Positions 1 to 64,000 of a stretch of 64,000 nt of DNA are shown here, piece by piece. The DNA comes from Ashinkailepas kermadecensis (Eukaryota > Arthropoda > Thecostraca > Neolepadidae). The position numbers and the translations under genes are program-made. The stretch is taken from positions 411,879 through 475,878 of the forward strand of contig JAOTOM010004795.1 in NCBI GenBank assembly GCA_034440615.1, in the 5' to 3' direction. Below the pieces are notes generated by a model. That model was not told the origin of the DNA and searched no databases. It saw only the letters and a program-made list of their open reading frames with translations. Position 1 is the stretch's first letter; each line of letters begins with the position of its first letter.

Positions 1-94
1 TTGATATCAAACTGTGACAATTCCATTGCAATAATACGGACATATGTTATAAAAATTAATGTTTGTGTGCACCTTTCGGTGCATCGGTGCCTGA

Positions 95-1606
95 TTAATG
101 CGTGGAGATCAGGCGGGTGTGTGGATTGAGCTCAGACGGCTCCACCCGAGCCGTCCGGCTGATCGGTGACCTTGGCGGCCGGCTCACGGCGGCCGGCCAC
201 TGCCGCGGGGATGCCCGCCGGCTGGGAGTCGGTCGGGTCACGTGGTCGCCGGCCGGCACCGGGCGCGCCGGGCTCGGTTGGCGGGCCACCGAAGTGGCGC
301 GCATTTCCCCCGCAGCCGAATGGCTGCGGGGTCTGCCATTCCTTGCAGAATCCGTTGGAGTCTGTTTGGTCGGAATGGTCTGTGTGTTTTGAGCCAGGGT
401 GGTTTGTGTAGGTGTGGTGCAAGTTTTTTTTAGTGGAGCTAAACCGGGAATCATGTCAGTTTGGATCGAGGTAGTAGTAGTGTTGACGCGACGTGTGGGA
501 GGAGCAACGGTGGCCGCCTGGGCGTAAGTTTTAGTTGATGGAGAGGCGGCCTCGACAGACCGTCGGGCCTGGGGGTATGACACCCCGGTCGTGGCCTTGA
601 CAGCGCAGACTTCCTTCTCCTTGCGCCATACTGGACAGAGGGGTGATGTGGTCAGGTGGTCGGATGTGTTGCAGTTGAGACAGTGGACAGGTTTGGAGCA
701 GGTGGAATCAGGATGGGGTGGTTCACCACACTTTGGGCAGCGGGCTGTTTGGCGACATGTTTTGCTGTCATGGCCGAAGCGCTGGCAGTTAAAACAGCGG
801 AGAGGATTGGGAATAAAGACACGGACTTGGAATCGGATGTACCCGGCGAGGAGGGTCTTGGGAAGAGTGGTATAATTGAAGGTAAGGACAAGGAGGCTCG
901 TATCACGTTTCTGGCCGTCTTTAAAGGAAGTAATGCGTCGGACGTGGGCCACCCCCTCCGGTCTCAGCTCCGCCTGGATATCTTCCTCAGACATGAAGCG
1001 GAGCTCCGGCGCGAAGACGGTGCCCTTGGTTGTGTTGCTGTTGGAATGGAGAGTGATGGTGACGGATTTTCCACAAAATGTGGTGGTACGGAGGAGGGCT
1101 TTGGTTTGGGCTCGGGATTGGGTTTTAATGACCAAGGTTCCGTTCGCATAGGCTTCAATGTCGGGATTGGCTAGGGAGCAGATGGCAAGGAGTTGTTTAG
1201 TCGGCCAGAAAACGTTGATACGGCGAAAGGAAACGGTCTCCTCGACAGGCTTGACGACGATGTACGAGCCAGCACTGTCGAGGTAGGGTTCAATGGTCTG
1301 GATGGGTTCAGCTTGGGAGGGCGTGGTCTGGTTAGAGCGTGGGTCAGCGGCGTGGAGAGTGATGGTCTGGTCTGAATTGCGAAGCGAGGTCGTGGTCTTG
1401 GGACGAGCCGGGGTCGGCGAGGCGTAAAGGGCGTCCATGGCGTCATCAAGGGGAATTGTCCCGCGTGGGTCATCAATGGTTGTGTCGAGAGGTTGGGCAT
1501 CAGGGGCCAAGTCCGGGGTCGCGCAATGGTCATCTGGTGTGGTCAGCGGAGGAAACTCAGACTTGTTGAGTTGCTGAGTCCTGTGGCGAGCTGGGGTCAT
1601 TCTCAT
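95..1606 (-). CDS. ORF1 (gag-like, zinc-knuckle) of a Jockey/I-type non-LTR retrotransposon
   Basis: An intact 503-codon frame. The first 110 residues are Pro/Thr-rich and low complexity. Residues about 115-265 look like the RRM-like region of Jockey-clade ORF1 proteins. Three CCHC zinc knuckles follow: residues 271-284 (C-x2-C-x4-H-x4-C), 290-303 (same spacing) and 309-324 (C-x2-C-x4-H-x6-C). The tail is basic and Pro/Ser-rich. In this family ORF1 is an RNA-binding nucleocapsid-like protein that packages the element RNA. The endonuclease/reverse transcriptase ORF2 would lie downstream on the minus strand, beyond position 1, and is not in the window. The frame has no breaks, so this copy may be young. 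The I clade is an alternative, since CCHC knuckles occur there too. Confidence 0.88.
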   Translation of the reverse strand: MRMTPARHRTQQLNKSEFPPLTTPDDHCATPDLAPDAQPLDTTIDDPRGTIPLDDAMDALYASPTPARPKTTTSLRNSDQTITLHAADPRSNQTTPSQAEPIQTIEPYLDSAGSYIVVKPVEETVSFRRINVFWPTKQLLAICSLANPDIEAYANGTLVIKTQSRAQTKALLRTTTFCGKSVTITLHSNSNTTKGTVFAPELRFMSEEDIQAELRPEGVAHVRRITSFKDGQKRDTSLLVLTFNYTTLPKTLLAGYIRFQVRVFIPNPLRCFNCQRFGHDSKTCRQTARCPKCGEPPHPDSTCSKPVHCLNCNTSDHLTTSPLCPVWRKEKEVCAVKATTGVSYPQARRSVEAASPSTKTYAQAATVAPPTRRVNTTTTSIQTDMIPGLAPLKKTCTTPTQTTLAQNTQTIPTKQTPTDSARNGRPRSHSAAGEMRATSVARQPSPARPVPAGDHVTRPTPSRRASPRQWPAAVSRPPRSPISRTARVEPSELNPHTRLISTH

Positions 1607-2230
1607 TTTTTCTCTTTTTCCCCATCACGGGGAAAAACCCTACCGAACGAAACCTAAATAAACACGCAGAACAAAGGGAACGGAAATACTACGACGATGT
1701 AAATCGGGTGGGGCGACGGGTGTCACCCCACAAGAGAACGAAATGAGAAAAAAGAGCGACGGATGTCGCCCCACGAAAATGAAAAATAGAAAAACTGCAA
1801 TAACAAGCAGTCAGACGCGCCAAAAATATGGCACAGCGGAGTAGTCAGCGGGCTCTGGTCAGATGCAAGCCAATAGTACTGAACACTCCATGTATGAACC
1901 GTTGGATAATATAAGATAATATAAGATAACATGCGCTTGAGCTCGATGAGGAGCCGCCTAACGTCCGAGAGTCCAAAGAGCGGACTGTGGTGCCGGTCCC
2001 CACCAGGAAAAGATTATGGGGGATGCGTCACCCACGTCCCCGCCGTGGCGTCGCCCATGGCTGAACCCATCGTGCGCAACCGAACCAATGCGTCACAAAA
2101 CTACGTTTGGTGATAGGTTCAGTTTGCGAGTTTCTGCCGACCTGATGTAGATGGAGCTACTATAGAATGGATCGAAGACTCAGATTACACGCGCATAGCC
2201 TAGCAAACTATGCTCGATATTATATTACAA
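1607..2230 (-). mobile_element. Probable 5' leader of the Jockey-like element
   Basis: Non-coding sequence directly upstream of ORF1 on the minus strand. It contains a direct duplication of about 43 bp, with gcgacgg-type motifs at 1713 and 1756 and matching flanks. The ORF1-proximal part is A/T-homopolymer rich. I infer it is leader from position only. The 5' boundary is not defined and no target duplication was found. Confidence 0.4.
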
Positions 2231-2344
2231 TTCATTCAATCAACACCATGACGCCAAAAGCACCCGTGACCCATCGAAGTGAGTGGGGTCGTGGGGTTTA
2301 GCTGGCGTGCTGGCCCCGCGAAACTCACGCCATTCCGTCTGAAC

Positions 2345-2505
2345 CAGTGGCGCAGCGAGGGCTTTCCAAAGTGGGGTGCCCCCCCCAAAGCTACTAAAAG
2401 AAAAAAAGGATTCTGCGAGGTACAAAATATAAAAATGTATCGCTTCGTCTACTGTATTTTTGGGTGCTAAGGGGGAGGGGCAGGCTTCCCTTGGCTGCGC
2501 CTCTG
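2345..2505. mobile_element. hAT-like MITE, 161 bp
   Basis: Begins CAGTGGCGCAGC and ends GGCTGCGCCTCTG, which are imperfect inverted repeats of the hAT type. The flanking octamers GTCTGAAC and GTTTCAAC match at 6 of 8 bases, as expected for an aged 8-bp target duplication. The interior has a C-run, an A-run and no coding capacity. Related copies are at 52773-52947 and, more diverged, near 21256-21523. Confidence 0.65.
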
Positions 2506-2731
2506 GTTTCAACACATCAATACGTAAAATTAACACAGAATCCGCCCAGCTTTGGCATGAAGCTGCCAAGATCGACAGACCACCCTCAGCTCAGCGTGCT
2601 GTCGGGACGGCGGCCCGACGTGACGTCACAAAATGTCACCGCTGGCTCCACGTGGTCGCAGCCGGCGTGGAGGGCAGCATCACAGCACAGTCGCAGGTGC
2701 AGCCTCGGACTAAGCCGCCGCCGACCGGAGC

Positions 2732-2931
2732 ATGACGTCACCGTGGCGGCTCTGCAGCACCATAGTGACGTCACCCTGGCGGCTCTGCAGCACCACAGTG
2801 ACGTCACCATGGCGGCTCTGCAGCACCATAGTGACGTCACCGTGGCGGCTCTACAGCACCACAGTGACGTCACCGTGACTGCTCTGCAGCACCATCATGA
2901 CGTCACCGTGGCGGCTCTGCAGCATTATAGT
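2732..2931. repeat. 33-bp minisatellite carrying CRE palindromes, about 6 copies
   Basis: The unit of 33 bp includes gctctgcagcaccacag followed by TGACGTCA. All six copies keep the TGACGTCA palindrome (CREB/ATF consensus). Another TGACGTCA lies just upstream near 2620. Because 33 is a multiple of 3, the array reads open on both strands, but that is not evidence for a gene. Confidence 0.9.
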
Positions 2932-3407
2932 GGCTCCGGTCAGCCGACGGCTGTGCCCATCTGGCATACACGACTGATAGGGGACACGGCAAAACAGGGT
3001 GAAGCTTATGGACGCAATATTCAGTGTTTATACGTGGCTGTGGTGTATTCCTTCATAGTGTTTTTTTCTGCCTACACCTCATAGTGTTTTCTATCTACAG
3101 CTAGGTGAGGTATTTTCATTCCGACACGTGCCATTGACCACTCTCACACACACGCACACCTGATGTGCTTCCGCCATGAAACCCTGTGCTTCCATCAGGG
3201 CCTCGTGAATATAACAGCACTGCACCGACTCCCACATGAACGCTTTGCACAGTGAGTTTCAGGTGACGCGCCATTCTGGCTTTCTCACCGGGACAAGCGC
3301 TGCACCACCTTCAATCGACACTCGCAAAGCCATAGTTCACACTGAAACGTGGATTACGCTTTATGCACACTGCCAGCGGGTGGTGTGTGTCTCGCCTCCG
3401 GAGCGGC
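2932..3407. other. Non-coding stretch downstream of the candidate tail exon
   Basis: No repeat or coding signal seen. If 3408-3744 is the last exon of the receptor gene, this would be its 3' UTR and flank. No convincing polyadenylation signal was picked out. Confidence 0.3.
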
Positions 3408-3744
3408 TCACACGGTCGCCGTCACCAGCTGACGCTCCTCGTCCGAGGCGTCGGCGCCGTTGCTCTCGTCGAGCTCGTCCGGCTCCGAGTCGTGCAGCAG
3501 CAGCGCCGAGTACACCAGCACCGCATTGGTCGCCGCGTCGCCGTCGGCCGCCGCCGATTGGTCGGGTCGTGGCGTGTCGTCGTCTGATTGGCCACGCGGC
3601 GGCAGGTAGGCGGAGCTGAGCAGGTGCAGGTTTCCGTAGTCCACGGGCAGGTCGCTCTCGAAGTCGTCTGCGTGGCATTCCAAAAGCGTTGCGGCATTCT
3701 CAACGTCATCAGCGATCAGTTGATGATTGCGAGAACAGTCAGCA
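3408..3744 (-). CDS. Candidate C-terminal exon of the RET-like receptor (acidic tail)
   Basis: A minus-strand open frame ends with TGA at 3410-3408 and is preceded by an AG acceptor (gacacag) whose first exon base would be 3744. An in-frame stop lies just upstream of that acceptor, so the exon cannot extend further. Codon third positions are strongly G/C, as in the kinase exons and unlike the surrounding sequence. The product is acidic, with a DYGNLHLL segment containing YxN, the Grb2 SH2-binding form, plus clusters such as DEERQ near the end. It lies downstream of exon F in the same orientation, where a receptor tail would be. Against this, the frame needs a phase-2 donor. The best exon F donor (CAG/GTCTGT at 8232/8231) is phase 1, and only a weak alternative (TCT/GTACAG) is phase 2. 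It may belong to another gene, or a small exon between may be missed. Confidence 0.45.
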
Positions 3745-4978
3745 CTGTGTCAAAGGCGCAACCAAGAGGGGCGGCGGCCCACCCCCCTTAGCAACCAAAC
3801 ATACACTAGATCAAACAAGAAATTAAGATTTTCACAATGAAACACCAACAATTTTAGTCAAATTTCACCATGCGGAACCAAAAAAGATGTCCTCTGTTTC
3901 ATGATATTTGTTTTTGTCGGGACCCTCCCTTACGACAATCCTGGCTGCTTCACTGCTACCTGTGCAGTCAATAATTTTCAATGGAAGTTGACAAGCTGAC
4001 TGGCCAATGATTGTCTAAGCCAGGGCAGTTGATTTCTGACAATTATTGGGGAGGGGGAGGCATGGAGGAAATGGGTGGGTTCAAATCGATTGGAGGACAC
4101 ATAAGCTGCCACCAGGGGCGGATCCAGAAACCTGGCTGGGTGGGGAATATTTTTATATCTCCGATTACGAAAACACCCATCAGATTCGAACAGCTAACAT
4201 TCGTTGGGTCTGATGAAGACAATATTTATGTCATAAAATGTTATATTTTGAGAAATTGGCACCTTAGTGCAAAAATCCGACAAAAATCGGACTCTAGAAG
4301 GGAGTGTAGGACGTTTTACGTGTTCTCAAAGATGTTGGGACGGCTGACCGGAAACCAGCCCTCGCGCCACATGGCCGGGCGTCCCCTCCCCCACCCCAGC
4401 GTGTCAAACCGCCACATGGCCGGGCGTCCCCCACCCTAGCGTGTCAAGACTGCAGCTGCGGCTGACGAAAACAACAAAACAGAACCACGAACAGGAGCCT
4501 GCAGGCGGTCTTTGAAGGCTAAAAATTTGCACAACAATCCACCGAGAGGCGGCAGGGCATCTCTCGGACGCTGAAATGAAAAGAGCCGCCCCATCGCCAA
4601 CATCCGGCCACGCTGCTCGGCAAGAACATGAGGAGAACTGAGGCATCTGCGACACACACGTGTCGGGGGGCAGACCGGCCCGCGGCAGAAGCGGGAGCAG
4701 AGGCTGGATCTCCAGAACATTATCGATCACACGCACGACAAAAATGGAAGAAAGAGAAAGTATGGGGCATAAAGCCGGAAGCGGTGCAGGACGAAAGGGG
4801 ACTGTTGGGCGCACCACGATGAAGGCAGCACACTCTCGGACGCGCGGAGCGGTTGAAGAGGTGGGCCAGAGGGCAACAGCAACCATCTAGCCGGCCCACC
4901 AACAGGACAGTCGCAGCCGCCCTCGCAGCGATCCAACAATTGGCTGGCCCACCGACCGAGCCGCACGGAAGCCGCCAC
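3745..4978. other. Intronic or intergenic stretch with a hAT-type terminus at 4113
   Basis: No gene seen. CAGGGGCGGATCCAG at 4113-4127 matches the terminus of the dispersed hAT-like elements in this window. A partner-like CTGGATCCGCGCCTG ends at 7697, on the far side of the 45-bp array, but the octamers outside the two ends differ. A block containing cacatggccgggcgtccc is directly repeated near 4369 and 4414. Confidence 0.4.
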
Positions 4979-7632
4979 CGGCCAGACGACACCCGACAGC
5001 CGCCGAGAGACCCGCCCCGACACCGACCAGACGACACCCGACAGCCGCCGAGAGACCCGCCCCGACACCGACCAGACGACACCCGACAGCCGCCGAGAGA
5101 CCCGCCCTGACACCGACCAGACGACACCCGACAGTCGCCGAGAGACCCGCCCCGACACCGACCAGACGACACCCGACAGTCGCCGAGAGACCCGCCCCGA
5201 CACCGACCAGACGACACCCGACAGTCGCCGAGAGGCCCGCCCTGACACCGGCCAGACGACACCCGACAGCCGCCGAGAGACCCGCCCCGACACCGACCAG
5301 ACGACACCCGACAGTCGCCGAGAGGCCCGCCCTGACACCGGCCAGACGACACCCGACAGCCGCCGAGAGACCCGCCCCGACACCGACCAGACGACACCCG
5401 ACAGCCGCCGAGAGACGCCCCGACACCGACCAGACGACACCCGACAGTCGCCGAAGGCCGCCCTGACCAGACCAGACGACACCCGACAGCCGCCGAGAGA
5501 CCCGCCCCGACACCGACCAGACGACACCCGACAGCCGCCGAGAGACCCGCCCCGACACCGACCAGACGACACCCGACAGCCGCCGAGAGACCCGCCCCGA
5601 CACCGACCAGACGACACCCGACAGCCGCCCAGAGACCCGCCCCGACACCAACCAGACGACACCCAACAGCCGCCCAGAGGCTTGCCCCGACACTACACCA
5701 GCCGCCACCGACCAGAAGACACCCGACAGCCGCCCAGAGGCCCGCCCCGACACCGACCAGACGACACCCAACAGCCGCCCAGAGGCCCGCCCCGACACCG
5801 ACCAGACGACACCGGGCAGCCGCCCAGAGGCCCGCCCCGACAACGACCAGACGACACCCGACAGCCGCCCAGAGGCCCGCCCCGACACCGACCAGACGAC
5901 ACCCAACAGCTGCCCAGAGGCCCGCCCCGACACCGACCAGACGACACTCGACAGCCGCCGAGAGACCCGCCCCGACACCGACCAGACGACACCCGACAGC
6001 CGCCCAGAGGCCCGCCCCGACACCGACCAGACGACACCCGGCAGCCGCCCAGAGGCCCACCCCGACACTGACCAGACGACACCCAACAGCCGCCGAGAGA
6101 CCCACCCCGACACCGACCAGACGACACCCAACAGCCGCCCAGAGGCCCGCCCCGACACCGACCAGACGACACCCGACAGTCGCCGAGAGACCCACCCCGA
6201 CACCGACCAGACGACACCCGACAGCCGCCAAGAGGCCCGCCCCGACACCGACCAGACGACACCCGACAGCCGCCGAGAGACCCGCCCCGACACCGACCAG
6301 ACGACACCTGACAGCCGCCGAGAGACCCGCCCCGACACCGACCAGACGACACCCGACAGCCGCCCAGAGGCCCGCCCCGACACCGACCAGACGACACCCG
6401 GCAGCCGCCCAGAGGCCCGCCCCGACAACGACCAGACGACACCCGACAGCCGCCCAGAGGCCCGCCCCGACACCGACCAGACGACACCCAACAGCTGCCC
6501 AGAGGCCCGCCCCGACAACGACCAGACGACACCCGACAGCCGCCCAGAGGCCCGCCCCGACACCGACCAGACGACACCCAACAGCTGCCCAGAGGCCCGC
6601 CCCGACACCGACCAGACGACACTCGACAGCCGCCGAGAGACCCGCCCCGACACCGACCAGACGACACCCGACAGCCGCCCAGAGGCCCGCCCCGACACCG
6701 ACCAGACGACACCCGGCAGCCGCCCAGAGGCCCACCCCGACACTGACCAGACGACACCCAACAGCCGCCGAGAGACCCACCCCGACACCGACCAGACGAC
6801 ACCCAACAGCCGCCCAGAGGCCCGCCCCGACACCGACCAGACGACACCCGACAGTCGCCGAGAGACCCACCCCGACACCGACCAGACGACACCCGACAGC
6901 CGCCAAGAGGCCCGCCCCGACACCGACCAGACGACACCCGACAGCCGCCGAGAGACCCGCCCCGACACCGACCAGACGACACCTGACAGCCGCCAGAGAC
7001 CCGCCCCGACACCGACCAGACGACACCCGACAGCCGCCCAGAGGCCCGCCCCGACACCGACCAGACGACACCCGGCAGCCGCCCAGAGGCCCACCCCGAC
7101 ACTGACCAGACGACACCCAACAGCCGCCGAGAGACCCACCCCGACACCGACCAGACGACACCCAACAGCCGCCCAGAGGCCCGCCCCGACACCGACCAGA
7201 CGACACCCGACAGTCGCCGAGAGACCCACCCCGACACCGACCAGACGACACCCGACAGCCGCCCAGAGGCCCGCCCCGACACCGACCAGACGACACCCGA
7301 CAGCCGCCGAGAGACCCGCCCCGACACCGACCAGACGACACCCGACAGCCGCCGAGAGACCCGCCCCGACACCGACCAGACGACACCCGACAGCCGCCCA
7401 GAGGCCCGCCCCGACACCGACCAGACGACACCCGACAGCCGCCGAGAGACCCGCCCCGACACCGACCAGACGACACCCGGCAGCCGCCCGGAGGCCCGCC
7501 CCGACACCGACCAGCCGCCACCGACCAGACGACACCCGGCAGCCGCCGAGAGACCCGCCCCGACACCGACCAGCCGACACCGACCAGACGACACCCGGCA
7601 GCCGCCCGGAGGTCCGCCCCGACACCGACCAG
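4979..7632. repeat. 45-bp GC-rich minisatellite with higher-order structure, about 59 copies
   Basis: The 45-bp unit contains ccagacgacacccgacag followed by ccgccgagagacccgc or the variant ccgcccagaggcccgc. Diagnostic variants recur 675 bp (15 units) apart: the cactcgacag variant near 5946 and 6621, cacctgacag near 6305 and 6980, cactgacc near 6066 and 6741, and caagaggc near 6228 and 6903. A further shift of about 358 bp links 6741 to 7099. So blocks of 15 and about 8 units were duplicated. The unit length is a multiple of 3 and keeps frames open for over 900 codons. These translations are low-complexity artefacts. Confidence 0.95.
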
Positions 7633-8205
7633 CCCGGCGTGGCCCGGACCCCTTACAGGAGCACAGCCCATTTGGCCCTCTCCTGGATCCGCGCCTGGGT
7701 CCCATGCAAAAGGTTAAAATAATTGAGGGGATGAGAAGCAAGCCACCACTCGGGGACGAAGTCGCTTCGGCACTAGGTGGATTCTCCATATTCGTAGTAG
7801 TTTTTCGATTAACCATTTCCTGATTATATTGTCCCCGGATAGGCTAAGGTAATGGAAAACTGGGAAAAGGAAAATAATATTTTTGAAATTAATGTATTTT
7901 TTTTAAAGAATAAAGTGGCCAAAATCCGAAGAGAAATTGGTATTTGGGGGTACACTAGGTTGATCGACCCAGGACTGAGCCCCAACTGATCTTGCGATCC
8001 TCCGCCCCTGATTCTAATCCCTCCAGCTTGAAAATCGTTCCTACGCCTCTGGGTTAGACCGCCACCTGGACACAGACGATGGCAACGTTGTTGGTCTTGT
8101 CAATATTTAAAAATAGAACGGCTTGTGGCTAACAATGCAATAATAGCGACACTGAAGCGAAGGCTCTCTTGCACAGCGAAGTGGGAAGAAGATACAAAAC
8201 CACCC
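7633..8205. other. Stretch between the 45-bp array and exon F
   Basis: Contains a hAT-type end (CTGGATCCGCGCCTG, ending at 7697). Otherwise AT-leaning non-coding sequence with no gene, RNA or repeat recognised. Confidence 0.3.
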
Positions 8206-8398
8206 TCAGATGAAAAAACCGCTGTACAGACCTGTGTCTCCCAGCAGATCGAAGTACTCGCGGTTGAGGACCAGGGGAGTGGTGAGGTCCAGATATTCGG
8301 AGCCCGACTGGAGCATCTTGTCAAACCAATGCGTCAGCTCCGAGAACGTAGGTCTGGAGGACGGCTGTTCCTGCCAGCACTGGCGCATGATGCTGTAC
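8206..8398 (-). CDS. Ret: RET-like kinase exon F (end of C-lobe)
   Basis: The acceptor is tccacag, with first exon base at 8398. That G completes the Met codon begun as AT at the end of exon E. The frame reads YSIMRQCWQEQP, SSRPTF, a helix-I segment and SEYLDL, then REYFDLLGD. CW plus the invariant RP arginine mark kinase subdomain XI. YLDL corresponds to the PLC-gamma-docking tyrosine region after the RET kinase. The frame closes with a stop at 8206. A CAG/GTCTGT donor with last exon base 8232 offers an alternative end, if the tail continues in a later exon such as 3744-3408. I give the stop-terminated extent. Which end is used is not decided by the sequence. Confidence 0.92.
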
Positions 8399-8942
8399 CT
8401 GTGGACCGGGAGGAACCCTGTACCACACTGCTACCACTGTCAGACATGATGTTACCTGTGACAGTATGCTACCACTGTCAGCACTGGCACATGATGCTGT
8501 ACCTGTGGACAGAGAGGAACCTGTACCACATGCTACCACTGTCAGCACTGGCACATGATGCTGTACCTGTGGACAGGGAGGAACCTTTACCACCCTCTTC
8601 CACTGCCAGCACTGGCACATGATGCTGTACCTGTGGACAGGGAGGAACCTGTACCACACTGCTACCACTGCCAGCACTGGCACATGATGCTGTACCTGTG
8701 GACAGAGAGGAACCTGTACCACACTGCTACCACTGCCAGCACTGGCACATGATGCTGTACCTGTGGACAGAGAGGAACCTGTACCACACTGCTACCACTG
8801 CCAGCACTGGCACATGATGCTGTACCTGTGGACAGGGAGGAACCTGTACCACACTGCTACCACTGCCAGCACTGGCACATGATGCTGTACCTGTGGACAG
8901 AGAGGAACCTGTACCACACTGCTACCACTGCCAGCACTGTCG
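8399..8942. repeat. 65-bp minisatellite built from the exon F splice acceptor
   Basis: Copies of catgatgctgtacctgtgga start near 8490, 8553, 8618, 8683, 8748, 8813 and 8878, a spacing of 63-65 bp. A diverged first unit next to the exon lacks it. Read on the minus strand, every unit contains tccacag/GTACAGCATCATG and continues to the tgctggcag of the exon. That is the exon F acceptor plus about 28 nt of coding sequence, with one main mismatch (CGCC to TGCC), plus about 37 nt of intron. AG is kept in each copy. The array directly abuts the real acceptor at 8398. Confidence 0.93.
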
Positions 8943-9142
8943 CATAGCATGTGCCTGTTGATACGCTGCACCACCACCTGCCATGCTACATCACTCGGAA
9001 CTGAAAACCCAGCGATGGTCCTGCCATGCCATATCTCTCGGAGCTGAAAACTCGGCGACAATGCTGACACTCCCGGACAGCTTTCCGGCACATCCTACGG
9101 AACAAATGAAGTTGAGCATGACGCCGATTTCATTGTACTCAC

Positions 9143-9239
9143 ATGTCGAGTGTGCAGTTGAGGGGCCGGTCCATCCTGTAGCCAGACTTCAGCAGATGAC
9201 ACAGGCGCTCCGCTGACACTCCGGGGTACGGGTTTGCTC
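9143..9239 (-). CDS. Ret: RET-like kinase exon E (helix F-G region)
   Basis: The acceptor is cctgcag, with first exon base 9239. The donor is CGACAT/GTGAGT, with last exon base 9143. Phase: GA completes the Gly codon begun in exon D, and the trailing AT is completed to Met by exon F. It encodes ANPYPGVSAERLCHLLKSGY followed by RMDRPLNCTLD, the stretch after the subdomain IX helix. RET has NPYPGI..ERL.NLLKTG.RMERP.NC here, the closest match I know. It is 97 bp, and no tandem array touches either end. Confidence 0.95.
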
Positions 9240-9364
9240 CTGCAGGAAGCACGCTCCAAATGTTAGCTAGCAAGTCCACCCATGTGTAGGTGGGGATACT
9301 CTATGTACAGGATGCAATGGCCATCTGTGACACACTTTTCGCTCGTGTAACCCTGACCACTGCC

Positions 9365-9484
9365 CAGTGGCGTAGCCAGCATTCGTCCAGGGGGTGGATG
9401 GGGTGGTGTGGGGGAACATCTGGAGAAGGCCCCCTATCTTCTTAGGCCTTCTACTTTTCCAAAACACTTGGGCTTATGGTCACT
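9365..9484 (+). mobile_element. hAT-like terminus fragment
   Basis: CAGTGGCGTAGCCAGC begins at 9365 and is followed by a G-rich stretch, the usual head of the dispersed hAT-like elements here. No matching right end or 8-bp target duplication was found before the TA microsatellite. Confidence 0.4.
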
Positions 9485-9485
9485 G

Positions 9486-9561
<76 letters not shown>

Positions 9562-9562
9562 C
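9485..9562. repeat. (TA)n microsatellite
   Basis: About 75 bp of nearly uninterrupted alternating TA, with TTTATA at both edges. Confidence 0.97.
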
Positions 9563-9612
9563 ACGGGATGCAAACGACCACTGGAGCAACCTCAGACTAT
9601 CTGCTGGTGACT

Positions 9613-10489
<877 letters not shown>

Positions 10490-11022
10490 CGCGACTGACC
10501 ACTGACCACACTGACCACACTGACCACTGACCACACTGGCCACTGACCACTGACCACACTGACCACATTGACCACTGACCACACTGACCACTGACCACAC
10601 TGACCACTGACCACCTGACCACCTGACCACACTGACCACACTGACCACACTGACCACTGACCACAGACAACACTGAACACTGAACACTGACCACTGACCA
10701 CTAACCACTGACCACACTGACCACTGACCACCTGACCACTGACCACTGATCACTGACCACACTGACCACTGACCACACTGACCACTGACCACTGACCACA
10801 CTGACCACTGACCACAGACAACACTGAACACTGACCACTGACCACACTGACCACACTGACCACTGACCACTGACCACTGACCACTGACCACTGATCACTG
10901 ACCACACTGACCACTGACCATTGTCCACTGACCACAGACAACACTGAACACTGACCACACTGACCACTGACCACACTGACCACACTGACCACTGACCACA
11001 CTGACCATTGACCACTGACTGA
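10490..11022. repeat. Short-period TGACCAC satellite
   Basis: Runs of ctgaccac and actgaccac in 7- and 9-bp steps, with recurring longer blocks that include the variant gaccacagacaacactgaac at three places. This suggests secondary block duplication. No coding meaning. Confidence 0.9.
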
Positions 11023-11408
11023 CGCATCATCAACATGGTTTGGACCAGGTGCGCACCGGGGAGCGGCCAAGGTGGCCACCGCCGCACCCGAAATGGTCAA
11101 ATTCTTAATGGGAACACGACCTTCCCTGTGCGCTTTCAACGAAAAACATGTGTGGAAGTCCCGTATCTTGGCAAATAGCCATTGCGAATCTAAGCCACTG
11201 AAATTGCAAGTTTGCTTGAGGTTTCATAGGTAGTATTGTATTGTGAACAATGGATCCTTCCGAACTAAGCCTTCATTTGTCATTTTATACACCTTGGCAC
11301 CAAAATAATTGCCTGAGTACGTCCCTCGTCCTCGATCAAAAGCCTTGCCTACTCAGTGATAGAATATCTTCCCATTCACTATTTCTTGACAAACTCACGT
11401 ACGTCGCG

Positions 11409-11695
11409 CACGTGACCTCCCAACAGAACTTCATCCAACACCTCCGTCAGCGCAGGGTAAGGTCCACACATCTGTCGCACGGTGAGCGCGGTCCGTACCA
11501 CGTGACCTCCCAACAGAACTTCATCCAACACCTCCGTCAGCGCAGGGTAAGGTCCACACATCTGTCGCACGGTGAGCGCGGTCCGTACCACGTGACCTCC
11601 CGACAGAACTTCATCCAACACCTCCGTCAGCGCAGGGCAAGGTCCACACATCTGTCGCACGGTGAGCGCGGTCCGTACCACGTGACCTCCGAACA
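11409..11695. repeat. 90-bp tandem repeat, 3.2 copies
   Basis: Units start with cacgtgacctcc near 11410, 11500 and 11590 and are almost identical. Frames are open on both strands because 90 is a multiple of 3. The minus strand contains a gtgcgacag/ATGTGTGG acceptor-like site, and the plus strand contains gcagggtaagg, a donor-like site, in each of the first two copies (a transition removes it in the third). Confidence 0.92.
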
Positions 11696-11844
11696 CCACC
11701 AGTGCAGCTGCGGAGAAGCCGGCCAGACGAGCAGCACAGTTCGGACACTCTCATCAAGCTGGCAAATGATCGGCTTCTGGGAATGGATGCCGTTCTGACA
11801 TGTAGCGTCGTCGCTGCACTAATGAATGCGTTGCGACACTCCCT

Positions 11845-12153
11845 GCTCCAGTCTGAGGAGCTGCTATTCAAGTACTGTGACGCGTGAGGTTTGAGAAGCT
11901 GTTATTCAAGTACTGTGACGCGTGAGGTTTGAGAAGCTGTTATTCAAGTACTGTGACGCGTGAGGTTTGAGAAGCTGTTATTCAAGTACTGTGACGCGTG
12001 AGGTTTGAGAAGCTGTTATTCAAGTACTGTGACGCGTGAGGTTTGAGGCTGTTTTGTACTGTGGCGCGTGAGGTTTGAGAAGCTGTTATTCAAGTACTGT
12101 GACGCGTGAGGTTTGAGAAGCTGTTATTCAAGTACTGTGACGCGTGAGGTTTC
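11845..12153. repeat. 38-bp minisatellite, about 8 copies
   Basis: The unit contains gacgcgtgaggtttgagaag and ctgttattcaagtactgt, with a spacing of 38 bp. One unit near 12040 has several small internal deletions, while its neighbours are intact. Confidence 0.92.
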
Positions 12154-13155
12154 AAGCGACCTCATATAAAGGCGAGGCTGATGACTCCAGAGCCATACGG
12201 GCGACAAACACGGCAGTAATGCAGCCGTTGCCGAGGTGACGAAGGCTTTCTGATGGTCAATAATGCAAATGCATTCGCTTGCAGCTCACGCTCGTTGTAG
12301 ACAACCTCTGTATCAAAGCGTGCTGTCACGGCCCAGTGCATTTGCTGATGACAGGATTACGGAAACATGCGACTTGTGCCGACGAGATACAGCTGGACTT
12401 TTGTGAGGTGAATCCGGCACATCGGTGCTGGATGTGCACCAATCGTGCAAACTAATAGTGCACCAATAGTGCAAACTAATCCACCGTCTCAGTGAAGCTA
12501 AAAGCAAGCCGGTCAATACAAACAGGTGCCTGTCACGCACGTGGACTGAAGTTGAAGTTCGCAGAGAAAGAGCCAATACTGACCCATGTGGTGATGCCAA
12601 CTCTCGCTACAATGCATGAGCATGACGTTGCTCAACTTCGCAGAGTTGGTACAGCAGCCTGGAGGATGACAATAGCAAGTGGATGGTGCTAGATAGGCTG
12701 GGATATATAGCTCCCTAGGAACTTGAGATAAGGGATTGATTGGGGTGAGCGTATGTACATTTATAGTACCTTTTCTAGATAGGCTTAACCCAGATGGGCC
12801 ACTGTGGCTCTTATTAAGCCTCAACACTTTATGACTTTATGAACGTATGACTTTATGACAACATGTGCGTTCTTTTGAATCCCTTTTTGGTTGGAGGGCT
12901 GAGCGTCACCATTGATATGAGCCCCGGGATGCTATGGACCCCATGCCCAACTGCGTCACCTAGAGTTGAATCGGATAAATATAAAGTTTATCTCCCTCCT
13001 CGCCCAACGGGGATAGATTACAGAATATATATTCCTCCAGCAGCGCAAGCATGACCTTCCAATGCCCCACTGCACCACAAATCTGTCTCGGCTGAGCGTG
13101 ACCGCCGATAACCGTCCTCATAACACGACACCCGCCGACGGCAGAGGCATCGCCT
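12154..13155. other. Mostly unique intronic sequence
   Basis: No coding exon or RNA gene seen. There is a small direct repeat of caatagtgcaaactaat near 12440-12480 and a tatgacttta repeat at 12829-12858. The segment 12974-13040 has an imperfect inverted ATA/TAT-rich character. Confidence 0.3.
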
Positions 13156-13159
13156 CCCG

Positions 13160-13835
13160 AGCTCAGTGGCTCCCACAGCCATGGTGGATAATGGGCCTCC
13201 AAGCTCGGTAGCTCCCACGTCCATGGTGGATACTGGGCCTCCAAGCTCGGTAGCTCCCACGTCCATGGTGGATACTGGGCCTCCAAGCTCGGTAGCTCCC
13301 ACGTCCATGGTGGATACTGGGCCTCCAAGCTCAGTAGCTCCCACGTCCATGGTGGATACTGGGCCTCCAAGCTCGGAAGCTCCACACATGGTGGATACTG
13401 GGTAGCTCCCACGTCCATGGTGGATACTGGGCCTCCAAGCTCAGTAGCTCCCACAGCCATGGTGGATACTGGGCCTCCAAGCTCGGTAGCTCCCACGTCC
13501 ATGGTGGATACTGGGCCTCCAAGCTCGGTAGCTCCCACAGCCATGGTGGATACTGGGCCTTCAAGCTCCCACAGCCATGGTGGCCCCTCCAAGCTCAGCG
13601 TCCCACAGCCATGGTGGATACTGGGCTTCCAAGCTCAGTGGCTCCCACATCCATGGTAGATACTGGGCTTCCAAGCTCGGTGGCTATCAAATCCATCTAG
13701 TGGTGTTACGTCCATGGTGGATACTGGGCTTCCAAGCTCGGTAGCTCCCACGTCCATGGTGGATATTGGGCTTCCAAGCTCGGTGGCTTCTGCATCCATC
13801 TAGTGCTCCTATGTCCATGGTGGATACTAGGCTAG
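13160..13835. repeat. 42-bp minisatellite, about 15 copies with truncated units
   Basis: The unit includes agctcccacgtccatggtgg and atactgggcctccaagctcggt. Variants cacagcc and cacgtcc alternate irregularly, and several units near 13560-13700 and 13790 are shortened or diverged. 42 is a multiple of 3, so the frames stay open. Confidence 0.92.
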
Positions 13836-13916
13836 GCTGTTGGGCTTTTACGACGCGTTGACTGCTTCGGCCCATAGCGTGACCAACCTGTTACGCCGAT
13901 TAGTCGTGGGCGAAAA

Positions 13917-13992
13917 GTGGCGACACGTGGGACTCGAACCCACAACCCTTCGATTGGGAGATGGTATTTCACCCGAGGTATCATCGCCCACT
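13917..13992 (-). mobile_element. tRNA-derived element (76 nt, degenerate tRNA-like)
   Basis: The minus strand gives a 76-nt segment with a perfect 5-bp T-stem around TTCGAGT (GTGGG/CCCAC) and acceptor strands that pair if one inserted G is allowed (GTGGGCGA against TCGCCAC). The D-arm and A-box are poor and the anticodon stem does not close well. This fits a SINE head or tRNA pseudogene. About 60 bp of body may follow to 13850. Confidence 0.4.
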
Positions 13993-13999
13993 ATGGTAG

Positions 14000-14575
14000 A
14001 AAATAATTGACGTGGTAAAACTGGCTGGTTACTCGGAGCTACTTGAAGCAGATTTTGCAATCTTCATGCAAGGCAGAGATGGGGTGAGCTAAAGTCTTAG
14101 ATGTGCTGCTGCACTGAACGACTGTTGTACATAAATCAAGCTTCCTACTTCTTTGATACTGAACAGAGTGAAAGATACCGAAAGGATCAAGATTCAACAC
14201 TGAAAATCTATTTTCATATTTGCCGCGAATTTCTACATATATTTATACTACCAGAACCACTCCAACCAGCCTACATAGCTTTTCTGGGCGGACGTATGCA
14301 ATGACGAATGCTTGACGGGTGTGAAGAACATTCATATCACTGTGAACACGACCCTCTCGTAAGAGTTTCACATTTACCGTATATTCGCCGTGTCGAGGGC
14401 CGTTCCTTAGGTAATCTAGGCTGTCGCCTCAACTTCAGGCGCAATTTGTCACCTGCTCTTTGATGTGAATTTCCGACGCGGTGGCGATTTCGCACGCGCC
14501 TATCCATGCTCCAGGGATACGCGCTGGCGGAAATGCCTGCTAGCTGACGTCACGTCATTGTGAGCCCAGCGAAAC
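14000..14575. other. Unique sequence, no gene seen
   Basis: AT-leaning intronic sequence with no repeat, RNA or exon recognised. Confidence 0.3.
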
Positions 14576-14772
14576 GTGTACGGGCCCTGCGAACGTCTAC
14601 GGGTCTTTGCGAAGGTCCACGAACGTCAACAGGTTCTTGCGAAGGTCTACGAACGTCTACGGGTCTTCGCGAAGGTCCACGAACGTCTACGGGTCTTTGC
14701 GAAGGTCCACGAACGTCTACGGGTTCTTGCGAAGGTCCACGAACGTCTGCGGGTTCTTGCGAAGGTTCACGG
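14576..14772. repeat. 30-bp minisatellite, about 6.5 copies
   Basis: The unit is gcgaaggtccacgaacgtct followed by acgggtcttt. Odd units vary in the last six bases. Frames are open because 30 is a multiple of 3. Confidence 0.92.
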
Positions 14773-16606
14773 CCCCGATCACAACTCAGTGATGCTGATT
14801 TATTCTTACCCCTTACCGAATACTGAATCGACGTCCTTTCCAATGATACCTCGATATACGGAATCTAAATGCATGCTTTGGCTGTTTGCATTCCCTGTTC
14901 ATAACAGTGCCATGCTTACTTACAATTTGAGGAGGAAGTGGATACGACGTTCCGGGTCCCCAATGAGGATTTAATATTTTAGCTTTATTTTGAAGGAAAA
15001 CACGGTCATTTTTTATCTAAACATAGTGGCCTAAATCTGGTGACCCTAAACTTGTCGTCGTAGCCCGGACCCCTTCGCCAAAATCCTCCCTCTCCTTGGA
15101 CATATCCCTGGCACGTCCGTGACTCCCTTGATGTTTTCCCACGCTACCTAGTTGTGAATGCTCGCACAAGAAAAGCTATATCAGAAAACGTAGGTTCAAA
15201 GTTTGTACTTAGAATTTATTATAAAAGAAAATATCGTGTTCTAGAACATGCTGTTGTGCAAATGCGTGCCGAACGTGAAGTCATTATCTTGCAAAAATAG
15301 CTGACTTATGACATCTCAAGGCCACCTACGATCCTGACACATTGCATGTACCTACACCTATGTCTTGCACGCAATATCAGATGCAGTGATAAAACCGTTA
15401 TTAAGTCATCCATGGAATAGATTAAGAATGGTTCGACACGCACAGTGGTTCATGGATTCTCACCACAAACCAGGGAAGAGCTTCCACACCCACCTATAGT
15501 TACGACAATCGAACAGGAAGTGCTGAGCAATGCGCCATACATTTACAAATGGACGGTAGCTCCGACACGGTCAGACGGTAAAATTTCACTTCTGAAGCAC
15601 ATCCCTCCGCTCAAGAACTTGTGCTCAAGCAAAGTGTTACAGATCGGGTTGATCCATCTGTCTCCGTAGTGAAGGTGCACCCCAGCCGATGTCGTGTCGG
15701 ACCGAACAGTCGGCGGAATATAACTCCATTAATTTAATATCGGCATTTTTGAACACTTTTTGCGAACCAAACTCGTGCCGAAAAATATAATTTATGGAAA
15801 ACCAATCAACCAGCTGTGCACAAAGTTCAAGGAGATATGCTTTCTGGAAACAAACAATCGCCTCACTGGCAGGCGCTATCCTGAAAACATTGAAAACTAT
15901 GTTTTAAAAAGCCTTCAATGGTAGATGATTCCTGTATACAGGTACCAATAAAGTGATAATAAATGAAAACCTGGTTGAGTATTGGTGACGAATCACTTAT
16001 CAGCACACTTCCGGTTCATATCTTCTTCCTTGAGAAGAAGTCGACAAAGATGCAAACGAATTTAAATCCTAAAATCCTGAAGGAGGGATAAGCAGACACT
16101 CGTACTTGTTGGGGAGGGGAGGCTGTTACTGGTCGTGTTCAGGTTTTCACGACGAGAAGTAAAATCCCTGCCTTGTGCCGATGGGAGATCTATGAGGATT
16201 AAGCAGTAGGCACCCGTCAACCCAGCTTCTTGTATATAATTTTGACTGGGGGGAGGGGGGGCGAGGGCGTAGCCTGCCCATTGGCAAACTGGAGGATCAC
16301 CATCTGAGAAGACCACACTCCCCCCCCCCCAGAAATTCCCGTCCCGTGTTGTCTGCTGATCACCTGAGCTGATATATTGCAACGTCCCACCAACTGCCAC
16401 ACACGCTTCTGAGTGATAATTCAGTGTTCCGTTTCGCGTCTCTCTGAGATATTGTTCTCGTTACGTCGCAGCGCCTCAGCCTGCAGGTCGGCACCAGCAG
16501 GCCGAGCTGGCCTCGGTCGGCCAAAGGTGGGCTCGTCTTCCACGTGCTGCTCAGTGTGGTGGAGAAGGTCATCGGCCTGCCGGTGCGCAGGCGGCGGTGC
16601 CAGGCG
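14773..16606. other. Intronic stretch with an isolated GC-rich coding-like island
   Basis: Mostly AT-rich and featureless, with homopolymer C and G runs around 16250-16330. Bases about 16440-16605 are GC-rich and open on both strands without being repetitive, with coding-like third-position G/C in a plus frame (ending [15 protein letters not shown]) and a minus frame. It could be a lone exon of an unrecognised gene. I cannot choose a strand or function. Confidence 0.25.
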
Positions 16607-17820
<1,214 letters not shown>

Positions 17821-17821
17821 T

Positions 17822-18545
17822 CCTTGTGTTAGCGAGTGTAAAGTGTGTAACCTTAGCGAGTACAAAGTGTGCAACCTTAGTGAGTGTAAAGTGTGTAACC
17901 TTAGCGAGTGTAAAGTGTGCAACCTTAGTGAGTGTAAAGTGTGTAACCTTAGCGAGTGTAAAGTATGCAACCTTAGTGAGTGTAAAGTGTGTAACCTTAG
18001 CGAGTGTATAGTGTGCAACCTTAGCGAGTGTAAAGTGTGTAACCTTAGCGAGTGTAAAGTGTGCAACCTTAGCGAGTGTAAAGTGTGTAACCTTAGCGAG
18101 TGTAAAGTGTGCAACCTTAGTGAGTGTAAAGTGTGTAACCTTAGCGAGTGTAAAGTGTACAACCTTACTGAGTGTAAAGTGTGCAACCTTAGCGAGTGTA
18201 AAGTGTGTAACCTTAGCGAGCGTAAAGTGTGCAAATTAGCGAGTGTAAAGTGTGTAACCTTAGCGAGTATAAAGTGTGCAACTTTAGCGAGTGTAAAGTG
18301 TGCAACCTTAGCGAGTGTAAAGTGTGTAACCTTAGCGAGTGTAAAGTGTGCAACCTTAGTGAGTGTAAAGTGAGCAACCTTAGCGAGTGTAAAGTGTGTA
18401 ACCTTAGCGAGTGTAAAGTGTGCAAATTAGCGAGTGTAAAGTGTGCAACCTTAGCGAGTGTAAAGTGTGCAACTTCAGCGAGTGTAAAGTGTGCAACCTT
18501 AGCGAGTGTAAAGTGTGTAACCTTAGCGACTGTAGTGTGCAACCT
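17822..18545. repeat. 24-bp minisatellite with 48-bp dimeric phase, about 30 copies
   Basis: The unit is aaccttagcgagtgtaaagt plus gtgt or gtgc. The gtgt and gtgc forms alternate through much of the array, so the working unit is a 48-bp dimer. Open frames in several phases are artefacts of the 24-bp period. Confidence 0.95.
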
Positions 18546-19400
18546 TAGCGAGTATACAAATCCGACAAGTATGCTGGGTTTACAAGCACCGTGTCCGGTC
18601 CATTTAGTGCCGAAATCCGGAGTTATATGTTTAGTGATCATAATTCACCAGGGGAACGCATCAAACACATGTGCCTTCTCCTGATAGCAACGCTCTAGCT
18701 GCGCCACTGGCCATATAGTACAATGAAGTCGTGAAAAACGGTCCCGAAAACTCCAAAGAGGTAATGAGTGCGATTCGAAAATATTGCTTCCCTAGAAACT
18801 CGTTGGTAGCCCTCAGATGTCTGGAGGAACACCCCACTCCCACCCCGCTTTGATCTGTCTCCGCCACCGAGGTGCCGGCTTGAACAAAATTATGTCTGCC
18901 GGCAAGCTCTGAGCCCCTCCGCTATCACTGTAGGTATCACAAGAATTTTTGTGTGTTAAATTGCAATGCTATTCTAACCGACGAAGTATCAGTCGGCTTT
19001 AGAGGCATATTAATCTCCGATCAATAGTTAGTTCATTATTGCCAGAACACTAAATCGGTCTGAGGTTCCGGGCCGCTCAGCCAGGCTGCACGGTTTGACC
19101 CGCTTGTAAAAAAAAACACATGGCGACTGGACTAAGTGAATATGTGAACGAAACATGTCTTGCCTATTGGTATTACCATGTCATAATCGCTACGTGCGCA
19201 TTCTACAATTATTTCGAAGTGATGCTTTCACAAAGATGAACACTCTTTTGTCTGCCGATGGGCTAGGAAGTTTGAAGTGTTGCAAAACTAACATAAATGC
19301 AACCAACAGTAATACAATTACTTAAATGACTTTACTACATCCGTTTGCCGGTGATACATGTCGGTGCACTAATTCCCGGACTGCCTCTTCGTCAGGAATG
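18546..19400. other. Unique sequence with a hAT-type end near 18691-18705
   Basis: CTAGCTGCGCCACTG ends at about 18705 and matches the inverted hAT-like terminus seen elsewhere. No left partner was identified. The rest is AT-leaning non-coding sequence. Confidence 0.3.
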
Positions 19401-19405
19401 CAACG

Positions 19406-20844
19406 TTGAGTAACTTCACTGAATCAATATCACAACTACGTGATGATATCATGATTAAAGCAAGCAGACCTGAAAATAAACGCTCAAGAGTAATAGCAAA
19501 GCTGAATCTACATACAGTCGTTTTCAATCACATGTGCTTAAATGAAAACATCCTACTGAAATATACGAACCAACACCTGCGCGACCCTGCCGTAAAGAAT
19601 GGGAAGCTCACAAAACAACGCCGAAGAAAAACAGGTGAAACGCCAGCTGGACCAGAAAACTGAGTTACGAAAGATTCAATATTTATTGGCAAGCAGTGGC
19701 AAAACTCTACAAATGCTTGTTTGGACGACAAGCTGTGACAGAACATCTTCAAGATCTTGAGAACAACTTCAAACATGTAGCCAAAATCAAAATTATCGAG
19801 AAGATGTCCAAGCTATGCGGTGGTAAAACTATGATGCGATACATTAGCGAACGTTACACAAATCGACTGAGCTAATGGAACGTCAAAAACGTTCAGCGCT
19901 TGGGGTGCAAATACCATGTAGGTACGCTCAAACACCGAAAACGTAGACAAAGCAGCAGAACTTGAAGAGCAGAAGTTTGCATCAAAGCACACGAAGACTG
20001 GAGAAAAAACAAGCCCCGGTTCATAACGAACTCGAGAGCATCATCCTAGGGGAGAGCACAACAGACGATGTAGTATTACCAGTTGTATTATCTCCCAGGA
20101 GCTTCGGGACACGGCTAAAGAACTACGAAACAACGATGACATTATAAGTCGGCGAGCTGATAAGTCATCATGTGTGTCGTCACTGATGAACAAGAACACC
20201 TGAACAAAATGAACTACGTTCTTAACGATGAGTTGAACGTCCAAAGCATTACTCGTGACTCCACTGACAAGCTGAAGACAAAGGTGAAGGAACACATCAG
20301 TGCTGCGAATGCCGTCACTGTGATGTGCCTGCATGTAGTGAAAATATCGGCAGAATATGGACCAGAGGCAGAATATTTGTTTTCCCGCCCGAGGCGCCCC
20401 TCCAGACAAAGTGCCCCCGATGGCAATCCCTGGATCCGCCCCTGCACGTGTTCCACTCGCCCTACCTCACATTGATGACGTGTTGTGCCAGAAGATTCAC
20501 GGGTTGAACAAAAAACAGCAAGATGAATTTCAGAATAGCGTGGAGGATCCCTGCTCGATAGCATGTCACAATTTGATTCGCTTGCATCTCGGTCCCTGGA
20601 CATTCGAACAATTTTTCGGACAGCAGTCGACAATCTTGTCAATTCAAAGCCCGATCCACTGACAGCTGAACTGCTTGCAATTCGACTAAGTGGCATGTCA
20701 ACGAACATACACGGTACCCTATTGGACACGCGACCTTTTTGCAATCGAGCTATTGCACGTTTCCACTTCGCTTCATCGATTCTCACTCGGAAAAGCGTCA
20801 TTCGTCTGGATACATTCGACAAAAACGCATTCGTGGCGAAGTAA
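19406..20844 (+). pseudogene. Degenerate protein-coding remnant, probably from a mobile element
   Basis: A run of short plus-strand frames (19406-19663, 19962-20147, 20170-20390 and 20563-20844) reads like hydrophilic, helix-rich protein broken by stops and shifts. A hAT-type insertion appears to interrupt it around 20363-20444. Examples are ISQLRDDIMIKASRPENKR and KMNYVLNDELNVQ. I do not recognise the family. It may be a decayed transposon ORF. Confidence 0.3.
20363..20444. mobile_element. Short hAT-like insertion
   Basis: Begins CAGAGGCAGAAT and ends CTGGATCCGCCCCTG, the inverse of the common CAGGGGCGGATCCAG terminus. Flanking octamers do not match, so the left boundary is uncertain. Confidence 0.4.
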
Positions 20845-21255
20845 TCTGGCTATTTTCCCGTCTGATGGATGGCCAGCAGGTTCGAATCGTGATCCACTCC
20901 CGGGAATGACGCCGACATTTGCCCGCATCGTCCGTCTGTCCATATTTGGCACCTCCCACCTCCTGTCCACATTTTTCAGCCTTGATGTGAGGGCGTAGAC
21001 TTGCGAGTGATATTTAGTGCCGGCGACTCAGCGGAGCCAACTTCCGGCGGCGGCGGCGGCCGCCCGGCTGCCGGTATTTCGGGAGGCCAGCTGACGGCGC
21101 AGGCGCCGTGACGTCTTGATGACGTCACGGCGCCGCCATAAGTCGTCCGCTTCGATTGGCGCCGCTGAGGTTTTCAATTCGATGTGCCATTCGGGCGGCG
21201 GACCTTGGCTGGGAGACTGGGTCTGCGGCTCCCGGACCGTTTCCGGATAGCGGCC

Positions 21256-21523
21256 GGAGGCGGCGGCGGATCCAGGAATTTGCATGGGAGTGGGGGGGGA
21301 TATTTGGGGTCTGGAGGGGCACCACTGCGAAAGTCCTCGGAGAGGCCTTCGGCCTTCGGCCTCATCATCAGGGCGACCCCCAAAATATGATGAAAGAGAG
21401 ATTGCTTCTGGCTCGCGAAGCGCGCCGAAAATTTAAGGTTTTACGTGATACAAATATCAAAATTTATCGTTCGATCTAGTGTACTTTTGAGTGTTAGGGG
21501 AGGCTCTCCTTGGCTGTGCTTCT
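21256..21523. mobile_element. hAT-like element, diverged
   Basis: GGCGGATCCAGG near the left end and CCTTGGCTGTGCTTCTG at the right match the heads and tails of the other hAT-like copies. The interior segment with aaggttttacgtgatacaaa resembles 52848-52880 in the MITE with a perfect target duplication. Confidence 0.5.
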
Positions 21524-22812
21524 GTATGCTACAGCATATACATAAACTTTAGCATCACAATGCTACTGGTGCTACTACCAAAATGGGCTACTACCTTGGT
21601 TCGCTTGGTATGCGCTATGGGGGGCAACTGCCCCAATCATCACTTTGGCCCCCCAATCATTGATTTTGCACCCCAAAGCAGACCGAAGTTTAATCATTGA
21701 GCCTATGGAGGTGCCCTTCCAGAACGCTCGAGTGCACCCTCTCGCTCATTGAGTTTTTTATCACCCGATGACGCCCCTTTCCGAAGAAAAATGCCATAAA
21801 AACATCAATTGACCCCCCCCCCGAATTAATTTTACAAACTGACACCAATGCTTCTCACCGACGAACAACCAGCATTCACCAACAACTATTCCGCTGCATT
21901 CCCTCCACTGTATTTTACCAGAAAATGTGAAGTGTTCTAGAAAAAGAAAAAGAAAAACGAAACGAAGAAGAGACAGTAAAAATGAAAAGAAAACTGGAAA
22001 GAATGAAAGAAAACGGTCATAAAAGAAAAACAACGAAAAACTGACATCTCCTCTCCGGAAAAGAAAGGAAATAATGACATCATAAAATCAGACGTTGCAT
22101 AGTGACATTTTAAAAATAAATATTGCTCCGGGAAAAAACGGCCACGATCACACACCATTCCATCACACCCAAATCGATGCCAATGTACTGCTCAGGCTGC
22201 ACCACGCCGACCGTTGCAACTGCAACTGCAACTGCAACTTCCATTGCACTGGGGGCAACGCATCAGTCAGGCCTGAAAATCGCACTGACAAACATAAAAC
22301 ATATCTTAGAATAGGCGAGGATATCAAAGTAGAGGACCTGAAGACTTCATCATCGTGATGACGTCATAGTTCCTGATTTGGGATAACCTCGAACCTCGGA
22401 AGACACGTTTGACAGCGCGTATGATTAGTGCGAGGGGATGCTACCCTAATCGAAACGATGAGGGGTTCGGCTAAGGAGTTATCGGGACATTAGTCCTCGC
22501 CCAATTAATGCTGAGGGACGTTTGTCTATGAGTTGTTTTGCCACACGTCTGTAGAAACACCTCGGTCCTTCCACGAGCCACCTACAATGGACACTTTCTC
22601 ACAACGAATCGCAGAAGCTAGCCCGGGCCAAGCAGAACCACAACACTCGTGCCCACCTCCCCTGAGGCGGTGCGCCAACTTTTCCCCGTGGGAAATCAGC
22701 GCACTCCGTATTGGAATGCATGTGTGCCCTGAACATTGGAACACATTGTCGCGCCAATTGTGGCGCGGCGATGCGCGACGATGTGTGACGACGAGATGAT
22801 GAACAACGGTAG
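21524..22812. other. Intronic sequence with low-complexity tracts
   Basis: Contains an A-rich tract at 21935-22045, a short (gcaact)n run at 22214-22239 and runs of C. No exon seen. Confidence 0.3.
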
Positions 22813-22814
22813 GT

Positions 22815-22945
22815 GACCGCGTGACCTTCGCAGGTCAGCCAGTCAGGTCGTGGGATCGCCGCAGGTCAGTCAGTGAGGTCATGGGATCGCCGCAGGTCAG
22901 TCAGTGAGGTCATGGGATCGCCGCAGGTCAAGCAGTCAAGTGATG
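22815..22945. repeat. 32-bp tandem repeat, 3-4 copies
   Basis: The unit contains gatcgccgcaggtcagtcag and tgaggtcatggg. The first and last copies are diverged. Each full unit includes CGCAG/GTCAGT, a consensus-like donor on the plus strand. Confidence 0.85.
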
Positions 22946-23368
22946 GGATCGCTCAAGCCACGAGTGGAACCCTGGGACAGCTGTATGTCCCACAGTGAGA
23001 CCTCGGGCAGCTGCATTTCTGCCAATGGGGCCGTGGGACATCGGTTTGTCGGCCACACTCTTCTCCCATTTCATTTCAGAAAGCTATGTCAACTAAAGTC
23101 TGCTATTCTGCGAAACATTGGAACAAAGCAACAAGGTACACCTGGCTGATCAATATGTCTTACCAAGATGGGGCACCAAAACCTCATCCAGCAGCACCAA
23201 AACATCATACCACACTAACATAGGTCGGCACCAACAACACGAACTGGAATGAACAAAAATGGTAGGCATGAAATGCTAAGTCTTCAGATGAGAACTGCAC
23301 GTGATTTCGGTGAGGTTTTTGTATTGCAGGCTGAACTCTGTGCAGGCATCTCTCCATGTGCTTATGGG

Positions 23369-23592
23369 CAGGGGCGGATCCAGAAGCCTGGCCTGGGGGA
23401 TGTAAAAATGCCGCCGATTTCGAAGAACTAAGCAGATTTGAACAGCGACCAGCGTCTGGTCTATTTAAGACACTATTTACTTAATGAAGTGATCTTATCT
23501 TTCGAGAAAAGTCACGCTAGGGCAAAATTTGGAACAAAAAAAGTCCCTTTGGCGAGGGGGCATGGCCCCTTTCCCCCTGGATCCCGCCCTTG
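23369..23592. mobile_element. hAT-like MITE, 224 bp
   Basis: Starts CAGGGGCGGATCCAG and ends CTGGATCCCGCCCTTG, near-perfect inverted repeats. The octamers outside do not match, so the target duplication has decayed or the ends are slightly off. Confidence 0.6.
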
Positions 23593-24249
23593 TTTGTACG
23601 CGCTATTCAACGACAACTAAACCTTCCTTCTTCATTTCGACTGTTTGTGTAATGCGAAGAAAGATAATTGGAGAACCATGCGTTTGCATTGACACGTCAC
23701 GCACTACACAGTTGATGCCCTCATACGCAGTGTTTTCCGTATGCAATGCTGCATATAATTTGCTGGACATATTTTACTCTGCAAATAACATTTCAGCTTA
23801 ATCGCGTCTTAGCCGGTTTTAGCCAGCTTAGATCAGTTTTGTCCACTGCCATGGCTAACACTAGTTGTAATCGGGTTTTTGCAAGCCTGTAAGCCTGTAA
23901 GTGACTGCCTGTAACATCTGTTGTTTCGTTTGTTGGTGGAGGCGGGTGGGGAGGGGGAGTGGCGAAGGGGCTGGCGTTGTCGGGAACTTTCGCTTTCACT
24001 CAGAACTGAGGCGGAGTGTGAATTAAATGACGAAGTGCTACCCGGAATGATTGCAAACTAACCACACGGCGGCGCAGAATGAACCTCGGCCCGGGCGACA
24101 TCACTCACCATTACGTGTGTTTTATTATTTCCTCTGACAAATAGCTCCATAAGCACCTTTCTGCTCCTGCACCCGTGCTGCGGCATATTAAGCCGCAGCG
24201 GCGCTGCGCTACCGGTCAGCACCGCTGCGCCCAGCAATAACCATCCGCC
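23593..24249. other. Unique intronic sequence
   Basis: Nothing recognised beyond a short aagcctgt repeat near 23882. Confidence 0.3.
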
Positions 24250-24600
24250 CTGCGCCATTTGTCATACTCTCTTCATCACCACCACCACCACACCTAGGCA
24301 TCAACCGCCCGACGTCGGAAGTCACGCAGTCCGAAGGTCGGCTTTGTCACACTTTCTTCATGACCACCACCACCCCTGGGCATAAACCACCGGTCGTCGA
24401 AAATGTCGGGAGTCCCCCGCCACGGCGTCGGCTTTGTCACACCCTCTGAGCATCACCACCACCATCCCTGGGCATAAACCACCGGCCGTCGAGAGCCCCC
24501 GGCACGGCGGTCGGCTTTGTCACACCCTCTGAGCATCAACACCACCATCCCTGGGCATACACCACCGGCCGTCGGTATTCCCCCGCCACGGCGGTCGGGT
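24250..24600. repeat. Imperfect 82-90-bp tandem repeat, about 3.5 copies
   Basis: gctttgtcacac recurs at 24341, 24431 and 24513, followed each time by catcaccaccacc-like and gggcataaaccaccgg-like blocks. Confidence 0.8.
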
Positions 24601-25365
24601 CCGAGCAGGCACAAACATCATGATATTCTGGGCTGAAAGCTCCTGACGTGAAGAAGAGGACGGCTGCAGTCAGTTCCTGGCTGCCGCTGTCACGACTGCG
24701 CTGACGCCTGGCGGAAATCCGCCATCGAGGTCTCAATACCTGGGAATACCTGGTGCCTGGGGACAGAGTCACTTTAACCCCAATATCGCATGGAATTAAG
24801 TTACGAAGTGCTTATGTGAGAACCATGAACAAGCTTAAATACAATGCTATCAAACAGCGAGTTTTCACCCTTACCCGACTGGTCGGCTGGCGATGTAGAT
24901 TTCTACTGGAGGGGGAAAATTTTCAACTGTCCCCTATAATTCGAAAACGGTGCGTCGAAGCGAAACACGAAGATCAGTGTCATCCTTGGCTCAACGGGTA
25001 GATTCTAAATCGCACATAACTTTCGATGTTTGCCAATTATTGCAGTCAATGGGGCGCGGACAATGTCTGAAATACACTGTGCCTGTGCCTGAAATACATG
25101 GTCATGAGCTTACCCGCACATGAACATGAACGCACCGTACATAAACTACCATGTGAGCTGGTCTCAATGACGGGCATTCATTGTTCTGCATGAGAGCAAC
25201 AAATTATGCCACTTCAATACGATTTTGAGATCTGGGTCGGGTCAAGAGGTCAGATCAAGAGGTCACCTGGTGTATAGAGGTCACCGAGCCTCCGTGCAGT
25301 GCGCTCTGCCATCTGAAATGCCTAGCTTTTGATGCAGTGCGCTCTATCATCTGAAATGCCGATGG
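24601..25365. other. Unique intronic sequence
   Basis: No exon, RNA or repeat recognised. Confidence 0.3.
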
Positions 25366-25369
25366 TATT

Positions 25370-25772
25370 GGCTCAGGTGATGACGGGTCACCCGCGCCGT
25401 CAGTCCCAATCATTGGCTCAGGTGTCGGCGGGTCACCGGCGCCGTCAGTCCCAATCATTGGCTCAGGTGACGGCGGGTCACCCGCGTCGTCAGTCCCAAT
25501 CATTGGCTCAGGTGACGGCGGGTCACCCGCGCCGTCAGTCCCAATCATTGGCTCAGGTGACGGCGGGTCACCCGCGCCGTCAGTCCCAATCATTGGCTCA
25601 GGTGACGGCGGGTCACCCGCGCCGTCAGTCCCAATCATTGGCTCAGGTGACGGCGGGTCACCCGCGCCGTCAGTCCCAATCATTGGCTCAGGTGACGGCG
25701 GGTCACCCGCGCCGTCAGTCCCAATCATTGGCTCAGGTGACGGCGGGTCACCCGCGCCGTCAGTCACGGATG
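25370..25772. repeat. 45-bp hairpin-forming minisatellite, 9 copies
   Basis: The unit contains caggtgacggcgggtcaccc and gcgccgtcagtcccaatcat. Within it, GACGGCGGGT and ACCCGCGCCGTC are near-perfect inverted repeats separated by a base or two, so each unit can fold to a GC-rich hairpin of about 10 bp. Units are almost identical. Confidence 0.93.
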
Positions 25773-26067
25773 GAGAAGCTCGGGAATTATTGGTCCGGCC
25801 CAATGTGTAGACAATACCTGCTGCCAGTCCCATTGGCAGCGCCCGCCCCATGTGGTCCCATGCCAAGAGAGCAGCAAGTTGATGAGGCCAAGACAAAGCC
25901 GGTGGGATTTAGGCTCCACCAAAAGTATACGGAACTCTACCCCTGGTCCCAATATCCGTCATTTCGACGCCGGGTGAGTCTGTGTTGGGCTTCAATCTGT
26001 TGATATGTCTGCGCTATAGGCGGTTCTGAAGTACCGGTCAGCAAGATAGGTGGCTTCAGATTGGTCC
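25773..26067. other. Unique sequence between an array and the CR1 3' end
   Basis: No feature recognised. Confidence 0.3.
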
Positions 26068-26374
26068 GGTATTTATTTATTTATTTATTTCACGATGCAT
26101 GCCCTACACGCATAGTGGCTGTTATGGACAGTCTGGGTATAACTCACATATATTTACAAAGAATGGATAGATTTGTGGTCAATAGTGGGAGCAGATGCGC
26201 AACAAACATTCATACACCAATATAATACAATACCCATACCACTATCTGCACTACACACACCGTGCTTGCAACACGAGCTATAAACGAGTAGTTTATAGAA
26301 GGGATAGGAAAGCGATGGCCTAAAGGTAAGTTCATAGTGTACACAAATCCATTGTGTAATCTTTTTGTGTGTGC

Positions 26375-27421
26375 CTAGTGTTGCTCGTGGAGATAAGCTA
26401 GTGCATGTTTCTTGACGTGGCGTGGAGATAAGCAGTCCAGAATGCAAAGGAGAGCTACTTCCGAACGGTCCATTGCTGCTAGTATTTTGTCCGTGACTGA
26501 GATGAGAGCGGTTTCCGTAGAGTGGCGTGGTCTGAAGCCGTGCTGAGTTTGGGCCAGTAGGTGGTTTGAGTTCAGGTGGTGATAGAGTTGCTTCTGCACT
26601 ACCCTCTCTGTGATTTTGGCGATGACCGGAACCAATGAGATGGGCCTAAAATTAGAGGGATCCGAAGGATCTCCTGATTTGTAAATGGGAGTTACTATTG
26701 ACTGTTTCCAAGTGGAGGGGATATCAGCTCTAGTCAGGCATGTGTTTATAATGTCGAGCAGCACTTCTTCGATAAAAAAGAACAGAAATTTGATAACCTT
26801 AATACAGATCCCGTCGGGTCCGCAAGCACTTGTGCTTCTCATGTCCATGACAATTTTGGCTAGCTGTTCGAGGGATATGGGTGATACTTTATAGGAGCTG
26901 GTAGAGACGCGCGATAGCCGGCAAATGGGAGGTGTGTGTTCAGGCATGTTTGCCTGGCGTTTGACCTCTGCTGATACCTTAGGTCCGACACTAACAAAGT
27001 ATTGATTTAGCTGCTCAGGTAGGACCTGAGGTTGAACTCTATGAGATCCTTTTTTGGTGTCGATAATGGGCTTGATAGCACGCCACGCAGCTGATGGGCC
27101 TTTCTGAGCTATCTTTCTGCTAATCTCGTCCGTACAGTCAACTCTAATAGCTGAGCGAACTTGTATGTTAAGTACTTTGTATGTGCTTCTATCTTGCAAG
27201 TGCAAAGCTACATTTCGCCGATGCATGAGCTGTTTGGTAGCTTCGCTAACATGTGGTGCTGTTGGGTTCCGAATTTTGATGTTTCTGAGTGGCAGGTGCT
27301 CGTCGAGAATAGGTGTCAGCAATCTCAGCAGGGTGTCCCATTTGTCAGTTACTGAGATGCGACCAGTGACCTGGACCCAGTCGATCTCACCAAGGTCAAG
27401 GGTCAGTTCCGAGGCATCCAC
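26375..27421 (-). pseudogene. Reverse transcriptase segment of the CR1-like element, truncated at motif A
   Basis: The frame has the finger and palm motifs of LINE reverse transcriptases: CGPDGI, WKQSIVTPIYKSGD, NFRPISLVPVIAKI and HGFRPRHSTETAL. It breaks at LLCILD, where motif A should continue to the catalytic aspartate region, and runs straight into 3' UTR-like sequence. The catalytic YADD/FADD motif C, the thumb and the C-terminal domain are all missing. An internal deletion explains this best. Other breaks upstream (frame changes near 27421 and 27740-27790) make the copy dead. Confidence 0.88.
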
Positions 27422-28155
27422 TCGCCCGAAAAAAATGTGACTTTATCACGGTGTTAACATGCCTGTTTACTTTAATCGAACATATTATAAATTTGTGAGA
27501 ACTGTTGTGGCAGAAACTCACTCTGGTTCTGCCGACAGAGATGGGCGAGTTTGTTATGATGACATCCAATAAAGAGCCTGTGGCGAATGTAGGGCGCTGC
27601 ACTGTCACGGTAAGTGAATAGTTGCTTATGAACTCAAGCAGGTGTGTTTTGCTGGGGCTATTAGCCGTGTCGAGGAGGTTGCAATTTAGATCACCTGCGA
27701 GGTAGAAAGTGACGGTAAAGTTCAGTGTCTCCAATTGAACCTGTCTTTCGAGCTCAGCGAAGTCATCATTTAAGGCAGGAAGAGTGTTACGAGGAGGCCG
27801 CTAGAATGAAATACTTTCCGCTTTTCCCTTTGACTTTGGCCCAGAGTGATTCTAGTTTGGAGCTCGAGTTCGGAGGCGTATAAATTTTCAAAACGGTAAT
27901 AGTTAGCGCTGACTTGGCGATAATCGCCACCCCACCGTAACCATTAGAGTCGGGCCGGTCCGCGCGTTTCACTTGGCAACCGGGGAAGTTAATGAAACGC
28001 GTGGGGGTGCTCGGTCGCAGCCAGGTCTCAGTCGCCACAGCTAGGTCTAGACAGTAATAACGAAGGTCGTGGTGTAGCTCAAGTAGCTTAGGTTTGATAG
28101 ATTGGGCATTGATGAGTCCCAGGTGAAGCTGTCCTTTGCGCTGCTGAGCTGCCAC
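27396..28155 (-). pseudogene. Endonuclease (EEP) domain remnant of the CR1-like element
   Basis: Two overlapping-family frames together cover the apurinic-like endonuclease: the N-terminal strand with the INAQS asparagine, the TETWL glutamate, and GDLNCNLLD with the DxN pair. The last strands, with the SDH motif, read here as NSSHKF, so the catalytic aspartate appears lost. At least one frameshift separates 27734 from 27787. Confidence 0.8.
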
Positions 28156-28430
28156 ATGGCTTGTTCCGCCCCGCTATCCGCGTCTTCTGCCGGCCCAGGC
28201 CTGCCCCGGCGTGTTTTCTTGGGCGCTGTTTTTGTAACGGCGACGCTCCCCTCGGTCGGGTTGGCCGAGGGGAGCGTGAGCTGTTGACTGGCGGCGGCGA
28301 AGGCCGCGGCGGTGATGACGTCACGGACGGGACGGCTGCGCGCCCGTTGCGAGCCCGGGTGACCGGGGGACGTGAAGGCAGTGAATATTTGTACAAGGGC
28401 GATATAGCAGCAGCCTGATTATGTCCGTGT

Positions 28431-29715
28431 GCATGATGAAAACTGGTAGAGCTGTAGATAGATGATGCAGAACACTATTGCTGGAGGCACAGGGATTCCG
28501 AGCGGCACCAAGGCGTCAGTCAGATCATTGCCTTCTCCGCTGCAGTGTCGGAAAGAAGATTAACCACAGGCAGTAGCTGATGATTGATGCAAGGGAAGTC
28601 AATAGAGGCGCTGTCACTTCTTCACTCACTCAGTTTTTCAGGCGTCCAATCACTGTGCTGTGCAATTACCGTCAGGAATAACCAGCAGAAATTTCCACTA
28701 ATGAGTTCAGTCACTTCGCGCACGTGTAGCGTATAGGTACCCCGGTTTTGGTTCGATATTTCACTTCTTCTTTTTCTGGTACACTTTTCACTCTTTCTGG
28801 TTCACTTCTCACTCAGAGTTTCACACACCCTATACACAGAGGCAACAAAGAGGGCGAGGGAAAGGTTGGGCAAGCGACCGAGACGCGTCTGCTCGCGGCG
28901 CCGCGCTCAGGCCAACTGTACCTTGATAGCAGGGTCCACTTAGCGTGAAGTACTGATTGTGTTATTTCAGTTAGACATAGGGCATGGCATTGTTCTCACG
29001 ACATGGTCACTAAGTCCAATAAATAGTCTCAGTGTGGAGCCTCATATCATCATTTCGCTTTTGCCCTGTCAGCTGTGTCTAGCTGTGCGATAGTGCTACA
29101 GTGGACAGAAATTACATAGAAGTATGTGACCGACAAAGTTCACACATATACTATTAAGCCTGTGGTGAGTGACATAGAACGAACAAATATAAAGACATGT
29201 CGACATAAAGGCCGGCGCCATGCTTAATCTCATGACAGAATTCGAAGTAAAACAACATACCCGGAAGATTCGAAGTAAAAGATAAGGATATATTAAATAA
29301 ACACCACCGGAATTATGTGCAATTTCATGACAGAAATCAGTAGAATACCCAAAGCACCATACGATGACATTGGTTACCCTGAACGAACATCAGTGAGTGG
29401 AATCAGCCCGTAAGAGGCGGACTTTGGGGCTCACTTCAGCTAAAGTTCAGCGAATTGTGGTTCCATCCTAGAAAAGTTCCAAGCTGTTCGGTCACCAAGT
29501 CAGCGTACGTAGCGGTCGGTCACGTACAGGCAACAACACAACTTATCCAGGCACACATCACGCTGTCAAGTCCACATGGCAACATTATCGCCGGCTCAGC
29601 TGTGAACTGGTGCACATAGTTGGTGTGCCGCATTTTTCACTAACAGCTAGCGAAGCATCTTACCAGCAGTGCAGCTGATCTTTCATTTGTCGGCATTGGC
29701 CCGCACCTTCGGGAA
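28431..29715. other. Intronic stretch upstream of the CR1-like element
   Basis: Bases 28755-28825 contain a ttcact/ctttttctgg direct repeat. No exon or RNA gene recognised up to the 43-bp array. Confidence 0.3.
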
Positions 29716-29719
29716 CGGC

Positions 29720-31735
29720 GTTGTGGCTGGGAGCCGTCACGTGACAACGTGTGACCGCACACGCTGTGGCTGGGAGCCGTCACGTGACAACGTGTGACCG
29801 CACACGCCGTGGCTGGGAGCCGTCACGTGACAACGTGTGACCGCACACGCTGTGGCTGGGAGCCGTCACGTGACACCGTGTGACCGCACACGTTGTGGCT
29901 GGAAGCCGTCACGTGACAACGTGTGACCGCACACGCCGTAGCTGGGAGCCGTCACGTGACAACGTGTGACCGCACACGCTGTGGCTGGGAGCCGTCACGT
30001 GACAACGTGTGACCGCACACGCCGTGGCTGGGAGCCGTCACGTGACAACGTGTGACCGCACACGCCGTGGCTGGGAGCCGTCACGTGACAACGTGTGACC
30101 GCACACGCTGTGGCTGGGAGCCGTCACGTGACAACGTGTGACCGCACACGCTGTGGCTGGGAGCCGTCACGTGACAACGTGTGACCGCACACGCTGTGGC
30201 TGGGAGCCGTCACGTGACAACGTGTGACCGCACACGCCGTGGCTGGGAGCCGTCACGTGACAACGTGTGACCGCACACGTTGTGGCTGGAAGCCGTCACG
30301 TGACAACGTGTGACCGCACACGCCGTGGCTGGGAGCCGTCACGTGACAACGTGTGACCGCACACGTTGTGGCTGGAAGCCGTCACGTGACAACGTGTGAC
30401 CGCACACGCTGTGGCTGGGAGCCGTCAGGTGACAACGTGTGACCGCACACGCTGTGGCTGGGAGCCGTCACGTGACAACGTGTGACCGCACACGCTGTGG
30501 CTGGGAGCCGTCACGTGATAACGTGTGACCGCACACGCCGTGGCTGGGAGCCGTCACGTGACAACGTGTGACCGCACACGTTGTGGCTGGGAGCCGTCAG
30601 GTGACAACGTGTGACCGCACACGCTGTGGCTGGAAGCCGTCACGTGACAACGTGTGACCGCACACGCCGTGGCTGGGAGCCGTCACGTGACAACGTGTGA
30701 CCGCACACGCTGTGGCTGGGAGCCGTCAGATAACGTGTGACCGCACACGCCGTGGCTGGGAGCCGTCACGTGACAACGTGTGACCGCACACGCTGTGGCT
30801 GGGAGCCGTCACGTGACAACGTGTGACCGCACGCGCTGTGGCTGGGAGCCATCACGTGACAACGTGTGACCGCACACGCTGTGGCTGGGAGCCGTCAGGT
30901 GACAACGTGTGACCACACACGCTGTGGCTGGAAGCCGTCACGTGACAACGTGTGACCGCACACGCTGTGGCTGGGAGCCGTCACGTGACAACGTGTGACC
31001 GCACACGCTGTGGCTGGGAGCCGTCACGTGACAACGTGTGACCGCACACGCTGTATCTGGGAGCCGTCACGTGACAACGTGTGACCGCACACGCTGTGGC
31101 TGGGAGCCGTCACGTGACAACGTGTGACCGCACACGCTGTGGCTGGGAGCCGTCACGTGACAACGTGTGACCGCACACGCTGTGGCTGGGAGCCGTCACG
31201 TGACAACGTGTGACCGCACACGCTGTGGCTGGGAGCCGTCACGTGACAACGTGTGACCGCACACGCTGTGGCTGGGAGCCGTCACGTGACAACGTGTGAC
31301 CGCACGCGCTGTGGCTGGGAGCCGTCACGTGACAACGTGTGACCGCACACGCTGTGGCTGGGAGCCGTCACGTGACAACGTGTGACCGCACACGCTGTGG
31401 CTGGGAGCCGTCACGTGACAACGTGTGACCGCACGCGCTGTGGCTGGGAGCCATCACGTGACAACGTGTGACCGCACGCGCTGTGGCTGGGAGCCGTCAC
31501 GTGACAACGTGTGACCGCACACGCTGTGGCTGGGAGCCGTCAGGTGACAACGTGTGACCGCACACGCCGTGGCTGGGAGCCGTCAGATAACTGTGACCGC
31601 ACGCTTGGCTGGGAGCCGTCACGTGACAACGTGTGACCGCACACGCCGTGGCTGGGAGCCGTCACGTGACAACGTGTGACCGCACACGCTGTGGCTGGGA
31701 GCCGTCACGTGACAACGTGTGACCCCACACGCGTG
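29720..31735. repeat. 43-bp minisatellite dense in E-box and ACGTG motifs, about 47 copies
   Basis: The unit is gtggctgggagccgtcacgt followed by gacaacgtgtgaccgcacac and gct. Most units carry the palindrome CACGTG and a second AACGTG. The third-last base of the unit alternates between ctg and ccg types. Units at about 30727 and 31585 have runs of small deletions, while their neighbours are perfect. Confidence 0.96.
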
Positions 31736-31739
31736 ACAC

Positions 31740-31905
31740 GCATCGCAGCTGCGCCGTATATCACGATGTCGCAAATGAATGATTTCCTGCTGCAGACATA
31801 GTGTCGTGGCACCTCTGGGAGCCGATATGTTGTGTGTCGCAGCTGCGCCGAATATAACGACACGCTTGTCGCAAAATGAATGGCTTCCTGCTGCAGACAT
31901 AGTGC
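31740..31905. repeat. Direct duplication of about 95 bp
   Basis: cgcagctgcgccg...tgcagacatagtg occurs at about 31745-31803 and again at 31838-31902, with about 85-90% identity by eye. Confidence 0.8.
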
Positions 31906-31924
31906 CCAGCACCAGACCTCGAGA

Positions 31925-31957
31925 CAGTGACCTTGACCTTGAAGTTGACCTTGACCT
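31925..31957. promoter_or_regulatory. Cluster of TGACCTTGA nuclear-receptor half-site motifs
   Basis: TGACCTTGACCTTGAAGTTG followed by TGACCTTGACC contains three or four copies of the extended half-site (reverse TCAAGGTCA) bound by FTZ-F1/SF-1 and ERR-type receptors. The sequence motif is clear. Function is an inference. Confidence 0.35.
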
Positions 31958-32415
31958 ATAACTTGAAAAGGACTGTTTGGACCGACCGCAGCTGAGCTCC
32001 ATGGACACCCGGTGATAACATGCTCTAAATTGCGTCGAGTTATCGGAGATGTGCAGGAAGATCAGAAGTAGGCGAATATTTATCTTGGAAACGTGCCACA
32101 ACGCATTCAAATTCGGAACGCGTCCTGCATTTCAGACAGAGTAGCTTGGTTGCAAAAATAGCGTTTCCAATTCCCGGCATACGCGCACGGAAAGCTAGTC
32201 TGATTCAGTCAAAACTGGCTGCGCTTTTGCCCACAACGGACTGATCTGCCGAGCACGGTGTAGGTACGCATCTCGAAATGAAATGCACTGCACCGAACTG
32301 TCGAATTAACATATACCTGTGTTAGTTTGTTAACATGTCATCTGTGACACGCTGCGTCACAATCCCTGTCCTCAGAGCCATCCCGCTGAGTGTATGCCGC
32401 CTGATGTCCTCCGCC
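31958..32415. other. Unique sequence
   Basis: No feature recognised. Confidence 0.3.
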
Positions 32416-32419
32416 TATT

Positions 32420-32632
32420 CCCCGCCAGTGCGTTATGCCGCCCTATGTCCTCAGAGCCATCCCGCCGAGTGTATGCCGCCCTATGTCCTCAGAGCCATCC
32501 CGCTGGTGTATGCCGCCCTATGTCCTCAGAGCCGTCCCGCCGAGTGTATGCCGCCCTATGTCCTCAGAGCCATCCCGCCGAGTGTATGCCGCCCTATGTC
32601 CTCAGAGCCATCCCGCTGAGTGTATGCCGCAT
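32420..32632. repeat. 38-bp minisatellite, about 6 copies
   Basis: The unit contains gccgccctatgtcctcagag and ccatcccgccgagtgtat. One copy has a 3-bp change at cgctggtg. A diverged copy lies upstream near 32370. Confidence 0.9.
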
Positions 32633-32997
32633 GCCACCGTTCAACGCGGCGGGCAGCATCCAACGACAATGGCCGCTCGACTTCTGGGTGCCAGGCCACG
32701 TGGCATGACGACATGACTACGTGACCAGCGGTTGGCTGGCTGGGCCTGAGCCAGGGGCGCGTGCACTTCGACCGATCTGGTTCCGCCGCCCAACAACCTT
32801 TTGTTCCAAAAAGGTGTGCACTTGAAACAAAACATGGTGCTGAAAGCAGCAAAAGATTAGCCTGTAAAATTCCGTCTTGTTCTGGGTGACGGAAACAGGG
32901 TTTAAAATCGTGCAGGAAAACAGTTTTTTTTTGTTGTTGAAAGTTTTCAAATGGAGACGGCCGGATCGGGCCGGGCCTGGTCGCTGAGAAACAGCTT
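32633..32997. other. Unique stretch
   Basis: No exon recognised. A T-homopolymer at 32924 is the only notable tract. Confidence 0.3.
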
Positions 32998-33765
32998 CTG
33001 CAGCATGTACACGGAGGTGGTCTGGCCCCAGCTTCTGCAGTATGTACACAGAGGTGGTCTGGCCCCAGCTTCTGCAGCATGTACACGGAGGTGGTCTGGC
33101 CCCAGCTTCTGCAGTATGTACACAGAGGTGGTCTGGCCCCAGCTTCTGCAGCATGTACACGGAGGTGGTCTGGCCCCAGCTTCTGCAGTATGTACACAGA
33201 GGTGGTCTGGCCCCAGCTGCTGCAGCATGTACACAGAGGTGGTCTGGCCCCAGCTTCTGCAGCATGTACACAGAGGTGGTCTGGCCCCAGCTTCTGCAGC
33301 ATGTACACAGAGGTGGTCTGGCCCCAGCTGCTGCAGCATGTACACAGAGGTGGTCTGGCCCCAGCTTCTGCAGCATGTACACAGAGGTGGTCTGGCCCCA
33401 GCTGTCTGCAGCATGTACACAGAGGTGGTCTGGCCCCAGCTGCTGCAGCATGTACACAGAGGTGGTCTGGCCCCAGCTTCTGCAGCATGTACACAGAGGT
33501 GGTCTGGCCCCAGCTTCTGCAGCATGTACACAGAGGTGGTCTGGCCCCAGCTTCTGCAGCATGTACACAGAGGTGGTCTGGCCCCAGCTTCTGCAGCATG
33601 TACACAGAGGTGGTCTGGCCCCAGCTACTGCAACATGTGCACAGAGGTGGTCTGGCCCCAGCTTCTGCAGCATGTACACGGAGGTAGTCTGGCCCCAGCT
33701 GCTGCAGCATGTACACGGAGGTGGTCTGGCCCCAGCTTCTGCAGTATGTACACGGAGGTGGTCTA
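32998..33765. repeat. 37-bp minisatellite, about 21 copies
   Basis: The unit is tgtacacagaggtggtctgg followed by ccccagcttctgcagca. Variants are acacgg/acacag and gctgctgcag/gcttctgcag. The 37-bp period means each frame is visited every third unit, giving long open frames on both strands. Confidence 0.95.
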
Positions 33766-33923
33766 AATAACACGATTGCTCAAATATACTCACTGAATAT
33801 CCCAAGCAGGTATGTGGCAAGAAGATATATTTTTTCCTAAATGGTTCACATGTAAGTCTGCATCAATGCAATTTGATCGGCACGCTTGTATTAAATCTGT
33901 CCTATAAATCCAATACATAACAT

Positions 33924-33927
<4 letters not shown>

Positions 33928-33957
<30 letters not shown>
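33928..33957. repeat. Short (TA)n microsatellite
   Basis: About 30 bp of alternating TA. Confidence 0.95.
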
Positions 33958-33959
<2 letters not shown>

Positions 33960-34039
33960 GCATACAAGTGGTGTGTCTGCATAAAACTGCAGAATAGCTG
34001 CCTTTGCTAGAATAACCAAATATGAACACTAAATACACG

Positions 34040-34195
34040 GGTGTTGACTTCTGAACATTAGTGAGGGGGGGGGGAGTGCATGAAGGCAATGGGCGGACCC
34101 ACATTGATTGGGGGAGGGGGCATTCCACATAGGGTCCAATGTTCAAAATTGAAATTATTGGGGGGGGCAAAGCGAGCATTGCAGGACACCGACCC
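34040..34195. repeat. Dispersed repeat, copy 1 (partner at 41615-41770)
   Basis: Shares attgggg, cattccacatagggtcc and aatgttcaaaattgaaat-like blocks, in the same order, with 41615-41770. It is G-rich with long G-runs. The element type is unknown. Confidence 0.6.
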
Positions 34196-34468
34196 CCTCA
34201 ATAGTATATAAAACAACACCACTGACTAAATAAATAAAACGCAAGTCAATTGAAATACATCGCCTAGGCATTTTACGGCCAACTCAACCGCATTGCTTGA
34301 TTGGTTGGTTGCTGGGGGATTCATCCATCATACAGCTGTTCTCGCAAACACTCGTGTTGGGTTTCAACGCAGTCTCCCGTCCAATATTTATGACACACTC
34401 GGGACTTCCAGAGGGTTTTGCTACGCCGAGTTTTGCAGGTGATGTTTCTCAGATTTCCACTGAGATAC

Positions 34469-34756
34469 CAGAGGCGGATCCAGGAATTGTCATGGGGGCA
34501 CTTGTCTGGAGGGGCGCCATTTCTTCGGAGGGACGACACTACGACAATACATGGAATGGTGTCTCTGGCTGAAAAAATCGAGGGGGATTGCACTCGATCA
34601 CAATGAAGGGGAGCCTTTCTCTCTTAGAGGGGCGCATAATTCGAAGGGGAAAGGGGTACATTCCAGCCGTCTCGGAGGAGCGCCTTTCCAGGCCGGAGAG
34701 ACTCCACCTTCCATGGGGGGGCACATAACCTCAGTGCCCCCCTGTATTCGCTCCTG
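34469..34756. mobile_element. hAT MITE with exact 8-bp target duplication, 288 bp
   Basis: Begins CAGAGGCGGATCCAG and ends CTGTATTCGCTCCTG (11 of 15 bases inverted-complementary). Both sides carry TGAGATAC (34461-34468 and 34757-34764), an exact 8-bp target site duplication as made by hAT transposases. The interior is non-coding and G-rich near the left end. Confidence 0.85.
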
Positions 34757-34914
34757 TGAGATACCGATAGCTGTTTCCTGCGCCGCCATAGCTACCCACA
34801 GACGGCGGTACCGTAACTCTTGGCGTTGCTACGCTTGCACTGCACATACTTACTGCCATCAGCATAGTTCCTCACGTTAATTCGATTGATGACGTCATAC
34901 TAGTTATTGACAGG

Positions 34915-35482
34915 GTTCTGCAGTAGATCGTGGCATTGTCATCGTTCCAGAGATTGCTGTAGTTCGTGGCATTGCCATGGTTCATGACATTGTTATAGTT
35001 CGTGGCATTGCCATGGTTACCGAGATTGCTATAGTTCGTGGCTTTGTCATGGTTCATGAGATTGCTATAGTTCGTGACATTGCCATGGTTACCGAGATTG
35101 CTGTAGGTCGTGGCTTTGTCATGGTTCATGAGATTGCTATTGTTCGTGGCATTGCCATGGTTACCGAGATTGCTGTAGTTCGTGGCTTTGTCATGGTTCA
35201 TGAGATTGTTATGGTTCGTGGCATTGCCATGGTTACCAAGATTGCTGTAGTTCGTGGCACTGTCATGGTTCCGGAGATTGCTGTAGTTCGTGGTATTGTC
35301 AGGGTTCCTGAGATTGTTGTATTTCGCGACATTGTCATGGTTCCTGAACTTGCTGTAGTTAGTGGCATTGTCATTGTTTCTGAGATTTATGTAGTTCGAG
35401 GAATTGCCATGGTTACCGAGATTGCTGTAGTTCGTGGCATTGTCATGGTTACCGAGATTGCTGTAGTTCGTGGCAGGAGTGG
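34915..35482. repeat. 36-bp minisatellite, about 16 copies
   Basis: The unit is gttcgtggcattgtcatggt followed by taccgagattgctgta. Degenerate related units continue at 35790-35985 and weakly at 35995-36090. 36 is a multiple of 3, so a 248-codon false frame is open. Confidence 0.93.
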
Positions 35483-36141
35483 AAGCTCGTGTACTTTTGG
35501 CATTGCCGGTGCAACACCAACACCAATGAAAATAGTGTTGGTGATGTCATGCAACAACAATAATTTAATTTTCCTCCAGATGGTCCCTCTTAGTGCTCAC
35601 CAAATGCTGGTATGCTCCTTGAATTTGGAGAGGGAACCGCATTCATTTGAAAGAGACAAATGCTGCTCAATGTATCAGAGTACAACAGCCCTTCTTCATT
35701 GGTGGAAGCTCCTATATATTTGATTCTATTAATGCAACACCAATGCTAATTTGTACGAGTTAGCCTTGTACGCCGTTACATGGAAGCTGTAGTTCATGTC
35801 GTTGTCATGGTTTCCGAAATTGTTGTAGCTCATGACATTTTCACGGTTCGCAAGATTGTTGTAGTTCATGACATTGTTATAGCTCCTGAGGTTGTTGAAG
35901 CTACAAGCACTGTTATTACCCCGGGCAGTCCCGTAGTTACAAACATCGCTTTGGTTACTGATATTACTACGGTACTTAAGCAATCTTAGTTAATTCAATC
36001 GTTACAATTCCTGATGTTGCTATTGGTATTGCCATCACCACATATTTTGGTACTCATATAGTTCCTGACAATGGCATAGCATCGGAAGTAGCTATGCTTC
36101 CTAATACTATTTTCCCTGTAACTCATTTCCGGATGTATTTA

Positions 36142-36612
<471 letters not shown>

Positions 36613-37798
36613 TGAAGCTCCAGCCGATATTTGCCCCACCAGTAAGTAATGCCTAGGCTGATTCTCCCCATTACCACATGCACTCATTAGGCTCTGGAGA
36701 CTGCACCAACGCGTCGCCTGTATGTGTAGCGGGGTATACTGCTCCTTCCCTACCTTGGAATATATTCTACCAATCCTAACAGGGAACCGATTGCCGTTTT
36801 GCTTCTGCTTTTGTTCCCCCATGGCGTGCTGCTTTTGTTCTCGAATTTATTGTACTGCCTTTGATCTCGTATTCATGGTGCTGCTTTTGGTCTCGCATAC
36901 AAATTAATTGCCGAAATGTCATGTTGTGGCCAGATAATATTCGACGTACAATGAACAAGGAGTGAGTCAACACACATGCAGCACATGGTCGGTGCACAGG
37001 TTGCGTGTCGCGGTGTGGCGGTCGATGTTGTGTCTGCGGCACGTGAGCTCCGTAACCCACCGGCCTCTCGTGCCGGCTCGTCCAGCGTCCTGACGGCGCC
37101 GTATCCTGGTGTTATTGTGCTTATCGTGCCGGCACAGCAGCAGCTTAGGTGCTTAGCAGCAGGCATAGCCGCTGAGATCGCCGGAAACGTGATAAGTGGT
37201 GTGAAAACACGGTTTGGTTGCGTCCATTTTCGACCTTAGTCGAGAGCGGAAATAAATGTATCGATCGCAAAAATGAAATCAAATTTAGTCTTTCGTGCAG
37301 TATATTATCTGAGATATCTTGCAGTATCTTTCTTCCATATATTTCACTCTCTTCACAGATGTCGATACAAGCTCCTAAACTAATGGGGGTGCAGTCGCAT
37401 GGGATGTAGTGAACTCTAGGTCTTGTACTTCCGCAGATATTAGTGAAACAGTCACCCGAATGCGTCTAGGTCATCTAGCATGGGGATATATATCGAAGTC
37501 TCCAATATTCATAAATTCCAACGAATCGAAGCATCCAATACTCGTGAAGTCCAATGTATCATAACCTGCAAAACAGCCTGTAATGGGTGTGTTCACAGCC
37601 TCCAGTAGTCGTAAGTTATGACAGGTTACGATGCATTGGATGCTTTGAACTTGGGATATTTTGACACATTGGAGGTTATGAACAATGGATACCTTGATAT
37701 ACTCCTGATCCTGGTCGAACGTGCCATAGATCATTCCCTGACCGAGGGGATAGGGGGCATGATGGGGTGGGGCAGCGGGGGGTGGGGGCAGTACTGAC
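36613..37798. other. Intron B-C, non-array part
   Basis: No exon besides the flanking B and C. Imperfect repeats of ccaa(t/c)..tcg at 37500-37680. No RNA gene. Confidence 0.4.
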
Positions 37799-37958
37799 CT
37801 TCATGTCACCCAGGTAGGTCATGCCGCGGGCGATTTGCCAGGCGTAGCAGATCAGCTGTTTGGGTGTAATGTGGCTGCGACACATGTGACTGGGACAGCT
37901 GTCATCGTCTGCACTGACGGCGGCCAACGTGGTCTTCCGATTCTTGCACAGGTACGTC
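37799..37958 (-). CDS. Ret: RET-like kinase exon B (kinase insert and helix E)
   Basis: The acceptor is gcctgttccag, with first exon base 37958. The donor is GACATGAAG/GTCAGT, with last exon base 37799. The first G completes Arg with the AG left by exon A, so the join reads GCLR/TYLCKNRK. The middle (TTLAAVSADDDSCPSHMCRS) is a divergent kinase insert. The end, ITPKQLICYAWQIARGMTYL plus GDMK, matches RET helix E (FAWQIS.GM.YL..MK) and leads directly into LVHRD of exon C. RET has Arg at the same junction (SLR.FL.ESRK). Confidence 0.92.
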
Positions 37959-38425
37959 CTGGAACAGGCACGCATGGTGTGGTGCACCGACCCTCTCACA
38001 GACACGTCCTGAAATAGACACACATGGTGTGGAGTGTGTGGTGCACTGACCCTCTCATAGACACGTCCAGAAATAGACACACATGGTGCGGTGCACCGAC
38101 CCTCTCATAGACACGTCCTGAAATAGACACACATGGTGTGAAGTGTGCGGTGCACCGACCCTCTCATAGACACGTCCTGAAATAGACACACATGGTGTGG
38201 AGTGTGTGGTGCACCGACCCTCTCATAGACACGTCCTGAAATAGACACACATGGTGTGGAGTGTGTGGTGCACTGACCCTCTCATAGACACGTTCTGAAA
38301 TAGACACACATGGTGTGGAGTGTGTGGTGCACCGACCCTCTCATAGACACGTTCTGAAATAGACACACATGGTGTGGAGTGTGTGGTGCACCGACCCACT
38401 CATAGACTCGTCCTGAAATAGACGT
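37959..38425. repeat. 59-bp minisatellite built from the exon B splice acceptor
   Basis: Positions equivalent to the exon's first base fall at 38008, 38067, 38117, 38176, 38235, 38294, 38353 and 38412, a spacing of 59 bp with 50-bp short variants. On the minus strand the units read gtctatttcag followed by GACGTGTCTATG, against the real tgttccag/GACGTACCTGTG. Flanking catggtgtgg is shared too. AG is kept in all but the 38067 copy. The pyrimidine tract of the decoys (tctatttcag) looks as good as that of the real site. Confidence 0.88.
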
Positions 38426-40490
38426 CATGAGTTCTCGCCGTTGGTTCCTGTGCGATGAACAGGCAAGCGGTGATGCAAATGCTGCCGACTTCCTGGGTGA
38501 GGTTGCCAATGTTCTTCGGTGAATCATGGGTCGAAATGATGCGTTTGTTTTGCATGAAGCTTTATGCAGTTTAATCGCTTACTAATGGCGAGTCCATGCA
38601 AAAGTCTATTTCCGTCTAGTCCATTTTGAAACACATAGCTGAATAACATTATCAGGTGCTACGCTATGACCAGAACACGGTGGGGGAGGGGACATCGACC
38701 TTTTTGGTCGAATCCTTTCCATGCAACGTCTATCGGGCTAACGTGAGGTGCTGAAAACGTCCCGGGGGTGTGGAGAACGTGTCTCCCTTACCTCTGGGAC
38801 AGACCTTGTATTTAAGCGATACTACACCACGTCCACCTGCCAAAATTATCAATAGCACCTCAGCCGGTGTCACCAACACCGGAGTAGGCCTGCGACGCCA
38901 TAGCCACTAACCAGGGCCAAGGCCCGCCGTCAACCGGCACCGCCAGCAACGAAACAAGCACGGGACTCCTGCAACATGTTCACTGGGGGAGAGGAGGAGG
39001 CGTGACACCTATTCACGGCCGCCTCCAACAATCAATAACCATTTTCGATTGCCGTAATATTACTGAGGGTAGGGGGGGGGGGGCGGAGTCAGGTTTCCAC
39101 GGATGGGGGCTTCGCAGTCGCCAGTTGGCGTGCTAATTCCTCAGAAATTCCTCTTAAAAAGTCCTCAGAAGAGACCCTTGAAGCAAGAGGTGTTTCCGGA
39201 CGGCCTGAGGCACCAGAGGAGCAGCAGGCGGCATGAACTACCGTCTGTCGCACACCAGACGAGGCCCGGACCTCCCGAGTAAAGGCAGGCACGAGCCACC
39301 GCCGCCTCTGGTGCAGCAGAAGCCGTCTGGACCGTCGGATGCGAGACGGGCCGTGTCAGGTCCTAATGATCGCCGGAGGCGACACAAGCGGAGCTCACAC
39401 ATAGCCGAAAACGCTGAAGAGCAGCAGGCAGGTTGCCAATATTTTTCGGGGATTATAATTTAGGCTGATTCTTTTTACTTTCGCGACACTTCGCAAGGAC
39501 GACCCTGGGTATCATCTAATCGACCACGCACCATGAAACTATTGCCATTGCTCACATGCTTCAGCGGCTGTTTCTTCGGAATTTGTCACCTCTTACTGGC
39601 CATTGCTAATGTGGGTGGGTGACCCTAAAAGCAGCTTAGACAAGTGCTCGATAGGTAATACAGCGATCTTCCGCGATAACTTAACTTTTTGTTGCAAAAC
39701 AGGCAAAATACAAATGAGACTAAAAATGCATATCAGCTCGTCAATTCAAACACGATACCAACAACATTCTTCATCCCATGATATTTATTTCTGCGGTCAG
39801 AGCAACAAAACCCGGCTTCGGTAGCGAAATACTATTCTTACAAAAATACAAGTATGTAAACTACTACCTGACGAAAAATACCGTTTCAGCTATTACGTTT
39901 ATCGTGAATTCGGCGAGACGTTTTTATTTTGGGCTCCTATACTATGACGAGAAGTCAGAAGTTGATTAAAATCAGTTACACCATGGAAGGCGCAAGTCAT
40001 GGAGCTAGGAACACAGACATTTGTTCGTCACGTGCCAAAGTTTGGAGTACGTGTAGGCAACATTTCGGTATACGAAATCCGAACCAGATATTGATACCTG
40101 AATACCTCACACACCGACCACACATCGATCACCTTACCGCCAAGTGCACAGACACCGTGATGAGCCTCATTTATGGCTAGTCATGGCATAACGGGCGTCA
40201 AATTCTGTGCGTTTGAGGAGGCCTTGACGCCAAATAATTGTAACTTTAACATGTGACTCTATGGGGTGGTCCTCTCGATGCATTTCGGACCACCCTCCGC
40301 CTCCATGTATTGGCCCCACAATAAATTCCAGAAATCAACGCACTGCAACTGCATGACATGCCGAAGAGTGTCGGTCTTTTGAACACACCACAATTCAGCG
40401 ATATATCATCAACGACTACCAACCGCACCTGACACATAGCATCTTCCGCCGCAGCCACCTGACATGTACGCGATGTTTGAGGCCACAGCA
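38426..40490. other. Intron A-B, 3' part, mostly unique
   Basis: Long G-run at 39068-39080. A minus-strand frame at 39292-39089 (ending with EDFLRGISEELARQL) looks protein-like and could be a retroelement remnant, but I recognise no family. The remainder shows no exon, RNA or array. Confidence 0.3.
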
Positions 40491-40494
40491 TGAA

Positions 40495-40815
40495 ACGGTG
40501 GCACCTGACAGACTGACAGACACCTGACAGACTGACAGATACCTGGCAGACTGACAGACACCTAACAGACTGACAGACACCTAACAGACTGACAGACACT
40601 TAATAGACTGACACACACCTGATATACACCTAACAGACAGACTGACAGACACCTAACAGACAGACTGACAGACGCCTAACAGACAGACTGACAGACACCT
40701 AACAGACTGACAGACACTAATAGACGCACACCTGATATACACCTAACAGACGCTGCCACCTAACAGACAGACTGACAGACACCTAACAGACAGACTGACA
40801 GACATCTAGCAGACT
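40495..40815. repeat. Degenerate short tandem repeat of cctaacagactgacagaca type
   Basis: Periods of 19-27 bp built from ctgacagacac and ctaacagac. Units near 40715-40760 carry clustered small deletions. Confidence 0.85.
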
Positions 40816-42324
40816 GGGCATCCGAAACCACTGTCAGGTGACACGATCACGGGCCAGCGCAAGTCCGGCCACATTATCACGTCATGTCATGCGTTCAGGC
40901 GAGTGGTACGACTGCCTGCCATACTCTATAAATAGCTACTGTCTGATATTTCAGTTTGTTTCTCACCACGCTCTAGTTTTGCAATGCAGCAGAATGAAGT
41001 GCAAAACTTCGATGTTTCAGGACGTTACCGAAGTATATATTTGCACCATTAACATCATCTTGAGCCACCAACAGCATTAGCAGCAAACCAGCAGTGGTCC
41101 GAGTCATCGTTTAATGGGACGCCTAAGCCAGCCCCAGCTGCAACAACGTCCAATAACACGCCCGGCAGGGTCAATAAGGGTCAATAAGAGCACCAGAGGC
41201 GGCATAGACCACCAGCAACGAGACAGGTAGCGTTCAGAGCAAGTCTCAGCCACCGCAAACGGCCGACTGTTGCGCAATGGTGGCGGTCAGGGTCGTCGGG
41301 AGCGGAGCCGGCAGAGCTGAGCATCGCCGAACCAGACACGAGCAGAACCATCGCTGCCAGTTCACACTACACATCTCCACGGTGGGGAGACCACAGTTTG
41401 CCCGCACTAACATTTGTTGGCGTGAACATGATGCGATGGACAAGTGTGAAACAATAACAAGGTTTGTGTGTTCGCTAATTAAACAAAACAATACAGTTCT
41501 ATGGACGATCTAAATATTAAATAATCATAACCTTATCAGCATCTCAGTAATACAGTTGCTATTGAATACGGTTTAAAGTGCAGGATGAGGGATGGCACAT
41601 CACGTTCATCGGTACAGGTTTCTGAAAGTTAATGTGAGGCCACAATACATGAATGCAGTAGACGGTCCCAAATGGATTGGGGCATACCACATAGGGTCCC
41701 ATGTTTAAAGTTGAAATGTTTGGGAGGGCACAGCAAACACTGTGTGTGCGGGGGGATGGGACAAGTGCCTTCCAAAAGCATACAAAGCTACACCCCAATC
41801 GTGTTACATAAAGAATGCTGCTGAGACCAAGTAATGGAATAGGGAATAGCTGATCATTCAGTAACTCTGAGGGATTACTTATGTTCGAGGAATGTAGCAC
41901 GGCAATCATCAGGATGACCCGATTTATTCAGTGACACCTCTTTTTACTCCACATTTTAAAAATCACTGCGACCTTTCTAGAAAGGGGGCAGATAAGGTAT
42001 CTGAATGGAATGGCATCAATGCTGATATATGAGCTCACACCTTACACAGGAATGTTCAGTGGAACGACAGTATTGATTAGCATCCCAAATGCTTGCTGTG
42101 ACGTTTGCCGACAACGGTGCAGCGATTAATTTCCTATTATCCGCATGTTGATTTTCTTGAGTCCCAGGCATGCATTCACCATGCGGTGCGTGCGATGAGG
42201 GTCTCTTCACTTTGCGATGAGTGAAGAGACCCTTCCGTCCTGCAATTCAGCATAGTTAACCCGCTTGACTTAGCTCCGGGTATGATCGTATTGTGCTTTG
42301 TTGGTTTTTTTATAACGCACGTGT
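40816..42324. other. Intron A-B stretch with dispersed repeat copy 2
   Basis: Bases 41615-41770 are the partner of 34040-34195. Otherwise AT-leaning, with no exon or RNA recognised. A short inverted repeat (gggtctcttcactttgcgat/atgagtgaagagaccc) lies at 42196-42231. Confidence 0.4.
42196..42231. repeat. Inverted repeat / hairpin
   Basis: GGGTCTCTTCACT and AGTGAAGAGACCC are exact inverse complements of 13 bp separated by a short ttgcgatg loop. No T-run follows, and in a eukaryotic intron no terminator role is implied. Confidence 0.8.
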
Positions 42325-43930
42325 GGGCTTGCAGTGTTGTGTTTGTGTATGGTTATGTGCTTGTGTGTGTTGTGTTTGTGTATGGTTATGTGCTTGTGTG
42401 TGTTGTGTTTGTGTATGTCTATGTGCTTGTGTGTGTTGTGTTGTGTTGGGTTGTGCAGTGTTGTGTTATGTGTTGTGCAGTGTTGTGTTTGTGTATGGCT
42501 ATGTGCTTGTGTGTGTTGTGTTTGTGTATGGCTATGTGCTTGTGTGTGTTGTGTTTTTGTATGGTTATGTGCTTGTGTGTGTTGTGTTTGTGTATGGCTA
42601 TGTGCTTGTGTGTGTTGTGTTTTTGTATGGCTATGTGCTTGTGTGTTGGGTTTGTGTATGTCTATGTGCTTGTGTGTGTTGTGTTTTTGTATGGTTATGT
42701 GCTTGTGTGTGTTGTGTTTGTGTATGGCTATGTGCTTGTGTGTGTTGTGTTTTTGTATGGCTATGTGCTTGTGTGTGTTGTGTTTGTGTATGGCTATGTG
42801 CTTGTGTGTGTTGTGTTTTTGTATGGCTATGTGCTTGTGTGTGTTGTGTTTTTGTATGGTTATGTGCTTGTGTGTGTTGTGTTTGTGTATGGTTATGTGC
42901 TTGTGTGTGTTGTGTTGGTTGTGTTTGTGTATGGTTATGTGCTTGTGTGTGTTGTGTTTGTGTATGGTTATGTGCTTGTGTGTGTTGTGTTTGTGTATGG
43001 TTATGCGCTTGTGTGTGTTGTGTTTGCGTATGGCTATGTGCTTGTGTGTGTTGTGTTGTGTTGGGTTGTGCAGTGTTGTGTTATGTGTTGTGCAGTGTTG
43101 TGTTTGTGTATGGCTATGTGCTTGTGTGTGTTGTGTTTGTGTATGGCTATGTGCTTGTGTGTGTTGTGTTTTTGTATGGTTATGTGCTTGTGTGTGTTGT
43201 GTTTGTGTATGGCTATGTGCTTGTGTGTGTTGTGTTTTTGTATGGCTATGTGCTTGTGTGTGTTGTGTTTGTGTATGGCTATGTGCTTGTGTGTGTTGTG
43301 TTTTGTATGGTTATGTGCTTGTGTGTGTTGTGTTTGTGTATGGCTATGTGCTTGTGTGTGTTGTGTTTTTGTATGGCTATGTGCTTGTGTGTGTTGTGTT
43401 TGTGTATGGCTATGTGCTTGTGTGTGTTGTGTTTTTGTATGGCTATGTGCTTGTGGGTGTTGTGTTTTTGTATGGTTATGTGCTTGTGTGTGTTGTGTTT
43501 GTGTATGGTTATGTGCTTGTGTGTGTTGTGTTTGTTGTGTTTGTGTATGGTTATGTGCTTGTGTGTGTTGTGTTTGTGTATGGTTATGTGCTTGTGTGTG
43601 TTGTGTTTGTGTATGGTTATGTGCTTGTGTGTGCTGTGTTTGTGTATGGTTATGTGCTTGTGTGTGTTGTGTTTGTGTATGGTTATGTGCTTGTGTGTGT
43701 TGTGTTTGTGTATGGTTATGTGCTCGTGTGTGTTGTGTTTGTGTATGGCTATGTGCTTGTGTGTGTTGTGTTTGTGTATGGTTATGTGCTTGTGTGTGTT
43801 GTGTTTTTGTATGGCTATGTGCTCGTGTGTGTTGTGTTTGTGTATGGCTATGTGCTTGTGTGTGTTGTGTTGTGTTGTGTGTTGTGCAGTGTTGTGTTTG
43901 TGTATGGCTGTGTGCTTGTGTGTGTTGTCG
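42325..43930. repeat. 33-bp TG-rich minisatellite with 615-bp block duplication, about 48 copies
   Basis: The unit is tgtatggctatgtgcttgtg followed by tgtgttgtgtttg, with ggtt/ggct and tttgtg/ttttg variants. The unusual segment with ttgtgcagtgttgtgttatg occurs at 42451 and again at 43066, and the units after each run in the same variant order, so a block of about 615 bp was duplicated. Three plus frames of about 550 codons are artefacts. Confidence 0.95.
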
Positions 43931-45425
43931 GTAATGGCATCCGTAACGGCGCATTGTCCTGCGGATGGTCCTTCTAATAAACGAATAAACAAAAACATTT
44001 TACATCGGGGCAGAACACGTATCCTGCCGTGACCCACAAACACGCAGTGCTTCGGCACTGGCCACATCCGCACTGTTCCCACTGTATTCGGGACGGAAGC
44101 ACGAGCAAGGCAACACAAGCGAATTGATGTCATGCTCCTAAGATCAACTGTTGCCAACATGCTGCCAAATGTACTGAGGTGTGTATGAGTTTTCCGCACT
44201 TATCGCGACATCTTGTCGCTATAAACTATACGCTGGGTTTTCCAAATATTTCAATTCGTGCTGACATTTATGTCGCGATAAATTGAAGATAAATTGAAGC
44301 GTGTGCTAGAAGCCATGATCGGTCGGGAGCCAAGTTTATAGCGACCTACGTTGATGTCGCGATAATTTTTTATCCGGACAGGCAAACTGAGCGAAATTGA
44401 AACTTTCTGTAAAGCTGGCATTATAGGTATTTCTAAAGATAATTTGCTGTAATTTCAGAATTTAAGCTCACAGTGCCCAATGCTTTACATCATGGCAAAA
44501 TATTTTTTTTTTTAACTGAACAAACCTAGGCTATCCTAGCCTAAATCCTATGAAAGTTGAATAACTTAAGACCATGGGATGTTGGATTATGTAAAACCTA
44601 CTGATGTATTGCATTCAATCTACTGATGTATGCAATACTCTACTGTACTGCATACAAGAACACATTAATGTTGAATTGAGCAGAACCTATGAATGTTTGT
44701 GTTATCACATAAGGCCTATCTATGCTGAATTATGTGGTCAGTTTACAATTAAAGCAATTGTACTGTATAATGTATTGTGTCATAAGACAACGTATTTGGA
44801 ACATTAATGAATGCTGTCTGGCCACTCAGCACCCATAACACATAAGTAGCAACAAGGTATTAGCTATCCCAAATAATGAGTTGTGACGCAACTCCATTTA
44901 GACAAGGACCAGTGACAAACCAGTCGAAGGAGTGCAACACAAAAAGTCGAAAACATATTATCTAACTGTCACTTCTCGGGAGGAACCAATGAAAGGCCAA
45001 GTCTTTCAAGCTCATCATGATCATTATGCATCTGCAGTCCCACAAAATGCACTCGTATTGGTCACATGCGTAATACCCACTGATACAATATAGCGTGTTA
45101 ATTATCTCTGATCCTAGCCAGCCAGCACACGTACCACTCGATCACAACAATGATATCACTGGCTGGCGGATGATTCACCGGACGATCCTGATGAATGCCA
45201 CGGACAGCAGAACCACTTCCGTGATATATTACACTATTACACCGTACGCGGCTGCGATGCTAATCGACACGTCACAACTGGATCACCCTCCCCATCCCTC
45301 CGCCCCGACGGGGGGGGGGGGCGCGTCACTTGGGCTAAGTGATGAATGTCGAGTTATTACAAAGGAGACCGCGCATCGCCTGCGGCCGGCTCAGCCGACT
45401 GTGGCCTGAATAGGCAGGCCGGGGA
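43931..45425. other. Unique intronic sequence
   Basis: Repeated gtcgcgataa/ttatagcgac words, partly inverted, at 44205-44370. A run of G at 45310-45322. No exon or RNA gene recognised. Confidence 0.3.
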
Positions 45426-45429
45426 CAGT

Positions 45430-45735
45430 TCCAGTAGCTGACGAAGGCCTGGCGAGTAACGACTGATGACTGATGACGGCCTGGAGAGTGACGACTGATG
45501 ACTGATGACGGCCTGGAGAGTGACGACTGATGACTACTGATTGATGACAGCCTGGAGAGTAACACCTGATGGCTGATGACTGATGACGGCCTGGAGAATG
45601 ACGACTGATGACTAATGACAGCCTGGCGAGGGATAACTGATGGCTGATGACAGCCTGGCGAGGGATGACTCATGGCTGATGACAGTCTGGAGAGGGATGA
45701 CTCGTGGCTGATGACAGCCTGGCGAGGGATAACGG
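45430..45735. repeat. Degenerate 31-36-bp tandem repeat
   Basis: Units of gatgacggcctggagagtga and cgactgatgact type, with changing unit lengths. Confidence 0.85.
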
Positions 45736-46009
45736 TCCAAAGGAACAGCACCATGCAAGAAAAACGTCATGACATTGCTGCTGGCGCCACCTCAGTTTGG
45801 GATAGGGATCGTCGGGAGGATAGTAATTCGATAAGTTCATGATGCATTGGTTCCCATAGGATTAATGCCATAAGTTGGCGCTGACGCAGAATCCAATAAC
45901 ACGAAATAATGGCCGCGATTATCGGACGACGTGTCATTTGCTGTTACGGCTCACAATGGGAGACTCACGCACAGACGGAAATCTGCACTATGCGTCAAAC
46001 AATTTGTGT

Positions 46010-49000
46010 TGCGAGTGTAGCAATATGTGCCGCGGGTTCAACAGCGTGTGCTGCGGGTGTGCAACAAGATGTGCCATAGGATTGTAACATGTGCCGAGGG
46101 TGTGTCGCACGCTGTGCCATGGGTACGTAGCAACATGTGTCGCGGGTGTGAGCCAGTGTGCCGCGGGTGTATCAGTGTGGCACGGGTGTGCGCCAGTGTA
46201 CCGCGGGTGTATCACAATGTGCCGCGGGTGCATCACAGTGTGCCGTGGACGTGTCACAGTGCGCCGCAGGTGTGTCACAGTGTGCCGAGGGTACGTGACA
46301 GTGTGCCGAGGGTACGTGACAGTGTGCCGCGGGTGTGTCACAGTGTGCCGCGGGTGTGTCACAGTGTGCCGCGGGTGTATCACAGTGTGCCGCGGACGTG
46401 GCACAGTGTGCAGCAGGTGTGTCACAGTGTGCCGAGGGTACGTGACAGTGTGCCGAGGGTACGTGACAGTGTGCCGTGGGTGTGTCACAGTGTGCCGCGT
46501 GTGTGTCACAGTGTGCCGCGGACGTGTCACAGTGTGCAGCAGGTGTGTCACAGTGTGCAGCAGGTGTGTCACAGTATGCCGAGGGTACGTGACAGTGTGC
46601 CGAGGGTACGTGACAGTGTGCCGCGGGTGTGTCACAGTGTGCCGCGGGTGTGTCACAGTGTGCCGCGGACGTGTCACAGTGTGCAGCAGGTGTGTCACAG
46701 TGTGCAGCAGGTGTGTCACAGTATGCCGAGGGTACGTGACAGTGTGCCGAGGGTACGTGACAGTGTGCCGCGGGTGTGTCACAGTGTGCCGCGGGTGTGT
46801 CACAGTGTGCCGCGGACGTGTCACAGTGTGCAGCAGGTGTGTCACAGTATGCCGAGGGTACGTGACAGTGTGCCGAGGGTACGTGACAGTGTGCCGCGGG
46901 TGTGTCACAGTGTGCCGCGGGTGTGTCACAGTGTGCCGCGGGTGTGTCACAGTGTGCCGCGGACGTGTCACAGTGTGCAGCAGGTGTGTCACAGTATGCC
47001 GAGGGTACGTGACAGTGTGCCGAGGGTACGTGACAGTGTGCCGCGGGTGTGTCACAGTGTGCCGCGGACGTGTCACAGTGTGCAGCAGGTGTGTCACAGC
47101 ATGCCGAGGGTACGTGACAGTGTGCCGAGGGTACGTGACAGTGTGCCGCGGGTGTGTCACAGTGTGCCGCGGGTGTGTCACAGTGTGCCGCGGGTGTGTC
47201 ACAGTGTGCCGCGGACGTGTCACAGTGTGCAGCAGGTGTGTCACAATATGCAGCAGGTGTGTCACAGTATGCAGCAGGTGTGTCACAGTGTGCAGCAGGT
47301 GTGTCACAGTATGCCGAGGGTACGTGACAGTGTGCCGAGGGTACGTCACAGTGTGCCGCGGGTGTGTCACAGTGTGCCGCGGACGTGTCACAGTGTGCCG
47401 CGGGTGTGTCACAGTGTGCCGCGGGTGTGTCACAGTGTGCCGCGGGTGTGTCACAGTATGCCGAGGGTGCGTGACAGTGTGCCGAGGGTGCGTGACAGTG
47501 TGTCGCGGGTGTGTCACAGTGTGCAGCAGGTGTGTCACAGTGTGCCGAGGGTACGTGACAGTGTGCCGCGGGTGTGTCACAGTGTGTCGCGGGTGTGTCA
47601 CAGTGTGCAGCAGGTGTGTCACAGTGTGCCGAGGGTACGTGACAGTGTGCCGCGGGTGTGTCACAGTGTGCCGCGGGTGTGTCACAGTGTGCCGCGGGTG
47701 TGTCACAGTGTGCCGCGGGTGTGTCACAGTGTGCCGCGGACGTGTCACAGTGTGCAGCAGGTGTGTCACAGTATGCCGAGGGTGCGTGACAGTGTGCCGA
47801 GGGTGCGTGACAGTGTGTCGCGGGTGTGTCACAGTGTGCAGCAGGTGTGTCACAGTGTGCCGCAGGCGTGTCACAGTGTGCCGCGGACGTGTCACAGTGT
47901 GCAGCAGGTGTGTCACAGTATGCCGAGGGTACGTGACAGTGTGCCGAGGGTGCGTGACAGTGTGCCGAGGGTACGTGACAGTGTGCCGCGGGTGTGTCAC
48001 AGTGTGCCGCGGACGTGGCACAGTGTGCAGCAGGTGTGTCACAGTGTGCAGCAGGTGTGTCACAGTATGCCGAGGGTACGTGACAGTGTGCCGAGGGTAC
48101 GTGACAGTGTGCCGCGGGTGTGTCACAGTGTGCCGCGGACGTGGCACAGTGTGCAGCAGGTGTGTCACAGTGTGCAGCAGGTGTGTCACAGTATGCCGAG
48201 GGTACGTGACAGTGTGCCGAGGGTACGTGACAGTGTGCCGCGGGTGTGTCACAGTGTGCCGCGGGCGTGTCACAGTGTGCCGCGGGTGTGTCACAGTGTG
48301 CCGCGGGTGTGTCACAGTGTGCCGCGGGTGTGTCACAGTGTGCCGCGGACGTGTCACAGTGTGCAGCAGGTGTGTCACAGTATGCCGAGGGTACGTGACA
48401 GTGTGCCGAGGGTGCGTGACAGTGTGCCGCGGGTGTGTCACAGTGTGCCGCGGGTGTGTCACAGTGTGCCGCGGGTGTGTCACAGTGTGCCGCGGGTGTG
48501 TCACAGTGTGCCGCGGACGTGTCACAGTGTGCCGCGGGTGTGTCACAGTGTGCCGCGGGTGTGTCACAGTGTGCCGCGGACGTGTCACAGTGTGCAGCAG
48601 GTGTGTCACAGTATGCAGCAGGTGTGTCACAGTATGCAGCAGGTGTGTCACAGTGTGCAGCAGGTGTGTCACAGTATGCCGAGGGTACGTGACAGTGTGC
48701 CGAGGGTGCGTGACAGTGTGTCGCGGGTGTGTCACAGTGTGCAGCAGGTGTGTCACAGTATGCCGAGGGTACGTGACAGTGTGCCGAGGGTACGTGACAG
48801 TGTGCCGCGGGTGTGTCACAGTGTGCCGCAGGTGTGTCACAGTGTGCCGCAGGTGTGTCACAGTATGCCGAGGGTACGTGACAGTGTGCCGCGGGTGTGT
48901 CACAGTGTGCCGCGGGTGTGTCACAGTGTGCCGCGGGTGTGTCACAGTGTGCCGCGGACGTGTCACAGTGTGCAGCAGGTGTGTCACAGTATGCCGAGGG

Positions 49001-52000
49001 TGCGTGACAGTGTGCCGAGGGTACGTGACAGTGTGCCGCGGGTGTGTCACAGTGTGCCGCAGGTGTGTCACAGTGTGCCGCAGGTGTGTCACAGTGTGCC
49101 GCGGACGTGTCACAGTGTGCAGCAGGTGTGTCACAGTATGCCGAGGGTACGTGACAGTATGCCGAGGGTACGTGACAGTGTGCCGAGGGTACGTGACAGT
49201 GTGCCGCGGGTGTGTCACAGTGTGCCGCGGGTGTGTCACAGTGTGCCGCGGACGTGTCACAGTGTGCAGCAGGTGTGTCACAGTATGCAGCAGGTGTGTC
49301 ACAGTATGCAGCAGGTGTGTCACAGTGTGCCGCGGACGTGGCACAGTGTGCAGCAGGTGTGTCACAGTATGCCGAGGGTGCGTGACAGTGTGCCGAGGGT
49401 ACGTGACAGTGTGCCGCGGGTGTGTCACAGTGTGCCGCAGGTGTGTCACAGTGTGCCGCAGGTGTGTCACAGTGTGCCGCGGACGTGTCACAGTGTGCAG
49501 CAGGTGTGTCACAGTATGCCGAGGGTACGTGACAGTGTGCCGAGGGTACGTGACAGTGTGCCGCGGGTGTGTCACAGTGTGCCGCGGGTGTGTCACAGTG
49601 TGCCGCGGGTGTGTCACAGTGTGCCGCGGACGTGTCACAGTGTGCAGCAGGTGTGTCACAGTATGCCGAGGGTACGTGACAGTGTGCCGAGGGTACGTGA
49701 CAGTGTGCCGAGGGTACGTGACAGTGTGCCGCGGGTGTGTCACAGTGTGCCGCGGGTGTGTCACAGTGTGCCGCGGGTGTGTCACAGTGTGCCGCGGACG
49801 TGTCACAGTGTGCAGCAGGTGTGTCACAGTATGCCGAGGGTACGTGACAGTGTGCCGAGGGTACGTGACAGTGTGCCGAGGGTACGTGACAGTGTGCCGC
49901 GGGTGTGTCACAGTGTGCCGCGGGTGTGTCACAGTGTGCCGCGGGTGTGTCACAGTGTGCCGCGGACGTGTCACAGTGTGCAGCAGGTGTGTCACAGTAT
50001 GCCGAGGGTACGTGACAGTGTGCCGAGGGTACGTGACAGTGTGCCGAGGGTACGTGACAGTGTGCCGCGGGTGTGTCACAGTGTGCCGCGGGTGTGTCAC
50101 AGTGTGCCGCGGGTGTGTCACAGTGTGCCGCGGACGTGTCACAGTGTGCAGCAGGTGTGTCACAGTATGCAGCAGGTGTGTCACAGTATGCAGCAGGTGT
50201 GTCACAGTGTGCAGCAGGTGTGTCACAGTATGCCGCGGACGTGTCACAGTGTGCAGCAGGTGTGTCACAGTATGCCGCGGACGTGGCACAGTGTGCAGCA
50301 GGTGTGTCACAGTATGCCGAGGGTACGTGACAGTGTGCCGAGGGTACGTGACAGTGTGCCGAGGGTACGTGACAGTGTGCCGAGGGTACGTGACAGTGTG
50401 CCGCGGGTGTGTCACAGTGTGCCGCGGGTGTGTCACAGTGTGCCGCGGGTGTGTCACAGTATGCAGCAGGTGTGTCACAGTGTGCAGCAGGTGTGTCACA
50501 GTATGCCGCGGGTGTGTCACAGTGTGCCGCGGGTGTGTCACAGTGTGCCGCGGACGTGTCACAGTGTGCAGCAGGTGTGTCACAGTATGCCGAGGGTACG
50601 TGACAGTGTGCCGAGGGTACGTGACAGTGTGCCGAGGGTACGTGACAGTGTGCCGCGGGTGTGTCACAATGTGCCGCGGGTGTGTCACAGTGTGCCGCGG
50701 ACGTGTCACAGTGTGCAGCAGGTGTGTCACAGTATGCCGAGGGTACGTGACAGTGTGCCGAGGGTACGTGACAGTGTGCCGAGGGTACGTGACAGTGTGC
50801 CGCGGGTGTGTCACAGTGTGCCGCGGGTGTGTCACAGTGTGCCGCGGACGTGTCACAGTGTGCAGCAGGTGTGTCACAGTGTGCCGCGGGTGTGTCACAG
50901 TGTGCCGCGGACGTGTCACAGTGTGCAGCAGGTGTGTCACAGTATGCAGCAGGTGTGTCACAGTATGCAGCAGGTGTGTCACAGTGTGCAGCAGGTGTGT
51001 CACAGTATGCCGCGGACGTGTCACAGTGTGCAGCAGGTGTGTCACAGTATGCCGAGGGTGCGTGACAGTGTGCCGAGGGTACGTGACAGTGTGCCGCGGG
51101 TGTGTCACAGTGTGCCGCGGGTGCGTGACAGTGTGCCGAGGGTGCGTGACAGTGTGCCGCGGGTGTGTCACAGTGTGCCGCAGGTGTGTCACAGTGTGCC
51201 GCGGACGTGTCACAGTGTGCAGCAGGTGTGTCACAGTGTGCAGCAGGTGTGTCACAGTATGCCGAGGGTGCGTGACAGTGTGCCGAGGGTGCGTGACAGT
51301 GTGCCGCGGGTGTGTCACAGTGTGCCGCGGGTGTGTCACAGTGTGCCGCGGACGTGTCACAGTGTGCAGCAGGTGTGTCACAGTGTGCAGCAGGTGTGTC
51401 ACAGTATGCCGAGGGTGCGTGACAGTGTGCCGAGGGTGCGTGACAGTGTGCCGCGGGTGTGTCACAGTGTGCCGCAGGTGTGTCACAGTGTGCCGCGGGT
51501 GTGTCACAGTGTGCCGCGGACGTGTCACAGTGTGCAGCAGGTGTGTCACAGTATGCCGAGGGTACGTGACAGTGTGCCGAGGGTGCGTGACAGTGTGTCG
51601 CGGGTGTGTCACAGTGTGCCGCGGGTGTGTCACAGTGTGCCGCGGACGTGTCACAGTGTGCAGCAGGTGTGTCACAGTATGCCGAGGGTACGTGACAGTG
51701 TGCCGAGGGTGCGTGACAGTGTGCCGAGGGTGTGTCACAGTGTGCCGCGGGTGTGCCACAGTGTGCCGCGGACGTGTCACAGTGTGCAGCAGGTGTGTCA
51801 CAGTATGCCGAGGGTGCGTGACAGTGTGCCGAGGGTGCGTGACAGTGTGTCGCGGGTGTGTCACAGTGTGCCGCGGTGTGCCGAGGGTGCGTGACAGTGT
51901 GCCGAGGGTGTGTCACAGTGTGCCGCGGTGTGCCGAGGGTGCGTGACAGTGTGCCGCGGGTGTGTCACAGTGTGCCGCGGGTGTGTCACAGTGTGCCGCG

Positions 52001-52290
52001 GGTGTGTCACAGTGTGCCGCGGTGTGCCGAGGGTGCGTGACAGTGTGCCGCGGGTGTGTCACAGTGTGCCGCGGGTGTGTCACAGTGTGCCGCGGTGTGC
52101 CGAGGGTGCGTGACAGTGTGCCGCGGGTGTGTCACAGTGTGCCGCGGGTGCGTGACAGTGTGCCGCGGGTGTGCCACAGTGTGCCGCGGTGTGCCGAGGG
52201 TACGTGACAGTGTGCCGAGGGTGCGTGACAGTGTGCCGCGGGTGTGTCACAGTGTGCCGCGGTGTGCCGAGGGTACGTGACAGTGTGTCG
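46010..52290. repeat. 21-bp satellite with higher-order patterns, about 300 copies
   Basis: The unit is cacagtgtgccgcgggtgtg plus t. There are a few recurring unit types: ccgcgggtgtgtcac, ccgcggacgtgtcac, gcagcaggtgtgtcac, ccgagggtacgtgac and ccgcggacgtggcac. They recur in ordered strings, for example two ccgaggg units, two or three ccgcggg units, one ccgcgga unit and one or more gcagcag units. This is a higher-order repeat of roughly 6-9 units. The edges are diverged. At 51880-52280 a shorter truncated unit (ccgcggtgtgccgag) joins the pattern. All frames are open for up to 1958 codons. Confidence 0.97.
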
Positions 52291-52480
52291 CGGGCGCGTA
52301 ATCCCATTTGGCATGGGCAGCTTTGTAAAGCTAACCATGGCTACACGTTTTTTTCTTTTAAAAAATGTAATCAGAGTTATTGCTGGGGTGGCTTTATGAA
52401 CCAGGGCTATATTGCTGAGCAGAGCTTGTCGCGTGAACCCTGACCCCACCACCCGATCCATGAATTCTAGCTCAACGGCA
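52291..52480. other. Unique gap between array and SINE-like sequence
   Basis: No feature seen. Confidence 0.3.
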
Positions 52481-52681
52481 TAATTTCGACGGAGAGTTTA
52501 GCGTGCCGTCAATGCACCGACCCGGCCGCCCGTCCCCGGCCTTATCGGGCCAGCTGCCAACTGACCCTCCCAGCCGGGGGCTAAACGCGAGCGCGAGAAG
52601 CGACTCGAACCCTGTGTCGGCAGAACTGGGGAGACCAGTGCAGGCCAGCGCTCTAACCAACTGCGCTACCGGGGCGGCACT
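52481..52681 (-). mobile_element. tRNA-headed SINE-like element
   Basis: On the minus strand a strong A-box (GGTAGCGCAGTTGGTTAGAG, about 52650-52670) and a B-box GGTTCGAGTCG (52612-52602) are present. The distance between them is longer than in a tRNA and the acceptor strands do not pair, so it is a tRNA-derived SINE rather than a tRNA gene. A GC-rich body follows to about 52490. Confidence 0.6.
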
Positions 52682-52772
52682 TATCGTCCAGCTCAGGAGC
52701 GACAGCTAACGGCTGATGGGTACGTCCATCACATCATGTCTTGCCAGCGAATTCTGTTCAGCTGATACAGTG

Positions 52773-52947
52773 CAGTGGCGCGGCCAGGTTTTTCTTAAGG
52801 GGGGGGGAGCGACCCAAAGAAAATTGTGAAGAACGAGAAAAAACGAAAATTTAGGGTTTTACGTGGTGAAAATCTCTAAATTTATTGTTTGATCTGTTCA
52901 TTTTTGGTTCCTAGAGGGGGGGCAAACCACTCATGGCTGCGCCTCAG
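52773..52947. mobile_element. hAT MITE with exact 8-bp target duplication, 175 bp
   Basis: Starts CAGTGGCGCGGCC and ends GGCTGCGCCTCAG. The octamer ATACAGTG lies on both sides (52765-52772 and 52948-52955). The interior has a G-run near the left end and the ggttttacgtggtgaaaat segment shared with 21256-21523. Confidence 0.85.
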
Positions 52948-52955
52948 ATACAGTG

Positions 52956-53642
52956 TTCAGCTGTAACACATACGAAAAACAATGCAGGTCGTAATCTGTA
53001 GATATTAGGTATTTCGGCAACTGTTAGTCCACGACGTTGAAATGTAACTCATGTTTCGTGTCAAACAAAAACAATCAAGAGTAACGGAGCAAGGCACACA
53101 AAGAATAGGTGAAATAGCCCAAAAGTGCAAAACGGCTATCGGAAAGTGCGAGAAGACCAGCCGGTACCACTCAGACATATCTCTGGCAGTCTCCATGCGT
53201 GTCGGACGTTGCATTGATGTTGCGGCGAGTAACACGTCACATTTCATGCATGGTGGTGATTATGTGAAGATGATTAAAGGCTACCACCTGAGCGCCGATT
53301 CCCGGGACGTGACGGAACGTGACGTGTCCTCTCATCTTCTGACATCATAATACGGTCTGTGAAGCTTAATTGACTTCAATTTCCGGACAGCCAGTTGCAG
53401 TGTCAAGGAGTGAGTGCGCAGCACGAATCACTGGAACTGTGCGGAACAACACTTCCAAGACCATGGCTTGATGAAATATCCTGCGACCATATTGACAGGT
53501 GCTGCCCAACAATGCAAATATATTCTTACCTGGCTTCCTGGTAGGACACAAACAAAGACGCGCAGTAGGTGCTACATGCAAGTCACGTTTCTTTATAATC
53601 AGAATGCTATTTTTTTGCAAGTCGTGAGTTTCCCCTAGCACA
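52956..53642. other. Unique sequence
   Basis: Open frames at 53051-53350 (plus) and 53247-53005 (minus) overlap each other without convincing codon bias. I do not call a gene. Confidence 0.25.
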
Positions 53643-53837
53643 CAGGAGCGGACCCAGGAATTCTTATCGGGGGGGGGGGTCCTCGGAAGGACGCCTTCAG
53701 AGGAACAATTCGCTGAGCAGGGGAGAGGGACGGGGACGGGCAAGTGCACTGGAGCATACTGAAGAGGCGTGGGAGGCGTGTCACCTTTCCATGAAGCTGG
53801 GAGGCACATGCCCCGAATTCCCCTGCATCCGCCCCTG
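53643..53837. mobile_element. hAT-like MITE, 195 bp
   Basis: Starts CAGGAGCGGACCCAG and ends CTGCATCCGCCCCTG. The flanking octamers CTAGCACA and CTAGCGTC match at 5 of 8, a decayed target duplication. A G-run follows the left end, as in sister copies. Confidence 0.65.
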
Positions 53838-55346
53838 CTAGCGTCCCTTAGCACATGCCAATTAAGGAATTCCGAAGAACGCGGTTGGACAGAGTGCAGA
53901 AGACAGGGTGGAAGCTGAGGTCTGATCGTTAACTACGCTGTGGAATCCGAAAGGTCACCGAACATATTGAAGCCACCGAAATGGCGGTGATGGTCTGGTG
54001 AAGCCAGACGTTGTCCTCCAGATTGTCTCCAGATTGTCTCCAGACTGTCTCCAGATTGTCTCCAGATTGTCTCCAGATTGTCTCCAGAATGTCTCCAGAC
54101 TGAGGTGAACCGAGGGATCGCGTGCGCTGCAGATGCGTGAACAATTCAAGTAGCATACGTGTACATGTGGCTGAATTAAAGCATGCGCAACTTGTCCGGA
54201 GGAAAACAAAAAATCCACTCGTCTACGAACTCGTCAGCTCCTTCTAAACACAGAAGGTGTAAGATGTGGAATTATTGCCTTGCTTCATCGTTTTTTTTTG
54301 TTGCAGCACATCTCGGATTTGTGGTTGTAGTGTGAGGAAAAACTTCATGAAATAGCATATTATAATCATATCAAATTGTGGGAACGACAAATGGAATATA
54401 AAAAAGGACGCCCATGCACAGCCAGCCCACTCCGGTGGTAACTTTTCGATGGTAACGACCATGGATCATGGTTGAGATCGTTCTAAATTCAACTATATGT
54501 GTCTGAATTTGAATATCCATCGCAAGCCTTAACATAGCCATAGACACTCTTTATTTCGACGGGAGTCCTCTATGTGCAATGACAGTGCGACTCACCCTGA
54601 TTCAAAGGCAGTCGATGATTCTGATCTAACAATTGATTGATATTTGACATTGACATTGACATCTACCTACTGATTGGCCATCCCTGATTTTAATGACAAA
54701 AAGCTAAACCACGGCAGATGGAATTTATTCAGGTTAGGTAAGGTCGGTTTAGCATAGATCAGATTAGGACAAATTGGGTTTTCTTAGGTCAGGTCAGGTC
54801 AGGTCAGGCACGGTTCGGTTCAGCTGAGTTCGGTTTAGCTAGGTTAGGCTCACACAATTTGGTGCACTCTTGGCCGATCACCAGAGCTATCCGGGCATGT
54901 CCAGTTTGTAGGGCTGTCGTTGCCAGATCCAGTGAGCTACTAAGCTACGACATCACTGATCTATGGTACTGCACTTCAATTGGCTCCGTAAAATCGATCG
55001 AAGATTTTGCAGCAGTAGCAATGTCGCGCAGCAGTTTCCGCATGTACGATACAGAAGTGTACCTACTTGGCAGATGAACTGGAGAAAAAACCGTGGGCGA
55101 AATACATTCAAGTTATGATATTTAATATTTAGGTGCTTACTTTGAAATAATTATGAGCATACCTTTGCTATCGAATATACATCAACTAAGTTAACTTAGT
55201 TACTTTTGACATCGCACATACATCAATGCTGCTCACATTAGCCCTTCGGTAGCCCTCATCACTAGCAGTTCTTGCAGCTGCACAGACACCGTATCCCAGT
55301 ATTTGCATTCGCAGTTGTGTTGCGTCGCAGACAATTCGGTCAAAAC
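53838..55346. other. Intronic sequence with two small tandem runs
   Basis: A 12-bp repeat, gtctccagattg, is repeated about 8 times at 54014-54102. AGGTC is repeated about 4 times at 54796-54818, within a stretch rich in TTAGG and AGGTTAGG words (54730-54850). No exon recognised. Confidence 0.5.
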
Positions 55347-56170
55347 CAGGGATGCGGAGCCGGGAAAATTTTGGACGGCTCCGGCTCCGACTCCGGCTCC
55401 GGGGAAGTATCCCGGCTCCGACTCCGACTCCGGCTCCGAGTAAAATGTCCCGGCGGCTCCGGCTCCGGCTCCGGCTCCGGGCAAAATGTACCGGCTCCGG
55501 CGACTCCGGCTCCGGCTCCGGCTCCGTACATCCCAAACGTGATCGATCCATTAAGTAAGAGCTAGGGGGATGTAAAAAAAAGTTAGCCGCGACCATTCAG
55601 GGGCGCAAACTTCAGACAATTATAAGCAACTTTCCCATATAAACCCTGTATCTATCTTGCATCGGAAACTGGCCCTCGTAAACTGACGCTCGCTTCGTGC
55701 CGTATTGGGGCAATCAGAAGAGGGGAGACTCGAATCAACAACACTCCCCATCCCGTGAACGGTCCAAGGAACACCATTGTTGTAAATTGTAATGTTTGAC
55801 CTCATCTCTAATAAGGTACAACAACCCGTTGATGATGGAAACAATGAACTTAACTAAACTAAACATGGAACTATTGCATTGACTACGGAGGCTAGAATAT
55901 GGTTATTGGTTATTCTACCATTCTTTGATATTTTTACATGTTACTCGTATTTAAACATTTTGGCATTTAAAAATGCGTTTTCATACCATACCATACCATA
56001 CTAGGTATAATGTGTTCATTTCACGTTTGCTAATTTTGTTTAATTTACACCTCTTTCGGAGTCGGAGCCGCCCTGCTTTTGACGGCTCCGGCTCCGACTC
56101 CGGCTCCGAGTAAAATGTCCCAGCGGCTCCGGCTCCGGCTCCGGCTCCGGGCAAAATGTTCCGGCTCCGG

Positions 56171-56202
<32 letters not shown>

Positions 56203-56210
56203 CATCCCTG
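55347..56210. mobile_element. Non-autonomous hAT element, 864 bp, perfect TIRs and 8-bp TSD
   Basis: The ends are CAGGGATGCGGAGCCGG and its exact inverse complement (17 bp). GTCAAAAC flanks both sides (55339-55346 and 56211-56218). Subterminal regions are tandem GGCTCC/GACTCC hexamers at about 55377-55530 and 56082-56203. The two hexamer blocks are in the same orientation and nearly identical for about 125 bp, so the right end region seems to have been duplicated inside the element. No transposase ORF. The central 500 bp is AT-rich and unique, with a short cataccatac repeat. Confidence 0.92.
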
Positions 56211-56218
56211 GTCAAAAC

Positions 56219-56752
56219 CTTTGCTGCCGTCCTCGAACGGATGTGCTTCTTTCATCCGCGCAGAGGAAGGTCGCGTCAGGCGCAGAGGAAGGTCGCGTCA
56301 GACACGGAGGAGGGTCGCACCAGTCGTGTCGCGTTTCAGTAGTGTCACGTCGCATGAGTGTCGTTGGCAGTCATTGCAGCGGAAGTCCTGTCTGGACGCC
56401 CACGCAGAGATGTGGCGACGCAAGTCCGGCTATGCAGCCGGCAGAAATACTCAGGCTTCACAGCGGGCATTACAATTGCTCACACAAGCCTGGGAAGTGG
56501 TGCGGGCGCGTGGAGTTCTTCAGATCCAGAGAATGCAAACACCACCTGCAGACAGCAGCGCAGGTCTCAAGTGCCGCTCGTGTCTGTGGAGCGGGCCTTT
56601 AGCGTCGGCTGAAGCGAGCACGGGGGCGGCCAGCAAGGCGACACCCATCTCCGGACCGCTCGTTCTGCTCACTTTCGACGAGCCAGGTGTGACGGCCACC
56701 TGATGTTGCGGTGACGTCACGCCCACGTCACGATGACGTCACACCGACCGAC
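56219..56752. other. Intron just downstream of exon A
   Basis: A 20-22-bp direct repeat (cagaggaaggtcgcgtcag) at 56261-56300. Two TGACGTCA palindromes (near 56712 and 56734) lie a few bases beyond the exon A donor. No further exon recognised. Confidence 0.5.
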
Positions 56753-56942
56753 CTGAGACAGCCGAGCTCGGCGAACTCGATGATGATGCAGACGGGCCCG
56801 CCGGGTCCCGTGCACGCGCCAAGCAGCTTGATCACGTTGGGGTGGTCGACGTCCTTGAGCAGACTGTACTCGGACAGCAGGTCCTGCAGCTCGGCGGCCG
56901 TGCTGGCCACCTTCAGCATCTTCACCGCCACCGGAGTACAGC
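56753..56942 (-). CDS. Ret: RET-like kinase exon A (beta-3 to hinge of N-lobe)
   Basis: The acceptor is ggtccccag, with first exon base 56942. The donor is GGCTGTCTCAG/GTCGGT, with last exon base 56753. Two leading bases complete a codon from a missing upstream exon, and the trailing AG is completed to Arg by exon B. It reads CTPVAVKMLKVASTAAELQD, LLSEYSLLKDVDHPNVIKLL, GACTGPGGPVCIIIEFAELG and CL. VAVK carries the ATP-binding lysine, SEY the helix-C glutamate partner, and HPNVIKLLGAC the alpha-C/beta-4 turn. The gatekeeper position (third I of CIIIEFA) is Ile, where human RET has Val804. RET shows DLLSEF..LK.V.HP.VIKL.GAC here. Confidence 0.94.
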
Positions 56943-59900
56943 CTGGGGACCCCGGCAGTGCCAGATGTAACCATACTGGTCCCAGTACAGCCGCAGGACA
57001 CCAACAGTGTCACACATATCCACACCGGTCCCAGTACAGCCTGGGGACCCGGACAGTGCCAGATGTAACCATACTGGTCCCAGTACAGCCGTAGGACACC
57101 AACAGTGTCACACATATCCACACCGGTCCCAGTACAGCCTGGGGACCCGGGCAGTGCCAGATGTAACCATACTGGTCCCAGTACAGCCGTAGGACACCAA
57201 CAGTGTCACACATATCCACACCGGTCCCAGTACAGCCTGGGGACCCGGACAGTGCCAGATGTAACCATACTGATCCCAGTACAGCCGTAGGACACCAACA
57301 GTGTCACACATATCCACACCGGTCCCAGTACAGCCTGGGGACCCGGGCAGTGCCAGATGTAACCATACTGGTCCCAGTACAGCCGTAGGACACCAACAGT
57401 GTCACACATATCCACACCGGTCCCAGTACAGCCTGGGGACCCGGACAGTGCCAGATGTAACCATACTGGTCCCAGTACAGCCGTAGGACACCAACAGTGT
57501 CACACATATCCACACCGGTCCCAGTACAGCCTGGGGACCCGGGCAGTGCCAGATGTAACCATACTGGTCCCAGTACAGCCGTAGGACACCAACAGTGTCA
57601 CACATATCCACACCGGTCCCAGTACAGCCTGGGGACCCGGGCAGTGCCAGATGTAACCATACTGGTCCCAGTACAGCCGTAGGACACCAACAGTGTCACA
57701 CATATCCACACCGGTCCCAGTACAGCCTGGGGACCCGGGCAGTGCCAGATGTAACCATACTGGTCCCAGTACAGCCGTAGGACACCAACAGTGTCACACA
57801 TATCCACACCGGTCCCAGTACAGCCTGGGGACCCGGGCAGTGCCAGATGTAACCATACTGGTCCCAGTACAGCCGTAGGACACCAACAGTGTCACACATA
57901 TCCACACCGGTCCCAGTACAGCCTGGGGACCCGGGCAGTGCCAGATGTAACCATACTGGTCCCAGTACAGCCGTAGGACACCAACAGTGTCACACATATC
58001 CACACCGGTCCCAGTACAGCCTGGGGACCCGGACAGTGCCAGATGTAACCATACTGGTCCCAGTACAGCCGTAGGACACCAACAGTGTCACACATATCCA
58101 CACCGGTCCCAGTACAGCCTGGGGACCCGGGCAGTGCCAGATGTAACCATACTGGTCCCAGTACAGCCGTAGGACACCAACAGTGTCACACATATCCACA
58201 CCGGTCCCAGTACAGCCTGGGGACCCGGACAGTGCCAGATGTAACCATACTGGTCCCAGTACAGCCGTAGGACACCAACAGTGTCACACATATCCACACC
58301 GGTCCCAGTACAGCCTGGGGACCCGGGCAGTGCCAGATGTAACCATACTGGTCCCAGTACAGCCGTAGGACACCAACAGTGTCACACATATCCACACCGG
58401 TCCCAGTACAGCCTGGGGACCCGGGCAGTGCCAGATGTAACCATACTGGTCCCAGTACAGCCGTAGGACACCAACAGTGTCACACATATCCACACCGGTC
58501 CCAGTACAGCCTGGGGACCCGGACAGTGCCAGATGTAACCATACTGGTCCCAGTACAGCCGCAGGACACCAACAGTGTCACACATATCCACACCGGTCCC
58601 AGTACAGCCTGGGGACCCGGACAGTGCCAGATGTAACCATACTGGTCCCAGTACAGCCGTAGGACACCAACAGTGTCACACATATCCACACCGGTCCCAG
58701 TACAGCCTGGGGACCCGGACAGTGCCAGATGTAACCATACTGGTCCCAGTACAGCCGTAGGACACCAACAGTGTCACACATATCCACACCGGTCCCAGTA
58801 CAGCCTGGGGACCCGGGCAGTGCCAGATGTAACCATACCGGTCCCAGTACAGCCGGAGGACACCAACAGTGTCACATGTATCCACACCGGTCCCAGTACA
58901 GCCTGGGGACCCGGACAGTGCCAGATGTAACCATACTGGTCCCAGTACAGCCGTAGGACACCAACAGTGTCACACATATCCACACCGGTCCCAGTACAGC
59001 CTGGGGACCCGGGCAGTGCCAGATGTAACCATACTGGTCCCAGTACAGCCGTAGGACACCAACAGTGTCACACATATCCACACCGGTCCCAGTACAGCCT
59101 GGGGACCCGGACAGTGCCAGATGTAACCATACTGGTCCCAGTACAGCCTGGGGACCCGGACAGTGCCAGATGTAACCATACTGGTCCCAGTACAGCCGTA
59201 GGACACCAACAGTGTCACACATATCCACACCGGTCCCAGTACAGCCTGGGGACCCGGGCAGTGCCAGATGTAACCATACTGATCCCAGTACAGCCGTAGG
59301 ACACCAACAGTGTCACACATATCCACACCGGTCCCAGTACAGCCTGGGGACCCGGACAGTGCCAGATGTAACCATACTGGTCCCAGTACAGCCGTAGGAC
59401 ACCAACAGTGTCACACATATCCACACCGGTCCCAGTACAGCCTGGGGACCCGGACAGTGCCAGATGTAACCATACTGGTCCCAGTACAGCCTGGGGACCC
59501 GGACAGTGCCAGATGTAACCACACCGGTCCCAGTACAGCCTGGGGACCCGGGCAGTGCCAGATGTAACCACACCGGTCCCAGTACAGCCTGGGGACCCGG
59601 GCAGTGCCAGATGTAACCACACCGGTCCCAGTACAGCCTGGGGACCCGGGCAGTGCCAGATGTAACCATACTGGTCCAGTACAGCCGCAGGACACCAACA
59701 GTGTCACACATATCCACACCGGTCCCAGTACAGCCTGGGGACCCGGACAGTGCCAGATGTAACCATACTGGTCCCAGTACAGCCGTAGGACACCAACAGT
59801 GTCACACATATCCACACCGGTCCCAGTACAGCCTGGGGACCCGGACAGTGCCAGATGTAACCATACTGGTCCCAGTACAGCCGCAGGACACCTACAGTGT

Positions 59901-62610
59901 CACACATATCCACACCGGTCCCAGTACAGCCTGGGGACCCGGGCAGTGCCAGATGTAACCATACTGGTCCCAGTACAGCCGTAGGACACCAACAGTGTCA
60001 CACATATCCACACCGGTCCCAGTACAGCCTGGGGACCCGGGCAGTGCCAGATGTAACCATACTGGTCCCAGTACAGCCGCAGGACACCAACAATGTCACA
60101 CATATCCACACCGGTCCCAGTACAGCCTGGGGACCCGGGCAGTGCCAGATGTAACCATACTGGTCCCAGTACAGCCGTAGGACACCAACAGTGTCACACA
60201 TATCCACACCGGTCCCAGTACAGCCTGGGGACCCGGGCAGTGCCAGATGTAACCATACTGGTCCCAGTACAGCCGTAGGACACCAACAGTGTCACACATA
60301 TCCACACCGGTCCCAGTACAGCCTGGGGACCCGGGCAGTGCCAGATGTAACCATACTGGTCCCAGTACAGCCGTAGGACACCAACAGTGTCACACATATC
60401 CACACCGGTCCCAGTACAGCCTGGGGACCCGGGCAGTGCCAGATGTAACCATACTGGTCCCAGTACAGCCGCAGGACACCAACAGTGTCACACATATCCA
60501 CACCGGTCCCAGTACAGCCTGGGGACCCGGACAGTGCCAGATGTAACCATACTGGTCCCAGTACAGCCGCAGGACACCAACAGTGTCACACATATCCACA
60601 CCGGTCCCAGTACAGCCTGGGGACCCGGGCAGTGCCAGATGTAACCATACTGGTCCCAGTACAGCCGCAGGACACCAACAGTGTCACACATATCCACACC
60701 GGTCCCAGTACAGCCTGGGGACCCGGGCAGTGCCAGATGTAACCATACTGGTCCCAGTACAGCCGTAGGACACCAACAGTGTCACACATATCCACACCGG
60801 TCCCAGTACAGCCTGGGGACCCGGGCAGTGCCAGATGTAACCATACTGGTCCCAGTACAGCCGTAGGACACCAACAGTGTCACACATATCCACACCGGTC
60901 CCAGTACAGCCTGGGGACCCGGGCAGTGCCAGATGTAACCATACTGGTCCCAGTACAGCCGCAGGACACCAACAGTGTCACACATATCCACACCGGTCCC
61001 AGTACAGCCTGGGGACCCGGGCAGTGCCAGATGTAACCATACTGGTCCCAGTACAGCCGTAGGACACCAACAGTGTCACACATATCCACACCGGTCCCAG
61101 TACAGCCTGGGGACCCGGGCAGTGCCAGATGTAACCATACTGGTCCCAGTACAGCCGCAGGACACCAACAGTGTCACACATATCCACACCGGTCCCAGTA
61201 CAGCCTGGGGACCCGGGCAGTGCCAGATGTAACCATACTGGTCCCAGTACAGCCGCAGGACACCAACAGTGTCACACATATCCACACCGGTCCCAGTACA
61301 GCCTGGGGACCCGGGCAGTGCCAGATGTAACCATACTGGTCCCAGTACAGCCGTAGGACACCAACAGTGTCACACATATCCACACCGGTCCCAGTACAGC
61401 CTGGGGACCCGGGCAGTGCCAGATGTAACCATACTGGTCCCAGTACAGCCGCAGGACACCAACAGTGTCACACATATCCACACCGGTCCCAGTACAGCCT
61501 GGGGACCCGGGCAGTGCCAGATGTAACCATACTGGTCCCAGTACAGCCGCAGGACACCAACAGTGTCACACATATCCACACCGGTCCCAGTACAGCCTGG
61601 GGACCCGGACAGTGCCAGATGTAACCATACTGGTCCCAGTACAGCCGCAGGACACCAACAGTGTCACACATATCCACACCGGTCCCAGTACAGCCTGGGG
61701 ACCCGGACAGTGCCAGATGTAACCATACTGGTCCCAGTACAGCCGCAGGACACCAACAGTGTCACACATATCCACACCGGTCCCAGTACAGCCTGGGGAC
61801 CCGGGCAGTGCCAGATGTAACCATACTGGTCCCAGTACAGCCGCAGGACACCAACAGTGTCACACATATCCACACCGGTCCCAGTACAGCCTGGGGACCC
61901 GGGCAGTGCCAGATGTAACCATACTGGTCCCAGTACAGCCGTAGGACACCAACAGTGTCACACATATCCACACCGGTCCCAGTACAGCCTGGGGACCCGG
62001 ACAGTGCCAGATGTAACCATACTGGTCCCAGTACAGCCGTAGGACACCAACAGTGTCACACATATCCACACCGGTCCCAGTACAGCCTGGGGACCCGGGC
62101 AGTGCCAGATGTAACCATACTGGTCCCAGTACAGCCGCAGGACACCAACAGTGTCACACATATCCACACCGGTCCCAGTACAGCCTGGGGACCCGGACAG
62201 TGCCAGATGTAACCATACTGGTCCCAGTACAGCCGTAGGACACCAACAGTGTCACACATATCCACACCGGTCCCAGTACAGCCTGGGGACCCGGACAGTG
62301 CCAGATGTAACCATACTGGTCCCAGTACAGCCGTAGGACACCAACAGTGTCACACATATCCACACCGGTCCCAGTACAGCCTGGGGACCCGGGCAGTGCC
62401 AGATGTAACCATACTGGTCCCAGTACAGCCTGGGGACCCGGGCAGTGCCAGATGTAACCACACCGGTCCCAGTACAGCCTGGGGACCCGGGCAGTGCCAG
62501 ATGTAACCATACTGGTCCCAGTACAGCCGCAGGACACCAACAGTGTCACACATATCCACACCGGTCCCAGTACAGCCTGGGGACCCGGGCAGTGCCAGAT
62601 GTAACCAGCA
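56943..62610. repeat. 98-bp minisatellite built from the exon A splice acceptor, about 58 copies
   Basis: The unit of 98 bp starts at the exon edge. On the minus strand each unit contains gggtccccag followed by GCTGTACT, identical to the real acceptor and the first 8 nt of exon A. Each unit is itself two diverged 49-bp halves (ggctgtactgggaccggtgt... and ggctgtactgggaccagtat...). Around 59126, 59490-59660 and 62400-62480 several half-units occur alone in tandem, which supports the dimer origin. Units are extremely similar, differing mainly at cccggg/ccggac and at gtag/gcag. Confidence 0.96.
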
Positions 62611-63390
62611 GCGAGTTGATGCAGCCCCTCCAGCTTTTTTTTTTTCACGACCGCAGAAAAACACCGCGCGCCAGCGTGCCACTGACTGGCCAATCTCACG
62701 AGGCGTCCTTTGCCCACTGCATGATGTGCAAAATGTGAAGGTGTCATGCGAGGTCACCGAGCTATGATGTCATGAGATGGTCACATGATGCCACGCCGTT
62801 TTTCGCCTATTTTGCGCATCTTCGGCAATCCATATCACTTCTTACCCCAAATAGCCAATGTTGGATGTGGTAGGGAGATGATGGACAACTCAACAAACGA
62901 GATCTCATTAGTTGTACTCTCTTACATATGACATTTTCTTATCCAAGGTCATTCAAGACCACTGATCCAACTTGATTTCAGATGACCTTTTTGACTTTGA
63001 GTCCCTCTGGAGTTAAATTTGAAGCATAGTTGAATGTATCGTCAATGCTCTTATCCTTGAGTGGCTGGTTATTGGAGCTTAGGAGCGCATCGACTGCATC
63101 TGTCATACAGAGCCCATTATATATGGTGAGCATTATGGGTGTCAATGTCACTTTCTTCAAGCAAATCGTGTTTTCGGCAGCCAGTTAGAAGCTTCCAAAA
63201 GGAAGCCAACACTTCAACATCATCTCACCGTTAACTGATTGGTTGGCATACGCATATACCAAGGTGCATGTGGCTATTATCGCAAGGCACCAGGAAATGG
63301 CATGTCGAACATTTGCAATGCTTATTTGTTATTGTCGTTACACAGGGAGGAATCTCAGGGGAGACGGATTCCACCTCCCCTTAGCTATCG
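62611..63390. other. Upstream intron of the receptor gene, unique part
   Basis: No RET exon (glycine loop, juxtamembrane or membrane segment) was found here. A minus frame at 63160-62978 reads like protein (DAVDALLSSNNQPLKDKS) but has no family I recognise. It may be a transposon scrap. Confidence 0.35.
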
Positions 63391-63510
63391 GAAGCTGTTG
63401 ACCCTGAGCATACAATTTATATCACCAGGCTTTCGGAATCAAATGAGGTCAAATACCTAGGTGGCATCTTGATCAAGTGAGGTCAAATACCTAGGTGGCA
63501 TCTTGATTAT
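63391..63510 (+). pseudogene. Reverse-transcriptase-like scrap with a direct duplication
   Basis: One plus frame reads SNEVKYLGGILI followed by a stop, resembling the late RT motif VKYLGxxL of LINE reverse transcriptases. The segment tgaggtcaaatacctaggtg plus gcatcttgat occurs twice in a row (63445-63474 and 63478-63507). It is too short to assign to a family. Confidence 0.35.
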
Positions 63511-64000
63511 TTTGTGAGTGAGTAAGCTTCCTTGAGCTACATCCATGAGTACACAATGGGAAAGCCGCATTTCGAATGTCGAAATATGCATGCATTATCT
63601 GAAATTGGATAGAGCAGGGAAAAATATTTTATTGAGCTGAAAATACATTGCTATATGATAGGGTTCCTATCTTTTGAAGATAGGAGACATCTCGGAACCA
63701 AATTTACCGATACGCGAAATACCACTGAACCACGAGCATAATTATCTGCAGATTGACCAGCAAGATAATAAGCATCAGCGAAACGTTCCTAAAATCGGTT
63801 GGGAACTATTTTATATCCAACATTCACTGTTCAGGCACGCATGCCAATCGGCTTCCTGGGACACACAAATTGAGATAAACTGTGCCGTGACGCCAGCGAC
63901 TGGTGGAGGGTAATAGTGGCACACACCGGTGTAATCAAAGGCCGGTGTAATCAAAGCGGAAAAACGTGTAGTCGCGATCATTACCCCGCGCAATAAACTT
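63511..64000. other. Unique sequence to window end
   Basis: A short direct repeat gccggtgtaatcaaag lies at 63922-63957. Nothing else recognised. Confidence 0.3.

Follow-up and report, generated by a model that had tools for sequence, protein, structure and literature searches.

Mirage-like minisatellites at exon edges of a RET gene in the barnacle Ashinkailepas kermadecensis

Introduction

Minisatellites known as mirages, in which the repeat unit spans an exon-intron boundary, have been reported in amphioxus from Adh3 and the globin genes BflGb6 and BflGb9 (PMC3087553) and from PGBD5 and the troponin C gene (PMC3902484). According to these accounts, acceptor and donor edges are both affected, unit length varies by locus (10-72 and 150-160 bp), the AG or GT of the splice site is kept by many but not all copies, and the mechanism is unclear (PMC3087553, PMC3902484). 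Traits proper to the amphioxus arrays are that regular mRNA splicing is undisturbed and that copy number differs between haplotypes and is somatically unstable. Mirages have been proposed as a source of new introns (PMC3087553), in a report that also cites the model of Rogers, by which introns are gained through tandem duplication of sequence containing splice signals. In our literature search, in which subscription journals were thinly covered and two papers using the word were left out (PMC9912274 and PMC7960049), mirages were found from amphioxus only.

Here, we analyze a stretch of 64,000 nucleotides (the window) from the barnacle Ashinkailepas kermadecensis. A preliminary description of this DNA, made from the sequence alone, knew of no described system with its layout; this cannot be upheld, as the amphioxus mirages, as portrayed in the two reports above, match it. 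Judged from the barnacle sequence, the arrays have the amphioxus-type mirage layout in each structural feature that was compared: (i) the unit spans the boundary and the true edge lies at the array end; (ii) an array may involve a 5′ or a 3′ splice site, the window having four such acceptors and a single donor; (iii) the units are local, variable in length, and unrelated between loci; and (iv) AG or GT is present in many copies (24 of the 25 scored in four arrays and 61 of 115 places in the fifth). The barnacle case differs in that the host is an arthropod and not a cephalochordate, that it is known from genomic sequence alone, that one array reaches about 58 copies and 5.7 kb, that 5 of 13 edges are affected in one stretch of a gene, and that the edge rate has been measured against a matched background. 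Thus, the host, the extent, the measured rate, and the occurrence in more than one gene of a genome are new, while the layout itself was already known.

Results

The window carries the last seven exons of a RET gene

The window, which forms the end of contig C4298 in the 907.7-Mb assembly, was found to carry on its reverse strand the 3′ part of a barnacle RET receptor tyrosine kinase gene, comprising the last seven exons (A to G; Table 1). Exon borders are those predicted by homology and phase, using tblastn with human, Pollicipes, and Amphibalanus RET together with the reading phase of the joins. When joined, exons A to G gave an open frame across six junctions up to a stop at 3408. The single RET-like gene proposed earlier was confirmed; its count of eleven exon edges was too low, as the last exon (G) had been overlooked and the window holds 13. 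Protein identity was highest with the RET-like protein of Pollicipes pollicipes (82% over the kinase), followed by Amphibalanus amphitrite (68%), with ungapped identities of 84.6 and 81.8%, respectively; by E-value, four ENA proteins of 39-42% identity outranked the barnacle RETs in the RET kinase search. A tree of 15 arthropod RET kinases grouped the window sequence with the two barnacles (support 100/100), its position among the barnacles being not firm (83/56). Scanning the window with Rfam returned no matches at gathering cut-offs.

Five exon edges end in minisatellites that hold the same junction

A junction probe of 32 nt (12 exon plus 20 intron) was scored against the adjacent intron for each of the 13 edges. 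The acceptors of exons A, B, C, and F and the donor of exon D scored 26-30, compared with 15-18 for the remaining eight edges, and each of the five was found to end in a minisatellite whose unit holds that junction, as the preliminary description had stated. The unit lengths given there (98, 59, 47, 65, and 52 bp for A, B, C, F, and D) were likewise recovered by TRF. Copy numbers of the arrays depend on the assembly. Array B ends in a final diverged copy that extends to the exon edge at 37958, and clean copies of array F start at 8467. That the arrays are not one repeat family was also borne out: among the ten unit pairs only B-C gave a value below 0.05 (0.035; the others 0.11 or more).

Table 1. 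RET exons and junction arrays in the window and in the second RET copy
Feature	Position	Strand	Description	Basis
Exon A	56942-56753	minus	Kinase N-lobe (VAVKMLK...); acceptor 56942/56943	tblastn with human and Pollicipes RET, phase-consistent joins
Exon B	37958-37799	minus		Homology and phase
Exon C	36318-36189	minus	Begins with kinase catalytic loop	Homology and phase
Exon D	10077-9973	minus		Homology and phase
Exon E	9239-9143	minus	Junction array at neither edge	Homology and phase; junction probe
Exon F	8398-8232	minus		Homology and phase
Exon G	3667-3408	minus	Last exon, containing the stop; no array at its acceptor	tblastn with Pollicipes and Amphibalanus RET, joined frame
Array A	56935..62607	minus	98-bp (2 x 49) minisatellite, ~58 copies; acceptor A plus 8 nt of exon A	TRF; probe 28/32
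Array B	37977..38423	minus	59-bp minisatellite; acceptor B plus ~22 nt of diverged exon B start	TRF; probe 26/32
Array C	36302..36610	minus	47-bp minisatellite; acceptor C plus 17-20 nt of exon C	TRF; probe 30/32
Array D	9590..9983	minus	52/41-bp minisatellite; donor D plus ~11 nt of exon D (9-10 matching)	TRF; probe 26/32
Array F	8429..8939	minus	65-bp minisatellite; acceptor F plus 28 nt of exon F, one mismatch	TRF; probe 30/32
Second RET, A acceptor			65-bp unit	Inspection
Second RET, A donor			23-bp unit	Inspection
Second RET, C acceptor			41-bp unit	Inspection
Second RET, D acceptor			33-bp unit	Inspection
Second RET, D donor			19-bp unit	Inspection

Among 962 exon positions, the exon part of the unit consensus was equalled only at its own edge for each of the five arrays; a scan of the whole window (42,652 sampled positions, including the array copies) gave 2 to 40 positions with an equal score. 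Comparison of the arrays with their own exons by blastn was clear for C and F only (array F to exon F, E 4e-10), the exon parts of A, B, and D being too short or too diverged for a clear match. The exon parts of C, D, and F fall in conserved RET coding sequence (LVHRDLA, LVTLG, and YSIMRQCWQ) that is common to Pollicipes and, largely, human RET. As these parts encode conserved kinase residues, the exon is the source and was copied into the intron. The sequence comparisons thus support derivation of the arrays from the local splice junction and their placement on the intron side.

The proposal that tandem duplication started across exon-intron borders fits these five arrays, but the other 33 arrays of the window (38 in total) lie off the exon edges. 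For these 33, comparison with the exons (blastn-type short matches) did not support an exon origin: a single array, at 8977-9058, matched exon sequence over 12 nt (E 0.004) and over 11 nt (E 0.016), and with shuffled units 0-2 matches below 0.01 per run were obtained over 20 runs. Microhomology at array ends, examined in the window, displayed no clear pattern.

A diverged second RET copy has junction arrays of its own

A search of the genome with exon A identified a second RET copy (contig C2883) of 92% protein identity. Six exons align between this copy and the window with 80-90% of bases identical, and comparison of the introns gave no colinear alignment, only scattered repeat matches, which points to an old copy. 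On these alignments, it is a diverged copy and not an allele; genome duplication in barnacles is on record (PMC11331182). By inspection, 5 of its 13 edges have junction arrays, with units differing from those of the window (Table 1), and at the E acceptor and F donor arrays adjoin the edge without exon sequence. AG is kept in 4/4 copies at the A acceptor, 3/3 at the D acceptor, and 0/2 scored copies at the C acceptor; GT is kept in 9/9 copies at the A donor and in the copies of the D donor as well. Five edges also pass the automatic test described below, in a set that differs from the five found by inspection: the A acceptor scored 20, below the cut-off of 22, and the E donor, a doubtful case, owes its pass to a simple GTCACAC-type repeat.

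Junction arrays are in excess at the exon edges of both RET copies

Hand-merging of 93 TRF rows gave the 38 arrays of period 18 or more in the window, which cover 41.9% of its bases and have a GC content of 59%, compared with 62% for the exons and 49% for the remaining window. This density raises the alternative that arrays have no preference for edges, with tandem duplication being even and dense, some duplications straddling junctions by chance, and the RET gene representing a chance extreme in a window that was chosen because of its pattern. Weighted by bases, 5 of 13 edges is indeed ordinary (P = 0.70), given that 42% of random bases fall within an array; since arrays lengthen once they have been born, this null was not taken as a test of seeding. 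When each of the 38 arrays was instead collapsed to one unit and placed randomly, 0.30-0.75 edge matches were expected, and the probability of five or more ranged from 1e-5 to 7e-4 with the choice of overlap rule and of GC matching (0.30 expected, P = 1.1e-5; GC-matched with at least 8 nt on both sides, 0.50 expected, P = 1.0e-4; laxest rule, P = 7.3e-4).

Myosin exons were examined as an independent sample from a second gene family. The sample was drawn from 78 Pfam myosin-head rows in the genome, with one single long open frame left out, and consisted of 77 exon matches on 18 contigs, 13 of which cross a stop and were kept. Of the 154 sides, 143 were tested, the others being domain ends or lacking a splice candidate. 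These edges were called automatically with an accuracy of about 10 nt, and paralogues or haplotigs among them may be non-independent; the myosin 376-436 copies on contig C4393 are likely tandem duplicated mutually exclusive exons. An edge was scored as positive at a probe cut-off of 22, picked after the myosin scores were seen, with at least 8 of the 12 exon bases matching; 13 of the 143 myosin edges, acceptors and donors both, passed the probe.

For a matched control, GC-matched pseudo-edges were placed every 5 nt in the same introns, and an event was defined as a position that passed the probe and failed 45 nt toward the exon, i.e., an array end. The full rule was applied alike to real edges and pseudo-edges at five cut-offs; it removed the donor at C4137:198188, for which the position 45 nt into the exon passes as well, and reduced the myosin count from 13 to 12. 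At cut-off 22, the observed and expected counts were (i) 5/13 versus 0.60 in the RET window (P = 1.9e-4; 1.3e-4 to 2.2e-4 across all five cut-offs); (ii) 5 versus 0.95 in the second RET copy (P = 1.6e-3); and (iii) 12/143 versus 6.22 in the myosins (P = 0.023; 0.055, 0.026, 0.14, and 0.23 at cut-offs 20, 21, 24, and 26, respectively). Pooling the three sets gave 22/169 versus 7.77 (P = 2.2e-5). With the discovery gene excluded, 17/156 versus 7.16 was found (P = 1.2e-3; 3.0e-3 when the doubtful E donor is left out), a replication that weakened at the highest cut-offs (P = 1.9e-3, 1.5e-3, 0.027, and 0.051 at 20, 21, 24, and 26). By strict TRF overlap, 8 myosin edges had an array versus 3.9 expected (P = 0.046), and TRF array ends clustered 0-30 nt outside the myosin edges (15, versus about 3 to 6 per 30 nt farther away).

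The edge preference is thus strong in both RET copies and about twofold and cut-off dependent in the myosins, so that the excess predicted for edges elsewhere in the genome was clear in the second RET copy and weaker beyond it. While the weakness of the myosin excess is what an absence of edge preference would lead one to expect, the collapsed-array null, the matched control, and the replication all stand against that alternative, which we regard as improbable. A general preference of arrays for exon edges, in the two gene families sampled from this one species, is likely but not settled.

The arrays leave rows of decoy splice sites

Rows of splice-like decoys, as described earlier for these introns, were found in arrays A, B, C, D, and F. 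Counting copies that score at least 19/32, the dinucleotide is kept in 6/7 (AG, array B), 4/4 (AG, C), 7/7 (GT, D), and 7/7 (AG, F); some more degraded copies in C and F fall outside this count, including one in C that by eye has lost its AG. The earlier claim that AG or GT survives in almost all copies is true of these four arrays but not of array A, a double 49-bp repeat with AG on one half-unit, where AG occupies little more than half of the upstream half-unit places (61/115). A rigid 98-bp ladder over array A had given AG in 24/57 steps and was replaced by this anchored half-unit count, as a 48-nt step moves the ladder into the AG-less half-unit.

By simple counts, the decoys appear as strong as the true sites: pyrimidines of 14 number 8 versus 9 (decoy versus true site) for A, 9 versus 9 for B, 7 versus 7.5 for C, and 11 versus 12 for F, and the donor match for D is 6 versus 6 of 9. 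For all 28 decoys tested, three from array A and the scored ones from B, C, D, and F, use of the decoy was predicted to bring in a premature stop, situated over 50 nt ahead of the last junction; the exon-proximal site is therefore presumably the one used in RET. As the decoys seem no worse than the true site in sequence, exon definition, in which the spliceosome pairs splice sites across a short exon, may account for this choice: only the exon-proximal copy is near the other splice site of the exon. The argument is weaker for donor array D, where the first decoy is merely 52 nt away.

The retention of AG or GT in 24/25 scored decoys and the premature stops in 28/28 could also be read as signs that the rows are functional and selected, for example in tuning RET through unproductive isoforms. 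The units are unrelated, however, the second RET copy has other units at partly other edges, similar arrays occur in myosin genes, and the dinucleotides would be kept simply through the likeness of the copies; a selected function is accordingly very unlikely.

Discussion

The reading that we favor, and consider probable, is that these are mirage-type minisatellites in a barnacle, arising where tandem duplication is frequent and some of the founding duplications straddle splice junctions. The founding duplication may occur by slippage or template switching, and the array may then grow by unequal exchange or further slippage. Purifying selection on coding and splicing would hold the exon-proximal copy while the other copies drift, and the spliceosome would still pick the exon-proximal site through exon definition across the short exon. 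The selected end copy may in addition anchor arrays against loss, which could help to explain the excess at edges.

A stronger reading, which we hold to be doubtful, is that in barnacles minisatellites are born preferentially at splice junctions, independently of amphioxus, through a mutational process tied to exon borders such as replication or R-loop trouble at splice sites. Such a process would make spare splice sites, lengthen introns, and feed new exons and introns, and it would be stronger in some genes, RET among them.

Tandem arrays are hard to assemble and their copy numbers may be wrong, so copies made or misplaced by the assembler were considered as well. Given that the copies differ among themselves, that the five units are distinct, and that other contigs have the same layout, we deem an assembly artefact extremely unlikely. 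Elements bearing splice sites are known to insert into genes, but the five units, each with its own local exon end, share no sequence family (no likeness beyond chance), which makes a mobile element or introner-like family inserted at splice sites the least credible explanation.

The arrays can be set beside two further systems. As in Rogers-type intron gain, tandem duplication supplies extra splice signals; unlike it, the barnacle arrays copy existing junctions into existing introns, with no new intron shown. Intron gain by tandem duplication of sequence containing splice signals has reportedly occurred in the RdRp gene of potato. Tandem duplicated mutually exclusive exons are similar in being local tandem copies that include exon edges, and differ in that the whole coding exon is copied there, whereas the barnacle units hold only 8-28 nt of exon.

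Given that mirages occur in several genes of a barnacle, arrays of duplicate junctions may arise in any lineage in which tandem duplication is frequent. Within one genome, it becomes possible to address how dozens of near-perfect decoys escape the spliceosome and whether junction arrays yield new introns and exons. Junction arrays may also be a cause of gene-annotation errors in barnacle genomes.

The suggestion that the arrays inflate introns holds in part. The junction arrays make up about 7.4 kb, of which 5.7 kb lies at exon A, but the window contains 26.8 kb of array DNA, and thus most of it is not junction-derived. Two of the RET introns in the window measure 18.8 and 26.1 kb by coordinates, and introns of Pollicipes have a mean length of 2,077 bp (PMC8917513). 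Arrays D and F account for about 52 and 69%, respectively, of the short introns in which they lie.

Array ends at myosin and RET exon edges

When the myosin loci were examined, 15 exon-proximal array ends were found to lie 0-30 nt outside the exon edges, compared with about 3-6 per 30 nt farther out. In the second RET copy (locus L042), the arrays at the E acceptor and F donor adjoin the edge without including exon sequence, and these exon-free arrays prompt the suggestion that splice sites may be where arrays start. A 30-bp repeat, with a unit length divisible by three, lies at this copy's last exon and overlaps with the terminal portion of the coding match.

Two myosin regions were considered individually. 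The three C4393 copies resemble mutually exclusive exons; the lag detected by the 32-nt junction probe was 1236 nt, and this match was under the cut-off and was left out of the count. For the C4137 exon, a probe placed 45 nt inside the exon was also found to detect a copy, and the exon-end duplication is perhaps longer than those in RET.

Features and their locations
Feature	Location	Context	Basis
Same myosin segment (profile 376-436), three tandem copies	G000:C4393:525744, 526974, 529143	L027, L026, L021	
Myosin exon with donor-edge copy 129 nt downstream	G000:C4137:198188	L071	probe
Arrays abutting E acceptor and F donor	L042 4223-4415 and 8101-8464	second RET copy	
30-bp repeat, 3.5 copies	L042 9053-9157	at last exon of second RET copy	
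21-bp array, ~289 copies (6 kb)	window 46136-52193	within RET A-B intron	TRF
Frame resembling non-LTR retrotransposon ORF1	window 95-1624	(-)	open, 509 aa
LINE pieces, frames separate	window 26375-28173	(-)	Pfam

Long open frames and retrotransposon-like sequences in the window

The 21-bp array has open frames of almost 2,000 aa on both strands, which could mislead gene prediction. A zinc-knuckle motif was seen by eye in the 509-aa frame, for which a Pfam search returned no match. Its closest relatives were unnamed proteins (for the most part from ENA; ~43-69% identity), followed by spider, gastropod, and beetle proteins (~30-40% identity). Pfam analysis of the LINE pieces returned no match for the third piece (27787-28173); in the other pieces, a reverse transcriptase (PF00078) was matched, together with a weak endonuclease match (PF14529) below its cut-off.
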